Shown in pieces: positions 1 to 64,000 of a DNA stretch of 64,000 bases. The first letter of the stretch is position 1. Each line of letters opens with the position of its first letter. Location: positions 2,046,001-2,110,000 of the forward strand of contig NZ_CP165734.1 in assembly GCF_041200145.1 (NCBI RefSeq), written 5' to 3'. This DNA is from Bradyrhizobium sp. LLZ17. Its GTDB lineage: Bacteria; Pseudomonadota; Alphaproteobacteria; Rhizobiales; Xanthobacteraceae. The position numbers and the translations under genes were made by a program. The notes below the pieces were generated by a model that saw only the letters and a list, made by a program, of their open reading frames with translations, was not told the DNA's origin and did not search any database.

Positions 1-2
1 AG

Positions 3-1190
3 AATATCGCGATGGCGCACCATCTTGGCGGCATTCACTCGGTGAACTGGGAGTCGATGCGCGCGACCGCGAAAGCCACAATGGCAAAGATCGGGGTCGG
101 GTTCGACCCGGACGCGAAAGTGTCCGAGCTCAGCATTGCCGGACGCCAGCTGGTCGCGATCTGCAGGGCCCTGGCTGCGGATGCCAAACTCCTGATCATG
201 GATGAGCCGACGGCATCGTTGACACGCCACGAGGTGAACGCTCTCATCAAGCTCGTCAGCGAGCTGAAGCGCGCTGGGATCTGCGTCGTCTTCGTCAGCC
301 ACCGTCTCGACGAGGTGCTTGAAATCGCCGAGCGCGTGACAGTGCTGCGGGATGGCGTCAAGGTCGGTACTTTTGCCGCCGACACAATCGACGGGCGCAA
401 ACTCAGCCACCTGATGACCGGCAAGTCCTTCGACTACCAGGTACAGGCGCCAGAGATTGCTGCCGGCCCGGTCGTACTGGAGGTCGAGGGCTTGGGCCGT
501 GACGGTGAGTATGAGGATGTAAGCTTGCAGTTGCGCGCAGGGGAAGTGGTGGGCCTCACCGGTCTGCTCGGCTCAGGTCGAACCGAACTTGCGTTATCGC
601 TATTCGGCATGAAGCCGCCCGATCGCGGTAGCATCGCGCTTGACGGGCACCGGATCGCGCTCCGCACAAATGCAGAGGCGATCCGTCGAGGGATCGCCTA
701 TGTGTCCGAGGATAGGCTTACGCTTGGTCTCATCCTGAATCAGTCCGTCACGGCGAACCTCACACTGACTGTGCTGGAACGTCTGGCAGGCGCATTTGGC
801 CTGATCGCCGCCCGAGCGCGTCAGAGCCACGTTGCGCGCTGGGTTACTGAACTCGGGATCAAAATCTCCAACCCGGCCAACGCGGTGAAAACGCTCTCCG
901 GGGGCAATCAGCAGCGTGTCGTGCTCGGCAAATGGATGGCGACCAACCCGCGGGTGCTTATCCTCGATAGTCCGACCGTGGGTGTCGACATCAGCGCCAA
1001 GGACGGAATTTATGAAATCGTCCGACGGTTGGCCCGCGACGGCGTCGCAGTGCTGATGATATCCGACGAAATCCCCGAGGTCCTTTATCATAGTCATCGC
1101 GTGCTGGTGATGCGCGACGGGCGTTTGACAACCAATGTGGCTGCTGCAGCCATTTCCGAAGATGCGCTTCGGCAGGCGGTCAATGCCTGA
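3..1190 (+). CDS. Sugar ABC transporter ATP-binding protein (RbsA/MglA type), 5' end cut by window edge
   Basis: This is the cytoplasmic ATPase of a ribose/galactose-type sugar importer. The reading frame is open to the first bases of the window, so the gene starts upstream; the ATG at 12 is internal. What remains is the second half of the first nucleotide-binding domain (signature-like LSIAGRQ, Walker B LLIMDEPTASL, H-loop FVSHR) and a complete second domain (degenerate Walker A GLLGSGRTEL, signature LSGGNQQRVVLGKW, Walker B VLILDSPTVGVD). Two tandem ATPase domains in one chain are typical of this family, which is usually about 500 residues. The stop overlaps the next permease gene by 8 bases, so it heads an importer operon. 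The cognate binding protein is presumably upstream of the window. Confidence 0.93.
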   Translation, partial: NIAMAHHLGGIHSVNWESMRATAKATMAKIGVGFDPDAKVSELSIAGRQLVAICRALAADAKLLIMDEPTASLTRHEVNALIKLVSELKRAGICVVFVSHRLDEVLEIAERVTVLRDGVKVGTFAADTIDGRKLSHLMTGKSFDYQVQAPEIAAGPVVLEVEGLGRDGEYEDVSLQLRAGEVVGLTGLLGSGRTELALSLFGMKPPDRGSIALDGHRIALRTNAEAIRRGIAYVSEDRLTLGLILNQSVTANLTLTVLERLAGAFGLIAARARQSHVARWVTELGIKISNPANAVKTLSGGNQQRVVLGKWMATNPRVLILDSPTVGVDISAKDGIYEIVRRLARDGVAVLMISDEIPEVLYHSHRVLVMRDGRLTTNVAAAAISEDALRQAVNA

Positions 1191-2187
1191 ATCCCACATT
1201 GCATCATTCAGCAGGTTTCGTCGCAGTCACGAGTTTTGGCTGCTGATCGTCATTCTCGGGCTTTGCTCCGGCCTGGGCTTCGCGAATGCCCAGTTCCTGA
1301 CCATGCAGAATCTGTTTGACCTGCTGACCTCCTACGCCTTCGTCGGAATCTTGGCGCTCGGATTGCTGGTCGTGCTGATCGCCGGCGGGATCGACATCTC
1401 CTTCACCGCGACGGCGTCGGTAGCGCAATATGTCACACTCTCCATTGCCAATGCTTACGGCGCGAACTGGATCAGCGTCTTCGCCATCGCGATCGGGATT
1501 GGAGGTGCGCTCGGTGCCCTCAATGCGATCTTCATCCAGAAACTTCGAATACCATCGATCATCGTTTCGGTCGCAACACTGAACATTTTCTATGGGCTTC
1601 TGATCTTCTTCACCGGTGGCAAATACATCTATTCGCTGCCGGACTGGTTTGCGACGGGGATATTCTGGTTCGAATTCGAATGGGGCAAGGATAGCTCGTA
1701 CGGGGTCAACTTGCAGATCCTCGCGCTTGCGCTGGCCTTTCTCGTCACCTGGCTCCTGCTCAACCGAACCAATATCGGCCGGCAAATATATGCCATGGGA
1801 GGCAATACCGATGCCGCGCAGCGGCTCGGCTTCCACATTTTCGGCCTCAACATACTGGTCTATTCTTACATGGGTGTCATGGCTGGAATCGCCTCCCTGG
1901 TCCAGGCACAACTGGCGCAATCGGTTGCTCCGACCGTTTTGGTAGGCAAGGAACTCGACGTGGTCGCCGCGGTCGTACTCGGCGGCGCCAGCTTGATGGG
2001 CGGCGTCGGTACCGTCCTCGGCACGTTTTTGGGCCTGACACTGCTCGCCGTACTCCAGAATGGAATCATTCTGCTGGGAGTTTCGTCCTACTGGTCGCCG
2101 CTCTTCGTTGGCCTGGTTATTCTCATTTCGGTCTCGGCGACCGCCTGGTCGCAGCGAGAGCGACGAACCCGCAGCGTGCGCGCATGA
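1183..2187 (+). CDS. Sugar ABC transporter permease (RbsC family), first of two
   Basis: An inner-membrane permease of 334 residues, almost entirely hydrophobic helices, of the ribose/xylose/galactose permease family. The family hallmarks are GGIDISFTATASVAQ near residue 65 and the late VVLGGASLMGGVGT segment. I chose the ATG at 1183, which overlaps the ATPase stop by 8 bases; an in-frame ATG at 1135 would overlap it by 56 bases. The stop overlaps the next start as ATGA (2184-2187), which suggests translational coupling. With the following permease it probably forms a heterodimeric channel. The substrate is not readable from the permease; neighbours suggest a fucose-like sugar or inositol. 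Confidence 0.92.
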   Translation: MPESHIASFSRFRRSHEFWLLIVILGLCSGLGFANAQFLTMQNLFDLLTSYAFVGILALGLLVVLIAGGIDISFTATASVAQYVTLSIANAYGANWISVFAIAIGIGGALGALNAIFIQKLRIPSIIVSVATLNIFYGLLIFFTGGKYIYSLPDWFATGIFWFEFEWGKDSSYGVNLQILALALAFLVTWLLLNRTNIGRQIYAMGGNTDAAQRLGFHIFGLNILVYSYMGVMAGIASLVQAQLAQSVAPTVLVGKELDVVAAVVLGGASLMGGVGTVLGTFLGLTLLAVLQNGIILLGVSSYWSPLFVGLVILISVSATAWSQRERRTRSVRA

Positions 2188-3191
2188 GTAATGCGCCCGC
2201 CCTCTCACTTCCCCGGCGTATGGTCGCCCTCGCCAGCAGCGGCACGGTTGCCACGCTCATCCTGCTGTTGCTCGCGCTCTGGGTGGTGTTCGCGATCATG
2301 ATTGGCGACCGGTTCTTCTCGGTCGACACGCTGCAGTCCATGGCTTTCCAGATGCCGGAACTAGGCATCCTCTCGCTTGCGATGATGCTGGCCTTGCTAT
2401 CCGGGGGACTCAACCTTTCCATTATCGCGACTGCCAATCTGTCCGGACTGACCATCGCCTTCCTGCTGACGCACTACATCCCCGGGACTCAGGGGCTTGC
2501 CTCAGCCGGCATTCAGGTGCTGGCGATCGCTGCAGGATTTGCGGTGGCCGCATTGGTCGGCCTCCTCAATGGTTTTGTCATCGCCTATCTCGGCGTTTCG
2601 CCGATCCTGGCCACGCTCGGGACGATGACGCTCTGCAAGGGCCTTGCGATCGGGCTGTCGCGCGGCAACGTCATCTCCGGATTTCCGGAGCCCATTGTAT
2701 TTATCGGCAATGGAACAGTTTTCGGGGTACCCTTTGCTTTGATCGTACTTGCGTTCTGCGCCTTGCCCGTCGCGCTCATGCTGAACGCGACCCCGTTCGG
2801 GGCAAAGGTTTACATGATCGGCTCGAACGAGAAGGCGACGCGCTACTCCGGGGTCAATACCCGCGCCGTCCTCCTCAAACTGTATGTGCTTTCCAGCCTG
2901 CTCGCGGGTGTGGCAGCAGTGGTGATGCTTGCACGTTTCAATTCGGCCAACGCGGCATACGGCGAGAGCTATCTTCTGGTCACCATTCTCGCGGCCGTCC
3001 TCGGCGGCATCGATCCGTTCGGCGGCTTCGGCAAAGTCGGGGGATTGTTGCTTGCGCTGATCATCCTTCAGGTGATCTCGTCTGCGTTCAATCTTTTGAA
3101 TCTCAGCCAATTCCTCACGCTGGCGATCTGGGGTGGAATCCTGATTGCCGTCGCGGCGGTTCCTCGTTTGAGCGGTAAAGCGCCGCGGTAG
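2184..3191 (+). CDS. Sugar ABC transporter permease (RbsC family), second of two
   Basis: A 335-residue inner-membrane permease of the same family as the preceding gene, with GGLNLSIIATANLSG near residue 75 and LAAVLGGIDPFGGFG near the C-terminus. Its start overlaps the upstream stop (ATGA). Two different permeases with one double-domain ATPase is a common arrangement for this importer class. The sugar kinase gene follows 6 bases later, linking uptake to phosphorylation of the imported sugar. Confidence 0.92.
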   Translation: MSNAPALSLPRRMVALASSGTVATLILLLLALWVVFAIMIGDRFFSVDTLQSMAFQMPELGILSLAMMLALLSGGLNLSIIATANLSGLTIAFLLTHYIPGTQGLASAGIQVLAIAAGFAVAALVGLLNGFVIAYLGVSPILATLGTMTLCKGLAIGLSRGNVISGFPEPIVFIGNGTVFGVPFALIVLAFCALPVALMLNATPFGAKVYMIGSNEKATRYSGVNTRAVLLKLYVLSSLLAGVAAVVMLARFNSANAAYGESYLLVTILAAVLGGIDPFGGFGKVGGLLLALIILQVISSAFNLLNLSQFLTLAIWGGILIAVAAVPRLSGKAPR

Positions 3192-3197
3192 ACAGCC

Positions 3198-4614
3198 ATG
3201 ACGTATTCGATCTCCTCGCCCCGGATCGCCGTTCTCGACATTGGCAAGACCAATCTGAAACTGCTGGTGGCGAGCGACGACGGCTGGTCGCTCGAAACAC
3301 ATACGATTGTTAATGTACCGGTCACTCAAGGCCCCTACCTCGCCTATGATCTTGTCGGGTTGGAACAGTGGTTTCTCGATAACCTTGCCGTCGCCTCTCA
3401 ACGGCATGCGATTGGCGCCGTGATCGTGGCTGCGCACGGGTGCGGCGCGGTTCTCGTCGACGGTGATACGCCCGTGCTGCCGATGATGGACTATGATGCG
3501 GTCTCTCCGCCGGCGATCGACGAAGCTTATGCCCGGATCGCGCCCGCTTACGATGAGGTGTTTTGCGGCACCGGAGGCGCGATGCGGCTCGGAAAGCAGC
3601 TGCTGTGGCAGGAAAGCGCGTGTCCAGTCGAATTCGCCCGCGCAAAAACCTACCTGACAACCGCGCAGTTTTTCGCTTTGCGGCTCGGCGGACGTGCGGC
3701 CAGCGAAATCTCGCAGCTCGCGGCGCAGAGCCATATCTGGGACCTCATGCACCATCGGCCTTCTTCTCTCATGCGCAAGCGCGGCTGGAGCCATCTGCTG
3801 CCCGAACGCATACCCGCCGGTGCGGTGCTAGGGACGGTTTCGGAGTCCGTAGCCAGGCGCACCGGCCTGGCGCAATCGACCGAAATCCTCTGTGGCGTGC
3901 ATGATTCCAACGCCAACCTGTTTCGCTACAAGGCTGCTGGCATGGCGGATGCCTCGATCCTATCGACCGGGACCTGGATGATCGGCTTTCAGCGCGGTCT
4001 TTCTCTGGACAAGCTCGATCGCGCGCGCGATGGTTCTCAATATCGATGTCGATGGGGAGCATGTACCCTCGACACTGATCGCGAGCGGCCGCGAATATGA
4101 GCTGATCCGCGGAGACAATCGCGCTTCTGATGCAGCGGTCCTTGCCGCATTGCCTACCCTGCTGTCGAAGGGAACCCTGGCTCTCCCTTCGTTCATCGGC
4201 GATGATGGATTGTTTCCGGGCGCGGCCCACCGCGGCCGGATCGTCGGACCGCGCCCCGAAACGCCCGCTGAATGGCAGGCATTGGCGGTGCTTTACGCTG
4301 CCTTCAGCGCAAACCGCTCGCTTGACGCGCTTGGGAGCTCGAAACGCATCATTATCGACGGTGGCTTTGCCGCAAACCTGCCCTTCGCCCGCTGCCTCGC
4401 CACTTTGCGATCCCAGCAGAGCGTCGGGATCAGTCAATCCCGGGACGGTACGGCGCTCGGCGCCGCCCTGCTGTGGCGGCGATTCTCGCGTACGCTGCCG
4501 GTTTCAAGCGTGATGCTTGAATCCGTCACATCACTCAGCAAGGATGGGTTCAATCCGGGCGACCTTTCCGCTGCCTACCAGTCCTGGATCGCCTTCTCGG
4601 AGCCCGCCTCATGA
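3198..4614 (+). pseudogene. FGGY-family carbohydrate kinase, frameshifted
   Basis: The gene encodes an FGGY sugar kinase, which phosphorylates a ketose or polyol before aldol cleavage. The N-terminal part in one frame (3198 onward) has the phosphate-binding start AVLDIGKTNLKL and the middle motif LSTGTWMI near residue 255. Around 4018-4032 the similarity jumps to another frame, which continues MVLNIDVDGEHVPS and the C-terminal IIIDGGFA and GTALGAALLW to the stop at 4612-4614. The shift lies in an alternating GC run; a loss of two bases or gain of one would explain it. The combined length of about 470 residues is normal. The stop overlaps the aldolase start (ATGA), so the intact gene would sit in the operon. 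It is either a real pseudogene or a sequencing error. Substrate unknown; fuculose fits the neighbour. Confidence 0.85.
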
Positions 4615-5324
4615 CCGACCACATTCATGCCGATCTGCGCCAAGGCATTGTCGATACCTGCAGGGAGATGAATCGAAACGGACTCAATCAGGGCACATCC
4701 GGCAACCTGTCGCACCGCACTCCAAATGGAATGCTGATCACGCCGACCGGCCTCCCCTACGATCGGATGCAGCGAGAGGACATCGTCGCGATGGATTTTG
4801 CCGCGAACTACCAAGGCAACCATCGGCCGTCATCTGAATGGCGCTTTCACCGCGATATCCTTCAAGCACGCGACGACGTGAACGTGGTACTCCATACCCA
4901 TTCGACCTTCAGCACGATCCTCGCGGTGCACGAACGGGGCATTCCCTGCTTCCACTATATGGTCGCAGTTGCGGGGGGCAACGATGTCCGCTGTGCGCCC
5001 TATGCTTGTTTCGGCACGCAGGCGCTATCAGACTACGCCCTCAAGGCCCTCGAAGATCGCAACGCCTGCCTTCTCGGCCACCATGGCTTGATCGTAACGG
5101 CCCACTCGTTCGAAAAGGCCCTTTGGCTTGCCGTCGAGGTGGAGACGCTGGCGAAGATGTACGTCCACGCACTTGCTATCGGCGAGCCGCCGCGCCTCAG
5201 CGAGACCGAAATGGGTCAGGTCCATGAACAGATGAAACGTATGAGCTACGGCCAAGCGCCTGACCTCGACGATATCCGCGATGTTCCGCGCGCCATAGCT
5301 GAGTCGAAACGGCCACCGCACTGA
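4611..5324 (+). CDS. fucA: L-fuculose-phosphate aldolase-like class II aldolase
   Basis: A 237-residue zinc-dependent class II aldolase of the adducin/FucA family. It would split a deoxyketose 1-phosphate to dihydroxyacetone phosphate and an aldehyde. Several stretches match my memory of E. coli FucA: SSEWRFH (catalytic and ligand Glu near residue 76), HTHS (zinc His pair near 96-98), FHYMVAVAGGN, CAPYACFGTQ, GHHGLI (third zinc His) and EKALWLAVEVETLAKMY. The start overlaps the kinase stop, so kinase and aldolase are coupled. The gene ends the plus-strand run; iolE converges from the other side after 130 bases. Specificity for fuculose phosphate rather than a related sugar is inferred. Confidence 0.88.
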   Translation: MTDHIHADLRQGIVDTCREMNRNGLNQGTSGNLSHRTPNGMLITPTGLPYDRMQREDIVAMDFAANYQGNHRPSSEWRFHRDILQARDDVNVVLHTHSTFSTILAVHERGIPCFHYMVAVAGGNDVRCAPYACFGTQALSDYALKALEDRNACLLGHHGLIVTAHSFEKALWLAVEVETLAKMYVHALAIGEPPRLSETEMGQVHEQMKRMSYGQAPDLDDIRDVPRAIAESKRPPH

Positions 5325-5454
5325 CGGTGATGACAGCTGGCACCGGGTCAAGGGCGATGAGTGCACGGCAGTCCAGTGCGCGAAGGGCACTTGTGGATCG
5401 GCCTCCCTACGGCAATCCTCTCCACGCCGCAGGCTTATCGCTCGAGAAGTTCGA

Positions 5455-6354
5455 TTAGGTGAGCCCCGCCTCATGGAGCGAAGCCCTGAGATGTGCGACG
5501 CCCTTCTTGGCGTAAACGAGCGGGTTGGCCTTCCTGGGATCCTGCTCAGCCTCGACCACGACCCACCCGGAATACCCCTTGAGCTCCGTAAAGATGGCGA
5601 CGTAGTCAACCGAACCGTCACCCGGAACGGTATAGATTCCGAGTTTGTCGCCCTCCCCCAGCACGGCATCGAGAAAGCTCCAGTCCTTTGCATGGGCTTG
5701 CTCAAGAACGCTCGGGCGAACATCCTTGGCATGGACATGGCTGATCCGCGCGCGATATTTCCGCGCGAGCACGCCAGGATCGGCACCCGCCCACGTGGCG
5801 TGGCCCGTATCCAGCAGCAGGTGGACGGAAGGACCGGTCGCGGCCATCAGTGCGTCAATGTCATCGCCTGTCTCGACGATTGTGCCCATGTGATGATGAT
5901 AGACGAGCCGCACGCCTTCGGTGATCGTGCGATCCGCCACCTGGGTAAGCCGCCGACCCCATTCGGCCCAGTCGCTCCCAAGGAGACGCGGCCGCTCGGA
6001 GAGACGTTTTGAACGATCGCCGTGGATCGCATTCGAGGTCTCGCAGAAGACAAGAACGTTCGAACCCATCGCTTTCAGCAGATCCAGGTGTGGACGTAGC
6101 CGCCGCATCTCCTCGTCGGCATCGCGCTTGAGCAGTTCCGCCGAATACCAGCCCGAAATGCACGCCAACCCGTACGGCGCGAGCGCCGCCTTCAACGCCT
6201 CGGGCTCGCGGGGAAACTTGTGCCCCAGCTCCATCCCGACGAAGCCGGCTTCCTTGGCTTCGGCAAGGCAGACCTCCAACGGCGTTTCTCCGCCGATACT
6301 CTGTAGATCGTCGTTGGACCAGCCGATGGGATTGGCGCCGATACGAATCGACAT
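5455..6354 (-). CDS. iolE: myo-inosose-2 dehydratase
   Basis: A 299-residue TIM-barrel protein of the sugar-phosphate isomerase/epimerase-like family. It begins with the IolE hallmark MSIRIGANPIGWSNDD, which is why I start at 6354 although the frame stays open upstream. Metal-site motifs are visible: YHHHMGT near residue 140, LLDTGHATW near 180, HVHAKD near 205 and VVVEAEQDP near 270. IolE dehydrates 2-keto-myo-inositol to 3D-trihydroxycyclohexane-1,2-dione, the substrate of IolD. It lies 40 bases downstream of iolD on the same strand, so the two form an operon. Confidence 0.93.
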   Translation of the reverse strand: MSIRIGANPIGWSNDDLQSIGGETPLEVCLAEAKEAGFVGMELGHKFPREPEALKAALAPYGLACISGWYSAELLKRDADEEMRRLRPHLDLLKAMGSNVLVFCETSNAIHGDRSKRLSERPRLLGSDWAEWGRRLTQVADRTITEGVRLVYHHHMGTIVETGDDIDALMAATGPSVHLLLDTGHATWAGADPGVLARKYRARISHVHAKDVRPSVLEQAHAKDWSFLDAVLGEGDKLGIYTVPGDGSVDYVAIFTELKGYSGWVVVEAEQDPRKANPLVYAKKGVAHLRASLHEAGLT

Positions 6355-6394
6355 GCTGTTGAGCCTTCCTTCGTTGCCGCTTGCCGGCATCACA

Positions 6395-8242
6395 TTAATT
6401 CCAGTCGCTCTGCGCCTTCCGGGCGTCCGCATAGCGCTCACGCGCGGCCCGCACCTCCGCCCGCACCGATACTTCAGGCACCGCCACGTCCCACCAATGT
6501 CCGCCTGCATCGGTCGACCTTGAGGGATCGGTATCGATGACGATCACGGTGGTGCGATCGTTCTGCCGCGCCCTTCGCAGGGCCGCCTCGAGTTCGCCGA
6601 GATTGCCGACTTTCTCGGAAACCGCGCCGAGCGAACCAGCGTGCGTTGCGAAATCAATCTCCGGCAGAGTTTGATGCCGCGCCGTCGCGAGCAGGTTGTT
6701 GAACGACGAACTTCCGGTGCTGCGTTGCAGGCGGTCGATGCAGCCAAAGCCCCGATTGTCCAGCAGGACGATCGTGAGCTTGAGGCCCAACATCAGCGAA
6801 GTGGCGATCTCGGAGTTCAACATCAAATACGACCCGTCTCCGAGCATCACAATGACCTCGCGAGCAGGGTTCGCCATTTTGACGCCAAGTCCGGCCGCAA
6901 TCTCATAGCCCATGGTGGAGAAGCCGTACTCCGCGTGATAGCCGCCGGCGGCGCCGGCGAGCCAGAGTTTGTGGAGCTCGCCAGGCAACCCGCCTGCTGC
7001 ACACACGACTACGTCCGACGGCTGGGCTGTGCGCTGCACGGCACCAACCACCTGAGCATCCGACGGAAGACTCTCGTTGCCGAGCGCAGTGTACTTGCCC
7101 GCAACCGCCAGCCAGCTTTCACGCTCCGTCTTTGCCTGCGTAACCCATTCGAGCGGTGGCAGCCACTCACCGAGCGCCTTGTCGAGCGCATCGAGAGCCT
7201 CGCGCGCATCGGCGACAAGCGGCTGGCTGCCCCGCTTGGTCGCGTCGAATGCTTGCACATTGAGCGCGATGATCCTGCAGTCGGCGTTCGGGAATAGTGA
7301 CCAGGAGCCAGTGGTGAAATCCTGAAGGCGCGTGCCTACGGCGAGAATGACGTCTGCCTCCCGAGCAGCACGGTTGGCCGCGGCCGTTCCGGTGACCCCT
7401 ATCGCTCCCATGTTGAGCGGATGGCTCGCTGGAAACGCGCTCTTGCCAGCCTGCGTTTCGGCAACGGGAACGTTGTGTTTCTCGCAGAACAGCAGCAGCT
7501 GCTCCTCGGCCTCGGAATAGAGGACCCCGCCGCCCGCAATGATGAGCGGCTTTTTCGCCGCGCGCAGCAGCGCAGCCGCCGCCGAGAGCTCCCGGTGATC
7601 GGGCCTCGCCCGGCGTGGCCTCCACACGTGTGGCTCAAAAAAACTCTCGGGATAGTCATAGGCTTCGGACTGCACGTCCTGGCAGAGCGCCAGCGTAACG
7701 GGGCCGCAGCGAGCCGGATCCGTCAGCACGAGGAGCGCGTTGGCCAGCGCCGGCACGATCTGCTCCGGCCGCGTGATGCGATCGAAATAACGCGAGACCG
7801 GCCGGAAGCAATCGTTGGCCGATATGATGCCATCCCCGAAATCCTCGACCTGCTGAAGCACCGGATCTGGCCGTCGCGACGCGAAGACGTCCCCGGGCAG
7901 AAACAGAACGGGCAGACGGTTGACGTGCGCGAGCGCCGCCGCGGTCACCATGTTGGTGGCGCCGGGTCCGATCGAACTCGTACAGGCCATCATACGTCGG
8001 CGACGCGAGGCCTTTGCGAAGGCGATCGCCGCGTGCGCCATCGACTGCTCATTGTGGGCTCGAAATGTCGGCAGCGTATCTTCAGCTGCGTGCAGCGCTT
8101 CACCTAGACCGGCGACGTTGCCGTGGCCGAAAATCGCCCAGACGCCCGCAAACAGCGGAACCTCACGGCCGCCGAACTCAGCTTTCTGAACCGCGAGCGC
8201 CCTGACAAGCGCCTGCGACATTGTGAGCCGCGTCGTTTTCAT
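6395..8242 (-). CDS. iolD: 3D-(3,5/4)-trihydroxycyclohexane-1,2-dione acylhydrolase (decyclizing)
   Basis: A 615-residue thiamine-diphosphate enzyme of the acetolactate synthase fold that opens the inositol-derived ring. Visible motifs are GVWAIFGHGNVAG near the N-terminus, the conserved IolD stretch SSIGPGATNMVTAAALAH, PVLFLPGDVF, and the TPP/Mg motif GDGSYLMLNSE through LLDNRGFG near residues 467-495. The frame is open to 8440, but the strong GGAGG stands 8 bases before the ATG at 8242, which gives the normal start MKTTRLTMSQALVRAL; an ATG at 8248 is too close to it. It forms an operon with iolE and diverges from the iolG-like gene. iolB and iolC are not seen in the window. Confidence 0.94.
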   Translation of the reverse strand: MKTTRLTMSQALVRALAVQKAEFGGREVPLFAGVWAIFGHGNVAGLGEALHAAEDTLPTFRAHNEQSMAHAAIAFAKASRRRRMMACTSSIGPGATNMVTAAALAHVNRLPVLFLPGDVFASRRPDPVLQQVEDFGDGIISANDCFRPVSRYFDRITRPEQIVPALANALLVLTDPARCGPVTLALCQDVQSEAYDYPESFFEPHVWRPRRARPDHRELSAAAALLRAAKKPLIIAGGGVLYSEAEEQLLLFCEKHNVPVAETQAGKSAFPASHPLNMGAIGVTGTAAANRAAREADVILAVGTRLQDFTTGSWSLFPNADCRIIALNVQAFDATKRGSQPLVADAREALDALDKALGEWLPPLEWVTQAKTERESWLAVAGKYTALGNESLPSDAQVVGAVQRTAQPSDVVVCAAGGLPGELHKLWLAGAAGGYHAEYGFSTMGYEIAAGLGVKMANPAREVIVMLGDGSYLMLNSEIATSLMLGLKLTIVLLDNRGFGCIDRLQRSTGSSSFNNLLATARHQTLPEIDFATHAGSLGAVSEKVGNLGELEAALRRARQNDRTTVIVIDTDPSRSTDAGGHWWDVAVPEVSVRAEVRAARERYADARKAQSDWN

Positions 8243-8385
8243 CGGCATTGACCTCCTCCCACCCTCGTTTGCCTCACGCTGCTGACAGCCGGGTCCCGCG
8301 CCCGTTCGAGATGCGCGAAAGAATTGACCAGGTCGGCGGCTTCGCGCACGAGATGCACACGGATGAAGCGCTCCATGGCAGTCAT
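8239..8385 (-). CDS. Possible 48-residue leader ORF coupled to iolD
   Basis: A short frame begins with ATG at 8385 and ends with a TGA that overlaps the iolD start as ATGA (8239-8242). It contains the iolD ribosome-binding site. The peptide starts MTAMERFIRVHLVREAADL and looks like an amphipathic helix in its first half. I do not recognise it. It may be a translational-coupling leader, a remnant of a longer upstream gene, or chance. There is only a weak ribosome-binding site (GGGGTGAG) before it. Confidence 0.2.
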   Translation of the reverse strand: MTAMERFIRVHLVREAADLVNSFAHLERARDPAVSSVRQTRVGGGQCR

Positions 8386-8673
8386 GTCTCACCCCTGCCC
8401 GTGGTTGGTTCGCGGGAGAGCACGGCCACCGTCCATCCATCCTGATGTGCGGCCGAGCGGCCGCGAACTCCCCGGAGCGAGCGCTCGCCTGCCTCGGGCA
8501 ATGAATGCGATCTTCCCCAATTCCAAAGCTATTTGTGTCTCCCTATTGGTTCTTGATGAATACCGATTTGATATTCCGGTCAATCGGAATATCTATCTCA
8601 TTCTCTCGGCCGGTTCGGCCGAGCTCGCCGCGGCAGGGAGTGCGCGGCGATGAGACCGCGAAAGAGAGGTTCG
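8386..8673. other. Divergent promoter region between iolD and the iolG-like gene
   Basis: Together with the leader frame this makes about 430 bases without a certain gene. The part nearest the iolG-like gene is AT-richer than its surroundings and holds one perfect inverted repeat (listed separately at 8570-8593). A ribosome-binding site (GAGAGG) stands just before the ATG at 8674. I see no convincing -35/-10 pair. Confidence 0.5.
8570..8593. promoter_or_regulatory. Perfect 9-bp-arm inverted repeat, candidate operator
   Basis: GATATTCCG, six bases (GTCAAT), then CGGAATATC: both 9-base arms match exactly, giving a 24-bp dyad. It is centred about 92 bases before the ATG of the iolG-like gene and about 340 bases before iolD, between divergent transcripts. 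That is a typical place for a repressor or activator site. The stem has no following U-run, so a terminator is unlikely. The cognate regulator is not in the window. Confidence 0.6.
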
Positions 8674-9691
8674 ATGACCGTCAAGTTCGGTTTGATTGGC
8701 GCCGGCCGGATCGGGAAAGTTCACGCGAGGGCAATCGGCTCGAGTTCGGACGCCAGGCTTGTCGCGGTGGCCGACGCCTCGCCCACCGCTGCGCGTGATC
8801 TCGCAATCGCTTTTGGGGCAGATGTCCGCTCTATCGAAGACATCGAGCGATCGGCCGATGTCGATGCCGTCGTGATCTGTACGCCGACGGATACCCACGC
8901 CGATCTCATCGAATGCTTTGCGCGGCGGGGCAAGGCAATTTTTTTGCGAAAAGCCAATCGATCTCGACGTTGCGCGGGTCGCGCAGTGTTTGTCCGTGGT
9001 CGACAAGGCGAGGGTCACGCTGATGGTCGGGTTCAACCGTCGCTTCGATCCGCACTTCTCGGCTGTGCGCAAGACCATCGATGACGGCACGATCGGCGAC
9101 GTTGAAATGATCTCGATCACCTCCCGTGATCCTGGTCCGCCGCCCCACGACTACATCGGCCGGTCGGGCGGTATCTTCCGAGATATGACTATTCATGATT
9201 TCGACATGGCGCGTTTTCTTCTGAAAGAAGAACCTGTCTTCGTAAGTGCTCACGCCTCGGTGCTGGTCGATAAGGCGATCGGCGAGCTGGGAGACTTCGA
9301 CAGTGCCAGCGTCATCCTGGAGACCACATCGGGCAAACAGTGCCTGATCTCCAACTCGCGTCGCGCGACCTACGGCTACGACCAGCGGATCGAGGTCCAC
9401 GGATCGCAGGGAATGGTCGCGGCTGAAAACCAGCGCCCCGTCTCAATCGAGATCGCCGACAAGAGCGGCTATACCAGGCCGCCGCTGCACGACTTTTTCA
9501 TGACGCGCTACCTGGAAGCCTACGCCAACGAGATCGCCGCATTCATCGCAGCAGTCACCGGCGGGAAGCCGGTGTCGCCAGGCGGTGAAGACGGACTCCT
9601 CGCGCTGATGATTGCGAACGCAGCACTCGAATCCGTCAAGAGCAGAAAGACAATCCGTCTGGTCCCGAGAACGACGACAACGCAGACGTAG
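8674..9691 (+). pseudogene. iolG: Gfo/Idh/MocA oxidoreductase, inositol 2-dehydrogenase-like, frameshifted at a T7 run
   Basis: The product is an NAD(P)-dependent dehydrogenase of about 340 residues that fits the first step of inositol breakdown (inositol to scyllo-inosose). The N-terminus MTVKFGLIGAGRIGKVHA carries the Rossmann glycine motif. The family motif CEKPIDLD follows only after a frame change at 8939-8945, where seven Ts occur and six would restore the frame (AIFCEKP). The second frame then continues to 9691 with MVGFNRRFDP, the catalytic-region GGIFRDMTIHDFD and a normal C-terminus. The start at 8674 has GAGAGG five bases upstream. It diverges from iolD. A one-base homopolymer error is the simplest explanation; otherwise the gene is inactive or phase-variable. 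Confidence 0.85.
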
Positions 9692-9797
9692 GGTTTTCCG
9701 GGGGATGCTGCGATCCGAACCAAAATCGCGCACTCACCGGAGGCTTGACGAACCGCAGCCGATCTCACTAGCATGTAACGAAAATAGCGGGCGCGCC

Positions 9798-10253
9798 ATG
9801 CTGAAGTCGCTTGATCCCATTCTGAATGCGGATGTCCTCCACGCGCTGCGATCGATGGGGCATGGCGACGATCTCGTGCTGTGCGACACAAACTTCCCGG
9901 CCGACTCCGTTGCCCGCCACACGGTGCTGGGCAAGCTGCTACGTATCGACAACGTCACCTCGGCGCGAGCGGCCCGCGCGATCTTCTCGGTGCTTCCCCT
10001 CGATTCATTTGTCGACCAACCCGCCCTGCGGATGGAAGTCGTGGACCAGCCGAACGAAATCCCGGCCGTCCAAGCGGAAGTGCAGAGGGAGATCGATGCT
10101 GCGGAAGGACGTTCGCTTCGGCTAGGCTCGATCGAGCGATTTGCCTTCTACGAGCGTGCCAAGAAATCGTACTGCGTGATCCAGATCGGCGAGCGCCGCT
10201 TCTATGGCTGCTTCATCTTCAAGAAGGGCGTCATCCCGCCCGATGCGGCCTAG
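9798..10253 (+). CDS. fucU: RbsD/FucU-family sugar mutarotase
   Basis: A 151-residue protein of the RbsD/FucU family, which interconverts sugar anomers in the cytoplasm so that the right form reaches the next enzyme. The N-terminus MLKSLDPILNADVLHALRSM is followed by GHGDDLVLCDTNFPADS, the conserved active-site block with the catalytic His, and the C-terminus has FYERAKKSYCVIQIGERRFYGC with the family Tyr. The length and ending are closer to FucU than to RbsD. I start at the ATG at 9798 because the homology begins there. It follows the iolG-like gene by 106 bases and supports a fucose-like substrate for this locus. Confidence 0.88.
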   Translation: MLKSLDPILNADVLHALRSMGHGDDLVLCDTNFPADSVARHTVLGKLLRIDNVTSARAARAIFSVLPLDSFVDQPALRMEVVDQPNEIPAVQAEVQREIDAAEGRSLRLGSIERFAFYERAKKSYCVIQIGERRFYGCFIFKKGVIPPDAA

Positions 10254-10329
10254 GCCGCTCGTTGTCGTCGGCATCTTCCTCGAGCGGTACATCGTCAGCG
10301 GTCGGAGAAATAGCCGGCGACCGGCGGGC

Positions 10330-11355
10330 CTATCTCGGGACGGGCGCCTCGGTGTCGAGCAGTCGTGCCGCTTTCAGGTCGCTCCAGAGCGCGGCCGGAA
10401 CCTCAGTTGTCAGTGCGGCTAGGTTGCGCTCAACCTCCTGCGGGCTCTGCCCGCCCAGGACCACGCTCGCGACAGCAGGATGACCGAGCGCAAAATGCAA
10501 AGCTGCCGTCGGCAGCGCTACGCCATGAGCGGCGCAGACGCGCTGGATCTCGGCCACCCTGGAAAGGATCTCCGGCGGCGCGTCCTGATAATTGTACTTC
10601 GCGCCGGCGACCGGCCCGGTCGCGAGAATTCCCGAATTGAACACGCCGCCGAGCAGCACCGCGATGCCCTGCTTCAGCGCCAGCGGCATGAACTCCTTCA
10701 GCGCCGGCTGCTCCAGCAGTGAGTAGCGTCCGGCGAGGAGCATCACGTCGAACGAACCGGCCTGCGCAAAGCGCACGCACATCTCGGCTTCGTTGACACC
10801 GATCCCGATGCCGGCAACCACGCCTTCCGAACGCAGTCTGTCGAGCGCCACATAGGCGCCGGCCATCGCCTCGCGAAACCGATCCTCGATCGCAGCCTGG
10901 CCATGGGTCCAGACGTCGACGTCATGGATCAGCAGCAGATCGATCCTGTCGGTGCCCAGCCGCAGCAGCGACTGCTCGACCGACCGCATCGTCCCGTCAT
11001 AGGAGTAATCGACCACGGCCCGGTGCGGATGCCCTCCGACAAAGCCCGACCGGGTCTCGGGCCGGTGGAACGGATCCATCCAGCGGCCGGTCTTGGTGCA
11101 GAGGACGACATCCTGCCGCTTCACCCGCCGGAGCGCAGTCCCGCAGCGATGCTCGGACAGACCGTTGCCGTAGTGCGGCGACGTATCGAGCAGATTGATG
11201 CCGAGCTCGAGGGCGCGACTTGCAGCGGCAATCGCGGTGCGGTCGTCGAGCTCGAGGAAAAGATCGCCCAGCGGCGCGGTTCCAAATCCAAGGATGGAGG
11301 CCTGAAGCCCGGTCCGGCCAAGCGGGCGGCGCGGCAATGCTGATTGAGAAACCAT
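10330..11355 (-). CDS. Aldo/keto reductase, D-threo-aldose (L-fucose) 1-dehydrogenase type
   Basis: A 341-residue NAD(P)-dependent aldo/keto reductase. Its motifs are LGFGTAPLGDLF near residue 20, INLLDTSPHYGNGLSEHRCG (catalytic Asp and Tyr) near 50, a catalytic Lys in LCTKTGRW, DLLLIHDVD near 150 and PTAALHFALGHPAVASVVLG near 295. This subfamily oxidises L-fucose, L-galactose or D-arabinose at C1 to the lactone; pyridoxal dehydrogenases are close relatives. I start at the ATG at 11355, where homology begins. It converges with fucU and diverges from the lactonase gene, whose product would hydrolyse the lactone. Confidence 0.85.
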   Translation of the reverse strand: MVSQSALPRRPLGRTGLQASILGFGTAPLGDLFLELDDRTAIAAASRALELGINLLDTSPHYGNGLSEHRCGTALRRVKRQDVVLCTKTGRWMDPFHRPETRSGFVGGHPHRAVVDYSYDGTMRSVEQSLLRLGTDRIDLLLIHDVDVWTHGQAAIEDRFREAMAGAYVALDRLRSEGVVAGIGIGVNEAEMCVRFAQAGSFDVMLLAGRYSLLEQPALKEFMPLALKQGIAVLLGGVFNSGILATGPVAGAKYNYQDAPPEILSRVAEIQRVCAAHGVALPTAALHFALGHPAVASVVLGGQSPQEVERNLAALTTEVPAALWSDLKAARLLDTEAPVPR

Positions 11356-11547
11356 GGTGGATCGTTGCCCTTCTCGGCGCCGTTTTCGACGCGCTGGTCT
11401 CATTGTCGGGAGCTGCAGCGTATGTGTTTGCCGCCGCGTGTCAACGCTGCGTGCGACGCCCAAAGCTGTTCCGCTGATACCGCGGACTTGCTAAGAATGA
11501 GAGAAAGCGCGCGGACACCTCACGATCCGCGGCAACAAGGAGGAAAG

Positions 11548-12447
11548 ATGCTCCCCTATGTCACGCATGATCCCCGGTTTACGCGCCTGGTCTTCGGCCA
11601 TGCCAATCTTGAAAAGCTCACCAGCGGCTGCCGCTGGGCCGAGGGACCTGCCTATTTCCCGGCCGGTCGCTATTTGATCTGGTCCGACATTCCCAACAAT
11701 CGCATGATGCGGTTCGACGAGACCGATGCGTCGGTCTCCGTATTCCGTTCGCCGAGCTTCAATTCCAACGGCAACACGGTCGACCGCGAGGGACGGCTTG
11801 TCACCTGCGAGCATTTGATGCGGCGCGTCACGCGGACCGAGCACGACGGCTCGATCACGGTGCTGGCTGATCAATTCGACGGCCGCAAGCTGAATTCGCC
11901 CAACGACGCCGTCGTCAAATCGGACGGCTCGATCTGGTTCTCCGATCCGACCTACGGCATCGACAGCGACTATGAGGGGCTGCAGACCAGGTCCGAGATC
12001 GGAGCCTCCAACGTCTATCGGATCGACCCCGGCACCGGCGCGGTGACGCGCGTGGTGTCGGACCGCGTCCAGCCCAACGGGCTCGCTTTCTCGCCCGACG
12101 AGACGCTGCTCTACGTCGCCGACACCGGTGCCACGCATGTCGACGGGCTCCCCGCGACGATCTGGTCTTATCAAGTGGATGGGCAAAAGCTCGCGGATGC
12201 GAAGCTATTTTCAACCTATCCGGACGGGCTCTATGACGGCTTTCGCGTGGACATACACGGCAACATCTGGACGTCGGCCGGCCGCAACGTGTTCTGCTAT
12301 GCGCCTGACAGCACCCACATCGGCACGATCCCGATCGGCGAGATCGTCGCCAATGTCTGCTTCGGCGGTCCGCGCCGCAACCGGCTCTATATCTGCGGGC
12401 AGACTTCGCTGTACGCGATGTTTCTCAACACCCGCGCGGCCGTGTAA
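11548..12447 (+). CDS. SMP-30/gluconolactonase/LRE family lactonase
   Basis: A 299-residue six-bladed beta-propeller sugar lactonase. The three usual metal ligands are visible: Glu in WAEGPAYF near residue 32, Asn in LNSPNDAVV near 117 and Asp in LYVADTG near 192. GGAGG stands five bases before the ATG at 11548. No signal peptide is seen, so it acts in the cytoplasm. Beside the aldose dehydrogenase it would hydrolyse the sugar lactone made there, giving an oxidative route parallel to the kinase/aldolase route. It meets the next operon tail to tail with three bases between stops. Confidence 0.9.
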   Translation: MLPYVTHDPRFTRLVFGHANLEKLTSGCRWAEGPAYFPAGRYLIWSDIPNNRMMRFDETDASVSVFRSPSFNSNGNTVDREGRLVTCEHLMRRVTRTEHDGSITVLADQFDGRKLNSPNDAVVKSDGSIWFSDPTYGIDSDYEGLQTRSEIGASNVYRIDPGTGAVTRVVSDRVQPNGLAFSPDETLLYVADTGATHVDGLPATIWSYQVDGQKLADAKLFSTYPDGLYDGFRVDIHGNIWTSAGRNVFCYAPDSTHIGTIPIGEIVANVCFGGPRRNRLYICGQTSLYAMFLNTRAAV

Positions 12448-12450
12448 TGT

Positions 12451-13410
12451 TTAGCTCGTCACGCGCTCGCCGCGCCCGTAGACCAGCAGCATGAAGATGA
12501 TGACCAGGCCGTAGATCACCTGGCGGCCGGCTTCCGGCATATCCATGATCGACAGCACGCTGTTGAGGAGCACGATCAGCACGACTCCGATCAGCGTGCC
12601 GAGATAGCGGCCGCGGCCGCCAAGGATGTTGGTGCCTCCAATCACGACAGCGGCGATCGAGGGCAACAGATAAGCATCTCCCATGCCCTGATACGCCTTG
12701 GTGGAATAGCCGGCGAGCAGCACGCCCGCGAGCGCGGCGGCAAGCCCGCAGAGGACGAAGCAAATCACCGTGACCCGGCGCGTGTCGACGCCGGCGAGAT
12801 AGGCCGCTGCTTCCTTGTTCCCGATTGCATAGACGTATCGGCCAAGCGCCATGCGCTGCAAAATCACCACGACCAGCACGGAGACCGCAGCCCATACGAA
12901 GAGAGCGTTCGGGATGCCAAGCGTACGCTCGCCCGCCAGCACCCGCATCAGGTCGGTCGCCCCTGTCTGCGGCGCATAGCCCCCGGTATGCGCAACCATG
13001 AGGCCGCGCATCACGGCATTGACGCCGAGCGTGAAGATCATCGATGGGACGCGCAGATAGGCGACACCGATGCCGTTGACGAGACCGACCAGGACGCCGA
13101 TTCCGAGCCCGACCGGAATGGCGAACGGACCGCCCACGGAGGTCGCCATCATGGCGGCGGCGGCCAGCGTCCATGGAACCGACAGATCGATTTGCGCGAT
13201 CAGGATCACGATCATCATGCCCGCCGACACGATGCCGAGGAATGCACCGATCTGCAATTGCTGGAGCAGATAGGCCGGCGACAGTAGCGGGGTGCTGCCG
13301 AAACGGGCGAACGTATACACCGTGCCCGCGACGAGGATGACCAGGATGAACAGCGCCGCAATCAGGATCGGGCGGTCGTCTCGCGAGAGACCGAAGGAGG
13401 CTGTCGTCAT
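12451..13410 (-). CDS. Sugar ABC transporter permease (RbsC family)
   Basis: A 319-residue inner-membrane permease, the last gene of a four-gene ribose-type import operon read leftward. The family segments QIDLSVPWTLAAAAMM near residue 75 and AVVIGGTNILGGRGR near 260 are visible. Its ATG at 13410 overlaps the stop of the upstream permease by four bases (ATGA). Its stop is three bases from that of the convergent lactonase gene, with no clear terminator between them. Confidence 0.92.
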   Translation of the reverse strand: MTTASFGLSRDDRPILIAALFILVILVAGTVYTFARFGSTPLLSPAYLLQQLQIGAFLGIVSAGMMIVILIAQIDLSVPWTLAAAAMMATSVGGPFAIPVGLGIGVLVGLVNGIGVAYLRVPSMIFTLGVNAVMRGLMVAHTGGYAPQTGATDLMRVLAGERTLGIPNALFVWAAVSVLVVVILQRMALGRYVYAIGNKEAAAYLAGVDTRRVTVICFVLCGLAAALAGVLLAGYSTKAYQGMGDAYLLPSIAAVVIGGTNILGGRGRYLGTLIGVVLIVLLNSVLSIMDMPEAGRQVIYGLVIIFMLLVYGRGERVTS

Positions 13411-14519
13411 CGGAACAGCTCCAGCGTATTCTTGACGCGCAGCACGCCCAAAGCGCCGATGCTGACGGCGGCGAGCAGGATCACGCCCTCGAACAGTGGT
13501 TGCAAAAGGGGCGCGATGTCGAAGATGCGGAAGAAGAAGGAAATCACGCGCAAGACCATGGCGCCGAAGATCGAGCCGATCGCACTGCCGGTGCCGCCGA
13601 GCAGCGACGTGCCGCCGATCACCACGGAAGCAATTGAGTTGAGCGTATAGGCGCCCGCTTGCGGAATATCGGCATTGCCCGACGAAGTCTGGATGGCGAG
13701 GAAGAGACCGCCGCAGCCGGCAAAGAAGCCTGCGAGCGCGAAGGCCGCGATCTTGGCGCGCTCGATGGGAAGGCCGGACATATAAGCAGCGCCCTCGGCC
13801 GAGCCGACGGCATAGACGGCGCGGCCGAGAACGGAGCGGCGGAACGGCACCCACACCACGAGCGGAATAAGGACGAGAAGCACGAACGGCACCGGGATCC
13901 AGGCGAACGGCGCAAACCAGCCCGCCGCGCCGTCGTCGAAGATGTGCGCGGTCGAGGCGAAATCGCCGAGCGAATTGGTCAGCGCCCAGTTCAGATCCTC
14001 GTCGATCTTGCCGCCTGGGGTCGGACGCAGGAATAGCGCGATGCCGATATAGACAGCGCCGGTCGCAAGCGTCGCGATGATCGGCTGGATACGCCCATAG
14101 ACGACGACGCAGCCGTTGATGAAGCCAGCAGCCGTGCCGATCGCAAGGCACACGACAATCCCAAGCAGGATGCCGGTCACGCCGCCTGGAAATGTACCGA
14201 GGCCGACATGCAGGCCGAACAGATCGAGATGCAGCGGCGCGCCACCTGCCGTGCCGGTCAGGAGGTAGCTTGCAAAGCAGCCGACCATGGTCATGACCGC
14301 GCCGACGGAGAGATCGAGGCCCGACATCAGGACCGGGACGGTCTGTGCCATCGCCAGCATGGCGAGCGCAAAAATTTCGTCGCCATTCTGCACCAGCACG
14401 GCCGGGGAGAAACCGCGGGGATGGGCGATATTGTAGAGAATGTAGAGGGCGCAGAACAACAGGATGGCGGTGACAAGACCGATGTTCTGGCGGATCCTGA
14501 TGGCGAGATCGTCAAGCAT
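13407..14519 (-). CDS. Sugar ABC transporter permease (RbsC family)
   Basis: A 370-residue permease, longer than its partner because of a hydrophilic insert around residues 165-205 (from PTPGGKIDEDLN through GDFAST) that probably faces the periplasm. Family motifs are MSGLDLSVGAVMTM near residue 65 and SVVIGGTSLLGGTGSA near 300. The ATG at 14519 lies 8 bases inside the ATPase gene end, and its own stop overlaps the next start. A longer frame upstream has no homology. Confidence 0.92.
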   Translation of the reverse strand: MLDDLAIRIRQNIGLVTAILLFCALYILYNIAHPRGFSPAVLVQNGDEIFALAMLAMAQTVPVLMSGLDLSVGAVMTMVGCFASYLLTGTAGGAPLHLDLFGLHVGLGTFPGGVTGILLGIVVCLAIGTAAGFINGCVVVYGRIQPIIATLATGAVYIGIALFLRPTPGGKIDEDLNWALTNSLGDFASTAHIFDDGAAGWFAPFAWIPVPFVLLVLIPLVVWVPFRRSVLGRAVYAVGSAEGAAYMSGLPIERAKIAAFALAGFFAGCGGLFLAIQTSSGNADIPQAGAYTLNSIASVVIGGTSLLGGTGSAIGSIFGAMVLRVISFFFRIFDIAPLLQPLFEGVILLAAVSIGALGVLRVKNTLELFR

Positions 14520-16053
14520 GCTGGGCCTGCGCTGCGGCATCGGTGTCGATGTTGAGGGAGCTCGCGACGATGTTGGTCTCGGTGAGGTCGTCGCCTTCGA
14601 GCTCGCGCACGATGCGCCCGTCATACATGATGGCGACGCGGTCGCAGCAGCCGATGAGTTCGTCATAGTCGGTCGAGTAGAACAGGATGGCTGCGCCCTG
14701 GTCGGCAAGTTCGCGCATCAACCGGTACAGCTCCTGCTTGGTGCCAACGTCGATGCCGCGTGTGGGATCGTTGAGCAGGATGATGCGCGGATCGGTCATC
14801 AGCCATTTGGCGAGCACCACCTTCTGCTGGTTGCCGCCCGACAGCGTCGAGACCGCATCACTCGCCTCGCGCAGCTTGATCTGCAGCCGTGCGATGGCCC
14901 GCTGGATCGCGGCGCGTTCCTTAGCCCCGTCGACGATTGGACCGGTGGAGAGGGCGTCGAGCGAGGCGATCGCAAGATTGTCCGCGATCGACATCGGCAG
15001 CATCAGCCCTTCGGTTTTGCGGTCCTCCGGGACGAGCGCGATGCCGACCGATTTTGCCGCCGCCGGAGAGCCGGGACGCACCTCGCGATCGGCGACCGCA
15101 ACGCGACCCGTGACGCCGCGCAGAACGCCGAACAAGGCGAGCAGCAGCGATTTCTGGCCCTGACCATCGAGACCGCCGAGCCCGACGATCTCGCCGGCGC
15201 CGACGCTCAGTGAAATGCGATCGAGGTGCCTTTCCCAGGACAGGTTCTCCAGCGTCAGCACCGGTTTTGCGGGTTGGCGCGGCGGCTTCGGCGGATACTG
15301 GGCCGTGATGTCGCGCCCGATCATGAGCTGGACGATCTCGGCGGTGGAGCGCGCGCCCGTGTCGAAGGTTTCGATGTGACGGCCATTGCGAAACACCGAG
15401 GCGCGGTCGGCGAGCGCCTCGACCTCGTGCATGCGGTGCGAGATGTAGAGGATTGCGACGCCCTTGGCCTTGAGTCGTGCCAGCATCGCATAAACCTTCT
15501 CGACATCCGCGCTGGTCAGAGCCGATGTGGCCTCATCGAGGATCAGCAACTGCGGGCGCTTGCCAAGCGCCTTGGCAATCTCGACGACCTGGCGCCGCGA
15601 CAGGGGCAGATCGCGGACGTGCCTCAGGGGATTGATATCCTCGCAGCCGATCTCTGCCAGAAGCTGTTCGGCGCGGCGCCGCTGCGCCCTTGCATCGATC
15701 AGGCCGAACCGCCGCGGCGGCAACGCGATGGAGATGTTGTCCGCGACCGAGAGGTCGGGCATCAGCGACAGCTCCTGGAAGATGCAGACGACACCGGCCG
15801 CATTCGCCGCCGCCGGCGTGGTGAAGCCGACGTCGCTGCCCGCGAGGCGCATGCGGCCGCTGTCCGGCTGCACCACGCCGGCGATGATCTTGATCAGTGT
15901 CGACTTGCCTGCGCCGTTCTCGCCCAGCACAGCGTGGATCTTGCCGCGTTCGCAGGCGAAATCGACGGATTCCAGCGCGCGAACGCCGGCATAACGCTTG
16001 GAGATTCCGGCGAGCTCCAGGAAGGCGGGTTGCGTCGGGTCGGCAGCCGGCAT
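14512..16053 (-). CDS. Sugar ABC transporter ATP-binding protein (RbsA/MglA type)
   Basis: A complete 513-residue double-domain ATPase. The first domain has Walker A GENGAGKSTLIK near residue 45, a shortened signature LPLSRRQVVEIAKAL, Walker B LLILDEATSAL and switch His YISHRMHE. The second has a degenerate Walker A GGLDGQGQKSLL near 285, signature LSGGNQQKVVLAKWL near 400 and ILLNDPTRGIDVG. A weaker first signature is also seen in relatives. It couples to both permeases downstream by overlapping reading frames and follows the binding-protein gene after a hairpin. Confidence 0.94.
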   Translation of the reverse strand: MPAADPTQPAFLELAGISKRYAGVRALESVDFACERGKIHAVLGENGAGKSTLIKIIAGVVQPDSGRMRLAGSDVGFTTPAAANAAGVVCIFQELSLMPDLSVADNISIALPPRRFGLIDARAQRRRAEQLLAEIGCEDINPLRHVRDLPLSRRQVVEIAKALGKRPQLLILDEATSALTSADVEKVYAMLARLKAKGVAILYISHRMHEVEALADRASVFRNGRHIETFDTGARSTAEIVQLMIGRDITAQYPPKPPRQPAKPVLTLENLSWERHLDRISLSVGAGEIVGLGGLDGQGQKSLLLALFGVLRGVTGRVAVADREVRPGSPAAAKSVGIALVPEDRKTEGLMLPMSIADNLAIASLDALSTGPIVDGAKERAAIQRAIARLQIKLREASDAVSTLSGGNQQKVVLAKWLMTDPRIILLNDPTRGIDVGTKQELYRLMRELADQGAAILFYSTDYDELIGCCDRVAIMYDGRIVRELEGDDLTETNIVASSLNIDTDAAAQAQHA

Positions 16054-16073
16054 GTCCGGGCCTTCACGCGACG

Positions 16074-16097
16074 ACGGCCCGGCGGATGCCGGGCCGT
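16074..16097 (-). other. Intercistronic stem-loop after the binding-protein gene
   Basis: ACGGCCCGGC, four-base loop, GCCGGGCCGT: perfect 10-bp arms in the 66-base gap between the binding-protein stop and the ATPase start. No U-run follows. Hairpins at this place commonly protect the upstream mRNA and let the binding protein be made in excess over the membrane parts; that role here is inferred. Confidence 0.65.
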
Positions 16098-16119
16098 GGC
16101 GGAGCGATCGCTGCAGAGG

Positions 16120-17250
16120 TCACTGGGTGTTCTTCTCGCTCTGCGACATGATCTCCGGCGCGGTGAAGTTCACGCCGCAAGGTGTGAACTGGTTCGGCGC
16201 GAAGAAGTTGGCATTGAGCTCAGGCCAGTAATTCGTGCCCGGCTTGAGGTCCTTGTAGGTCGCCACCGGAATCGGGATCGAGATCAGCTGCGGCATGACG
16301 TTGCCCTGCAGCGCCGAGATCGCCGCCTTGGTCGCGATCGCAACCAGCGCCGGCGACTGGCCGTAGGACATGCCCTTGAGCCCGTCCTTGGCGTGATCGG
16401 CGATCTGCTTGCGGTACTCGTTTTCGCCCTCGCCCGACATCGGCACAAAGGGATGCTTGGCAGCCATCAGCGCCTGCACGGTGCCGTCGGAGCCGCCTTG
16501 GGTGAATATTCCGTCAAAATGGCCATGCACGGCCAGCGCATCCGCGGTCACCTTCTGCGAGGTGCCGGTATCCCAATTGCCGACGACTTCGGTGATTTTG
16601 AAGCTGTTGCCGGGCCCTTCCATGACCTCGCGGAAACCGAGATGACGGTCGCGGTCGACCGAGTTGCCGGGCAAGCCGCGAACTTCGAGAATGTCGCCGG
16701 ATTTCTTGCCACTCTCATCGATCAGCCATTTGGCCGACATGCGGCCCATTTCCTTCTGGTCCTCGTTGACCATCATCACCTTGTCGGTGTCGAGAACGTT
16801 GTCGAAAGGCACCACTACGACGTTGTTCTTGTCGGCAAGCCGGATGATGCGATCAAACCCGTCGGGCGCGACCGCAATCGTGACGATGGCATCGAAGCCC
16901 TGGTTGATGAAATCCTCCATCGCGCCGAGTTGCGCGGCAACATCGGTCCCGGTGGAGACGACCTTGAACTCCTTGATGTTCTCCTTGATCCCCGGCTGGT
17001 CGGCGAATGCCTTGGCGGTCTTTACCATCTGGATGCGCCAGGTGTTGCCGACGAAACCGTTGACCAGCGCGATCCGGTAGGGGCCGGGCTTCTTTGGCCA
17101 CTGGAAGAATTTCGTTTCAGACGACCACGGCTTGAAGCAGGCGGGATCGGCACCCGGACCGGAGACGACCTTGGGACCCGCCAAAGCACTCACCGAGGAC
17201 AGCAGCAAGCCAGCGCAAGCCAGCCCCGCCAGACGAAGCGTCCACACCAT
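16120..17250 (-). CDS. Sugar ABC transporter periplasmic substrate-binding protein
   Basis: A 376-residue periplasmic binding protein of the ribose/galactose type (Peripla_BP_4-like). A signal peptide is clear: MVWTLRLAGLACAGLLLSS with cleavage near ALAGPK. The mature protein has YRIALVNGFVGNTWRIQM near residue 58, DAIVTIAVAPDGF near 120 and GIFTQGGSDGTVQ near 235. I start at 17250 because the signal peptide begins there and GGGAGA precedes it; the frame runs further upstream without homology. It is the first gene of the importer operon read leftward. The ligand is unknown. Confidence 0.92.
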   Translation of the reverse strand: MVWTLRLAGLACAGLLLSSVSALAGPKVVSGPGADPACFKPWSSETKFFQWPKKPGPYRIALVNGFVGNTWRIQMVKTAKAFADQPGIKENIKEFKVVSTGTDVAAQLGAMEDFINQGFDAIVTIAVAPDGFDRIIRLADKNNVVVVPFDNVLDTDKVMMVNEDQKEMGRMSAKWLIDESGKKSGDILEVRGLPGNSVDRDRHLGFREVMEGPGNSFKITEVVGNWDTGTSQKVTADALAVHGHFDGIFTQGGSDGTVQALMAAKHPFVPMSGEGENEYRKQIADHAKDGLKGMSYGQSPALVAIATKAAISALQGNVMPQLISIPIPVATYKDLKPGTNYWPELNANFFAPNQFTPCGVNFTAPEIMSQSEKNTQ

Positions 17251-17667
17251 GTCATTTCTCCCTGAGCGTTTGTGTTCCACCCTAATGCGGCGTTGTCGCC
17301 ATGCCGGGAATTGACCTCCCCGTGCGCTTTGCCGAGATAAGATGGCACGCAATTTGCGATCCTGACAAGCGGAGGGCGGATGCTCGGCCGCGACACACGA
17401 CGTGAACGCACCGCACAACGATCGCGATTGCGGGAAGCAGAAAACGTAACAATGACAGCCGGATGTTCGTGGGCGGCATGGGATGGCGCAGCGGCGCAGG
17501 TGGGTCAGGGCCGACCTTCCCTGGTCCCGTCCACGCGCGCGACGAAAAAAATGACACTCAGGGAAAAGTGTGAATCGCTATGCGAAGCCGCGGGGCAGCC
17601 GCGACAATGTCGGCGACCGGGACGTGCGTCGTCGGCCGCGCCAACACAGGCAGCGGCGCGTACGACG
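17251..17667. other. Intergenic region upstream of the binding-protein gene
   Basis: About 417 bases between the start of the importer operon and the restored end of the LacI-family gene. The open end of the LacI-like frame reads into it as far as 17505, but that sequence looks non-coding. It should hold the promoter of the importer operon. I found no strong dyad suited to a LacI protein and no clear -35/-10 pair. Confidence 0.4.
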
Positions 17668-18716
17668 TTACGGCAGATTGTCGCGCAGAAAAATGTCGAT
17701 GCGAATGCGCTCCTGGTCGGGGCTGATCGGCTCACCCGAGCAATGCGCCAGTAGGACTCGCGCCGCAGAGCGCGCCTCGTGACCGGGTCCTGGTTGATGA
17801 TTGCATCAAGTGTGCCTCGGACCAGGAAACGCCGCGTGTGCTGGGTCAGCTCGTGAGTGATCCAGACCACTTTGCGCGCACGCCCCGAGATCTCGAGCGC
17901 GTCGGCGATGCCACGGTTCCCGGCGCCGCAGCAATATATGCCACGGAGATCGGCATGGCGCGCGAGCAGCGCGGCTGTGAGCTCCCTCGTCCGTTCGCTG
18001 TCGTCGCGGCCCTCGATGGCTGGTAACGCGAGCAGGTTCCGATACTCGCTGGACAGGATCTGGTGAAAGCCGAACTGCCGCTCGCTGTGGTCGCGCAGCG
18101 ACAACGATCCGGCGATCACGGCAACCGTCCCCTTGCGGCCGCCAAGGAAGCGTCCCATCAATGTTGCCGCAGTTCGCCCCGCGGCCGGATTGTCGATGCC
18201 GACATAATGCAGGCGCCGCGAGCTCGGCGCGTCCGACACAAGGGTCACCACGGCGACCTTCCGGGCAACAAGCTCGTCGATCGCCGCACGCACCCTGGGA
18301 TGGTCGAGCGCAACGACGGCGACCCCCTGATAGACGGGGGACAGGTTCTCCAGCGCGCCGGCGAGCACGTCCGGATCGAATACGTCGACATGGACAACAT
18401 CGATAAAGCCGCGCTGGCTGGCGAGCCAGTGTGCGGTACGCTGGACCTGCTCGGTCAGGCTCGTCATGAAGCTGTTGCTGCCGCTCGGCAGCACGAAGGC
18501 GAAGCGGAACGACTGCCCACGGGCGAGCCGCGCGGCCGCGACGTCGGCGCGATAGCCGAGCTTTGCCACCGCCGCCTGGACGCGCGCAACGGTCTTGGCG
18601 CGCACGCCATCGCGCCGGTTGACGACGCGATCGACGGTCGCGAGCGAAACGCCCGCCGCGCGCGCAACGTCCTCGAGCGTTGCGCGGACCGCCGACTGCG
18701 TCGCACCAGCTGTCAT
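17505..18716 (-). CDS. LacI-family transcriptional regulator with frameshifted C-terminus
   Basis: A sugar-responsive DNA-binding regulator. The N-terminal helix-turn-helix is clear (TLEDVARAAGVSLATVDRVV near residues 13-32), followed by a periplasmic-binding-protein-like sensor domain. The start at 18716 overlaps the ancestral end of the thuA-like gene. Near 17783-17788 the frame slips: adding one G in the run restores a normal ending (GHEARSAARVLLAH, then RIDIFLRDNLP) with a stop at 17668-17670. As read, the protein runs on in a wrong frame for about 95 residues to 17505. The intact form would be about 349 residues. It probably controls the importer downstream, the Thu-like genes upstream, or both. 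Confidence 0.85.
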   Translation of the reverse strand: MTAGATQSAVRATLEDVARAAGVSLATVDRVVNRRDGVRAKTVARVQAAVAKLGYRADVAAARLARGQSFRFAFVLPSGSNSFMTSLTEQVQRTAHWLASQRGFIDVVHVDVFDPDVLAGALENLSPVYQGVAVVALDHPRVRAAIDELVARKVAVVTLVSDAPSSRRLHYVGIDNPAAGRTAATLMGRFLGGRKGTVAVIAGSLSLRDHSERQFGFHQILSSEYRNLLALPAIEGRDDSERTRELTAALLARHADLRGIYCCGAGNRGIADALEISGRARKVVWITHELTQHTRRFLVRGTLDAIINQDPVTRRALRRESYWRIARVSRSAPTRSAFASTFFCATICRNVVRAAACVGAADDARPGRRHCRGCPAASHSDSHFSLSVIFFVARVDGTREGRP

Positions 18717-18754
18717 TCGCGGGCCGCCCACAGCAAGCCGCGGATCATCAAGGT

Positions 18755-19357
18755 TCAGATCTCCGGGACGTCCAGCTCGTAGGCACGGTGGCCGAGTGAG
18801 GAATAGAACACCCTGCCCGCGCCGTATCGCTTCTTCCACACCACCGGCATCACCACGCCCTCGATCCAGGGCGCGTGCTCGCCGCTGAAGGTCGTTGTCG
18901 CCAGCACCTCATTGGCGGGGTCGACATGCATGTAGTACTGCTCGGAGCGATGCTCAAAGCTGTTCAGGCCCTTCGTGATGGGATCGTCCGGCTTCGTCAA
19001 ATCGACCTTGTAGTCAATGATGTTGCCGGGATGCGCGACCCACTGCCCTCCACACATGAACTGGTACTCGACGGAATCGCGGAAGGCATCGCCCATCCCG
19101 CCGTGGTGGCCGGCGAGCCCCACTCCGCTCCGCACCGCCGCGCAGAGATTGAGCGCTTCTGCCTTCTCGATCTTCGACATGGTGTAGATCGGGATGATCA
19201 GCGACAGATCGTGGATCGCAGGATCGGCGAACGCCGCCGTTGTGGTCTCGATCCGCACCTCGAAGCCTTCCGCCTTCAGCCAGCCGCGGATCATCGAGGC
19301 ACAGAGATCGGGATCGTGTCCCGGCCAGCCGCCCCAAACAATCATTGCATTGCGCAT
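18755..19357 (-). CDS. thuA: ThuA-like domain protein, probably shortened by a late stop codon
   Basis: A 200-residue protein of the ThuA family (trehalose utilisation, class I glutamine amidotransferase-like fold). Motifs: MIVWGGWPGHDPD at the N-terminus, GLAGHHGGMGDAF near residue 80 and RVFYSSLGHRAYELDVPEI at the end. A TGA at 18755-18757 stops it, but the same frame continues with TLMIRGLLWAARE, the usual family tail, to a TGA at 18713-18715 that overlaps the regulator start as ATGA. So the stop looks like a recent change, for example CGA to TGA, removing 14 residues. ThuA and ThuB act with an importer in oxidation of disaccharides such as trehalose and sucrose in rhizobia; the exact reaction here is not known. 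Confidence 0.82.
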   Translation of the reverse strand: MRNAMIVWGGWPGHDPDLCASMIRGWLKAEGFEVRIETTTAAFADPAIHDLSLIIPIYTMSKIEKAEALNLCAAVRSGVGLAGHHGGMGDAFRDSVEYQFMCGGQWVAHPGNIIDYKVDLTKPDDPITKGLNSFEHRSEQYYMHVDPANEVLATTTFSGEHAPWIEGVVMPVVWKKRYGAGRVFYSSLGHRAYELDVPEI

Positions 19358-19368
19358 GTTTCCCGTCC

Positions 19369-20466
19369 TCAGTCGATCTGTCCGGTTTCACGTCCGGCCG
19401 GCAGCATCGCCGGCCGCTCAACGCGGCTCTCGATCTTGACGCGCCGTCCTTCGTCGGCGGAGGTCTGGAACGCCTCCATCACCTCCAGTACATGGAACGC
19501 AAGCGCGCCGCTGGCACGATGCGGCCGGTTGTTCAGAATTGCGGTGGCCATGTCGGCGACGCCGATGGAACGGAACTCACCGTCGACATGCCCGTGGGTC
19601 AACGGCACCGCCTCCCATTCGCCACCGGTCTTCGCGACCTGCACCTCGCCGCCGAAGCGGTTCGGGTCCGGCACCAGCATGCTGCCTTTGTCGCCATAGA
19701 TTTCGATCGGCGCGTGACGGTGCTTGGGGATGTCAAAGCTCATCGTGATCGAGACGACGGCACCGCTCTCGAATTCGAGCGTGCCCGCGACATGGGTCGC
19801 CACCTCGACCGGGATCGGCGTGCCGTTCATCGGCTGGCTGGTCACAAGGCGCTCGGATTTCGGACGTGCGGTCGAGCCCATCACGCTCGCGACCGGGCCG
19901 AGCAGCTGCACGAGATCGGTGATGTAGTATGGGCCCATGTCGAGCATCGGGCCGCCGCCGCGCAGATAGTAGAAGCCCGGCGCCGGATGCCAGCGCTCGT
20001 GGCCAGGGCAGCCAAAGAAGGCGCTGCCCGCCGCCGGCGTGCCGATCGCTCCGTCGTCGATCAGCTTGCGCGCGGTCTGGTGTCCGCCTCCGAGAAACGT
20101 GTCGGGCGCGCAGCCGACGCGAAGGTCTTTCTGCGCGGCGAGATCCATCACCTTGCGGGCTTCCGCGATGTTGATGCCGAGCGGCTTCTCGGAATGGACA
20201 TGCTTGCCGGCATTCAGAACGGCCAGACTGACGTCGGTGTGGGCGAGCGGCACCGTGAGATTGATGACGATCTCGATGTCGTCGCGCTTGAGCAGTTGAT
20301 CGACCCGCATCCCCGGCAGCCCGAAGGCGGCGCCCTGGCGCTCTGCGGCATCGCTGCGCATATCGGCGAGCGCCCTGACCTCCATGACCGGGAAGCGCTG
20401 GGCCGCCTTCAGATAGGCGGTGCTGATATTGCCGCAGCCGATGATCCCGATGCCCACTTTTCTCAT
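19369..20466 (-). CDS. Gfo/Idh/MocA-family oxidoreductase (ThuB-like)
   Basis: A 365-residue NAD(P)-dependent sugar dehydrogenase. The Rossmann motif VGIGIIGCGNISTAY opens the protein, the family Lys motif HVHSEKPLGINI lies near residue 90, and the conserved RGGGPMLDMGPYYITDLVQLL near 170 holds the catalytic Asp/His region. It stands 22 bases after the permease gene and 11 before the thuA-like gene. The combination of importer, MocA oxidoreductase and ThuA protein matches the rhizobial thu locus, so a ThuB-like sugar 3-oxidation is a fair inference. Confidence 0.9.
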   Translation of the reverse strand: MRKVGIGIIGCGNISTAYLKAAQRFPVMEVRALADMRSDAAERQGAAFGLPGMRVDQLLKRDDIEIVINLTVPLAHTDVSLAVLNAGKHVHSEKPLGINIAEARKVMDLAAQKDLRVGCAPDTFLGGGHQTARKLIDDGAIGTPAAGSAFFGCPGHERWHPAPGFYYLRGGGPMLDMGPYYITDLVQLLGPVASVMGSTARPKSERLVTSQPMNGTPIPVEVATHVAGTLEFESGAVVSITMSFDIPKHRHAPIEIYGDKGSMLVPDPNRFGGEVQVAKTGGEWEAVPLTHGHVDGEFRSIGVADMATAILNNRPHRASGALAFHVLEVMEAFQTSADEGRRVKIESRVERPAMLPAGRETGQID

Positions 20467-20488
20467 TGTGATCTCCGTAAGGTCCCGC

Positions 20489-21337
20489 TCATCCCTTGAC
20501 CGCGCCTGCGGTGAGGCCGGCGACGATATGCTTCTGCGCCAGAAGGAACAGAATGATCGTCGGCAGGATGGTCAGCGTGATGAAGGCCAGGATCAGGTGC
20601 CATTCGGACGAATATTCGCCCTGATAAACCATGATACCCAGCGGCCAGGGATAGAGCAGATCGGTGTTGAGCATCACCAGCGGCAACAGATAGGCATTCC
20701 AGCTGTTGACGAACGCGATCGTACCGACGGTCGCCAGGATCGGCCGCGATAGCGGCAGGGTCACATAGCGGAAGAAGTTGATGTAGCTGCATCCGTCGAC
20801 CAGCGCAGCCTCCAACAGCTCGTACGGGATGTCCTTGAAGAAGCGCCGCAGCAGCAGCACACTCATGGCGAGACCGAAGGCCGCCTGCGGCAGCGCAACG
20901 CCAAAATAGCTATCGAGCAGCCCGAGATCGCGCACCTTGATGAACAGCGGCAGCACGGCGGTCGCGGCCGGAAACAGCAGGCCGAGGGTCAGGTAGCTCA
21001 GCAGCATCGAGCTGCCGTAGAACTTGATGTGCGCGAAGGTGAACGCCGCCATGGAGGCGACGACCAGGGTCAACGTCACCGTGAGCGTCGAAATGACCAG
21101 CGAGTTGCGCAACAGCTGCCAGTAGCGCACGGAGAACAGGATGTCGGCATAATTCTGCCACTCCCAGTGGCGCGGCAGGCCGAACGGATTAACGCGCAGT
21201 TCGCCAAGCGATTTGAAGCCCCCGAGCAAGGTCGCGAGCAGCGGCACCAGCACGAAGATCGCAACGACGGCGAGGAACAACGACTTGAACAGCACCGCGG
21301 AATCGAACGGCGCGCGAGTGGTCTCGACATTACTCAT
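20489..21337 (-). CDS. Carbohydrate ABC transporter permease (MalG/ThuG type)
   Basis: A 282-residue inner-membrane permease with about six helices. The EAA loop that contacts the ATPase reads ELLEAALVDGCSYINFFRYVTLPL in slightly degenerate form near residues 175-200, and the C-terminus GLTAGAVKG is the usual ending of this class. The start overlaps the preceding permease gene by 8 bases. Together with its partner it forms the channel of a disaccharide-type importer. Confidence 0.92.
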   Translation of the reverse strand: MSNVETTRAPFDSAVLFKSLFLAVVAIFVLVPLLATLLGGFKSLGELRVNPFGLPRHWEWQNYADILFSVRYWQLLRNSLVISTLTVTLTLVVASMAAFTFAHIKFYGSSMLLSYLTLGLLFPAATAVLPLFIKVRDLGLLDSYFGVALPQAAFGLAMSVLLLRRFFKDIPYELLEAALVDGCSYINFFRYVTLPLSRPILATVGTIAFVNSWNAYLLPLVMLNTDLLYPWPLGIMVYQGEYSSEWHLILAFITLTILPTIILFLLAQKHIVAGLTAGAVKG

Positions 21338-22271
21338 CGCGCATGAACCATCGCTTGTAGGTCACGGCAAAGGTCACGCAGATCGCGAACAGGATGACAC
21401 CGATGGCGCTGCCGTAGCCGACCCGCATGCGGGAGATGCCGTTATTGTAGAGAAAGCTCACCATCGTGTTCGAGGAGTCCGCAGGTCCGCCGCGCGTCAG
21501 CGGCATGACCAGGTCGAACAGCTGCAGCGAGCCGACGATGGCGAAGAATATTGAGAGCCGGATCGTCGGATAGAGCAACGGGATGACAACGTGGCGCAGG
21601 GTTTGCGACCGGGTCGCGCCGTCGATCCGCGCGGCCTCGATCAGGCTCTTGTCGAGACTCTGGAGTGCGGCGATGAACAACATCATGTGAAAGCCAAAGT
21701 ACTTCCAGACCACCACGATCAGCACCGCCAGCATCGACGTCTCGGTCGAAGCCAGCAGATGCGGCGCCTCGGCACCGAAGGCGCGCCAGATCGAGGCGAC
21801 GAGGCCGTAGTCGCCGTCATAGACAAAGCTGAAGATCAACCCGGTCGCGATCTCGGCCAGGATATAGGGCATGAAGAACAGCATGCGCAGCGCCACCGCT
21901 CCGCGAAACCGCTCCGCCAGCATCAAAGCCAGGGTGAGCGCAAGCGGCAGCTGAATCGCAAGCGAGACGGCGATGATCAGTCCGTTGTTACGCAGCGCAA
22001 GCCAGAAGGCGCGCGTCTCAAACACGAAGCGGTAATTGTCAGATCCAATCCAGTTCGTCGGCCTGCCGAAGCCGTTCCAGTTGAAGGCCGAGTACCAGGC
22101 GGCCTCGCCGACCGGCAGCACCACGAACAGCGTGAACAGCACCAACGCCGGCGGCAGGAACAGGATCAGGACGGTGAGGCGGCTGTCCCAGCGAGGACCG
22201 CGAACTGCGAGCGGCGAGAACGATGTCTCCGCAGCGTCCATCGCCGGCGAGGCCACGATCCGCCGCACCAC
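21330..22271 (-). CDS. Carbohydrate ABC transporter permease (MalF/ThuF type)
   Basis: A 313-residue inner-membrane permease. Helices start near residue 30 (LTVLILFLPPALVLFTLFVV) and the EAA loop SLIEAARIDGATRSQTLRHV lies near 225. A GTG at 22271, two bases after the binding-protein stop, with GGAAG and AGGGT upstream, is the likely start; an ATG at 22241 is possible but has no ribosome-binding site. It is the second gene of the operon. Confidence 0.9.
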   Translation of the reverse strand: MVRRIVASPAMDAAETSFSPLAVRGPRWDSRLTVLILFLPPALVLFTLFVVLPVGEAAWYSAFNWNGFGRPTNWIGSDNYRFVFETRAFWLALRNNGLIIAVSLAIQLPLALTLALMLAERFRGAVALRMLFFMPYILAEIATGLIFSFVYDGDYGLVASIWRAFGAEAPHLLASTETSMLAVLIVVVWKYFGFHMMLFIAALQSLDKSLIEAARIDGATRSQTLRHVVIPLLYPTIRLSIFFAIVGSLQLFDLVMPLTRGGPADSSNTMVSFLYNNGISRMRVGYGSAIGVILFAICVTFAVTYKRWFMRDE

Positions 22272-22273
22272 TG

Positions 22274-23533
22274 TCAGTTACCCTGCTTCCGCGCCGCCTC
22301 GATCGCCTTGGCAGCGTCCTGCGGACTCATGCTGCCGCCGGCGATTTCCGCGCTGACGTCATTGACGACGCGACCGACCGAAGGGCCGAGGCTCTGGTCA
22401 TAGAAGTTCTGGTGGTAGTTCGACTTCGCCAGATTGGCCGCGATCAGCTTCATGAAAGGATTGTTGAGACCGGCCTCCGCACCCTGCACCACGGGAACGA
22501 TGAAGCTGCCCGCGGCAAGCCGGGTCTGAACGTCCTTGGAGATGAAGTATTTCAGGAAGTCGACCGCCTCCTTCGGCGAGTCTTTTGTGATCAGCCAGCC
22601 TGTGATGCCCCCCAGCGTGTCCGTCGGCGCGCCCTTCCCGCCGGCCACGACCGGAAAATCGAACCAGCAGATCTTGTCTTCGCTCAATCCGACCTTGTCG
22701 GCGGCGAGCGCGCGCTGCAAATTGTAGACGCTACTGATCGCGAGCGTCATCGCCGCTTTGCCATCACCGAAATAGCCGACGGCCTGCGGGTTCTTGAAAC
22801 CGAGAAAGCCGTTCTGGAATGGCTGGAGATCGACGAGTTGCTTGAACAGCTCGCCGGATTTCTGGAAGGTCTCGCCGGCAAAGCCGCCATTCTCGCCGCG
22901 CAGCGCCGCTTCGAACGCCGGCTTGCCGCCGACACGGACTGCAAGATGCGTCCAATAGAAATGCAGCGGCCATTTGTCAGCGCCGCCGACCACGATGGGC
23001 GTGATGCCGGCGGCCTTCAGCGTCTTCACCGCGGCGAGCAGATCGTCCCAGCTCTTGATGGCGGCCGGATCGACCTTCGCCTTCGCCATCAGTTCCCTGT
23101 TGCAGAGGAACCCGACCTGCGACAGCGCCACGGGCAGGCCGTAGACGCGACCGTTGCTGGTGAACGCGGCAAGCGCCGCCGGCGTCAGGCTGTCGCTGTA
23201 GCCCTTCACGGGATCGGTAATGTCCTCGAGCACGCCGGCTTCGATCTGCGTCTTCAACACGCCGCCGGCCCAACTATAGATGATGTTGGGACGGTCCTTG
23301 GATTGCAGGATGGTCGGCAGCTTGGCCTTGTAGGCTTCGTTCTCGAGGAACTGCATCTCGACCTTGACGCCCGGATGCGACGCCTCATAGGCGCGCGCGA
23401 CCTCCTCCCAGATCTTCACCTGGGCCGGGTTAACCTCGATGTGGAGCCATTTCACGGTTGTGTCGGCTGCGGCGACGCTGGCCCAAAGCAGGCATGCGGC
23501 ACCGGCGAGTCCCAGCTTCCCGAGCAGCCTCAT
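22274..23533 (-). CDS. Carbohydrate ABC transporter substrate-binding protein (ThuE/MalE type)
   Basis: A 419-residue periplasmic binding protein (SBP_bac_1 family). The signal peptide MRLLGKLGLAGAACLLWASV is cleaved near AAADTT. Family stretches include YEASHPGVKVEMQFLEN, YGLPVALSQVGFLCNRELM and GWLITKDSPKEAVDFLKYFI. GGGAGG stands six bases before the ATG at 23533; a GTG directly before it is too close. It heads the operon that runs through the two permeases, the MocA oxidoreductase and the thuA-like gene. No dedicated ATPase (ThuK/MsmK type) is present, so a shared one elsewhere must power it. Confidence 0.92.
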   Translation of the reverse strand: MRLLGKLGLAGAACLLWASVAAADTTVKWLHIEVNPAQVKIWEEVARAYEASHPGVKVEMQFLENEAYKAKLPTILQSKDRPNIIYSWAGGVLKTQIEAGVLEDITDPVKGYSDSLTPAALAAFTSNGRVYGLPVALSQVGFLCNRELMAKAKVDPAAIKSWDDLLAAVKTLKAAGITPIVVGGADKWPLHFYWTHLAVRVGGKPAFEAALRGENGGFAGETFQKSGELFKQLVDLQPFQNGFLGFKNPQAVGYFGDGKAAMTLAISSVYNLQRALAADKVGLSEDKICWFDFPVVAGGKGAPTDTLGGITGWLITKDSPKEAVDFLKYFISKDVQTRLAAGSFIVPVVQGAEAGLNNPFMKLIAANLAKSNYHQNFYDQSLGPSVGRVVNDVSAEIAGGSMSPQDAAKAIEAARKQGN

Positions 23534-23703
23534 CACATTCCTCCCAATCGGCTTCTATTCTTTGGGCGCGATCCTGCCTTCGATTTTTGAGGTACGCAAC
23601 TGAATTTCTGATCTATGCACCTCACCAGGGGAATAGCTAAGCTCGGCGCGAGCGCTGGACGTCGCACCGCACGGCCCGCGACGCAACTCAAGAGGTTCCA
23701 TCC

Positions 23704-24465
23704 ATGGCTGCCGTTTATTCCGACCTCGCCGGCAAGGTCGTTCTCGTCACCGGAGGCGCATCGGGCATTGGCGCCGCCATCGTGCGGCACTTTGCGCAGC
23801 AGAAATCCAAGGTCGTGTTCTTCGACGTCAAGGTCGACGAAGGCCAGCGCCTGGCGCGTGAGCTCTCGGATCAGGGACTCAGCGCCCATTTCCAGCGTGT
23901 CGACTTGACCGATATCGCCGCGTTACGCGCCGGCGTCGCGGAGGCGCGCAACGCATACGGCGCGACCAATATCCTCGTCAACAATGCCGCGCACGACGAA
24001 CGGCATAACACCGAGGAGGTGACGCCAGAATATTGGGACAACCGCATCGCCGTGAATTTGAAGCACCAGTTCTTTGCGGCGCAAGCCGTGTTGCCGGACA
24101 TGAAGACGGGGAACGCCGGCGTCATTATCAACTTCGGCTCGGTGTCGTGGATCGCCGGACAAGGCGGCATGGCCGCCTACACGGCCAGCAAGTCAGGCGT
24201 CATTGGTCTCACACGCTCCTTGGCGCGCGACTACGGTCCCTACAACATCCGCGTCAATGCGATAGCGCCGGGCTGGATCATGACTGAACGCCAGCTCGAG
24301 AAATGGATGACGCCGGAAGGCGAGGTCGAGCTGATGCAGCGGCAATGCCTCAAGCGCAGACTCGTACCCGATGAAGTGGCAAAGTTCACCGTCTTTCTCG
24401 CTTCCGACGAGGCCTCCGCCTGTACCGCTCAACATTATGTCGTAGATGGCGGCGGCTGGGTGTGA
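23704..24465 (+). CDS. SDR-family oxidoreductase (sugar dehydrogenase-like)
   Basis: A 253-residue classical short-chain dehydrogenase. All key elements are present: cofactor motif TGGASGIG near residues 17-24, NNAA near 91, catalytic Ser in FGSVSW near 143, catalytic YTASK near 157-161 and the ending YVVDGGGW. Such enzymes commonly oxidise aldoses or polyols. AAGAGG precedes the ATG. It diverges from the ThuE-like gene across 170 bases, where a weak dyad (TGAGGT at 23588, ACCTCA at 23619) could serve both promoters. Its substrate is not readable. Confidence 0.9.
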   Translation: MAAVYSDLAGKVVLVTGGASGIGAAIVRHFAQQKSKVVFFDVKVDEGQRLARELSDQGLSAHFQRVDLTDIAALRAGVAEARNAYGATNILVNNAAHDERHNTEEVTPEYWDNRIAVNLKHQFFAAQAVLPDMKTGNAGVIINFGSVSWIAGQGGMAAYTASKSGVIGLTRSLARDYGPYNIRVNAIAPGWIMTERQLEKWMTPEGEVELMQRQCLKRRLVPDEVAKFTVFLASDEASACTAQHYVVDGGGWV

Positions 24466-24870
24466 GATGGCTTCAGTCTTGAGCGCGTAACGCGCGAAGC
24501 TGGAATCCGCGGACTGAGAGACATACCCTTTGCATTGATTTCTTGCTGGAATTTCTGAACTGGGTCAAAACTCGGGAGACCGTTCACATACTGCGCCGCT
24601 CGCGCGCGATCGATCTCCGGCGCGACGGCGCACATCTCCGCCACGCGCTGTCTTCGATACGCGCACGAATTCGTCGCAGAGCTGCGGTTGCACCGCAAAA
24701 CCACTTGCGCCGCAACAATCAAAATGAGACTGCCCGTCAAACCACGCGAGGCTTACGACATCGGTGTCGCGCCCCGCATCGGCTAGCCTTGCGTGCAACA
24801 AAACAACCGGGTGTCCGCGCTCACCACGTCAAACATGCGGATGCCGACGGGATCACCAGGGAGGAGACCG
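24466..24870. other. 405-base non-coding region before the Liv-type operon
   Basis: No convincing gene is found in either strand. A small dyad GCGCG-TAA-CGCGC follows the SDR stop near 24483-24495 but lacks a U-run. The region should hold the promoter of the binding-protein gene that follows; the only clear signal is its ribosome-binding site GGGAGGAG at 24860-24867. Confidence 0.5.
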
Positions 24871-26121
24871 ATGTTGAAAGGCAGTGCGGGATTGATTCTA
24901 TTGAGTGCCATGTTGTTGTCTGGCACGGCGATGGCCCAGGAGAAGATCAAAGTTGGCGTCACCGCGACGCTCGAAGGCACCTACACCGTGCTCGGTGAGG
25001 ATGGCATTCGCGGCTTTCAGACGGCGCTCAACGTACTCGGCAAGAAGGTCGGCGACAAGGAGCTCGAATTCGTCATCGCCTCGACCGATGCGACACCGGA
25101 CTCTGCCGTGCGCGCCGTGCGCAAGCTGATCGAGCAGGACAAGGTGCAGATCCTGCTGTCGCCGCTGTCTGGCGACGAAGGCATCGCGGTCAAGAATTTC
25201 GCAAAGACCCATCCGGAGCTGACTTTCATCAACGCCGCCTCCGGTGCCCAGGAAACGACCTATGTCGATCCGGCGCCGAATTTCTTCCGCTACAACATGG
25301 ACGGCGCGCAGTGGCAGGTGGGCCTCGGCAAATACGCCTATGACGAGAAGAAGTATAGGAAGATCGCGACCGTCGGCGAGGACTATTCCTTCATCTACAC
25401 CCAGGTGTTCGGCCTCGTGCTCGAATTCTGCGGCGCCGGCGGACAAGTCACCAACAGGCAATGGGTGCCGCTCGGCACCAAGGACTTCGCCTCGGTCATC
25501 GCCGCGCTGCCGGATGACGTCGACGCCATCTATCTCGGTCTCGGCGGTGCCGACGCCGTCAACTTCCTCAACCAGTACCAGCAGGCCGGCGGCAAGGCAC
25601 ATCTGATGGGCGGCTCGATCATGATCGACCAGACCATCCTGTCGTCCAAGGGCAACGCCAAGAACGCGCTGGTCGGCACGCTCGCCGCGAGCGGCCAGGC
25701 CGACACCTGGGAGGATCCGGGTTGGCAGAAGTTCGTCAAGGACTACCAGGACGCCTTCCCGGCCAACAAGCGCTTCCCCAGTCCGTCGCTGCTTGCCACC
25801 AACTATTACGGCTCGACCATGGCGCTGATCCTGGCGCTGCGCCAGGTCAACGGGGATCTCTCCAATAACCAGGCCAAGTACAAGGAAGCCCTCGCCAAGA
25901 TCGAGCTCGACGCACCCAACGGCAAGATCAAGCTCGACTCCAACCGCCAGGCGATCGGCACCAACTTCGTCACCGAAGTCGTCGACGACGGCAAGGGCGC
26001 GCTGTTCTCCAAGGTCGTGAAGGTGATCCCGAACGTCAATCAGACCCTGGGCTACGATCCCGCAGTGTTCGCCAAGATCGGTTTGCCTAGTCGTACAGTA
26101 CCGGAATGTAAGAAGTACTGA
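24871..26121 (+). CDS. Liv-type ABC transporter substrate-binding protein
   Basis: A 416-residue periplasmic binding protein of the branched-chain amino acid/amide type (Peripla_BP_6). The signal peptide MLKGSAGLILLSAMLLSGTA is cleaved near AMAQEK. The mature protein begins KIKVGVTATLEGTYTVLGEDG and has IASTDATPDSAVRAVRKLIE, GEDYSFIYTQVFGLV and YYGSTMALILALRQV. The start at 24871 follows GGGAGGAG by three to four bases and a signal peptide begins there. In catabolic clusters this class often binds aromatic acids or amides rather than amino acids. It is separated from its permeases by the AraC gene. Confidence 0.92.
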   Translation: MLKGSAGLILLSAMLLSGTAMAQEKIKVGVTATLEGTYTVLGEDGIRGFQTALNVLGKKVGDKELEFVIASTDATPDSAVRAVRKLIEQDKVQILLSPLSGDEGIAVKNFAKTHPELTFINAASGAQETTYVDPAPNFFRYNMDGAQWQVGLGKYAYDEKKYRKIATVGEDYSFIYTQVFGLVLEFCGAGGQVTNRQWVPLGTKDFASVIAALPDDVDAIYLGLGGADAVNFLNQYQQAGGKAHLMGGSIMIDQTILSSKGNAKNALVGTLAASGQADTWEDPGWQKFVKDYQDAFPANKRFPSPSLLATNYYGSTMALILALRQVNGDLSNNQAKYKEALAKIELDAPNGKIKLDSNRQAIGTNFVTEVVDDGKGALFSKVVKVIPNVNQTLGYDPAVFAKIGLPSRTVPECKKY

Positions 26122-26251
26122 CATAGTCTCGTTCGCGAGCGACGACGGAGCGGGGAGAGATTTGCAAGGCGCCGACATCATGCGCCCTTGCATTCTCTCC
26201 CCGGTTGTTGAACGCTACCAGGAAAAGACAAAAGCTTCTGGGAGAGAAGGC

Positions 26252-27079
26252 ATGAGCCGGGCGCTCGCCGTCTTCCACGGCCGCTTTGGCCGGGCGACGG
26301 TCTATCAGTTGAACCGTCCTTTCAACATCCACGCACATCGCGAAGGTCATTTGATCTTCCATGTCGGGGGGCGTCCCGCATGCATCGATGTCAGCGATGG
26401 ACGTTACGAGCTCACCGAAGGGTCCGTCGTCGCGGTCAATCCATGGGAGCCGCATAATTTCCTGCCGTCCGACCTCGACCTCGGCGCCGTTTTCTTCGTG
26501 CTTTATGTCAACGCGGAGTGGTTCGCGCCCGATGCGCCCGGCGCCGACCGCCTTCGCTTCGGCCGCACGCAATTCACGCGGTCGGTGGCACTGGACAAGC
26601 ATATCAAGCACGCAGCCGCCCTCGTGTGCGGCGCCCCTTCGCTCAATAGCCTGGATGGCGAGCTGAGAAGGCTGATCGACATCTGCTATGACGAGAGCTG
26701 GCAGCAGGCCGAAACCGCGCGCGATCCGCGCGCAAACGGTTCCGTCACCGATTTTCGCGTGCGCAAGTGTATCAAGATGATGTCGGAGAGCCCCGGTGCC
26801 GAGATCGAGCTCGACACCATCGCGCGTGAATCCGGCCTCTCGCGGCCGCATTTCTACCGGCTGTTCCGCACCCAGACCGGCGTCACCCCTCACCTCTATC
26901 TCAATACGCTGATGATGGAGCAGGCGCTGGAAGCGCTGGTGGCGAGCGAGGCGCCGATCGCCGATATCGGCTTCGATCTCGGCTTCTCATCGCAGAGCGG
27001 GTTCACCCGCTTTTTCGCAGCCAATGTCGGGATGGCACCAACCGATTATCGTCGCGCGGCCAAGGTTTTGCGCGCCTGA
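26252..27079 (+). CDS. AraC-family transcriptional regulator
   Basis: A regulator of about 275 residues with an N-terminal cupin-like sensor (FNIHAHREGHLIFHVGG near residues 24-40, VAVNPWEPHNF near 60) and a C-terminal double helix-turn-helix (IELDTIARESGLSRPHFYRL, then IADIGFDLGFSSQSGFTRFF). GGGAGAGAAGG immediately before the ATG at 26252 decides the start; earlier in-frame starts at 26162 (TTG) and 26180 exist. Placed between the binding protein and the permeases, it is the obvious candidate to switch on the whole operon in response to the imported compound. Confidence 0.88.
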   Translation: MSRALAVFHGRFGRATVYQLNRPFNIHAHREGHLIFHVGGRPACIDVSDGRYELTEGSVVAVNPWEPHNFLPSDLDLGAVFFVLYVNAEWFAPDAPGADRLRFGRTQFTRSVALDKHIKHAAALVCGAPSLNSLDGELRRLIDICYDESWQQAETARDPRANGSVTDFRVRKCIKMMSESPGAEIELDTIARESGLSRPHFYRLFRTQTGVTPHLYLNTLMMEQALEALVASEAPIADIGFDLGFSSQSGFTRFFAANVGMAPTDYRRAAKVLRA

Positions 27080-27139
27080 CATACGCGCGAAAAGATACTC
27101 ACGATCAAACGCTTCCCTTCCGGCCCATCTAGGATGTGC

Positions 27140-27151
27140 GGAACGCGTTCC
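27140..27151. promoter_or_regulatory. 12-bp perfect palindrome upstream of the permease genes
   Basis: GGAACGCGTTCC lies in the 201-base gap between the AraC gene and the first permease gene. It is perfectly symmetric but short, and GC-rich dyads of this size can occur by chance. It could be a regulator site. Confidence 0.25.
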
Positions 27152-27280
27152 CGCAAAGAGGATCGCGATTGATAGGGAGCGCACGTTCATGGCAGGGCTT
27201 GCGGCCGGCAACGGTCTGCGTGCCACCTCGCCCCGATCGGGGCAAGAGGGTTGGGCTGGCGCGAAGACGGATCGGCGATC

Positions 27281-28291
27281 ATGACCCGCTTTGTCGAGCG
27301 CCATCCAGCCTGGGCGCTGATCATCATCATCGCGGTCGCCGTCGCTCTTTGGCTGATCTTCGCGGTATGGCCGCAGGGCCTTGAAGAGGCAATCGGCCGC
27401 AAGCGGGTCTTCCTCAACGCGCTCTTCAACGGCATCACGCTTGGCGGTCTCTATTTCCTCGTCGCCAGCGGCTTTACGCTGATTTTCGGCCTGATGCGCA
27501 ACGTCAACCTCGCGCACGGCTCGCTCTATCTGTTCGGCGGTTATGTCGGCTACGCCATCAGCGCCTCGACCGGCTCCTGGATTCTTTCGTTCATCATCGC
27601 CTTCATCCTGACTGCGCTCGTCGGCGTCCTGCTCCAGGTTCTCGTCTTCCGCCGCATGGAGGGCCAGGATCTGCGACAGACCATGGTCACCATCGGGCTC
27701 TCGATCGTGTTCGCCGATCTGATGCTATGGGCCTGCGGTGGCGACTTCTACCAGATCCAGACCCCGAACTGGCTGATCGGTCCGATCGAGCTGCCGCTGA
27801 TCACCGCCGTGAAATCCTCGGGCGAGCCGGTGTATCTGCGCTATCCGCTGGTGCGGCTCGTGATCTTCCTGGCCTCCGTGATCATCGGCATCGCGATGTG
27901 GCTCGCGCTCAACCGCACCCGGATCGGCATGATCATCCGCGCCGGCGTCGACGATCGCGATATTCTCGCCGCGACGGGGGTGCGTATCCAGATCGTGTTC
28001 GTGCTCGTCTTCGCGCTCGGCGCCGGGCTCGCCGGCATCGCCGGCGTGGTCGGCGGGACGTTCCAGTCGCTCTCGCCCGGCGAAGACATCCGTTTCCTGC
28101 TCGCCTCGCTCGTGGTCGTGATCGTGGGCGGCATGGGCTCCATTCCCGGCGCCGCGCTCGGCGCGCTGATCATCGGCCTCGCCGAGCAGCTTGGCTCGGT
28201 TTACATCCCGACTTACGCCATCGTCGTGACCTTCCTGATCATGGTGCTGGTGCTAGCGCTTCGGCCGCGGGGCCTGCTCGCGAGGCGCTGA
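27281..28291 (+). CDS. Liv-type ABC transporter permease (LivH family)
   Basis: A 336-residue inner-membrane permease. Family stretches are GITLGGLYFLVASGFTLIFG near residues 50-70 and the late VGGMGSIPGAALGALIIGLAE near 285-305, with GVDDRDILAATGV in the ATPase-contacting loop. The ATG at 27281 begins the hydrophobic N-terminus. The LivM gene follows one base after the stop. It moves the ligand captured by the upstream binding protein. Confidence 0.92.
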   Translation: MTRFVERHPAWALIIIIAVAVALWLIFAVWPQGLEEAIGRKRVFLNALFNGITLGGLYFLVASGFTLIFGLMRNVNLAHGSLYLFGGYVGYAISASTGSWILSFIIAFILTALVGVLLQVLVFRRMEGQDLRQTMVTIGLSIVFADLMLWACGGDFYQIQTPNWLIGPIELPLITAVKSSGEPVYLRYPLVRLVIFLASVIIGIAMWLALNRTRIGMIIRAGVDDRDILAATGVRIQIVFVLVFALGAGLAGIAGVVGGTFQSLSPGEDIRFLLASLVVVIVGGMGSIPGAALGALIIGLAEQLGSVYIPTYAIVVTFLIMVLVLALRPRGLLARR

Positions 28292-28292
28292 C

Positions 28293-30161
28293 ATGTCCGT
28301 TGCCCACGACGCCCGCGTCCACGCCCACGTCCACAAGCCGGCCTCGACGGCTCAAGCTCCGGCCGCTCGCGGCTGGCCGGACATCAACGATCCCGCAGCC
28401 TGGATCGTGGCGATCATCCTGTTGGTCATGCCGCTGATCGCCAACGGCTTCTTCCTGATCGAGATTTTTGCGACGACGCTGATCCTCGGCACCATCGCGC
28501 TCAGCCTGATGTTTCTCGCCGGCTATGGCGGCATGGTCAGCCTGATGCAGCTCACCATCGCGGGCCTTGCAGCCTACATGGTCGCGGTGTTCGGGGTCAG
28601 CGGCAACCCCAATATCAGCCTGGGTTGGCCGTGGTGGCTTGCCGTCCCGATGGCGCTCGCGCTCGCGACCCTGTTCGGAACGCTCGGCGGCGCGCTCGCG
28701 GTGCGCACCGAGGGCATCTACACCATCATGATCACGCTCGCGATCGGCGCGGCCTTCTATTACTTCACCAACCAGAACTGGGCCATCTTCAACGGTCACA
28801 CCGGGATCAATACCGTCGCGACGCCACACTTCTGGGGCGTCAATTGGCGCGATGATATTCCCTTCTATTACATCGTGCTCGCCGTCGCCGCGCTCTGCTA
28901 TTTCGCGGTCGACTATATTTCCCGTGCCCCGTTCGGGCTGGCGCTCCAAGGTGTGCGCGATAATCCGCGCCGCATGGCCGCGCTCGGCTTCAACGTCAAT
29001 GCGCACCGCGTCGCGGCCTATGCGGTCGCCTCCTTCATCGCGGGGCTCGCCGGCGTGCTCCAGGTCTGGAACTACCGCCAGATCTCCCCCGGCTCGGTCA
29101 GTGTCGGCGCCTGCATCGACGTCCTGATCATAGCCGTCGTCGGCGGCATCACGCGCCCGATCGGCCCCTATATCGGCGCTCTCGTCTTCGTCCTCCTGCG
29201 CACTTTCGCGCTCGATTTCCTGGTCAAGATCGGTCTCGACGGTAATCGCTTTCGCTTGCTGATCGGGCTTGGCTTTCTCGCCATCGTGTTCTGGTCGTCG
29301 GACGGGTCATCGGGCTGTGGCAACGCTGGCGCCAAAGTCGGCGTCGACAAGCCGACCGCCCGGGCGGAGGGCCCGGCCATGGATAGCGTCGCGCAACGCC
29401 TCTCCGTGGTCGGTGCCGGCGCCGCGCTGGAACTCCGCGGCGTCACACGGCTGTTCGGCGCGCTCGCGGCGCTGACCGACATTACCATCACCGTGCGCCC
29501 GGGCGAGCGCCGCGCCGTGCTCGGTTCTAACGGCGCCGGCAAGACCACACTGTTCAACTGCATCACCGGCGACTTCCCGCCCTCCTCCGGCACGATCCGC
29601 TTCTTCGGCGAGGACGTCACGCATTTTCCGCCCTATGAGCGCATCCGGCGCGGGCTGCGACGGACCTATCAAATCTCTGCGCTGTTTCCCGGCCTCACTG
29701 TGCAGGACAATGTCTATCTCGCCTGCTGTGGCGTCTCGCGCGGACGATTCTCTTTCCTCCGTCCCGGGCAGAACGATGCCCTGATGCACGCCGCCGACAA
29801 TCTGGTGCAGGCTGTGCATCTGGCAGCGGTGAAGGACCAGCGCGTCGCGGAGCTCGCCCACGGCCAGCAGCGCCAGCTCGAGATCGCGCTGGCCCTTGCC
29901 GGCGCGCCGCGCTTCGTGCTGTTCGACGAGCCGGCCGCCGGACTCTCGCCGACCGAACGGGCGGAGCTGGTCGAGATCCTGACCTCGCTCCCCGCGCATA
30001 TCGGCTACATCATCATCGAGCACGACATGGACGTGGCGTTGCGTGTCGTCGAGAGCGTGACGATGATGCACAACGGCCGCATCTTCAAGGAGGGTGTGCC
30101 GGAGGAGATCCAATCCGATCCCGAGGTGCAGGAGCTTTATCTCGGAGGCGGCCATGAATGA
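28293..30161 (+). CDS. Liv-type permease (LivM) and ATPase (LivG), read as one frame, probably two genes joined by a frameshift
   Basis: As read, one frame encodes 622 residues. Residues 40-340 form a LivM permease (LMFLAGYGGMVSLMQLTIAG near 70, GVRDNPRRMAALGFN near 220). Residues 363-622 form a LivG ATPase (Walker A GSNGAGKTTLFNC, signature LAHGQQRQLEIALAL, Walker B VLFDEPAAGLSP). At 29303-29306 the run GGG seems one G short: adding it restores the normal LivM ending (VIGLWQRWRQ) and a TAG at 29384-29386, overlapping a LivG start at 29379 (MDSVAQRLSVV) by 8 bases. The linker as read has no family character, so a one-base loss is more likely than a real fusion. Confidence 0.85.
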   Translation: MSVAHDARVHAHVHKPASTAQAPAARGWPDINDPAAWIVAIILLVMPLIANGFFLIEIFATTLILGTIALSLMFLAGYGGMVSLMQLTIAGLAAYMVAVFGVSGNPNISLGWPWWLAVPMALALATLFGTLGGALAVRTEGIYTIMITLAIGAAFYYFTNQNWAIFNGHTGINTVATPHFWGVNWRDDIPFYYIVLAVAALCYFAVDYISRAPFGLALQGVRDNPRRMAALGFNVNAHRVAAYAVASFIAGLAGVLQVWNYRQISPGSVSVGACIDVLIIAVVGGITRPIGPYIGALVFVLLRTFALDFLVKIGLDGNRFRLLIGLGFLAIVFWSSDGSSGCGNAGAKVGVDKPTARAEGPAMDSVAQRLSVVGAGAALELRGVTRLFGALAALTDITITVRPGERRAVLGSNGAGKTTLFNCITGDFPPSSGTIRFFGEDVTHFPPYERIRRGLRRTYQISALFPGLTVQDNVYLACCGVSRGRFSFLRPGQNDALMHAADNLVQAVHLAAVKDQRVAELAHGQQRQLEIALALAGAPRFVLFDEPAAGLSPTERAELVEILTSLPAHIGYIIIEHDMDVALRVVESVTMMHNGRIFKEGVPEEIQSDPEVQELYLGGGHE

Positions 30162-32370
30162 GGCCCGCCGCAGCGGCGCAGCCCTCGAGGTCCGCGGCCT
30201 TGATGTCTATTACGGCCATTCGCACGCGCTACAGGGCGTCGATCTCTCCCTCGATACCGGCGTGTTCTCCGTCGTCGGCCGCAACGGCATGGGCAAGACC
30301 ACGCTGTGCAAAGCCATCATGGGCTTGGTTCCGGTGAGCGGCGGCTCGATCCGCGTCCGTGGCGAGGACATCACACGACGGCCGCCAGCCCACATCGCGC
30401 GTCTTGGCGTCGGCTATGTGCCGCAGGGCCGCCGACTCTGGCGCTCGCTCAGCGTCGACGAACATCTGCGGCTCGCCGGTGGGATGCGGTCCGGATCCTG
30501 GACCGTCGAGCGGATCTACGACACCTTTCCGCGACTTGCCGAACGCAAGGACCATGGTGGCGGCCAGCTCTCCGGCGGCGAGCAGCAGATGCTCGCGATT
30601 TCCCGCGCGCTGCTGACAAATCCGCAGCTCCTGATCATGGACGAGCCGACCGAGGGGCTTGCGCCCGTCATCGTCGCCCAGGTCGAGGAGATGCTGCTGC
30701 GGCTCGGCGAGGACGACGACATCTCCGTGCTCGTGATCGAGCAGAACATCGGCGTGGCGACCGCGATCTCGCGCAACGTCGCGATCATGGTCAACGGCCG
30801 CATCAATCGCATCATCGACTCCGGCCGGCTCGCCGCCGACCGCGAGCTCCAGCAGCGCCTGCTCGGCGTTGGCTTGCATGCCGAACTTACGCCTGATCTC
30901 GACCTGCCGGCGGCAGGCGCCGAGACGAAGACGGTCCCGCAGCCCGCCCGACCGACCGGCCCGATCCGGGTCTACATCTCCAACCCAACGCCACCGACAC
31001 GCTGGTCCCAACCCGCCCCGATCGCGCGGATCGAAGCAGCGGCACGCACGCTCTCGACGCAGGTTGCGCGCCTCGACGAGACGGCGCGACGCAAGCGCGA
31101 GCCGGCGACGTCGCAGTCCTCGGGGCCGCCAATCGTCCTGGTGGTCGGCACGCTCGACACCAAAGGCACCGAGCTGCGCTTCATCCGCGACATCATCGCC
31201 GCGAACGGGCTGCGCACCCGGCTGGTCGATGTCTCCACCAGCGGCAAGCAGGCAAGCTGCGACGTCTCCGCGCAGGAAATCGCGCTCAACCACGGCCGCG
31301 GTGGTTCGGCCGTGTTCGGGCCCGATCGAGGAGCCGCAGTCACCGCCATGGCGGATGCGTTCGCCAACTGGCTGCGGCGCCAGGGCAACATCGCCGGCGT
31401 GATTTCGGCCGGCGGCTCGGGCGCGACATCGCTGGTTGCGCCGGGCATGCGCACCCTGCCCGTCGGCGTGCCCAAACTGATCATCTCATCCGTCGCCTCC
31501 GGCGATGTCGGACCCTACGTCGGTCCGGCCGACATCACCATGATGCACTCGGTCACGGACGTTCAGGGGCTCAACTCGATCTCGCGCGCAGTGCTGTCGA
31601 ACGGCGCCAACGCCATCGCCGGCATGGTCAGGGCGCAGCTCGATCAGCGCGAGGCCGGGGAGCGCGCTGCCAGCGCCAGCTCGCCGTCGGTCGGCATTAC
31701 CATGTTCGGCGTCACGACGCCGGCCGTCCAGAAGATCGCAGCCGATTTGGGCGATGACTTTGAATGCCTCGTCTTCCACGCCACCGGCGTCGGTGGCCGC
31801 TCGATGGAAAAGCTCGTCGAGTCCGGCCAGCTCGCAGCCGTCATCGATCTGACCACAACCGAGATCTGCGACCTCCTGATGGACGGTGTGTTTCCGGCCA
31901 CGGACGATCGCTTCGGCGCGATCATCCGCACCCGCGCGCCCTATGTCGGCTCGGTTGGCGCGCTCGACATGGTCAATTTTGGCGCGCCCGAAACCATCCC
32001 CGAACGCTACCGCACGCGAAAATTTCACGTCCACAATCCGCAGGTGACGCTGATGCGCACCACGGCAGAGGAGAACGAGCGGATGGGCCGCTGGATCGGC
32101 GAGCGGCTCAACCAGATGGACGGGCCGGTGCGCTTCTTCCTGCCCGAAGGCGGCGTCTCCGCACTCGACGCCCGCGGCCAGCCGTTCTGGGACCCGGAGG
32201 CCGACACCGCCCTGTTCCGCGCGCTGGAGCGTACGGTGCGGCAGACCGGCAACCGTCAGCTCATCCGCGTCAAGCAAAACATCAACGATCCCGAGTTCGC
32301 CTCGACCATCGTGAGCGCGTTCCGAACGCTGTTCGGTCGTGCCGGGGCGCGCCGGAGGCTAGTGAGGTGA
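30154..32370 (+). CDS. LivF-type ABC ATPase fused to a Tm-1-like (UPF0261) domain
   Basis: A 738-residue two-domain protein. Residues 1-250 form a LivF ATPase: Walker A GRNGMGKTTLCK near 45, signature LSGGEQQMLAISRAL, Walker B LLIMDEPTEGLAP and the switch in VLVIEQNIG. After a Pro-rich linker (about 250-325), residues 328-730 form a Tm-1-like/UPF0261 domain: VLVVGTLDTKGTELRFIRD, ISAGGSGATSLVAPGMR, GDVGPYVGPADITMMHSVTD and VFHATGVGGRSMEKL. In plants a UPF0261 domain is joined to a TIM barrel in the Tm-1 virus-resistance protein; here the matching TIM barrel is the next gene. The frame is continuous with no sign of an indel, so this fusion looks real. The start overlaps the LivG end by 8 bases. 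Confidence 0.9.
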   Translation: MNEARRSGAALEVRGLDVYYGHSHALQGVDLSLDTGVFSVVGRNGMGKTTLCKAIMGLVPVSGGSIRVRGEDITRRPPAHIARLGVGYVPQGRRLWRSLSVDEHLRLAGGMRSGSWTVERIYDTFPRLAERKDHGGGQLSGGEQQMLAISRALLTNPQLLIMDEPTEGLAPVIVAQVEEMLLRLGEDDDISVLVIEQNIGVATAISRNVAIMVNGRINRIIDSGRLAADRELQQRLLGVGLHAELTPDLDLPAAGAETKTVPQPARPTGPIRVYISNPTPPTRWSQPAPIARIEAAARTLSTQVARLDETARRKREPATSQSSGPPIVLVVGTLDTKGTELRFIRDIIAANGLRTRLVDVSTSGKQASCDVSAQEIALNHGRGGSAVFGPDRGAAVTAMADAFANWLRRQGNIAGVISAGGSGATSLVAPGMRTLPVGVPKLIISSVASGDVGPYVGPADITMMHSVTDVQGLNSISRAVLSNGANAIAGMVRAQLDQREAGERAASASSPSVGITMFGVTTPAVQKIAADLGDDFECLVFHATGVGGRSMEKLVESGQLAAVIDLTTTEICDLLMDGVFPATDDRFGAIIRTRAPYVGSVGALDMVNFGAPETIPERYRTRKFHVHNPQVTLMRTTAEENERMGRWIGERLNQMDGPVRFFLPEGGVSALDARGQPFWDPEADTALFRALERTVRQTGNRQLIRVKQNINDPEFASTIVSAFRTLFGRAGARRRLVR

Positions 32371-32373
32371 CCG

Positions 32374-33207
32374 ATGGCCCGGTTTGAACGCGCGGTACTC
32401 CTGAGGCGATTTCGCGAGATGGCGAAGCGCGGCGAACCGATCGTCGGCGGCGGCGCCGGCACCGGGCTGTCGGCCAAATGCGAAGAGGCCGGCGGCGTCG
32501 ATCTCATCGTCGTCTACAATTCCGGCCGCTATCGCATGGCGGGCCGCGGCTCGCTCGCCGGACTGATGGCCTATGGCGACGCCAACGCCATCGTACTGGA
32601 GATGGCTGGCGAGGTGCTGCCAGTGGTCAGCAAGACGCCGGTGCTCGCGGGCGTCAACGGCACCGACCCGTTCCGGGACATGGACGTGTTCCTCGACCAA
32701 CTGAAGGCGCTCGGTTTTGCCGGCGTGCAGAATTTTCCGACCGTCGGCCTGATCGACGGCATTTTCCGCGCCAATCTCGAAGAGACCGGCATGTCTTATG
32801 CGCTGGAGATCGACATGATCGCCAAGGCGCGCGAGAAAGACTTGCTGACGACACCGTACGTGTTCAGCGAGAAGGAAGCCGCCGCGATGGCGATCGCCGG
32901 CGCCGACATCATCGTCTGCCATCTCGGGCTCACCACCGGCGGCTCGATCGGCGCGCAGACCGCACTGAAGTTGCAGGACTGCCCGGCGCGGGTCGACACC
33001 TGGGCGTCAGCCGCGCTGAGCGTCAATCCGGACATTCTGGTGCTTGCTCACGGCGGCCCGATTGCTGAACCCGCGGATGCCGATTTCATCATGAAGAACA
33101 CCCGTCACTGCCACGGTTTCTACGGCGCCTCCTCGATGGAGCGGCTGCCGGTGGAACGTGCGCTGACGGATCAGGTCCGAAAATTCAAGGCGATCGGCGC
33201 GCGATAA
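32374..33207 (+). CDS. Phosphoenolpyruvate hydrolase-family TIM-barrel protein
   Basis: A 277-residue TIM-barrel protein of the family labelled PEP hydrolase-like (PF09370). Conserved stretches are [20 protein letters not shown] near residue 28, [17 protein letters not shown] near 48, [19 protein letters not shown] near 118, [12 protein letters not shown] near 185 and [13 protein letters not shown] near 248. The family forms the C-terminal half of the plant Tm-1 protein and usually neighbours UPF0261 genes in bacteria. Its substrate is not established to my knowledge. It starts three bases after the LivF/UPF0261 stop with a GGAGG-type site upstream. Confidence 0.88.
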
Positions 33208-33233
33208 CGCCGGAACGATTGAAGGAGGGAAAC

Positions 33234-36137
33234 ATGTCAGGGATCCTGGTCGGCGAGCTCATCCTCTGGCTGATCGTCGCGATCGTCTTGATCGTGGTCG
33301 GCGTCTACATCGTGAACTGGCTCTATCACCGCTCCTCCAAGGAGACTTCGTTCGTCCGGACAGGCTTCCTCGGCGAACGCGTGGTGATCAACGGCGGCGC
33401 CTTCGTCCTGCCGTTCGTCCACGATTACACGCCGGTCAACATGAACGTGCTGCCGATGGGCGTCGTGCGCTCCAGGCAGGACGCGGTGATCACCCGCGAT
33501 CGGATGCGCGTCGACATCGAGGCCGATTTCTATGTCCGCGTCCAGGCCACCCGCGAAGCGGTTTCCATCGCGGCCGCCACGCTCGGCCGCCGCACCATGG
33601 AGCCGGAGCAGCTTCATGCGCTTCTCGCCGGCAAATTCATCTCCGCGATCCGTTCGGTCGCCTCCGAAATGACCCTGGAGCAGATGCATGAGCAGCGCGG
33701 CGAGTATGTCGCCCGCCTCAAGGCGAACGCGGCGGAGGCTCTCGCCCAGAACGGACTTGAGTTGGAATCGGTCGCGATCACCGATCTCGATCAGACCGAC
33801 CTCGAATTCTTCAATCCCTCGAACCGCTTCGACGCCGAAGGTCTGACCCGCCTGATGGAGGACATCGAGGCCAAGCGCAAGCTGCGCAACGACATCGAAC
33901 AGGACTCGATGATCCGGATCCGCACCCGCAATCTGGAAGCCGAGCGGCAGGCGCTCGACATCGAGCGCGAGAGCGAGACCGCGAGATTGGAGCAGGAACG
34001 CGACATCGAGATGCGTCGCGCGCTGCAACGGACGGAAGTCGCCCGCGAACGCGCGCTGCGCGAGACCGAGGCCGAGCAGGCCCAGATCTCGGCGCGCGAA
34101 GCCATCGAGCGCTCGCGGATAGCCAATGAGCAGGCGATTGCGGAGGCCCGCATCGCCTCCGAGCGCGAGACCCGCCAGAAGGAGATCGAGCGCACCCGCA
34201 CCATCGAAGAGAAGGAGCTGCTGGCGCGCGAGGAGATCGAGAAGACCCGGATTGCCAACCAGCGCTCGATCGACACGACGCGAATTGCATCGGAACGCGA
34301 AGTCCGCCAGCACGAGATCGAGCGGATGCGCACCGTGGAGGAAGCCGAGATCGCCGCCCGCGAGGCGGTCGAGAAGGCCCGGATCCAGCAGGACCGCGTC
34401 GTCACCGACGCCCGCATTGCCAATGAGGAAGAGACGCGGCGCCGTGAGATCGAACGCACCCGCGCCGTTGATGAGGCCGAGATCGCGGCCCGCGAGGCTA
34501 CCGAAAAGGCCCGCATCGCCCAGACCATGATCGTCAATTTGGAGCGCATCTCCTCCGACGAGCGTACCCGCGCCCTGGAGATCCAGCAGGTCCGCACCAT
34601 CCAGGAGGCCGAGATCGAGGCGCAACGCTCCGTCGAGGCGGCCCGCATCGCCCGTGAGCGGACACTCGCGGCCGAGCGCATCGCCGCCGAGCAGAACACC
34701 CGGCAGCTGGAGATCGAGCGCAACCAGACGCTGGACGTCGCCGGCATCGCCGCGCGCGAGACCACCGAGGCTTCACGCATTGCCCAGGAAGAGCGCGTCC
34801 GCTCACTGGAGATCGCCCGCAACCGCGCCGTCGAGGAAGCCGACATCGCCTCCCGCGAGGCGATCGAGGCTGCCCGCATCGCGCAGGAGAAGACCGTTGC
34901 GGCTGAACGGATCCAGGCCGAGCGCGACACGCGTTCGCTCGAAATCGAGCGCACCGGCGTGCTGGAGGCAGCCGAGCTGAAGCGGCGCGACGCCATCGAG
35001 CGCCAGCGTATCACCGTCGATCTCGCCCTCGAAGCGGAACGGATCACGTCGTCCAAGAAGCGCGAGGTTCTCAACATCGACCACAAGAAGGCGATCGAGA
35101 TCGCGGACGAGGAGCGCGTCATCGCGCTCGCGGCCAAGCGTTCCGAGCGCATCGATGCCGACCGCCAGGTCAAGCAGGCCGAGATCGTCGCCCGCAAGGA
35201 GGTGGAGACCACGGATGTCTCCCGTGAGCAGGCGCTTGAAACCGCCCGAATCGAGCGCCGCCGCGCCATCGAGCAACTCGAAGTCGCCCGCGTGCAATCG
35301 CTCCAGGAGGCCGAGATCGCCTCCCGCGAGGAGGTCGAGCGCGCCCGCATCTCCTCGGACCGCGGCCTCGACGAGGCCCGCATCGGCCGCGAGCGCGAGC
35401 TGCGCAAGCTCGAGGTCAACCGCGAGAAGGAGGTCGAGACCGTCCTGATGGAGAAGGCGATCGCGATCCACACCAAATCGCTGGAGGAATCGGCGGCCAA
35501 GGCCACCGCGGAGGAAGCGCGGATGCGGGCTACGGAGGCGACCGAGCGCGTCATTACCGCGCGCGAGAGCGAGATCGCCAAGCGGCGCAGGACCGTCGAG
35601 GTGATGCTCGCCGAGAAGCAGGCCGAGGAAACGCGCATCGCCGCTGAAGCCGAGCGCGTCCGCGCCGCCGTCGAGGCCGAAGCGCAACGCATGCTGAACG
35701 AAGCCGAGAACGTGCTCACCGATCAGGCGCGTTACTCGCTGTTCCGCCGAAAGCTGCTCGACCGCATCGAGGGCATCGTACGCGAGAGCGTCAAGCCGAT
35801 GGAGAAGATCGAAGGCATCCGCATCCTCCAGGTCGATGGCCTCAACGGCAACGGCCATGGCGGCAATGGCGGCCGCAGCGCCACCGACGAGGTGATCGAC
35901 TCGGCGCTGCGCTACCGCGTGCAGGCACCGTTGATCGATTCGCTCCTGGCGGACATCGGCGTCGAAGGCGGCAGTCTTGCAAAAATGCCAGGCCTGATCC
36001 GCGAAGCCCGCGACATGCAGGGCATCAAGGAGTCCGCGCGCAAGAGCGGCGGCGGCGACAAGGCGGCCGTCGCTCCGCCTGCGAGTGAGGGCGGCGGCGA
36101 ATTGCCTGCCGAGCGCGGTCCGCGGAAAAAGAGCTGA
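33234..36137 (+). CDS. Giant flotillin-like (SPFH/band 7) membrane protein with repeated coiled coil
   Basis: A 967-residue protein. One transmembrane helix (residues 7-27, LILWLIVAIVLIVVGVYIV) is followed by an SPFH/band 7 domain (about 45-215; VRSRQDAVITRDRMRVDIEA, ITDLDQTDLEFFNPSNRFD). Then comes a charged coiled coil of over 550 residues with exact 44-residue repeats, and a tail with a Gly/Asn-rich hinge near 870 (NGNGHGGNGG) and a basic end. Bacterial YqiK-type flotillins are usually about 500-700 residues, so the coiled coil is expanded. GGAGGG seven bases before the ATG at 33234 decides the start. Flotillins organise membrane microdomains; here it may scaffold the transporter and oxidase encoded beside it, which is inference. 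Confidence 0.9.
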   Translation: MSGILVGELILWLIVAIVLIVVGVYIVNWLYHRSSKETSFVRTGFLGERVVINGGAFVLPFVHDYTPVNMNVLPMGVVRSRQDAVITRDRMRVDIEADFYVRVQATREAVSIAAATLGRRTMEPEQLHALLAGKFISAIRSVASEMTLEQMHEQRGEYVARLKANAAEALAQNGLELESVAITDLDQTDLEFFNPSNRFDAEGLTRLMEDIEAKRKLRNDIEQDSMIRIRTRNLEAERQALDIERESETARLEQERDIEMRRALQRTEVARERALRETEAEQAQISAREAIERSRIANEQAIAEARIASERETRQKEIERTRTIEEKELLAREEIEKTRIANQRSIDTTRIASEREVRQHEIERMRTVEEAEIAAREAVEKARIQQDRVVTDARIANEEETRRREIERTRAVDEAEIAAREATEKARIAQTMIVNLERISSDERTRALEIQQVRTIQEAEIEAQRSVEAARIARERTLAAERIAAEQNTRQLEIERNQTLDVAGIAARETTEASRIAQEERVRSLEIARNRAVEEADIASREAIEAARIAQEKTVAAERIQAERDTRSLEIERTGVLEAAELKRRDAIERQRITVDLALEAERITSSKKREVLNIDHKKAIEIADEERVIALAAKRSERIDADRQVKQAEIVARKEVETTDVSREQALETARIERRRAIEQLEVARVQSLQEAEIASREEVERARISSDRGLDEARIGRERELRKLEVNREKEVETVLMEKAIAIHTKSLEESAAKATAEEARMRATEATERVITARESEIAKRRRTVEVMLAEKQAEETRIAAEAERVRAAVEAEAQRMLNEAENVLTDQARYSLFRRKLLDRIEGIVRESVKPMEKIEGIRILQVDGLNGNGHGGNGGRSATDEVIDSALRYRVQAPLIDSLLADIGVEGGSLAKMPGLIREARDMQGIKESARKSGGGDKAAVAPPASEGGGELPAERGPRKKS
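34050..35072 (+). repeat. Degenerate 132-bp tandem repeats encoding 44-residue (4 x 11) coiled-coil units
   Basis: Within the flotillin-like gene, units begin at 34050, 34182, 34314, 34446, 34578, 34710, 34809 and 34941. Seven units are exactly 44 residues; the one at 34710 is 33. Each reads roughly EIERxRTxEEAEIAAREAxE, then xARIAxERxxxAxRIAxExx, then TRxL. As 44 and 33 are multiples of 11, the basic period is an 11-residue (hendecad) coiled-coil turn. A further 44-residue unit lies at 35280-35411 after a 69-residue break. DNA identity between units is partial, so duplication is old or constrained. Confidence 0.85.
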
Positions 36138-36146
36138 GGTCGCACC

Positions 36147-36584
36147 ATGCCACGCGTCTACGTCTCCACCGTCGTCAATGCGCGCAACGACCGCGTCTGG
36201 GCCCGGGTGCGCGACTTCAACGGCCTACCAAACTGGCACCCCGCGATTGCGGAGAGCCGCATCGAGGGCGGCGAGCCCTCCGACAAGATCGGCTGCGTCA
36301 GGGATTTTCGCCTGCGCAATGGCGACCGCATCCGCGAGAAGCTCCTGGGCCTGTCCGATTACGACATGTTCTGCACCTACTCGATTCTCGACTCTCCGAT
36401 GGGCGTCGACAATTACGTTGCGACCTTGCGGCTCACGCCGGTCACCGACGGCGACCAGACCTTTATGGAATGGACCGCCGAATTCGACTGCGCGCCGGAG
36501 CGGGAAACCGAGCTGGTCGGCAACATTGGCGGCGGCGTGTTCCAGGGAGGCTTCGACGCCCTCAAGCGTGTGTTCGGAGGCTGA
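36147..36584 (+). CDS. SRPBCC-family protein (polyketide cyclase/START-like), first copy
   Basis: A 145-residue single-domain protein of the SRPBCC fold, which forms a hydrophobic ligand cavity. The N-terminus has NARNDRVWARVRDFNGLPNW and the middle EGGEPSDKIGCVRDFRLRNG, both shared with the next gene. It starts 9 bases after the flotillin stop. CoxG proteins in carbon monoxide dehydrogenase clusters are also SRPBCC proteins, so a role in handling the molybdenum enzyme or its substrate is possible. No catalytic residue can be assigned. Confidence 0.82.
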   Translation: MPRVYVSTVVNARNDRVWARVRDFNGLPNWHPAIAESRIEGGEPSDKIGCVRDFRLRNGDRIREKLLGLSDYDMFCTYSILDSPMGVDNYVATLRLTPVTDGDQTFMEWTAEFDCAPERETELVGNIGGGVFQGGFDALKRVFGG

Positions 36585-37031
36585 GTGGTGCCGCACATCG
36601 TCAAGAGCACCATCCTGGATGCGCCGAGTGACGCGACGTGGTCGGTGTTGCGCGATTTCAACGGGCACGACCGCTGGCACCCGGCGGTCGCGACGTCCTC
36701 CATCGAACGCGCGCAGCCTTCCGACAAGATCGGCTGTGTCAGGCGCTTCAAGCTCAAGGACGGCTCGGAGCTGCGCGAGCAGCTGCTGGCCTTGTCCGAT
36801 CTCGAACAGACCTTCAGCTACTGCCTGCTCGACACCCCGATCCCGATGTTCAACTACGTCGCCCATGTTCGCCTGCTGCCGGTGACCGACGGCGACCGCA
36901 CCTTCTGGCACTGGGAATCGCGCTTCACGACCAAGCCGGAAGACACGGACCGCATCACCCACATGGTTGCGGAAGACATCTACCAGGCGGGATTCGAGGC
37001 GATCCGCCGCCATCTGAAGGAGGCCGCCTAG
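36585..37031 (+). CDS. SRPBCC-family protein, second copy
   Basis: A 148-residue paralogue of the preceding protein: VLRDFNGHDRWHPAV, AQPSDKIGCVRRFKLKDG, LLPVTDGDRTFWHWESRF. Two GTG codons stand directly after the upstream TGA (36585 and 36588); GGAGG upstream is better placed for the second, which would shorten the protein by one residue. The tandem pair suggests either a heterodimer or two ligands. It ends one base before the FAD-subunit gene. Confidence 0.82.
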   Translation: MVPHIVKSTILDAPSDATWSVLRDFNGHDRWHPAVATSSIERAQPSDKIGCVRRFKLKDGSELREQLLALSDLEQTFSYCLLDTPIPMFNYVAHVRLLPVTDGDRTFWHWESRFTTKPEDTDRITHMVAEDIYQAGFEAIRRHLKEAA

Positions 37032-37032
37032 C

Positions 37033-37851
37033 ATGGCCGTGATCGTGAAAACATTCGCCAACGCCAGCGAGGCGGCCGCCGCGCTGTCCTCGGAGCGCAG
37101 CGCGCGCTATCTCGGCGGCGGCACGCTGGTGATGCGGGCGCTGAACGAGGGCGACGTCTCGGTCTCGACCGTCGTCCGCGCCAGTGACCAGGCGCTCACC
37201 CGGATCGATGCATCGGGCCCTCGTGTCACGTTGGGCGCCGGTGTCACCTTCGGACGGATCCTCGCTGAGCGCGATCTCGCCTTCCTGCACGCCCCTGCCC
37301 GCTCGATCGGCGGTCCCGCCGTCCGCAACATGGGCACGGTCGGCGGCAACCTGTTCGCGCCCATCCCTTACGGCGATTTCACTGTGGCGCTGCTGGCGCT
37401 CGACGCGACCGTCGCCGTGCAAGGCGGCTTCGGGTCGCGCGACATTCCTATCGAGGAATTTCTTCAGGCGCGCGACCGCCAGTCCGGCACTCTGGTCCTG
37501 TCGGTGTCGTGTACGCGACCGGCGAGCACCGAGGCGTTCCGCTATCGCAAGATCGCCCGGATCAAGCCGAAGGGCGGCTCCGTGATCACGATCGCCGCGC
37601 ACCTGCCGATCTCGGGCGGTCGCATCGCCGGGGCGCGCATCGCGCTGGGCTCGATGGCGCCGACGCAGATCCGCGCTCGCGCCGCCGAGCGCGCGCTGGA
37701 AGGCCGTTCGCTGGATGGCGCGACGATCGCGGCCGCGGCTTCGGCCGTCGGCGAAGGAACATCCCCGGCGGACAACGCGCTCGGAAGCGCCTGGTATCGC
37801 CGCGAGATCGTCGGCGTGCACCTGCGTCGCCTGTTGTCCGGCCAGGAGTGA
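37033..37851 (+). CDS. Molybdenum hydroxylase FAD-binding medium subunit (CoxM-like)
   Basis: A 272-residue FAD subunit of the xanthine dehydrogenase/CO dehydrogenase family. It passes electrons from the iron-sulfur subunit to the acceptor. The flavin motifs are RYLGGGTLVMRAL near residue 30 and the family block RNMGTVGGNLFAPIPYGDF near 98-116; FRYRKIARIKPKGGSVI near 175 belongs to the C-terminal domain. It is shorter than many CoxM proteins but appears complete. Confidence 0.9.
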   Translation: MAVIVKTFANASEAAAALSSERSARYLGGGTLVMRALNEGDVSVSTVVRASDQALTRIDASGPRVTLGAGVTFGRILAERDLAFLHAPARSIGGPAVRNMGTVGGNLFAPIPYGDFTVALLALDATVAVQGGFGSRDIPIEEFLQARDRQSGTLVLSVSCTRPASTEAFRYRKIARIKPKGGSVITIAAHLPISGGRIAGARIALGSMAPTQIRARAAERALEGRSLDGATIAAAASAVGEGTSPADNALGSAWYRREIVGVHLRRLLSGQE

Positions 37852-37856
37852 CCGCG

Positions 37857-38333
37857 ATGTCCAAAATCCCCCTGCAATTTCGTCACAACGGCCGCGACGT
37901 CGCGATCTTTGTCGAAGGCGGCACCAATCTCCTCGTTGCACTCCGCGAACTGATCGGCGACATGACGCCCAAGTTCGGCTGCGGCCAGGGCGGCTGCGGC
38001 GCCTGCAGCGTGTTGATCGACGGCGAGCTCCACTTGTCCTGTCTGACGCTGGCGGAGACGGTCGCGGGCCGTTCCATAGAAACCCTCGACGGTATGAAGC
38101 AGGGTCCCAACCTGCATCCGCTTCAGCGCGCTTTCGCCGACCACTTCGCGGCCCAATGCGGCTATTGCACCCCGGGCATGCTGATGGCCGCGAAGGCCTT
38201 GCTCGACCGCACCCCCGCTCCGAGCCGCGCCGAGATCGTCGAGGCGATCTCCGGCAACATCTGCCGCTGCACGGGCTATGAGCCGATCATCAATGCGATC
38301 CTCGCCGCCGCGGGCGGCCGGGCCAGCGCCTGA
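37857..38333 (+). CDS. Molybdenum hydroxylase [2Fe-2S] small subunit (CoxS-like)
   Basis: A 158-residue subunit with two [2Fe-2S] clusters. The plant-ferredoxin-type cluster uses the Cys residues in FGCGQGGCGACSVLIDGE plus LSC (about residues 43-63). The second uses QCGYCTPGM and NICRCTGYE (about 101-142). All eight Cys are present. The ATG at 37857 lies five bases after the FAD-subunit stop. It connects the molybdenum site to the flavin. Confidence 0.93.
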   Translation: MSKIPLQFRHNGRDVAIFVEGGTNLLVALRELIGDMTPKFGCGQGGCGACSVLIDGELHLSCLTLAETVAGRSIETLDGMKQGPNLHPLQRAFADHFAAQCGYCTPGMLMAAKALLDRTPAPSRAEIVEAISGNICRCTGYEPIINAILAAAGGRASA

Positions 38334-38344
38334 AGGACCCGACC

Positions 38345-39937
38345 ATGCTGGAACTGCGCAAGGACATTTTTGCCGACGAGCGCGACGATAACCTCAAGGA
38401 GATCGGCAAGGGCACGCAGCGTCAGGACATGCTCGGCCACGTGACGGGCACGTCGAGCTATTTCAATGACCATCAGCTTCAGGGCATGCTGCACCTGAAG
38501 GTGGTGCGCTCGACCCAGGCGCACGCCAGAATTCGCCGCATCGACACCACCGAGGCCGAGCGATCGGCTGGCGTGCGCCGGATCATCCGCGGCGCCGACG
38601 TGCCGCGCAACCTCAACACGCTTTTGAGCCTGATCAATTTCGGCAAGGACGACGAGCCGTCGCTTGCGGTCGACAAGGTCCGCTACAAGGGCGAGCCGAT
38701 CGTCGCCATCGTTGCCGACAGCGAGCGCGAAGCATTCGAGGCGATTGCAAAGGTCAAGGTCGACTATGAATTGCTGCCGGCCGTGTTCGACGTCGAGGAG
38801 GCGCTGAAGCCAGGCGCGCCCGTGGTCAACGAGACCTATCCCAAGAACACCTTCATTTATCACGAGACCTATGACCACCAGAAGCTCCGCTTCGGCGACG
38901 CCGATGCAGCGCTGGCGACCGCCGATCATGTGCTGGAGCAGCGCTACCAGATGTCGCCGATCGAGCACGCGCCGACCGAAACCAACGGGGCGATTGCCGC
39001 GCCCGACACCAACGGCCGCTATCTGGTCTACACCTCGACACAAGCGCTGTTCTTTTCGGTCGACACCTGCGCCAAGATCCTGGACGTCCCGTCCAACACC
39101 TTCCACTTCATCGGCGGGACCGTCGGTGGCGGATTTGGCGGCAAGGTCGATACGCTGACCGAGCCGCTCGCGATCCTCGGCGCGATGCTGACCGGGCGAC
39201 CCGTGCGCTACGTGTTCGGCCGCGAGGAGGAGATGCAATACGGTCCGCCGCGCGGCGCCGAGCGCATCTACATCAAGGACGGGGTGATGCGCGACGGCCG
39301 CATCGTCGCGCGCAAGATCACTGCCTATTTCGACAGCGGCGCCTACACGCGGCTGTCCAGCTACGCCGCCGTGAAATGCGCCGCGCACCTGCCGGGCCCC
39401 TACACCATCCCGAACGTCTATGGCGACGTCTATTGCGTCTTCACCAACCGCACGCCGGCCACCGCCATGCGCGGCTTCGGCGTCACCGCGATGGACTTTG
39501 CGATCGAGTGCCAGATGGACAAGCTGGCCAACCTCGTCGGCATGGACCCGATGGAATTTCGCATCCTCAATGCCTATCGCGATGGCGACATGAAGGCGCA
39601 CCGGCGCGAGGCCAAGAACACGGCCTTGATCGAATGCGTCCAGGTCGCGGCCGAAAAGGCCAAATGGCCGATCCGCGACGAATTCAGGCGGGCATCATCG
39701 CGCAAGGACGGCGGCGGCAGCCGCGCAACGATTCCACCGACCGCGACCGCTTCGCGCGCGGCGCCGACGGCGCCTGTGCAGCAGCGCACGAGCTACGACC
39801 GGCTCCCGCCCACCGTCACCCGCGAACCGCCGCGCGAGCCGCCACCCCCGGCATCCCCGCCACCCTCACCGCGGCCGGCCGCGCCCTCGCATGGCGCGAC
39901 TCGTTTTTCCTCCGTCTTTGGCACCAGGAGGCGCTAG
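38345..39937 (+). CDS. Molybdenum hydroxylase large subunit, N-terminal half (hammerhead and first Mo-cofactor domain)
   Basis: A 530-residue protein covering the a/b hammerhead domain (DMLGHVTGTSSYFNDH, about 20-150) and the first molybdopterin-binding domain (GGTVGGGFGGKVDTLTEPLA near 258, ATAMRGFGVTAMDFAIE near 377). It then passes into a Pro-rich tail of about 80 residues (445-530, e.g. PPREPPPPASPPPS) and stops at TAG 39935-39937. The second half of the subunit follows at once in the same frame. The active-site loop lacks the Cys of true CO dehydrogenase (AYRCSFR), so a xanthine- or N-heterocycle-type hydroxylase is more likely. Confidence 0.87.
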   Translation: MLELRKDIFADERDDNLKEIGKGTQRQDMLGHVTGTSSYFNDHQLQGMLHLKVVRSTQAHARIRRIDTTEAERSAGVRRIIRGADVPRNLNTLLSLINFGKDDEPSLAVDKVRYKGEPIVAIVADSEREAFEAIAKVKVDYELLPAVFDVEEALKPGAPVVNETYPKNTFIYHETYDHQKLRFGDADAALATADHVLEQRYQMSPIEHAPTETNGAIAAPDTNGRYLVYTSTQALFFSVDTCAKILDVPSNTFHFIGGTVGGGFGGKVDTLTEPLAILGAMLTGRPVRYVFGREEEMQYGPPRGAERIYIKDGVMRDGRIVARKITAYFDSGAYTRLSSYAAVKCAAHLPGPYTIPNVYGDVYCVFTNRTPATAMRGFGVTAMDFAIECQMDKLANLVGMDPMEFRILNAYRDGDMKAHRREAKNTALIECVQVAAEKAKWPIRDEFRRASSRKDGGGSRATIPPTATASRAAPTAPVQQRTSYDRLPPTVTREPPREPPPPASPPPSPRPAAPSHGATRFSSVFGTRRR

Positions 39938-40960
39938 ATGACCCGGCATCGTGGACGCGGCATGGCGTCGATCAACTATCCCATCGGCATGAACCTCGGC
40001 GGCGATCCGAGCCAGGCGCTGGTGCATTCAAATCCGAGCGGCAAGTTCACCGTGGCGCTGTCGTCGATCGACCTCGGCCAGGGCATGAAGTCGGTGACGC
40101 GGCAGATCTGCGCGGAGACGCTGGGCGTCCCCGTCGAGGACGTCTATGTCGACACGGCGGACTCCGACACCGGGCCGCATTGCATGGGCTCGTTCGCCTC
40201 GCGCGGCACCCATCGCGTCGGCAATGCCGTAATGGCGGCAGCACGCGAGGCGCGTGGCGTGATGATGGAGGCGGCGGCCGAAGAGTTGGAAGTGAACGCC
40301 GCCGATCTCGAGACTGACGGGCGTGGCAACATCCACGTCAAGGGCGCTCCGCACCGTTCGATCTCGACCAAGGACGTCGCTATCGCGGCGCAATTCAAGC
40401 AGGGCAAGACCATCTCGGGACGCGGCATTTTCCTGGTGCCTCTGTCCGACGTCGATCCCGAGACCGGCGAGATGTCGCCGGCGACCTGCTACGCCCATGC
40501 CTGCCTCGTCGCCGAGGTCGAGGTGGACGACGAGACCGGTGAAGTCGCGATGGTGCGAATGGACTCCGCCTATGAGCTTGGTCGCGCGCTGAATCCGCGG
40601 CTGGTCGAGCAGCAGCTCGTCGGCGGCGCCTGGATGGGCATCAGCCACACGCTGTATGAGACAACCGAGCCCTATTATCCCGAGCCCGTTCACGGCCCGC
40701 GCGACTTCGTCGAATATCTGATGCCCGGCCCCGGCGACATTTGCCCGCACGACATCGCCGTGCTCGAACGCCCTGCTCCCGACGGACCGTTCGGCGCCAA
40801 GGGGCCCGGCGAGATGTGCGCCAATCCCGTACTGCCGGCCGTTGCCAACGCAATCTTCAACGCCGTCGGCGTGCGCATCGACGATCTCCCGATCACCCCG
40901 GAAAAAGTCCTGCGCGCGATCAAATCCCAAGGCGGCGCGCGGCCGCAGGCGCGGCGCTGA
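39938..40960 (+). CDS. Molybdenum hydroxylase large subunit, C-terminal half (second Mo-cofactor domain)
   Basis: A 340-residue protein equal to the second molybdopterin-binding domain of the family: INYPIGMNLGGDPSQALVHS near residue 11, SIDLGQGMKSVTRQI near 43, and the catalytic Glu in AKGPGEMCANPV near 288. It begins directly after the stop of the first half, in the same frame. AGGAGG stands six bases before its ATG, so it has its own initiation site. The two halves together would form the large subunit; whether they work as two chains or one read-through chain is open. Confidence 0.87.
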   Translation: MTRHRGRGMASINYPIGMNLGGDPSQALVHSNPSGKFTVALSSIDLGQGMKSVTRQICAETLGVPVEDVYVDTADSDTGPHCMGSFASRGTHRVGNAVMAAAREARGVMMEAAAEELEVNAADLETDGRGNIHVKGAPHRSISTKDVAIAAQFKQGKTISGRGIFLVPLSDVDPETGEMSPATCYAHACLVAEVEVDDETGEVAMVRMDSAYELGRALNPRLVEQQLVGGAWMGISHTLYETTEPYYPEPVHGPRDFVEYLMPGPGDICPHDIAVLERPAPDGPFGAKGPGEMCANPVLPAVANAIFNAVGVRIDDLPITPEKVLRAIKSQGGARPQARR

Positions 40961-40970
40961 GGTTTGATCC

Positions 40971-41852
40971 ATGGCGGTCCGCAGCAACATCGTCGGCATC
41001 GACAGCCCGGAGGCGCTGGAGAAGGCGCTGCGCGCGGCCTATTATCTCGCCGACGAAGGTCTCGCGACCGCCGCCTATCTCGGCCTCGCGCTCGGTAAGC
41101 CACTGCTGCTCGAAGGCGCCCCGGGCGTTGGCAAGACCGAAGCCGCGAAGGCGATCGCCGCCGTGCTCGGCCGCCGATTGATCCGGCTGCAATGCTACGA
41201 GGGCATCGATGCCTCCGCCGCGCTCTACGAATGGAACTATCCGCGTCAGATGCTCGCGATCCGCCAGGCCGGCGACGAGAGTATCGACATCTACGGCGAG
41301 AGCTTCCTGATCGAGCGGCCGATGCTTGCAGCGCTGCGCGCGCCCGACTCCACGGTGCTGCTGATCGATGAAATCGACCGCGCCGACCAGGAGTTCGAGG
41401 CATTTTTGCTCGAGTTCCTGTCAGACTTCCAGATCTCGATTCCCGAGCGCGGCACCGTGCGCGCCGCGGAACGCCCGGTCGTGGTGTTGACGTCCAACCG
41501 CACCCGCGACCTGCATGAAGCCCTGCGGCGGCGCTGCGTCTATCACTGGATCGACTATCCGACCGCCGAGCGCGAGGCGCGCATCGTAATGATGCGAGCC
41601 TCCAGCGTCGCCGAGGCCACCGCGCGCGCGGTGGTGGCCGCGGTGGAAAAGCTGCGGCGCGAGCCGCTGAGCAAGGCGCCCGGCATCGCGGAAGCCGTCG
41701 ACTGGGCCGAGGCGGCGACGCTGCTGCACAAGGGCGGCGCGCGCTGGCCCGACGCCTTCAAGCGCTCCATCGGCGTCGCACTGAAGGACGAGGAAGACCT
41801 GCACTTCATCTCGCCCCGGCTCGACGCGATGCTGGCGGAGGCGACTGCATGA
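40971..41852 (+). CDS. MoxR-family AAA ATPase (CoxD-like)
   Basis: A 293-residue AAA+ ATPase. Walker A GAPGVGKTEAAKAIA lies near residue 44, Walker B TVLLIDEIDRADQEFEAFLL near 127, and the sensor region VVVLTSNRTRDLHEALRRRC near 168. MoxR proteins next to molybdenum hydroxylases, such as CoxD, act as chaperones in maturation of the metal site. It overlaps the VWA gene by four bases, the usual MoxR-VWA pair. Confidence 0.9.
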   Translation: MAVRSNIVGIDSPEALEKALRAAYYLADEGLATAAYLGLALGKPLLLEGAPGVGKTEAAKAIAAVLGRRLIRLQCYEGIDASAALYEWNYPRQMLAIRQAGDESIDIYGESFLIERPMLAALRAPDSTVLLIDEIDRADQEFEAFLLEFLSDFQISIPERGTVRAAERPVVVLTSNRTRDLHEALRRRCVYHWIDYPTAEREARIVMMRASSVAEATARAVVAAVEKLRREPLSKAPGIAEAVDWAEAATLLHKGGARWPDAFKRSIGVALKDEEDLHFISPRLDAMLAEATA

Positions 41853-42970
41853 GAAACGAGAACCAGCTGCCGCGGGCGGCCCGCATCTTCGTCTCGTTCG
41901 TTTCGCTGCTCCGCACGAACGGCTTCGCCGTAGCACCGGAACAGACCACCATTTTTCTCGCGGCCATCGAACTGCTCGGCCCACGCGGCCTCGGCGATGT
42001 CAGGCAGGCGGCGCTCGCCACCCTCGCCCCGCCTCCCGAGCGACGCGCCACCTTCGACCGCCTGTTCGATCTGCACTTCCGCGGCAGCGAAGCCATCGAG
42101 CATGCCGACGACGGCGAGGACGACGAGACCGTCCGCCTCCAGGAGGAAGGCCGCGGCGAGGAAGAACCGCTGTTCTCAGGTGAGGCCAACGAATCCGGCC
42201 TCAGCGCGACCCGCACCGAGGCACTGGTCGAGCGCCGCTTCGCCCAGCTTTCAACGGCCGATGCGCTGCGGCGCTTGGCGCGCGAGGCCCCGAGGCGTCT
42301 GCCGCGGCGGCGCGGGCACCGGCGCATGCGCGCCCGCCGCGGGCCGTTTGCGGACCTGCGCCGCACCTTGCGCGATTCCGTCCGCAGCGACGGCGAGATC
42401 TTGCGGCTCGGTCACCTGAAACGCAGACAGCGCCCGCGGAAGATATTGCTCCTGATCGACGTCTCCGGCTCAATGAAGAGCCGCACCGAAGACAACATGA
42501 AGCTTGCGCATACGTTGGTGCAGGTCGCGCCGAATGTCGAGGTCTTTACCTTCGGCACGCGGCTCACGCGCGTGACCCGCGCGCTGCGGCTGAAGCGGCG
42601 CGAGCAGGCGCTGAACGCGGCCGCGCATCTGGTCAGCGACTGGGACGGCGGCACCCGCATCGGCGATGCGCTGCAGGCCTTTCTCGCTGTGCCTCGATTT
42701 GGTGGCTACGCGCGCGGCGCCGCCGTGATCATCGTGTCCGACGGCCTCGAGCGCGGCGAGCCTGACGCACTGCGCGACGCGGCGGCAAAACTGTCGCGGC
42801 GGGCCTGGCGGGTGAGCTGGTTGACGCCACTTGCGGCCGGTCCCGGCTTTCGCCCGCAAACCGAGGCGCTGGTCGCGATCGAGCGCTACGTCGACGACCT
42901 CGTCGATGGTGGATCGAGCGCGGCGATCGTGGCCCATGTGCTGGCATTGGGTCGAAGGAGAGTTGCGTGA
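41849..42970 (+). CDS. VWA-domain protein (CoxE-like)
   Basis: A 373-residue protein with a C-terminal von Willebrand factor A domain. The MIDAS metal motif is DVSGSMKS near residue 203, followed by the Thr in DGGTRIGDAL. The N-terminal half is Arg- and Glu-rich (PRRLPRRRGHRRMRARRG). It is the partner of the upstream MoxR ATPase; in CO dehydrogenase systems CoxD and CoxE are needed for a functional active site. Start overlaps the upstream stop as ATGA. Confidence 0.9.
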   Translation: MRNENQLPRAARIFVSFVSLLRTNGFAVAPEQTTIFLAAIELLGPRGLGDVRQAALATLAPPPERRATFDRLFDLHFRGSEAIEHADDGEDDETVRLQEEGRGEEEPLFSGEANESGLSATRTEALVERRFAQLSTADALRRLAREAPRRLPRRRGHRRMRARRGPFADLRRTLRDSVRSDGEILRLGHLKRRQRPRKILLLIDVSGSMKSRTEDNMKLAHTLVQVAPNVEVFTFGTRLTRVTRALRLKRREQALNAAAHLVSDWDGGTRIGDALQAFLAVPRFGGYARGAAVIIVSDGLERGEPDALRDAAAKLSRRAWRVSWLTPLAAGPGFRPQTEALVAIERYVDDLVDGGSSAAIVAHVLALGRRRVA

Positions 42971-43851
42971 CCGAGATCGTCGACGGGCATCATCACATCT
43001 GGCGACAGGCCGACCTGCCCTGGCTGACCGGCCCGATGCAGCCGCGCATCTTCGGACCGTACGAACCGATCCGGCGCGACTATCCGATTCAGGAATATCT
43101 GGCCGATCTCAAGGATACCGGCGTCTCCCGCTCGGTCTACGTGCAGACCAACTGGGCCAACGACCGCTTTGAGGATGAGGCTGCCTGGGTGCAGGAGACC
43201 GCCGAGGTTCATGGCTGGCCCCACGCTATCGTCGCCTATGCCAATTTCGCCGTTGACGACGTGCGCCCGCAGCTCGACCGGCTCAAGCGCTATCCGCTGG
43301 TGCGCGGCGTGCGAATGCAGCTGCACTGGCACGAGAACCCGCTCTACCGCTTCGCTGCAAAACCCGATCTCTGCGCAGACCCCATGATCCGACGCAATGT
43401 CGCGCGTCTCGCCGATTACGGCTGGAGCTTCGACTTGCAGGTGTTCACGCCGCAGATGCCGGACGCGGCAGAGCTTGCCGATGCCTGTCCCAAGGTGACC
43501 TTCATCCTCCAGCATGCCGGCATGCTGGAGGACGTGTCGCCGGCGGGACGCGCCGCATGGCGCGCCGGGATGACCCGGCTCGCGGCATGTCCGAACGTGG
43601 TCTCGAAGCTTTCCGGGCTCGGCACCTTCATTCATCGCAACGATCCCGACCACGTCGCGGCGGTGCTCACCGACGCCGTGGCGATCTTCGGCGCCGAGCG
43701 CTGCCTGTTCGGCTCCAATTTCCCCATCGAGAAATTGTGGACCAGCTATCGCGAGCTCGTCGATGCTTTTCGTGCGGCGGCTGCCCCGCTGACTACCAAG
43801 CAACAGGACGCGATCTTCAGGACTACGGCAGCGCGCGTCTATCGGCTTTGA
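42967..43851 (+). CDS. Amidohydrolase-family (TIM-barrel) metal-dependent hydrolase
   Basis: A 294-residue protein of the amidohydrolase 2 family. The metal motif VDGHHHIW is at the N-terminus, GVRMQLHWHENPLY lies near residue 114, LQHAG near 180 supplies another His, and the Asp position near 250 reads FGSNFPIEK, where many relatives have an Asp (GSDWP or GSNFP types both occur). Relatives hydrolyse lactones such as fuconolactone or pyrone dicarboxylate. The GTG start overlaps the upstream stop by four bases, placing it in the operon. Confidence 0.86.
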   Translation: MTEIVDGHHHIWRQADLPWLTGPMQPRIFGPYEPIRRDYPIQEYLADLKDTGVSRSVYVQTNWANDRFEDEAAWVQETAEVHGWPHAIVAYANFAVDDVRPQLDRLKRYPLVRGVRMQLHWHENPLYRFAAKPDLCADPMIRRNVARLADYGWSFDLQVFTPQMPDAAELADACPKVTFILQHAGMLEDVSPAGRAAWRAGMTRLAACPNVVSKLSGLGTFIHRNDPDHVAAVLTDAVAIFGAERCLFGSNFPIEKLWTSYRELVDAFRAAAAPLTTKQQDAIFRTTAARVYRL

Positions 43852-43882
43852 GAGACAAGAAACAAGATACGGAGGGCAACGA

Positions 43883-44731
43883 ATGGCGCTGGAGATCAAG
43901 ATCCTGGACTATGGCGATATCGAGCTGGAATCGAGCTTTCTGGTTCTCGGCCGCGACTGCGGCCGAACCCGCCGCGTCCTCACCCTCGGCTTCCTGATCC
44001 TCGGCGGCAAATACCCGGTCGTGGTCGATACCGGCTACCGCTCCAACCAGATCATGGAGACGCTGGGCATGCGCGGCCTGCAATACCACGAGCACATGAT
44101 CGAGAACCAGCTGGCGCGCCATGGCGTGCGCATGGGCGACGTGCGCTTCGTCTGCCACACCCATCTGCATATCGACCACGCCGGCAAGGACGATCTGTTC
44201 CCGATGAATACGACCGTCGTGCTCAATCGCAAGGAGCTCGAATATTCCGTCTCCGGGCTGATGCATCCGCAATACCCGGCGCCCGATATCAAGCACCTCA
44301 TCGACCGCCTGCACACCAAGAGCGCGCTGCGCTTCCTCGATCTTGAGATTACCGGCCCGATCGAGCTGATGCCCGGCGTCTATTGCGACGCTGCGAACGC
44401 ACATACCGAGGGCTCGATGAACATCATCGTCGAGACCGCCGACGGCATCGCGACCATCTGCGGCGACGTGATCTACGATTTCAACGACCAGATCGTCACG
44501 CCTTTCAACGAGATCCACGATTGGGAGCCGCGCACGACCGGCAATCACGGCACCAGCAAGCGGGCCGAGAAGGCGTCGATTAAGAAGCTCCTGAGCAACT
44601 CGCGTTACCTGCTTCCGGTCCACGACAGGCCGGCCAAGATCGAGGGCGGGGTCGTGGTCGGACGCCTGCACGACCAGGTCCCCGGCCCGATCGTGCAATC
44701 GTTGCCCGCACGCAACTGGTTCCCGGCCTGA
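43883..44731 (+). CDS. Metallo-beta-lactamase-fold hydrolase (lactonase-like)
   Basis: A 282-residue cytoplasmic hydrolase with the di-metal motif HTHLHIDHAGK (HxHxDH) near residues 92-102, a third His in ANAHTEGS near 173, Asp in GDVIYD near 195 and His in LPVHDRP near 252. The layout resembles N-acyl homoserine lactonases and related lactone or amide hydrolases. GGAGG precedes the start. As one of three hydrolases in this operon it suggests a ring-opening step after hydroxylation. Confidence 0.87.
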   Translation: MALEIKILDYGDIELESSFLVLGRDCGRTRRVLTLGFLILGGKYPVVVDTGYRSNQIMETLGMRGLQYHEHMIENQLARHGVRMGDVRFVCHTHLHIDHAGKDDLFPMNTTVVLNRKELEYSVSGLMHPQYPAPDIKHLIDRLHTKSALRFLDLEITGPIELMPGVYCDAANAHTEGSMNIIVETADGIATICGDVIYDFNDQIVTPFNEIHDWEPRTTGNHGTSKRAEKASIKKLLSNSRYLLPVHDRPAKIEGGVVVGRLHDQVPGPIVQSLPARNWFPA

Positions 44732-44804
44732 GGGCTTTTTGTCTGCGTGATCTTGATGGAAACCGCTCCAGAGCTTTCCGGATCATGCTTCTGAGGATCG
44801 ACCG

Positions 44805-46379
44805 ATGACCCACGTCACCCTGCGCTCCGAATTCGAAGCTTTGATTGATCCCTATGCGCCGGTGGCGCAGGTCGGCACCGGCTTCGACTTCACGGAAGGA
44901 CCGATCTGGCACCCGATCGATCAATATCTGCTGTTCTCGGACATGCCTGGCGACGTGCGACGGCGCTGGGACGCCCGGCGCGGCGTGGTCGAGGTCAAGC
45001 GGCCGTCGAACAAATGCAACGGCATGACCTATGACGCCGAACTCAATCTGATCGTCTGCGAGCACGCGACCTCGTCGCTGATCCGCGAGCGGCCGGACGG
45101 CCGGCGCGAGGTGCTGGCCTCGCACTTCCAGGGTCAGGAGCTCAACAGCCCGAACGACGTCTGCGTGCACTCCTCCGGCGCGATCTATTTCTCGGACCCG
45201 TGGTACGGCCGCATGCCGGTCTATGGCGTCGAGCGGCCGCGGCAGCTCGGCTTCCAGGGTGTCTATCGGGTCGTAGCTGGCGGCGAGCCAACGCTCGTGG
45301 TCGATCGCAACCTGTTCGACCAGCCGAACGGGCTCTGCTTCTCGCCCGACGAGCGACTGCTTTATGTCAACGACACCGTGCAGGCGCTGATCCGCGTGTT
45401 CGACGTCAACAACGATGGCTCGCTGTCGAACGCGCGCGTGTTCGCCAGCGGCATCCGTTCCGAGCTGGAGCCCGGCCTGCCCGACGGCATGAAGTGCGAC
45501 CAGCACGGCAATGTCTGGGTCACCGCGCCCGGCGGCGTCTGGGTCTATTCGCCGCGCGGCGAGCTGCTAGGCAAGGTTCGCGTGCCCGAGCTGGTCGCCA
45601 ACCTCGCCTGGGGCGGACCTGATTTTCGCACGCTGTACCTGACCTCGACGCATTCGGTCTATGCCATCCCGACCAAGGCTGGACCGCGCCACGAGCCCTA
45701 TATGAGGGCCAGGCGTGGCGGTGGCGGCGCAGGCGCCGGGCCAGCAGCCGCGGCGCCCATCCTCGCCGATGGCGAGATGCAGCTCGATCCGCGGCGTTGC
45801 GCTATGATCATTCAGGATTTGCAGAACGACGTGATCATGGACGGCGGTGCGTTCGCCGACTCGGGCGCGCCGGGACACGCGAAACAACAGCATGTCGTCG
45901 AGAATGTGCGCCGGCTCGCGGAAGCTGCGCGCGCCCGCGGCGTCACCATCATCCACGTCTGGTTCGTGGTCGAGCCCGGCGCCCCCGGCGTGACGTTGAA
46001 CGCGCCGCTGTTCGAGGGCCTCGTCGACAGCAAGGCGATGGTCCGCGGCAGCTGGGGCGCGGCACCCGCCTCGGGTCTCGAACCGCGGCCCGGCGATTTC
46101 GTCGTCGAGAAGATGCGGATGAGCGCTTGGGAGGGCACTCGGCTCGAGACGATCCTCAAGGCGACCGGGCGCGACATGATCATCAACACCGGCGCCTGGA
46201 CCAACATGTCGGTCGAGCACACCGCGCGTACCGGTGCCGACAAGGGCTATTTCATGATCGTGCCGGAGGACTGCTGCTCGACCATGAATGCCGATTGGCA
46301 GTCCGCCTCGATCAACTTTGCCATGCAGAACGTCGCCGTCGTGACGCGCGCGGACGCGGTCATCAGAGCGCTTGGATGA
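44805..46379 (+). CDS. Fusion of SMP-30/gluconolactonase and isochorismatase-like domains
   Basis: A 524-residue fusion. Residues 1-300 form an SMP-30 lactonase with metal ligands Glu in FTEGPIWHP (near 28), Asn in LNSPNDVCV (near 113) and Asp in LLYVNDTV (near 190). A Gly/Ala linker (RRGGGGAGAG) follows near 305, then an isochorismatase-like domain (325-524) with Asp in IIQDLQNDVI and Lys in VEKMRMSAWEG. At the usual nucleophile position the sequence reads TNMSVEHTART, where cysteine hydrolases have TNVCVE, so Cys is replaced by Ser. The frame is continuous and both halves are complete, so the fusion looks real. It may open a lactone and then cleave an amide. Confidence 0.88.
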   Translation: MTHVTLRSEFEALIDPYAPVAQVGTGFDFTEGPIWHPIDQYLLFSDMPGDVRRRWDARRGVVEVKRPSNKCNGMTYDAELNLIVCEHATSSLIRERPDGRREVLASHFQGQELNSPNDVCVHSSGAIYFSDPWYGRMPVYGVERPRQLGFQGVYRVVAGGEPTLVVDRNLFDQPNGLCFSPDERLLYVNDTVQALIRVFDVNNDGSLSNARVFASGIRSELEPGLPDGMKCDQHGNVWVTAPGGVWVYSPRGELLGKVRVPELVANLAWGGPDFRTLYLTSTHSVYAIPTKAGPRHEPYMRARRGGGGAGAGPAAAAPILADGEMQLDPRRCAMIIQDLQNDVIMDGGAFADSGAPGHAKQQHVVENVRRLAEAARARGVTIIHVWFVVEPGAPGVTLNAPLFEGLVDSKAMVRGSWGAAPASGLEPRPGDFVVEKMRMSAWEGTRLETILKATGRDMIINTGAWTNMSVEHTARTGADKGYFMIVPEDCCSTMNADWQSASINFAMQNVAVVTRADAVIRALG

Positions 46380-47009
46380 ATGGTGGCAAAGCTGCTGCAC
46401 CTGTCCTGCTCGCCCCGCGCCGACTCCGAGTCGAGCGCCGGCGCGCGGGTGTTTCTCGAGGGGTTTCGCCAGGCGCGGCCGGACTGGGATATCGACGCAG
46501 TGGACCTTTGGCGAGAGCGGATGCCGGAGTTCGCAGGCCCGATCGTCGAGGCCAAATATGCGCGCATGACTGCAACGCCCTTCAACGACGCGCAGCGCGA
46601 CAGCTTTGCCGAGGCCGAACGGATGGCGCTACGCTTTTCGCTCGCCGATCGGGTGCTCATTTCCGCGCCGATGTGGAATTTCGGCATCCCCTACAAGCTG
46701 AAGCAGTGGTTCGACATCGTCATCCAGCCCGGCCTGACGTTCCGGTTCGACCCGGCGCAGGGGTACCTTCCGCTGCTGAAGGACCGGCCGACCGTCGTCA
46801 TCCTCGCGTCCGGCAGCGATTTCGGCACCGGCATGAATCGCGGCCGCATCGACATGGCCACGCCCTATTTGCGCGAGGCGCTCCGCTTCATCGGCGTCAG
46901 CGACGTGCGCTTCGTGCCGGTCGGGCCGACCACCGGCCCGACGGATCCGATCGTCGCCGCTCGCGAAACGGCATACCGACGGCTTCGGGACATCGCTGCA
47001 CGGTTTTGA
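46380..47009 (+). CDS. FMN-dependent NADH-azoreductase-like flavodoxin-fold protein
   Basis: A 209-residue flavoprotein of the AzoR/NAD(P)H quinone reductase family. The N-terminus KLLHLSCSPRADSESSAG binds FMN phosphate, and SAPMWNFGIPYKLKQWFDIV near residue 97 is the family signature around the flavin. The ATG follows the previous TGA directly. It ends the long plus-strand operon; the next gene converges with 12 bases between stops. It may reduce a quinone-like product or recycle an electron acceptor. Confidence 0.88.
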   Translation: MVAKLLHLSCSPRADSESSAGARVFLEGFRQARPDWDIDAVDLWRERMPEFAGPIVEAKYARMTATPFNDAQRDSFAEAERMALRFSLADRVLISAPMWNFGIPYKLKQWFDIVIQPGLTFRFDPAQGYLPLLKDRPTVVILASGSDFGTGMNRGRIDMATPYLREALRFIGVSDVRFVPVGPTTGPTDPIVAARETAYRRLRDIAARF

Positions 47010-47021
47010 CCATGCTCCCCG

Positions 47022-48032
47022 TCAAGCAACGGCGCGTGTGGTCGGACTTGCGACAGTGCCGTCGAGGAACCCGGTCAGCCGCTGCCGGATGATTTGCTCG
47101 GCTTCGCTCATGATGCGGTCGACCAGCTCCTTCACCGTCGGGATATCGTGGATCAACCCGACCACCATGCCGCAGCTCCAGGCGCCGGCGTCCATATCGC
47201 CCTCCAGCATCACTCTGGGGTAGACACCGGCCACCTGCTCATGGATGTCCTCGATTGTGAGGCTCGCCCCCTTCTCGCGCTCGATTTCGAGCAACTGATC
47301 GACGCCCTTGTTCTTCAGCACGCGCTCGGTGTTGCGCAGCGCGCGCATGACCAGCACGGTGTCAAGCTCGGTGGCTTTGACCAGAGCCCGCTTCACGTTC
47401 GCATGAACGGGGGCCTCCTTTGTCGCGATGAAGCGGGTGCCCATGTTCATGCCGGCGGCGCCCATCGACAGAGCGGCAACGAGGCTCCGCGCATCCGCCA
47501 TGCCACCGGAGGCGACGAACGGAATCTTCAGTTCGTCCGCCGCGCGCGGCAGCAGGATCATGTTCGGAACGTCGTCCTCGCCGGGATGGCCGCCGCATTC
47601 GAAGCCGTCCACACTGACGGCATCGCAACCGATCTTTTCGGCTTTCAGCGAATGCCGCACCGAGGTGCATTTGTGGATCACCTTGATGCCGGCGGCCTTC
47701 AGCGCCGGCATGTACTGCTCGGGGCTGCGGCCGGCGGTCTCCACCGCCTTGACGCCGCCTTCCTTGATGGCGGCGATATACTCCGGATAGGGCGGCGCAG
47801 TGAAGCTCGGCAGGAACGTCAGGTTCACGCCGAACGGCTTGTCGGTCATGTCGCGGCATCGCGCGATTTCCTTGGCCAGCAACTCCGGCGTCCGCTGGGT
47901 GAGGCCGGTGATGATGCCGAGGCCGCCGGCGTTCGACACCGCAGCGGCCAGCTCGGCGAAGCCGACATAGTGCATGCCGCCCTGGATGATCGGATGCTGG
48001 ATGCCGAACAGTTCAGTGATTGCCGTCTTCAC
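47022..48032 (-). CDS. Nitronate monooxygenase / 2-nitropropane dioxygenase-like flavoprotein
   Basis: A 336-residue FMN-dependent TIM-barrel protein. PIIQGGMHYVGFAELAAAVS lies at the N-terminus, the catalytic-His region is FECGGHPGEDDV near residue 150 and the FMN phosphate motif ASGGMADARSLVAAL plus MGTRF near 185-205. Members of this family next to acyl-CoA genes may act on nitro compounds or as enoyl reductase-like enzymes. It is the last gene of a five-gene operon of CoA metabolism. Confidence 0.9.
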   Translation of the reverse strand: MKTAITELFGIQHPIIQGGMHYVGFAELAAAVSNAGGLGIITGLTQRTPELLAKEIARCRDMTDKPFGVNLTFLPSFTAPPYPEYIAAIKEGGVKAVETAGRSPEQYMPALKAAGIKVIHKCTSVRHSLKAEKIGCDAVSVDGFECGGHPGEDDVPNMILLPRAADELKIPFVASGGMADARSLVAALSMGAAGMNMGTRFIATKEAPVHANVKRALVKATELDTVLVMRALRNTERVLKNKGVDQLLEIEREKGASLTIEDIHEQVAGVYPRVMLEGDMDAGAWSCGMVVGLIHDIPTVKELVDRIMSEAEQIIRQRLTGFLDGTVASPTTRAVA

Positions 48033-48053
48033 GTGCGCTTCTCCGCTTTCCGA

Positions 48054-49241
48054 TCAGTTGACGATTTCGAACAGGCCCGCCGCGCCCATGCCGCCGCCGA
48101 TGCACATGGTTACCACGCCGTATTTCGCCTTGCGCCGCCGCCCCTCGATCAGGATATGCCCCGCAAGCCGGCTGCCCGTCATACCATAGGGATGGCCGAT
48201 AGCGATCGAGCCACCATTCACGTTCAGCTTGTCCGGATCGATGCCGAGCTTGTCGCGGCAGTAGATCACCTGGACGGCATAGGCTTCGTTCAGCTCCCAG
48301 AGATCGATGTCATCGATCTTGAGGCCGTGCCGCTTGAGCAGGCGCGGGATCGCAGCGACCGGACCGATGCCCATTTCGTCCGGCTCGACGCCGGCGGCGA
48401 CGAAGCCGCGGAAGATGCCGAGCGGCTTCAGGCCTTTCTTGACGGCGATCTTGTCGCTCATGATCACGCAGGCCGATGCGCCGTCGGAGAGCTGGCTGGC
48501 ATTGCCCGCCGTGATGGTCTTGCCCTCGAACACCGGCTTGATCTTCGCAAGCCCTTCCGCCGTGGTCTCGGGGCGCGGGCCTTCATCCTTCGACAGCGTC
48601 ACCTGCTGATAGGTGACCTCCTTGGTCTCCTTGTTGACGACTGCCGTCCTGGTCGTGATTGGGACGATCTCGTCATTGAAGCGTCCAGCCTGCATGGCGG
48701 CACCAATGCGGCGCTGGCATTCGAGGCTGTATTCGTCCTGCCGGTCGCGGCCGATCTTGTAACGCTCGGCCACGATCTCGGCGGTGTCGAGCATCGACAT
48801 GTACATCTCCGGCTTCATCGCCATCAGTTCGTCGTCGACCGCATGGAATCTGTTCATGTGCTCGTTCTGCACCAGGCTGATCGATTCGACGCCGCCGCCA
48901 ATCGCGATCTCGACGCCGTCCAGCATGATCGAGCGGGCCGCGACGGCAATGGCCTGCAGGCCGGAGGCGCATTGCCGGTCGATCGTGGTGCCGGCGACGG
49001 TGACCGGCAGGCCGGCACGAATGGCACCCTTGCGTGCGACGTTCATCACCATGGTGCCCTGTTGCATCGCGCAACCCATCACCACGTCCTCGACCTCGCC
49101 GGGGTCGATGCCCGCGCGCCTCACCGCTTCGGCCATCACATGGCCGGCCATGGTCGGGCCCTCGGTGTTGTTCAGCGCACCGCGATAGGCCTTACCGACG
49201 CCGGTGCGGGCGGTGGAAACGATAACTGCCTCTGTCGTCAT
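48054..49241 (-). CDS. Acetyl-CoA acetyltransferase / 3-ketoacyl-CoA thiolase
   Basis: A 395-residue thiolase. The active-site residues are all visible: Cys in DRQCASGLQAI near 89, His in IAIGHPYGMTGSRL near 350 and Cys in VTMCIGGGMGAAGLFE near 382. It would carry out the final thiolytic cleavage of a beta-ketoacyl-CoA made by the acyl-CoA dehydrogenases upstream. It lies 14 bases after the second dehydrogenase gene. Confidence 0.94.
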   Translation of the reverse strand: MTTEAVIVSTARTGVGKAYRGALNNTEGPTMAGHVMAEAVRRAGIDPGEVEDVVMGCAMQQGTMVMNVARKGAIRAGLPVTVAGTTIDRQCASGLQAIAVAARSIMLDGVEIAIGGGVESISLVQNEHMNRFHAVDDELMAMKPEMYMSMLDTAEIVAERYKIGRDRQDEYSLECQRRIGAAMQAGRFNDEIVPITTRTAVVNKETKEVTYQQVTLSKDEGPRPETTAEGLAKIKPVFEGKTITAGNASQLSDGASACVIMSDKIAVKKGLKPLGIFRGFVAAGVEPDEMGIGPVAAIPRLLKRHGLKIDDIDLWELNEAYAVQVIYCRDKLGIDPDKLNVNGGSIAIGHPYGMTGSRLAGHILIEGRRRKAKYGVVTMCIGGGMGAAGLFEIVN

Positions 49242-49255
49242 GCTTGCCTCTTTTG

Positions 49256-50386
49256 TTACGCAGCCGCGTCGAGCTGCACATAACGCAGCAAGTGGTGGGC
49301 GGGATCGCCGAACTGGATGTTGATGGAGGAGATTCGCTTGAAGTAGTGACCCACGTTCAACTCGTCCGTCATGCCCATGCCGCCGTGGAGCTGCACCGCC
49401 TGCTCGGCGATGAACTTGCCGGCATAGCCAACCTTGGACTTGGCGCCGGATGCGAGACGCGAGACACCGCTGTCGCGGGCGCTGAGGCTGAGATTGAGAT
49501 GCTGCATCAAGGAGAGCGCCTCCTGATGGGCGATGAACATGTCGACCATCCGGTGCTGCAGCACCTGGAAGCTGCCGATGGTGACGCCGAACTGTTTTCG
49601 GGCCTTCGAGTATTCCAGCGTCGCGGAATTCAACTCGGCCATCGCGCCGACTGCCTCGGCGCAGAGCGCGCCGATCGCCCTGTCACGACAGGCTTCCAGC
49701 AGGGCGACGCCCTCGCCTTCGCCGCCAAGCAACTCGCCGCGAACATCGCGGAAGGTGATCTCCGCGGCGCGGCGACCGTCGATGGTCTTGAAGCTCCGCA
49801 GATCGAGATTGGCTGCGCGGGTATCGACGATGAACAGGCTGACGCCAGCATGATCGTCGCGCTTGCCTGCCGTGCGGGCGGAGACGATGAGATGGTCCGC
49901 CCAGGGCGCGGCGATGACGGCGGTCTTCTCGCCGCTGAGAATGTAGTCCTTGTCGTCACGCCGGGCCGTGGTCGCGACACTGGCGAGGTCAAACCGGGAG
50001 CCTTTCTCGGTCCAGGCCAGTGCCCAGATCTTCTGTCCGGCGATGATCTCGGGAATGAAAGCGTGCTTCTGCGCTTCGGTCCCGGCATGCTCGATCAAGC
50101 CGCCAGCCAGCACCACCGTCTCCATGTAAGGCTCCACGACAAGGTGGCGGCCGAACTCCTGGGCAACGATCATGGTGGAGAGCGGACCGCCACCGAGGCC
50201 GCCGCTCTCCTCGGAGAACGGCGCGGCAAGCAGGCCGAGCTCCGCGAAGGCTCCCCACTGCCTGCGGCTCCAGCCGTCTTCGCTCGCGATGATCTTGCGG
50301 CGCGCCTCGAAACTGTACTGGTCACGCAACATGCGCCCCACGCTGGAGCGCAACAGTTCCTGCTCTTCCGTGAACTGGATATCCAT
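49256..50386 (-). CDS. Acyl-CoA dehydrogenase, beta-type subunit of a likely heteromeric pair
   Basis: A 376-residue acyl-CoA dehydrogenase-like protein. N-terminal helices start MDIQFTEEQELLRSSV; KARKQFGVTIGSFQVLQHRM near 265 and AVQLHGGMGMTDELNVGHYF near 335 belong to the C-terminal domain. It lacks the usual terminal YEGT/YGGS segment that holds the base in many members; the sequence ends INIQFGDPAHHLLRYVQL. Such chains often pair with a second dehydrogenase, and one is encoded directly upstream. The gap between the genes is 23 bases. Confidence 0.9.
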   Translation of the reverse strand: MDIQFTEEQELLRSSVGRMLRDQYSFEARRKIIASEDGWSRRQWGAFAELGLLAAPFSEESGGLGGGPLSTMIVAQEFGRHLVVEPYMETVVLAGGLIEHAGTEAQKHAFIPEIIAGQKIWALAWTEKGSRFDLASVATTARRDDKDYILSGEKTAVIAAPWADHLIVSARTAGKRDDHAGVSLFIVDTRAANLDLRSFKTIDGRRAAEITFRDVRGELLGGEGEGVALLEACRDRAIGALCAEAVGAMAELNSATLEYSKARKQFGVTIGSFQVLQHRMVDMFIAHQEALSLMQHLNLSLSARDSGVSRLASGAKSKVGYAGKFIAEQAVQLHGGMGMTDELNVGHYFKRISSINIQFGDPAHHLLRYVQLDAAA

Positions 50387-50409
50387 CCGATCCTCTTGTT
50401 GCGCTGTTG

Positions 50410-51591
<1,182 letters not shown>

Positions 51592-51601
51592 CTTGCGTTT
51601 C

Positions 51602-52360
51602 CTACCACTTCTCACCGAAGGGGCGGATTTCCATCTCAAATGTCCAGGCGCTTTTCGGCTGCTGATAGAGCTGCCAATAGGACGCCGCGACCGAGGCCGG
51701 CGGCATCAGCAAATCAGGATCGTCGAGTGCATTGGGGCCGAGCGCTTCCAGGCGCCGCTGCCGAACCCACTCGGTGTCGACACCGGAGTCGATGACGAGG
51801 TGAGCGACATGGATGTTTTTCGGTCCCAGCTCGCGCGCCATCGCCTGCGCCACAGCGCGCAGTCCGAATTTGGCGCTGGCAAAGGCGGCATAGCCGCTGC
51901 CGCCGCGTAAGGAAGCGGTCGCGCCGGTGAAGAAAATGTTGCCTTGGCCGCGCGGCAGCATCAGCCGCGCTGCCTCGCGCCCGGCGAGGAAGCCGGAGTA
52001 GCAGGCCATCTCCCACACTTTTCGGAACACGCGCTCGGTCGTGTCGAGGATCGGGAAGTTGACGTTGGCGCCAATGTTGAAGATGCAGACCTCCAAAGGC
52101 GCGTGCTTGTCGGCGTCATTCAGGAAGGAGATGATCTCCTCCTCCTTGCGCGCGTCGAGCGAACGGGCCACGATCTCGCCGCCGGCGGCCTCGATCTCCT
52201 TGACCAGCGGCACCAGCTTGTCGCCGTTGCGGCGGCCAGCGAAGACGGTAAAGCCCTCGGAAGCAAACTTCTTCGCGATCTCGCCGCCGATGAAATCGCC
52301 CGCGCCGATCACGGCGACGGTTGCATTTCTTTTTTCAAGGGTCTTCTCCCGGAAGAACAT
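51602..52360 (-). CDS. Atypical SDR-family protein lacking the catalytic Tyr, first of a divergent pair
   Basis: A 252-residue short-chain dehydrogenase-like protein. The nucleotide motif is unusual (VIGAGDFIGGEIA) and the catalytic YxxxK reads FASAK within GYAAFASAKFGLRAVAQAMA, so Tyr is replaced by Phe while Ser (FFTGATAS) and Lys stay. A close paralogue is encoded divergently at 52562 with the same change. It is the first gene of the leftward CoA operon and its promoter region holds the AGTTC/GAACT-type operator. The reaction is unclear; it may bind cofactor and serve another step. Confidence 0.85.
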   Translation of the reverse strand: MFFREKTLEKRNATVAVIGAGDFIGGEIAKKFASEGFTVFAGRRNGDKLVPLVKEIEAAGGEIVARSLDARKEEEIISFLNDADKHAPLEVCIFNIGANVNFPILDTTERVFRKVWEMACYSGFLAGREAARLMLPRGQGNIFFTGATASLRGGSGYAAFASAKFGLRAVAQAMARELGPKNIHVAHLVIDSGVDTEWVRQRRLEALGPNALDDPDLLMPPASVAASYWQLYQQPKSAWTFEMEIRPFGEKW

Positions 52361-52400
52361 CGGCGCTTTTCCAACGTTGCGCCCTCAGCTCAAAACATGC

Positions 52401-52422
52401 GTTCTTTTTTAGAACTCGTCAA
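52401..52422. promoter_or_regulatory. Candidate operator, copy 1 (GTTCT-N5-AGAAC with GTCAA extension)
   Basis: GTTCT, five Ts, AGAAC, followed by TCGTCAA, between the two divergent SDR genes. The same palindrome and extension recur at 56005 and 59834, each upstream of genes in this CoA cluster. A weaker copy (GTATC-N6-GAACT, 52530-52545) lies just before the rightward SDR gene. The HxlR regulator at 56167 is the best candidate to bind it. Confidence 0.65.
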
Positions 52423-52561
52423 TCGCTATTTTCTGTCCATGGCTGGATCGGGAAATGACAGCCACGCTGCCGCATTCCATGATTCTTCAGAACTCCGTTT
52501 ACAACGCGGCTTTCAGCCGATAGCTATACGTATCAAATAAGAACTTATGGGAGAGGCGAGC

Positions 52562-53305
52562 ATGGGAGAAAGTCGCGGAGTCGCGATGCTGGTGGGCGCG
52601 GGCGATGACATCGGCGCTGCCGTTGCACGGCGGTTTGCCAGCGAGGGCTACACTGTTTGCGTCTGCAGGCGCGATGCGGCCAAGTCCCAGGGGCTTGTCG
52701 ATGAGCTCAGGACGAAAGGCCAGGGTATCCACGCCTTCAGCCTCGATGCCCGCCAGGAAGCAGAGGTCCAGAAGCTGTTCGCGGACGTCGAACGCGACAT
52801 CGGGCCGATTGAGATCTGCCTGTTCAATGCGGGATCGAACGTCAACAAGCCTCTGCTGGAGACCACTGAGAAGCTCTTCTTCAAGGCCTGGGAGCTGGCG
52901 TGCTACGCGGGCTTCCTGGTCGGACGCGAAGCTGCGCGCGTCATGCTGTCGCGCGGACGCGGCACCATCTTTTTTACCGGAGCGACCGCAAGCATCCGCG
53001 GCAGCAAGGGGTTTGCCGCGTTCTCGTCGGCAAAATTCGGGTTGCGCGCGCTGGCCCAGGCCATGGCACGCGAGCTCGGGCCGAAGAACATTCACGTCGT
53101 CCACCTCATCATCGATGCCGGCGTCGATAGCGAAGCGATTCATCAACGCATGAAGGCGGCCAAGGGGATCGAGGCCGGCGAGATCCCGCCCGACAGCCTG
53201 ACCAAAACCTCCTCGATTGCCGAAGCGTATTGGTTTGCCCATCAGCAAAGCCGCGATGGCTGGACCCACGAACTCGATCTTCGTCCTGCTGCGGAGAAGT
53301 GGTGA
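52562..53305 (+). CDS. Atypical SDR-family protein lacking the catalytic Tyr, second of a divergent pair
   Basis: A 247-residue paralogue of the divergent gene. The long shared stretch around FFTGATASIRGSKGFAAFSS and AKFGLRALAQAMARELGPKN shows recent common origin. The nucleotide motif is LVGAGDDIGAAVA and the usual YxxxK reads FSSAK, again Phe for Tyr. GGGAGAGG five bases before the ATG at 52562 favours it over the ATG at 52547. It is followed after one base by the GST gene. Confidence 0.85.
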   Translation: MGESRGVAMLVGAGDDIGAAVARRFASEGYTVCVCRRDAAKSQGLVDELRTKGQGIHAFSLDARQEAEVQKLFADVERDIGPIEICLFNAGSNVNKPLLETTEKLFFKAWELACYAGFLVGREAARVMLSRGRGTIFFTGATASIRGSKGFAAFSSAKFGLRALAQAMARELGPKNIHVVHLIIDAGVDSEAIHQRMKAAKGIEAGEIPPDSLTKTSSIAEAYWFAHQQSRDGWTHELDLRPAAEKW

Positions 53306-53306
53306 C

Positions 53307-53984
53307 ATGAGCGACAATCCAGACCTCACCCTATGGGGCGTTGGGACAAGCCGCACCATTCGACCTCACTGGGCGATGCACGAGCTTGGCCTGGCCTACA
53401 CAACCAAACCGATCGGCCCGCGGACCGGCGAGACCAAGACGCCCGAATATACCAGGCTCAATCCGCGCCAGAAGGTTCCGCTGCTGCAGGACGGCGACTT
53501 CTGCATCGGCGAAAGTGCCGCGATCGTCGCATATTTGTCGCGCATGTACTCCACGCCGGAGCGTGCACTGATTCCGGAAGCCACCCGCGACTATGCCGCC
53601 TGGCTGGAATGGTGCTTCTTTGTCGTCACCGAACTCGACTCCACCAGCCTGTACGTGATGCGCCGCCACAGCGCCGATGCGCTCGGCCCGATTTACGGCG
53701 TTGCGCCGGAGGTCGTGGCTCAAGCCGCCGAATATTTTCGGGCGCAGTTGCGCCATGTCGAGGTCGCGCTGGCCGACGGCCGACAGTTCCTCATGGGCGA
53801 CCGCTTCAGCAGCGCCGATATCCTGCTGACGACGTGCCTGGACTGGGCCGTCGCCTACGGTGTCGGCATTTGCGACAATGCGCAGCCTTACCTGGAGCGC
53901 ATGCGAACCCGGGAGGCTTATCAGCGCGCGGCTGCGGCGAATGTGCCGCGAGCACCGATCACACCGATGCCTGCCCAGGCTTGA
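53307..53984 (+). CDS. Glutathione S-transferase family protein
   Basis: A 225-residue GST. The thioredoxin-like N-terminal domain has LWGVGTSRTIRPHWAMHELG near residue 8, the cis-Pro motif RQKVPLLQDGDF near 53 and the glutathione-binding ESAAIVAYLSR near 70; an all-helical C-terminal domain follows (MGDRFSSADILLTTCLDWAV near 165). It starts one base after the SDR stop. It may serve a glutathione-dependent isomerisation or detoxify an intermediate; the DsbA-like isomerase at 55293 would fit the first. Confidence 0.9.
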   Translation: MSDNPDLTLWGVGTSRTIRPHWAMHELGLAYTTKPIGPRTGETKTPEYTRLNPRQKVPLLQDGDFCIGESAAIVAYLSRMYSTPERALIPEATRDYAAWLEWCFFVVTELDSTSLYVMRRHSADALGPIYGVAPEVVAQAAEYFRAQLRHVEVALADGRQFLMGDRFSSADILLTTCLDWAVAYGVGICDNAQPYLERMRTREAYQRAAAANVPRAPITPMPAQA

Positions 53985-54008
53985 GAGCGGGCCGCGGCGC
54001 GCGCCGGC

Positions 54009-55208
54009 TTACAACGCCACACGCAACGTGCGCGCCGCGACCATGCTGTCGATCGCGTCATCATCGTAGCCCAGTTCACGCAGCACCTCGCGCGAGTGCT
54101 CGCCGACGCGAGGCGCCGGTCCGCCGATCGCAGCCTGGTTGACCTCGAAGCGGGCTGCGGGCTTCGGCTGCCGCACCCGGCCGACCTTCGGCTGATCGAA
54201 TTCCGCGATGATCCCGCGCGCCACCACCTGTTCATTGTGGATGATTTCGCCGCGCCGCAAGATCGGCGCGCAAGGGACATCCGCAGCGTCCAGCCGCTCC
54301 AGCCATTCGGCGGTGGTGTGCTGGCTGATATACTCGGCCATCTTGTTGATGCGCGCCGTGGCGTTGACCGAACGCGCCGATGGGGTCGCAAACCGGGCAT
54401 CCTTGGCGAGCTCGGGATCGCCGGATGCGCGACAAAATCCCTGCCATTCGGAATCGGAGATGGTGCCGGCCGTGATGTAGCCGTCACTGGTCTTGAACAC
54501 GAGATCCGGGCGATCATTGGGATCGGGGGCGCTAGCATCGGCTCCGACTACAGTGTACTGCATCATGCCTTCCGGCCACAGATAGGAAATCATCGCATCC
54601 AGCATCGCGACCTGGATATGATCCCCCTGCCCGGTCTTCTCGCGCGCATAAAGCGCCGCCGCCACCGCCTGTGCCGTGAACACGGCTGTCGTCTTGTCGC
54701 AGACGATGGTGCGGATCATCTGCGGCCGGTTGGTGACCGGCTGCGACTGGATATCGGCAAAGCCCGAGAGGCCTTGAATGATCGGATCGTAGACGCGCTT
54801 CTTCACATACGGTCCGGTCTCGCCGACGCCGCTGATCGAGACGTAGATCAGGCGCGGGTGGCGCCGGCGCAGCTCTTCGACGCCGAGCCCGAGGCGCTCC
54901 ATGGTGCCGGGCCGGAAGTTCTGCACCAGGACATCGGCTTGCGCGACCAGCTTGGCCAGCACCTCGCGCCCGGCCGCGCTCTTGACGTCGATCGAGAGCG
55001 AACGCTTGCCGCGGTTTGAAGAGATGAACAGCGCGGAAAACTCGCCATCCCTATCGATGGTGGCACGGCTGCGACGGGTGATATCGCCGCCGATCGGCTC
55101 GATCTTGAGCACGTCGGCGCCCTGATCTGCGAGAAACATTGTCGCAAACGGCCCCGACACAACGCCGGTCAGATCAAGGACACGAACGCCGCTAAGCGGA
55201 CCAGCCAT
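54009..55208 (-). CDS. Class III CoA-transferase (CaiB/BaiF family)
   Basis: A 399-residue CoA-transferase that moves CoA between carboxylic acids. The N-terminus GPLSGVRVLDLTGVVSGPF and EPIGGDITRR are typical; the catalytic Asp is likely the one in RTIVCDKTTAVFTAQAV near residue 171. The C-terminus DDAIDSMVAARTLRVAL is complete. It lies downstream of the DsbA-like isomerase gene with a hairpin between them. It offers a second way to make CoA thioesters beside the ligase at 56711. Confidence 0.92.
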   Translation of the reverse strand: MAGPLSGVRVLDLTGVVSGPFATMFLADQGADVLKIEPIGGDITRRSRATIDRDGEFSALFISSNRGKRSLSIDVKSAAGREVLAKLVAQADVLVQNFRPGTMERLGLGVEELRRRHPRLIYVSISGVGETGPYVKKRVYDPIIQGLSGFADIQSQPVTNRPQMIRTIVCDKTTAVFTAQAVAAALYAREKTGQGDHIQVAMLDAMISYLWPEGMMQYTVVGADASAPDPNDRPDLVFKTSDGYITAGTISDSEWQGFCRASGDPELAKDARFATPSARSVNATARINKMAEYISQHTTAEWLERLDAADVPCAPILRRGEIIHNEQVVARGIIAEFDQPKVGRVRQPKPAARFEVNQAAIGGPAPRVGEHSREVLRELGYDDDAIDSMVAARTLRVAL

Positions 55209-55257
55209 TGCACTCTCCCTGGATTTTTTTCTGCCGACGGACCGAGGCTAACCCTAG

Positions 55258-55285
55258 CGTGCCGCGCGGCCCTCGTCGCGGCACG
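55258..55285 (-). terminator. Stem-loop between the isomerase and CoA-transferase genes
   Basis: CGTGCCGCG, ten-base loop, CGCGGCACG: perfect 9-bp arms starting 8 bases after the isomerase stop on the minus strand. There is no immediate U-run, so it may weaken rather than stop transcription into the CoA-transferase gene or stabilise the upstream mRNA. Confidence 0.45.
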
Positions 55286-55292
55286 CCCGGAA

Positions 55293-55925
55293 CTAACCGG
55301 TTTTGGACACGGGCTGCCGGGTCTGTTCGACAATGGATTCCTCGACGTCCCGGAGTTGATCCTTGCCGAAAAACATCTCTTTGCCGACGAAGAACGTCGG
55401 CGACCCGAACGCACCGCGGGCGACCGCGTCATTGGTCAGGTCGATCAACTTCTTCTTGACGTCGTCCTGCTGCGCGCGTGCGACCAGCCTGTCAATGTCG
55501 ATCCCGGAGGAAGCAAATGCGCTCCGAAATACTTCGGGATCGTCCATCTTCTTGGGCTCTTCCCACATATGATGATAGGCAGCGCGGAAATAGGGTTCGA
55601 ACACGCCCTCAAACTGGGCCGCGACGGCGCCGCGCATCAGCATCAATGTGTTGACCGGAAAGAAGGAGTTCTGGCGGAATGTCGTGATGTTGTGGCGCCG
55701 GATAAACCGCTGGGTCTCGAGCGCCTGGTATTCCGGCTTGTTCTTGATTCCGCGTAGCGAGTCGAACGGCGACATGTTTCCCGTCGCCTTGTAGATCCCG
55801 CCCAGCAGGACCGGAACGTACTCGAACTTCACGCCGGTCCGCCGCTCGATCCCGGGAATGGCGACCTCCGCCAGATAGGCGTTCGGACTGCCGAAATCGA
55901 ACTGGAATTCAACCTTGGGCATCAT
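55293..55925 (-). CDS. DsbA-family protein, 2-hydroxychromene-2-carboxylate isomerase type
   Basis: A 210-residue thioredoxin-fold protein of the kappa-GST/HCCA isomerase group. The motif FDFGSPNAYLAEVAIPGIE near residue 9 has Ser instead of a CxxC pair, which is normal for glutathione-dependent isomerases. VPVLLGGIYKATGN near 38 and the ending GAFGSPTFFVGKEMFFGKDQ are typical. No signal peptide is present, so it is cytoplasmic. It diverges from the HxlR regulator gene with an operator-like dyad between, and may isomerise an aromatic-ring-derived intermediate. Confidence 0.9.
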   Translation of the reverse strand: MMPKVEFQFDFGSPNAYLAEVAIPGIERRTGVKFEYVPVLLGGIYKATGNMSPFDSLRGIKNKPEYQALETQRFIRRHNITTFRQNSFFPVNTLMLMRGAVAAQFEGVFEPYFRAAYHHMWEEPKKMDDPEVFRSAFASSGIDIDRLVARAQQDDVKKKLIDLTNDAVARGAFGSPTFFVGKEMFFGKDQLRDVEESIVEQTRQPVSKTG

Positions 55926-56004
55926 GACCGCTCTCTCCCGCAGGGCGCATTGGATGGTCCAGGGACCGTCGATCCAATCGCAGGCTTTGATCGACCTTAT
56001 CTTT

Positions 56005-56028
56005 ACAGTTCTAAAAATGAACTGTCAA
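56005..56028. promoter_or_regulatory. Candidate operator, copy 2 (ACAGTTC-N7-GAACTGT)
   Basis: Perfect 7-bp arms ACAGTTC and GAACTGT around TAAAAAT, with GTCAA overlapping the right end. It lies 80 bases before the isomerase start and 139 bases before the regulator start, between the divergent genes. This is the most symmetric of the three copies and fits autoregulation by the HxlR protein. Confidence 0.7.
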
Positions 56029-56166
56029 ACTTCACCGGCTTTGTGCTGCTCGGACGCCTGTCGGGGGGTATTGTTTGGACTTCAGTACCTATCTAGAATG
56101 CAAAGAGAGGGCGACGGCCTTAGCGACGATTCGAGCCGGCCATGCCGGGACGACTGGAGACTACGG

Positions 56167-56679
56167 ATGAAGTGGAAGGAACTCGAGGAAGAGCCGTGTT
56201 CGATGGCCCGGACCATCGGCGTGATCGGCGACCGCTGGACCCTTCTGATCCTGCGCGAATGCTTTCTGCGTACGCGGCGCTTCGAAGGATTCCAGTCGGC
56301 GCTCGGAATTACCCGCCATCTGCTTGCTGAACGGCTGAAGAAGCTGGTGCGGCTGGGCATCCTGCGCCGCATTCCCTACCAGGAAGCGCCCAAACGTCAC
56401 GAATATATCCTGACGCAGAAGGGCCTCGATCTCTATCCGATCATGATGGCGCTGGTGCATTGGGGCGACACGCACATGGTCGACGAGCGCGGCCGGCCGC
56501 TGCTGCACCAGCACCGCAACTGCGGAAAGGACTTCGACCCGGTCATGGTCTGCTCCGAATGCGGCGAACCGCTCTCGGCCAGGGAGGTTCATACCCACCC
56601 CGGCCCCGGTGCGAGAGGCCCCCTGCCGATCAAGACGCCTGACAAGCCCAAAGCCAAGTCACGCCGCAGTGCCGCTTGA
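56167..56679 (+). CDS. HxlR-family winged-helix regulator with C-terminal Cys cluster
   Basis: A 170-residue MarR/HxlR-type DNA-binding protein. The HxlR signature CSMARTIGVIGDRWTLLILR is at residues 11-30, the recognition helix region is LGITRHLLAERLKKLVRLGI, and the wing ends YILTQKGLDLYPIM. The C-terminal extension has Cys residues in RNCGKDF and VCSECGE, a possible metal or redox site, and a basic tail. GGAG before the ATG at 56167 supports the start. It likely binds the dyads at 52401, 56005 and 59834 and responds to an aromatic or CoA-linked ligand. Confidence 0.9.
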   Translation: MKWKELEEEPCSMARTIGVIGDRWTLLILRECFLRTRRFEGFQSALGITRHLLAERLKKLVRLGILRRIPYQEAPKRHEYILTQKGLDLYPIMMALVHWGDTHMVDERGRPLLHQHRNCGKDFDPVMVCSECGEPLSAREVHTHPGPGARGPLPIKTPDKPKAKSRRSAA

Positions 56680-56710
56680 CGCCCTTTGTCATCGCCAACT
56701 GAACGCGTCC

Positions 56711-58513
56711 TCACACCCGAACCACATCCGCGCCGCCTTCGTTGCAGTAGAGGCGTTCCGCCTGCTCAGCCCGATGTTTCAGCACAGCACGCTGATTGAC
56801 ATAGGCCTTGTCGGTGATTTCTCCTGCGGCCAATGAGGGCGGATCCTTCAGCAGGTAGAGCGAGCAAATCTTTTCGCTGCTGCCAACGATGTCGTTGTAT
56901 TCCCGCAAACGATTTCTCAGGAATTCGATGACATGGGGATCGCAGGTCAAATCCGCGGCAGGACTCTTTGAAATCCGCGCCGCCTCGGTCGGATTGAGCC
57001 AACCGAGCAGCGCGCAAGCTTCACGATTTTCTCCCGCAATCACAATGTCCAGCAGTACGCCGCGGGTTGCGGCCAGGATGGCGACCCGCATATTGCCGAT
57101 CGCAACCCAGGTGCCGTTCGCGAGCTTGAAGTTCTCGGAAATTCTGCCGGTGAAACGAAGCCCTAGCTCCGGCTTCCCGGGATCGAGAAACGACACGGTA
57201 TCGCCGATGCGGTAGAACCCCTCCTCGTCGAACGCCTGCTCCGTCAGATCGGGTCTTCCGAGATAACCGGGAGTGACATTGGGGCCCTTGACCCTGGCCT
57301 CATACGCATCGGAAACGGGGATCAGCTTCAGCTGCACGCCCGGCGCCGGAAGACCAATCTCGCCGGGCCGGTCCGTTGCCCAATGTGTCGTGCTGATTGT
57401 CGGCGCCGTCTCGGTCGTCCCATAGCCCGACATGACTGGAATCTGACGGCCTGTGATCGATGACGTCAGCCGATAGAGTCTTTCTAGCGTGCCCTGCGAA
57501 ATTGCGGCCCCCGCGTAGCTCAATCGATCCAGCCGCTTGAAGATGCTCGCGCCGAGCGCGAGGTCGTTCTCGATGGCATCACACAAGAGGTTATAACCGG
57601 CAGGCACGTTGAACATCGCCGTCGGCGAGATCTCGCTGAGGTTCGCCACCGACTTCTGGAAAAGCTGAGGCAGCGGCCGGCCATCGTCGATGTAGAGCGT
57701 CCCGCCGTTCTTGAGAATGCCATGGAGAATGACGTTGCTGCCCATCGTATGGTGCCACGGCAGCCATTCGACCTGGACCGGCGCCTCCGGGGGCGACACC
57801 AGCAGGCTTCCCATTTGCAGCGAGCTTGCCATCATGCGGTGCGTGTTCAGCACGCCCTTTGGCAGGCCGGTCGAGCCGGACGTGAAGAGAATTTTCGCAA
57901 CGGCATCGCTAGAGACGGCACCCGATGCTCGCGCGAACCCATCACACTCCGTTCGATCCGTCAGGATGCGGAAGGGCGTCGTGTCCGGCGCACCGTCGAC
58001 GCTGATCCAGACCGAGTCCGCCAATTCGGGAATGGAGCGGGCCGCGGAAAAGTCGCGTCCACTCTGAACGAAAACGAAGTTCGGCCGCAGCACCTGCGCG
58101 ATGTCCTTGAGACGCGCAAGGCCGCCGGGCATCAGCGTGTAGTTCGGCGATATCGGCGCCAGGATCACTCCCATCGACATCGCCGCAAAGGAGATCACCG
58201 CGTTCTCGATGGAATTCCCCGAAAGCACCGCCAGCCTGTCGGCCGGCTTCGCGCCCATATCGATCAGGCTCTGGCCGACCGCCTGCACCTGCAACCATGC
58301 CTCGCGATAGGTGATCTCGTCCCATCCGCCTTTGGCATTGCGTTGCGCGAGGAATATTCGTTCTGGAGCTGCACTTGCCCAGTGTGGAAGAAAGTCCGTG
58401 ATGCGCCAGTCGCACGGCCCCAATTCAAGCGGCGACCTCAATATGAGCGTGCCGTCGGTCCGACGCTCGACGGCGAGCTCCCTTGGCGCAAACGTCAGTG
58501 GCTTCGTCGACAT
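56711..58513 (-). CDS. AMP-dependent acyl-CoA ligase, feruloyl-CoA synthase type
   Basis: A 600-residue adenylate-forming enzyme that activates a carboxylic acid with ATP and CoA. The P-loop-like motif ILFTSGSTGLPKGVLNTHRM lies near residue 208, the A5 motif VMSGYGTTETAPT near 355 and the A7 motif FYRIGDTVSF near 435. LRFTGRISENFKLANGTWV near 455 is typical of feruloyl-CoA synthases. No hydratase-lyase (Ech) or vanillin dehydrogenase is nearby, so the acid is probably not ferulate. It converges with the HxlR gene and follows the binding-protein gene after 55 bases. Confidence 0.9.
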   Translation of the reverse strand: MSTKPLTFAPRELAVERRTDGTLILRSPLELGPCDWRITDFLPHWASAAPERIFLAQRNAKGGWDEITYREAWLQVQAVGQSLIDMGAKPADRLAVLSGNSIENAVISFAAMSMGVILAPISPNYTLMPGGLARLKDIAQVLRPNFVFVQSGRDFSAARSIPELADSVWISVDGAPDTTPFRILTDRTECDGFARASGAVSSDAVAKILFTSGSTGLPKGVLNTHRMMASSLQMGSLLVSPPEAPVQVEWLPWHHTMGSNVILHGILKNGGTLYIDDGRPLPQLFQKSVANLSEISPTAMFNVPAGYNLLCDAIENDLALGASIFKRLDRLSYAGAAISQGTLERLYRLTSSITGRQIPVMSGYGTTETAPTISTTHWATDRPGEIGLPAPGVQLKLIPVSDAYEARVKGPNVTPGYLGRPDLTEQAFDEEGFYRIGDTVSFLDPGKPELGLRFTGRISENFKLANGTWVAIGNMRVAILAATRGVLLDIVIAGENREACALLGWLNPTEAARISKSPAADLTCDPHVIEFLRNRLREYNDIVGSSEKICSLYLLKDPPSLAAGEITDKAYVNQRAVLKHRAEQAERLYCNEGGADVVRV

Positions 58514-58568
58514 CGAAAACGATCTCCTGAATTACCGCGGGTGGACAGAGCGAGCGCGCAACGCGAGG

Positions 58569-59768
58569 TCACTCGGACCTGGCATCCAGGACTTCTCCGA
58601 AGGCTTGCCACGTCGTGCCGGTCCAGCGCTGCAGCCGCATCTGCGTCCAGATCATGTTCTCGGTCTCGCTGGTATTGACCTTGATCCCGGGCAGCGCAGT
58701 CGGAATAACGATATCTTTCAGGTTCTTCGCCTGCCCAAGAATATTCTTCCGCGACAGATCATCGCCGCATTGCCTGAGAATCTGCTCGAGCAGGATGCCT
58801 TGCTGATAGCCGGTCAGATAGCTGCCGTTGGTGATGTCGGCGCCCGCGAGATACTTCTCGAAGAACGCCCGGTAGGCCTGCATGCCCGGGTCGTCTTTCC
58901 AGGTGTCATCCAGCACATCCTTGTTGATCGTCCCGACCATCACGCCGACCGATTTGTCGAGGCCGGCCGGTGCGAGCGTGCCTCCGACCGAGGCGGAGGG
59001 GAAATTGATGATCACGGTCGCCTTCCAGCCGATCACCGACGCTTGCCGGATGGCTTGGGCGGCGAACTTCGGCGTCCCGGCGATGACCAATGCCTCGGCA
59101 CCCGAGCTCTTCAGATTGGTAATCTGCGAGTCAATCGTCGGGTCGGTGATCTCATAGGACGCGATGACGACCTTCCGGTCGAAATCCTTGCCGAGAAACG
59201 CCTTGAACGCACCGACGTAGTCTCTGCCGAGATCGTCGTTCTGATAGAGGATGGCGTATTTAGCGTTCGGCAGCGTCTTGGTCAGGTATTTGGCGTAGAT
59301 TTTTCCTTCGGTGTCGTAGCTGACAAGACCCGTGGTGATCAGCGGATAATTGGCGACGTCCGTGAACTTGGACGAGCCACTGACGATCGCGACACTTGGT
59401 ACCCCCTTGGCTTTCAGGTATTTTGCAGTGGCCGAAATGCCGGGAGTGCCGAGCTGGCCGAACATGAACGACACTTCGTCGCCTTCAACCAGCTTGCGGA
59501 CCTGCTCGACCGCTTTGGGAGGACTATATCCGTCGTCATAGGCGATGTAGTTGATCTTGCGTCCGTTGACGCCGCCCCGCTCGTTCAAGGCCTGAATGTA
59601 GGCCATGAGCCCCTTGCCGACGAGACCGATGGATGACGCCGGTCCGCTGAAAGGAAACACTCCGCCGATCTTGATCTCGGTGGCAGAGATTCCCGGCTCT
59701 TCGGCGGCGAATACCCGTCCGCTCAAACATAGAGCGAGAGCCGCAACGATCGTCCATCTGCCCAACAT
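58569..59768 (-). CDS. Liv-type ABC transporter substrate-binding protein, without local permeases
   Basis: A 399-residue periplasmic binding protein (Peripla_BP_6). The signal peptide MLGRWTIVAALALCLSGRV is cleaved near FAAEEP. IKIGGVFPFSGPASSIGLVG opens the mature protein; ILYQNDDLGRDYVGAFKAFL near 165 is typical. GGGAGG before the ATG at 59768 decides the start. No permease or ATPase of its type lies nearby, so it may use a transporter encoded elsewhere. Binding proteins of this kind beside aromatic CoA ligases often capture aromatic acids. Confidence 0.9.
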   Translation of the reverse strand: MLGRWTIVAALALCLSGRVFAAEEPGISATEIKIGGVFPFSGPASSIGLVGKGLMAYIQALNERGGVNGRKINYIAYDDGYSPPKAVEQVRKLVEGDEVSFMFGQLGTPGISATAKYLKAKGVPSVAIVSGSSKFTDVANYPLITTGLVSYDTEGKIYAKYLTKTLPNAKYAILYQNDDLGRDYVGAFKAFLGKDFDRKVVIASYEITDPTIDSQITNLKSSGAEALVIAGTPKFAAQAIRQASVIGWKATVIINFPSASVGGTLAPAGLDKSVGVMVGTINKDVLDDTWKDDPGMQAYRAFFEKYLAGADITNGSYLTGYQQGILLEQILRQCGDDLSRKNILGQAKNLKDIVIPTALPGIKVNTSETENMIWTQMRLQRWTGTTWQAFGEVLDARSE

Positions 59769-59833
59769 TGCTCGTCCTCCCAAACGTGCGCTGGCCGTTC
59801 GTTGCCGTCGGCCATCTTATCGGTGCAGACTAC

Positions 59834-59855
59834 AGTTCTTTTTTGAACTCGTCAA
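59834..59855. promoter_or_regulatory. Candidate operator, copy 3 (AGTTC-N6-GAACT with GTCAA extension)
   Basis: AGTTC, six Ts, GAACT, then CGTCAA, 66 bases upstream of the binding-protein start. It matches copy 1 closely, including the T-run and the extension. A degenerate copy (AATTC-N7-GAACT) lies at 60000-60016, overlapping the stop of the formylglycine-generating enzyme gene. The 245 bases between these genes hold nothing else that I recognise. Confidence 0.65.
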
Positions 59856-60014
59856 GCGGTTAGATGACCCTGTGTCCGGCTTGGTGCGGCTGACCTGCGC
59901 GATGCGCGGCAGCTCAGCAACATACGTTATTAGGTTAATTGACGGCTTTCGTGGCGCGGGACCACAGGCGCATTTGCGTGCAGTTGAGCACGCTTTATCA
60001 ATTCTTATTTCGAA

Positions 60015-60998
60015 CTAGCCATCGCGGCCTTGGAGTCCGCGCATAACGCAACGGAACCCGATATGACTGGTCGATGTGTCAATCGCCTCGGCATGGCGCG
60101 CGGCCGGACGATAACGGCGGCAATAGTTCGGTGCGCAGAGATGCGAGCCGCCCTTCAAGACCTTGCGTGGAATGAGGATGGCAGGCAGGCAGGAATCGTA
60201 ACTCGTATCCTCGCGCCCGCCACGAGGATTTTTCGGGATGCAGCACGGCTTCGCGGCATCGGCCTGATGCCGCGCCGACCACCAGTCAGAGGTCCACTCC
60301 CAGACATTGCCGATCATGTCGTAGAGGCCGTAGCCGTTCGGCGGGAAGGCCATGACCGGCGAGGTACGCTCGAACCCATCCTCGCCGAGGTTCTGGACAG
60401 GGAAGTTGCCCTGCCAGATGTTGGCCATGTGCTTGCCGCCCGGCATCAGCGCGTCGCCCCAGGCGAACTCCTCGCCATCGAGGCCGCCGCGCGAAGCGAA
60501 TTCCCATTCCGCTTCCGTCGGCAGATCTTTGCCGGCCCACCGCGCGTAGGCTGCGGCATCGCTGAAGGAAACGTGCACGACGGGATGATCGGCGAGGCCC
60601 TTGATGTTGCTGCCGGGACCATAGGGATGACGCCAATCGGCGCCGCGCAAGAAGCTCCACCACTGGCTCCAGTCCGCAAGATCCGTAATCCGCGGCAACG
60701 GCGAGAACACCAGCGAGCCGGCGTAAACTATCTCCTTCATCGCACCGGGATAGTTCTCGGGATCGGGCACGATCTGCGCCTCGGTGACATGGCCGGTCGC
60801 CTCGACGAATTCCTCGAACTGGCGGTTGGTCACAGGGGTCCGATCGACCCAGAAGCCGTCGACGGAGACGCGATGGCTCGGCGCCTCCTCGGGGTAATGG
60901 TGATCGGATCCCATCAGGAAGGTCCCACCGGAAACAAAGACCATCTCGCCGGTGTTCGCGTCATCCGGCAACCACTCGCAGTGATCCGGGCTCAGCAT
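60015..60998 (-). CDS. Formylglycine-generating enzyme (sulfatase-modifying factor) family protein
   Basis: A 327-residue protein of the FGE-sulfatase family. Motifs are GGTFLMGSDHHYPEEAPSHR near residue 25, PVVHVSFSDAAAYARWAG near 136, LPTEAEWEFASRGG near 157 and the terminal GFRCVMRG. The active-site block GGSHLCAPNYCRRYRPAAR near 283 keeps both catalytic Cys of true formylglycine-generating enzymes. These oxidise a Cys in type I sulfatases to formylglycine. No sulfatase gene is in the window. GGAG seven bases before the ATG at 60998 favours it over 61025. No signal peptide is seen. Confidence 0.9.
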   Translation of the reverse strand: MLSPDHCEWLPDDANTGEMVFVSGGTFLMGSDHHYPEEAPSHRVSVDGFWVDRTPVTNRQFEEFVEATGHVTEAQIVPDPENYPGAMKEIVYAGSLVFSPLPRITDLADWSQWWSFLRGADWRHPYGPGSNIKGLADHPVVHVSFSDAAAYARWAGKDLPTEAEWEFASRGGLDGEEFAWGDALMPGGKHMANIWQGNFPVQNLGEDGFERTSPVMAFPPNGYGLYDMIGNVWEWTSDWWSARHQADAAKPCCIPKNPRGGREDTSYDSCLPAILIPRKVLKGGSHLCAPNYCRRYRPAARHAEAIDTSTSHIGFRCVMRGLQGRDG

Positions 60999-61497
60999 GG
61001 TGGAACTCCGATACGCGCATTCCATCCGTTGCTACGGCATAGAGTTCAGCAGCGGTCGGCTGCGGCAGATCAATCTGGGCGCTCGACACATTGTCTTGTC
61101 CCCTCTTTTGGCGCTTGAGACGGACGATGAAGACCGCCACGGCCTCAACATCTCCCTCCCTTTCGCGCGCAATTTATCGAGTGCGCGGCGAATGCCACAT
61201 CCACTCCGGCATCCGCGGATGCACGAGCAACTCTATCGCGCAGGTTGCAAACGGTATCCGAGATCCGGACGCCTGTGATGTGCAATTTGTGCCAGCACGC
61301 CGGAACGCCGGGCGAGACCTGATGCGCCATGTCGCCTATCTCAGTGCGGAGCACCATCTACGCAGGTGACTTGCGTTACGTTCGGCGATGTTTTGCTTCG
61401 TAACGCGAGCTCAGGTTGATGCACCCGCCTCGCGTTGTGGTGGTATTTCGCCGCGGGCTGCCGCAGAATTGTCGCGCTTTGGTAGCAAGCTGAAACG
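60999..61497. other. 499-base divergent region between the FGE and AraC genes
   Basis: Short open frames exist on both strands but show no recognisable domain and no good initiation sites, so I do not call them. The part nearest the AraC gene holds a clear inverted repeat at 61373-61406. The region should contain both promoters. Confidence 0.5.
61373..61406. promoter_or_regulatory. Inverted repeat GCGTTACG-N18-CGTAACGC upstream of the AraC gene
   Basis: Two perfect 8-base arms, 18 bases apart, end about 91 bases before the AraC start. Arm centres are 26 bases apart, about two and a half helical turns. It could be an operator for the AraC protein itself or for divergent control of the FGE gene. 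Confidence 0.45.
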
Positions 61498-62472
61498 ATG
61501 GGGCAATTTCTTCTGGTTGATTCGCGGAAGCTTGACGGTTTCGAGGGACTTCACGAGGCCGTCCATGGCTCCCATGTCGACGTCATGCAGATTGGGCGTG
61601 GGCGGTTGCGCGGGAGTTTGTCCCATGTCGGCATCGGTGATTTCTCCCTTAGCATCGGCGCCTTCAACGTTGGCATGCGCACGCAACGCACCTCCCGCGA
61701 CGACAAGCTGATCATCGGAATGCTGCTGGCCGCCGAGCAGCGCGTGGCCCATTGGTCGTTCGACATGCAACTCAACGACGTTCTCGTGATTCCTCCGCGG
61801 CTCGAGCATGACGGCGTCTTTCACGGTGCATCCGCTTACGCGGCCATGCGCTTCGATCTCGATGAGGTCACGTCGCTGTTCGGCGGCGAAGCGCGGCTGA
61901 GTGATCCCGACACCTGGCGCGGCCGGGGCCATTTCCGGGCAGATCCCACCACCGGGTCAGCGGCCTCGCGCCGCCTGGTGCGGATCATGTCGCATCTGCG
62001 CACCCACAAGGACGGCCTGACGCCGTCCACCGCCGATTTCTGGAAGCGATCCATCGTCGAATGCGTGGCTGCCAACGTCATGTCGTCCCAGCCGCCCGAC
62101 GGCACCGGCTGGCTTCCCTCCGCGAGGCGGCTCATCCGCCGGGTCGAGGACTATCTGGACGATGCCGGCACACGCCCGGTGCATGTTTCCGAAATCTGCG
62201 CCGCGCTGGGCGTCTCGCGGCGCACCTTGCATCGCGCCTTCCAGGAGGTGTTCGGACTCGGCCCGGTCACTTTCCTGCGGCACAAGCGCCTTTGCACGGT
62301 CCACTCCATCCTGCGGGACAGCCCTCCAGGCTCGACGACCGTGGCCGCGCAGGCGATGCAGCAGGGCTTCTACGAGCTCGGACGTTTCGCGCAGTATTAT
62401 GCCGCGATGTTCGGGGAGCGTCCGTCCCAAACATTGGGATTTGCCATTGGCAATGAAGATTCGACGGTCTAG
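61498..62472 (+). CDS. AraC-family transcriptional regulator
   Basis: A 324-residue regulator. The N-terminal sensor half is of the type found in cupin-like AraC proteins ([20 protein letters not shown] near residue 88). The C-terminal DNA-binding domain has [20 protein letters not shown] near 230 and the second helix-turn-helix around [20 protein letters not shown] near 285. The ATG at 61498 lacks a strong ribosome-binding site, so the start is uncertain. Its stop overlaps that of the convergent dipeptide ATPase gene. Target genes are unknown. Confidence 0.87.
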
Positions 62473-63447
62473 CCCGCCGGCAGCGCGTCGAGATGGCAGG
62501 CCACCCATTGATTGCCTTCGGTCGAACGAAGTTGCGGCTCCTCGGTCCGGCAACGATCGAACACGAAGGGACAGCGGGTGTGGAAGCGGCATCCGCTCGG
62601 TGGATTGATCGGGCTTGGCACGTCGCCACTGAGGATGATGGGATTGCGCTGGGCGCCGGGTTCGGGCAGCGGGACCGCTGACATCAGCGCCTTGGTGTAG
62701 GGATGCTTTGGCGCGGCAAAGATCTCCCGGCGTGGCGCCACTTCGACGATCTTGCCGAGATACATCACCGCGACACGATGGGTCATGTGCTCGACGATCG
62801 CGAGATCATGACTGATGAACAGCAGCGCCAGGCCGAACTTTTGCTGAAGATCCTGCAGCAGGTTGATGACCTGCGCCTTGACCGAGACGTCGAGCGCGGA
62901 GACCGCCTCGTCGCAGACGATCAGCTCGGGCTCGGCCGCGAGGCGCGCGCAATGCCGATGCGTTGGCGCTGGCCGCCGGAGAATTCGTGCGGCCTGCGGT
63001 TCAGCGCCTCGCGCGGCAGGCGCACGGTGTCCATCAACGTGGTGACGCGCAGCTCGAGATCTTCCGCGGATTTGGCAAGGCGGAAATTCCGGATCGGCTC
63101 GGCGAGAATGTCGCGCACGCGCATGCGCGGATTGAGGCTCGAGAACGGGTCCTGGAACACGACCTGCACGCGGCGTCGCATCTGGCGCATCGTGCTTGGC
63201 GCGGCGTCGTCGATGCGCTGACCGTCGAGGATGACCTGCCCCGCGGTGATATCGAACAGGCGCAAAATGGCGCGACCGACCGTCGACTTGCCGCAACCGG
63301 ACTCGCCGACCAGCGACAGCGTCTCGCCGCGCGCGATCTCGAACGACACGCCGTCGACCGCATAGACCCATTCAGATTTGCGCCCGAACAGACCTTTATT
63401 GACCGGAAAATGCTTCTTGAGGTCGTTGACCTGGAGCAGCGGAGCAC

Positions 63448-63451
<4 letters not shown>
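62469..63451 (-). pseudogene. Dipeptide/oligopeptide ABC ATPase (DppF/OppF type), frameshifted
   Basis: The N-terminal part (from 63451) has Walker [16 protein letters not shown] near residue 46, Q-loop [14 protein letters not shown] and signature [14 protein letters not shown] near 160. There the frame breaks: the Walker B region ([19 protein letters not shown]), the switch [12 protein letters not shown] and the oligopeptide-transporter C-terminal domain with [10 protein letters not shown] continue in another frame to 62469. One base missing in the GC run at 62941-62950 explains it (expected ALAAEPEL after GIAR). The restored length of about 327 residues is normal. It overlaps the upstream DppD-type gene by four bases. 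Sequencing error or a real inactivating change are both possible. Confidence 0.87.

Positions 63452-64000
<549 letters not shown>

Follow-up and report, generated by a model that had tools for sequence, protein, structure and literature searches.

A conserved alphaproteobacterial gene cassette linking a Liv-type importer with a fused, predicted small-molecule kinase to a flotillin and two alternative enzyme sets

Introduction

Acetovanillone catabolism by the Hpe and Acv pathways opens with phosphorylation of the ring hydroxyl, as described in the available passages of two reports (PMC9618137, PMC12167813). MarK of N. aromaticivorans is, in the excerpts available from its description, a single-component kinase for aromatic monomers in an Hpe-like pathway (PMC13101465). 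In plants, full-length Tm-1 must serve another function than virus resistance, and the passages available from that work name none (PMC5028733). Here we compare these systems with a long gene cassette of Bradyrhizobium sp. LLZ17. Literature searches, covering listings and passages of papers, found no described pathway matching its gene set, in agreement with the first-pass annotation, which could name none. The whole set appears to be undescribed, and the same long run appears to occur in many alphaproteobacteria.

Cassette layout and conservation

The window, that is, the whole 64,000-nucleotide stretch analyzed (contig NZ_CP165734.1, positions 2,046,001 to 2,110,000), carries a single + strand run of 19 genes at 24871 to 47009, as read from the open reading frame listing and Pfam. 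Fifteen of the 18 gene junctions are overlaps or gaps shorter than 35 bases, and the remaining three measure 40, 171, and 73 bases; lengths were taken from open reading frame coordinates, with the start of the 2Fe-2S gene set at 37848 and that of the UPF0261 gene at 30154. The earlier description of some 18 genes on one strand with mostly short gaps is thus borne out. Encoded in this run are a Liv-type binding protein, an AraC regulator, two permeases, two ABC ATPases, UPF0261 and PF09370 domains, a flotillin, two SRPBCC proteins, FAD, 2Fe-2S, and two Mo subunits of a molybdenum hydroxylase, a MadB/CoxD-like AAA protein, a CoxE-type VWA protein, four hydrolase domains, and a flavodoxin-like reductase. 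The window cassette yielded no oxygenase domain and no CoA ligase domain, and among the matches listed for all its genes, only the UPF0261 models passed an NCBIfam cut-off.

Conservation was assessed in 80 named loci, the best by similarity to an alignment of 16 members, all of them LivF fused. Among the matches listed, the molybdenum hydroxylase version occurs in 47 of these 80 relatives, 43 of which keep 14 genes in the same order from livH to the AAA gene; in the other four, the absent genes lie toward an end of the stretch examined. The order AAA-VWA-amidohydrolase-MBL-SMP30-isochorismatase was found in all 19 re-fetched genomes. Given this conservation of order in the 43 relatives, we exclude a neighborhood formed by chance. 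The terminal flavodoxin gene was present in 3 of 20 downstream stretches (L140, from a record named Frankia, and L141 and L159, both Bradyrhizobium); none of the 20 had any of the FabK/NMO, thiolase, and PimD-type genes located beyond the cassette in the window.

Flotillin proved too general as a marker (5943 homologues among 7999 candidates scored), and UPF0261 was therefore used instead. Among the matches listed, UPF0261 is LivF fused in 76 of the 80 named loci, a biased share because loci were kept by similarity to an all-LivF-fused alignment. Less biased is an even draw of the class, in which UPF0261 was found in 49 of 385 genomes and 18 of 57 UPF0261 stretches (L003 to L059, the window locus not counted) are LivF fused; a flotillin gene adjoins 17 of these 18, versus none of the 39 unfused ones. 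A phylum draw of 398 genomes, overlapping the class draw in some genomes, gave an open frame of at least 740 aa in 14 of 54 matches, where frame length is a proxy for fusion. The co-occurrence check proposed in the first-pass annotation has thus been run, and the genes are conserved together, both in their order and in the pairing of flotillin with fused UPF0261.

A second version, type B, combines the transporter, Tm-1-like, flotillin, and SRPBCC core with other enzymes in 19 of the 80 relatives; none of the 80 holds both versions, and type B has no molybdenum enzyme, despite having the same importer and predicted kinase (all among the matches listed). In one type B locus, the later genes encode a quinone-reductase-like enzyme, an HpaG-like FAA hydrolase, a PcaD-like hydrolase, and finally an amidohydrolase near carboxypeptidases, prolidases, and ochratoxinase. 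Since the flotillin core is also found next to very different enzymes, the molybdenum hydroxylase is one of two alternative modules and not the heart of the system. What survives of the earlier proposal, an inducible system that imports a ring compound, hydroxylates it at a flotillin scaffold, and opens the ring, is that the genes form one co-inherited, probably AraC-regulated uptake and catabolic system.

Importer, regulator, and the araC-livH element

The first part of the cassette comprises the following features:

24871..26121, + strand: Liv-type periplasmic binding protein (SBP; PF13458, 1.2e-48)
26162..27079, + strand: AraC-family regulator (PF12833, 9.2e-23)
27090..27135, + strand: putative AraC operator and promoter, AAAAGATACTnnCGATCAA (27090-27108) and TAGGAT (27130-27135)
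27251..28291, + strand: LivH-type permease (PF02653, 6.9e-36)
28293..30161, + strand: LivM permease fused to LivG ATPase (PF02653, PF00005)

With a Peripla_BP_6 binding protein, two BPD_transp_2 permeases, and two ATPases, the importer belongs to the Liv (HAAT) type, an assignment that does not tell the substrate class. The LivM-LivG fusion is seen in the window and in 0 of the 80 relatives among the matches listed. In those matches, the SBP gene precedes livH in all 44 molybdenum-type relatives where it was seen, and araC was seen in 43 of 47 molybdenum-type and 0 of 19 type B relatives.

A conserved element lies in the 171 bases between araC and livH, so livH and the later genes may form a transcript separate from SBP-araC. 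Across 18 aligned gap rows (the window and 17 relatives), AAAAGATACT plus TAGGAT is present in all 18 and the complete element in 16; the element is exact in 19 of 167 loci. The 7.8-Mb genome has a single exact copy and 12 further sites, each with 3 mismatches. Fifteen of 25 distant gaps contain, with at most 2 mismatches, the related pattern AAGACTnTCGGGTA, which was picked from these distant gaps themselves; shuffles gave 0.06. A scan of positions 24400 to 28400 for sigma-70 promoters and terminators gave nothing above chance.

LivF-UPF0261 fusion and its PF09370 partner

Two genes link the importer to the flotillin:

30154..32370, + strand: LivF-type ABC ATPase fused to a UPF0261 (Tm-1/MarK-like) domain, a predicted import-linked kinase
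32374..33207, + strand: PF09370 TIM-barrel protein, partner of UPF0261

The Tm-1-like gene had been taken as free-standing, which is wrong; by Pfam, the LivF-type ATPase and the UPF0261 domain share one polypeptide, the latter forming its C-terminal half. The fusion is easy to miss, because many public records label it an ABC transporter permease. One member carries the database name bll3382, which has the locus-tag style of B. diazoefficiens USDA 110.

Both UPF0261 models of Pfam score far over the cut-off of 27 (PF06792, 204.4 bits; PF23189, 304.9 bits). The modeled domain matches the fold of a UPF0261 protein crystallized with acetovanillone (PDB 9mpy), probably the N. aromaticivorans kinase MarK (Saro_1862). 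Identity is 30% to 9mpy and 46% over 384 aligned residues to plant Tm-1, and the invariant residues of 16 cassette domains are spread over the whole domain, many of them common to Tm-1 and 9mpy. We infer that the domain is a kinase akin to MarK and Tm-1 that acts on a small molecule. For PF09370, members of the PEP mutase/methylisocitrate lyase superfamily give fold scores (5unc, 17.1; 2dua, 16.9; 1xg4, 16.2) in the same range as unrelated TIM barrels, at 16 to 17, and its chemistry is beyond the resolution of a fold search; the family also occurs as a sensor-like domain of regulators. The first-pass annotation had seen no obvious place for the Tm-1-like pair and flotillin in a known pathway. 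This holds insofar as no described pathway was found for the set; the pair itself probably serves as a kinase coupled to import, with a TIM-barrel enzyme acting next.

Flotillin and SRPBCC proteins

Flotillins form membrane cages. In the cassette, the flotillin gene is followed by two genes of a single family:

33219..36137, + strand: flotillin, 972 aa from the first start codon, with SPFH domain, 44-residue repeats, and Flot domain (PF01145, PF15975)
36147..36584, + strand: SRPBCC protein 1 (PF10604, 1.6e-28)
36585..37031, + strand: SRPBCC protein 2 (PF10604, 4.2e-16)

The translation has a hydrophobic N terminus ahead of the SPFH (PF01145) and Flot (PF15975) domains. We call the protein a flotillin and not FloT because the NCBIfam FloT equivalog scores only 22.9 bits against a cut-off of 700. 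Its great length is due to the period-44 repeat, which ranks best in the window protein and in all six further molybdenum-type flotillins tested and is weak in L029 and L079; in the single type B flotillin tested, period 88 ranks first and 44 second. Among the matches listed, stop-to-stop frames span 869 to 1360 aa in the 47 molybdenum-type and 566 to 966 aa in the 19 type B relatives. In type B locus L020, the counterpart of SRPBCC protein 2 is fused to a quinone-reductase-like ADH. Two other apparent fusions, P0013 (SPFH with PF09370) and P0004 (flotillin with PF10604), were dropped, as by eye their sequences look frame-shifted in or next to the partner domains.

Molybdenum hydroxylase and hydrolases

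The remaining features form the enzyme module of the window:

37033..37851, + strand: FAD subunit of the Mo hydroxylase (PF00941, PF03450)
37848..38333, + strand: 2Fe-2S subunit (PF01799, PF00111 in frame 37509-38333; 37848 is the next start codon)
38345..39937, + strand: first half of the Mo subunit (MoCoBD_1; PF02738, PF01315)
39710..39934, + strand: Pro/Ala-rich C-terminal tail of the first Mo half, ending RFSSVFGTRRR (39902-39934)
39938..40960, + strand: second half of the Mo subunit (MoCoBD_2; PF20256)
40971..41852, + strand: AAA ATPase, MadB/CoxD-like (PF00004; NF047784, 272 bits, cut-off 475)
41849..42970, + strand: CoxE-type VWA protein (PF05762, 7.5e-47)
42967..43851, + strand: amidohydrolase 2, fuconolactonase-like (PF04909; NF052480, 112 bits, cut-off 400)
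43883..44731, + strand: metallo-beta-lactamase (MBL) fold hydrolase, lactonase-like (PF00753)
44805..46379, + strand: SMP-30/gluconolactonase domain fused to an isochorismatase-type amidase domain (PF08450, PF00857)
46380..47009, + strand: flavodoxin-like NAD(P)H reductase, accessory (PF02525)

Together, PF00941, PF03450, PF00111, PF01799, PF01315, PF02738, and PF20256 identify a molybdenum hydroxylase of the XDH family, whose maturation factors include CoxD and CoxE. Its Mo halves lie in separate frames in all 45 named relatives where both were seen (among the matches listed). The best PDB match of the first half is 3hrd_A, the large Mo subunit of nicotinate dehydrogenase, over residues 18 to 439 of 530. 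Of 50 split Mo proteins belonging to the cassette, 49 end in a peptide close to RFSSxxGxRRR, which may dock the enzyme; among the other gene hits at these loci, 1 of 1480 does so, each domain of a fused protein being counted separately. Two basic residues also close 23 of 51 second halves, so a basic end alone is not peculiar to the first half. Aerobic CO dehydrogenase was considered and rejected: the active-site Cys loop of CoxL has the motif AYRCSFR, in whose place the first Mo half by eye reads ATAMRGFGVT, and CODH models reach 167 to 172 bits against cut-offs of 950 to 991. Among the hydrolases, a copy of amidohydrolase 2 that is 58 to 88% identical was found in 19 of 20 molybdenum-type genomes, and the best NCBIfam matches of the MBL protein are AHL lactonase and 4-pyridoxolactonase, both far under cut-off.

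Proposed mechanism and rival explanations

We favor, at about an even chance, an AraC-controlled uptake, phosphorylation, and catabolism of a hydroxyl-bearing ring compound, probably phenolic or enolic, organized on the flotillin. The Liv-type importer, whose genes are present, would bring in the compound under AraC control, and the LivF-fused UPF0261 domain would phosphorylate it during or just after entry and so trap it. The PF09370 TIM barrel would then act on the phosphorylated compound, and both SRPBCC proteins might carry a poorly soluble intermediate at a flotillin-organized membrane patch. There the split XDH-type enzyme, tethered by its C-terminal peptide and matured by the CoxD/CoxE-like pair, would hydroxylate the ring with water before three lactonase-like hydrolases and the amidase open it. 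In type B, the later steps would fall to the quinone-reductase-like enzyme, FAA hydrolase, PcaD-like hydrolase, and amidohydrolase. A bolder and, in our judgment, improbable version is an ABC-type counterpart of group translocation, in which the LivF-kinase would join uptake and phosphorylation in one polypeptide, a flotillin cage would hold the enzymes with the molybdenum hydroxylase docked by its C-terminal peptide, and the chassis would take two exchangeable modules.

The enzymes could instead serve an N-heterocycle, with the molybdenum enzyme hydroxylating beside the ring nitrogen as nicotinate dehydrogenase does, the amidase freeing ammonia, and the kinase acting on the hydroxylated ring. 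In the PDB, 3hrd is the closest match for both Mo halves, the amidase domain lies near RutB, YecD, N-carbamoylsarcosine amidohydrolase, and biuret hydrolase, and the final amidohydrolase of type B would also suit this chemistry. However, other molybdenum hydroxylases follow closely (for the second half, 1rm6 at 154 bits versus 163 for 3hrd_B), and among the matches listed type B lacks the enzyme despite sharing importer and kinase; we consider this reading unlikely. Catabolism of a sugar-acid lactone or an ascorbate-like compound is also rather unlikely; in this reading, oxidation by the molybdenum enzyme, lactone opening by SMP-30, amidohydrolase 2, and MBL proteins, and a sugar-hydroxyl kinase would lead to 2-oxoglutarate semialdehyde. 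L-Fucono-1,5-lactonase is the sole NCBIfam match of amidohydrolase 2, and gluconolactonases are nearest to the SMP-30 domain. In 12 relatives, SBP or araC has an aldehyde dehydrogenase gene nearby (in one, on the other strand), and the one tested, from L090, best matches alpha-ketoglutaric semialdehyde dehydrogenase (475 bits, cut-off 770). Yet the lactonase matches fall below NCBIfam cut-offs, the only substrate-like ligand in a UPF0261 structure is a phenol, and the later enzymes of the one type B locus better fit aromatic or enol-lactone chemistry.

Covalent joining of UPF0261 to an ABC ATPase, and the sensor-like PF09370 domains of regulators, would suit a noncatalytic pair that senses ligand and ATP state and gates the transporter, with flotillin as membrane organizer and conventional enzymes. 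Against this very unlikely alternative stand the invariant UPF0261 residues, found all along the domain and in many cases common to Tm-1 and 9mpy, and the 39 of 57 class-draw stretches in which UPF0261 is unfused to LivF.

Comparison with known systems

If the favored reading of import-linked phosphorylation is right, the orphan UPF0261/PF09370 pair, source of plant Tm-1, gains a concrete and testable bacterial role. The cassette would also be a defined setting in which to study what bacterial flotillins organize, and the conserved araC-livH element, together with the bll3382 member, makes reporter screening for the substrate straightforward in a laboratory strain.

The proposed first step resembles that of the Hpe/Acv pathways, a ring-hydroxyl phosphorylation. 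As described in the available passages, those pathways use a kinase of a different type, the two-component, PEP-synthase-like HpeHI, followed by a biotin carboxylase and a phosphatase; Pfam found no three-component biotin carboxylase or phosphatase in the 19 cassette genes. The cassette may resemble their first step by analogy while not being a member of that pathway. MarK is single-component in the available excerpts, whereas the cassette domain, at 30% identity to 9mpy, shares its chain with an ABC ATPase and has PF09370 as its partner. Plant Tm-1 unites the same two families, UPF0261 and PF09370, in one chain, with UPF0261 joined directly to the TIM barrel; the cassette instead joins UPF0261 to LivF and encodes the TIM barrel in the gene that follows. 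Nicotinate dehydrogenase (3hrd) and other XDH-family enzymes likewise keep their FAD, 2Fe-2S, and Mo subunits apart and divide the Mo subunit into two halves, but the cassette's first half extends past its match to 3hrd_A (425 aa), which stops at residue 439 of 530, with the Pro/Ala-rich tail and conserved terminal peptide. If the UPF0261 domain is a kinase, we know of no other ABC importer with such an enzyme built into its motor subunit; the cassette shares with Liv/HAAT importers the binding protein, two permeases, and two ATPases, and differs from them in that its LivF-type ATPase bears a predicted kinase domain.

Gene content and conservation of the cassette

The Bradyrhizobium sp. LLZ17 genome is a single contig of 7.8 Mb, and the ORF listing and Pfam together place 19 genes on the + strand of window positions 24871 to 47009. 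The gene list of the first-pass annotation was correct overall, except that its Tm-1-like domain is, by Pfam, the C-terminal half of a fused protein:

from 30154, + strand: LivF-type ABC ATPase (N-terminal half) joined to UPF0261 (C-terminal half), 738 aa in its database form

Many records call this fusion "ABC transporter permease," UniRef includes the name UPF0261 protein bll3382 for it, and JGI records name both halves. Oxygenase and CoA-ligase domains were absent from the Pfam matches of the cassette.

In an even draw of 385 genomes from the class, 49 encoded UPF0261_C. We read 57 stretches from this draw, excluding the window's own locus and counting a two-copy stretch once. PF09370, the TIM-barrel partner, lay on the same strand as UPF0261 in 35 of them, and UPF0261 was fused to LivF in 18. 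Flotillin was found in 17 stretches, comprising 17/18 with the fusion versus 0/39 with unfused UPF0261. In two stretches (L013 and L015) LivF and UPF0261 are separate genes, plausibly a pre-fusion state.

A UPF0261 alignment search, from which we took the best 80 named loci among the matches listed, placed the closest relatives in Bradyrhizobium. These 80 loci included 76 with the LivF fusion, 72 with flotillin, and 69 with PF09370. Gene presence was scored by phmmer with window proteins (for type B, those of locus L020), a search that diverged members may escape. On this basis, 47 loci carry the Mo-hydroxylase module (type A), 19 join the same core to other enzymes (type B), none carries both modules, and 14 carry neither, several of these being short contigs. 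The order LivH-LivM-LivG-LivF/UPF0261-PF09370-flotillin-SRPBCC-SRPBCC-FAD-FeS-Mo-Mo-AAA was found in 43/47 type-A loci; in the other four, the missing genes lie towards an end of the available stretch. A LivM-LivG fusion in the window (28293 to 30161) was found in none of the 80 relatives. Locus L065, labeled Frankia sp. RB7 (JAUEPE010000001.1), holds a Bradyrhizobium-type cassette with 91% identical UPF0261, and its assembly is probably mislabeled or contaminated.

Boundaries and regulation

The amidohydrolase was present in 19/20 type-A genomes searched, and all 19 type-A downstream stretches keep the order AAA-VWA-amidohydrolase-MBL-SMP30-isochorismatase, with space for one additional gene in two (L144 and L151). 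The flavodoxin gene occurred in 2/19 of these stretches and in one same-genus stretch, while the window's FabK/NMO, thiolase, and PimD-type genes occurred in none of 20 downstream stretches. Given this distribution, we take the shared system to end at 46379 and the Bradyrhizobium form to end at 47009. The genes on either side look like ordinary neighbors: upstream (17505 to 24465) a LacI-type regulator, sugar ABC importer, Gfo/Idh-type dehydrogenase, and xylose-dehydrogenase-like SDR, and downstream (47022 to 51639) FabK/NMO, thiolase, and pimeloyl-CoA dehydrogenase subunits. Eighteen type-A or incomplete relatives have a gene of an iron-ADH-like family near the binding-protein gene (SBP), and 12 relatives have one of an aldehyde dehydrogenase family there, in one case on the opposite strand; for each family, a family search put a name to one member.

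We aligned the araC-livH gap of the window with those of 17 relatives, all Bradyrhizobium by name except L065. AAAAGATACT and TAGGAT were found in all 18 gaps and the complete AAAAGATACTnnCGATCAA in 16; in the window, TAGGAT begins 21 bases past AAAAGATACTnnCGATCAA. The exact pattern occurred in 19/167 loci, counting the window's own, and once in the genome, where 12 further sites fell within the limit, each with three mismatches, versus 2 matches for a reversed control pattern. A related element with at most two mismatches was present in 15/25 more distant type-A gaps, versus 0.06 in single-base shuffles, although the pattern was derived from these same gaps. A consensus scan of the araC-livH region showed no sigma-70 promoter. 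From the conserved element and TAGGAT, we place the probable start of the main transcript near 27140; SBP-araC may be transcribed separately.

Type B loci and other UPF0261 genes

In the type-B locus L020, the core is followed by an SRPBCC domain joined in one protein to a quinone-reductase-like ADH, an HpaG-like FAA hydrolase, a PcaD-like alpha/beta hydrolase, and a terminal amidohydrolase close to Xaa-Pro dipeptidase and ochratoxinase. Among the 19 type-B loci, a binding-protein gene lies between LivM and LivG in all 18 where it was seen, phmmer with window and L020 queries found no AraC gene, and PF09370 was not seen in eight, although it may sit elsewhere in some. Upstream of type-B cores, each of the three regulators tested combines PF09370 with an HTH of the Fis type. 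PF09370 is also present in a sigma-54-type regulator (L039, 17137 to 19311, - strand) that lies near another UPF0261-PF09370 pair.

A quick UPF0261 tree of 112 rows (excluding domains below 380 bits or 350 aa and one duplicate), with good support at 38/108 inner branches, separates types A and B by one change and requires four for the LivF fusion; 17 changes are required when unlabeled loci are treated as their own groups.

The genome's second, distant UPF0261 gene (L003, 9202 to 10728, at ~3.424 Mb) lacks the LivF fusion and has no PF09370 match in the 20 kb read. In L005, a gene of the 2-phosphosulfolactate phosphatase family (6892 to 7581, - strand) comes immediately after a UPF0261-PF09370 pair, another hint of a phosphorylated intermediate. 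More distant UPF0261 genes have PPDK_N/PEP-utilizer, P450, glutamine-synthetase-like, HpaB-type, or aldehyde dehydrogenase neighbors, which fits a family of predicted catabolic kinases.

The split Mo hydroxylase

The two Mo halves lie on separate frames in all 45 named relatives with both (from the best 80 listed). The first half, of 530 residues, has a tail extending past its last PDB match, which ends at 439 to 444. Across 51 proteins this tail is Pro/Ala rich (mean P+A of 51%, range 12 to 66%), and its last residues are RFSSxxGxRRR or a looser form of it. This looser form closes 49/50 cassette first-half proteins, the exception being L125 with PFTSGFRKR, and was found in 1/1,480 other gene hits, a PF09370 protein. 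A conserved end on a long flexible linker is as expected of a docking peptide, which we predict here from sequence. Flotillin, which is longer overall in type A (869 to 1,360 aa) than in type B (566 to 966 aa), with overlapping ranges, would be the obvious candidate partner. The closest PDB match of both Mo halves is nicotinate dehydrogenase.
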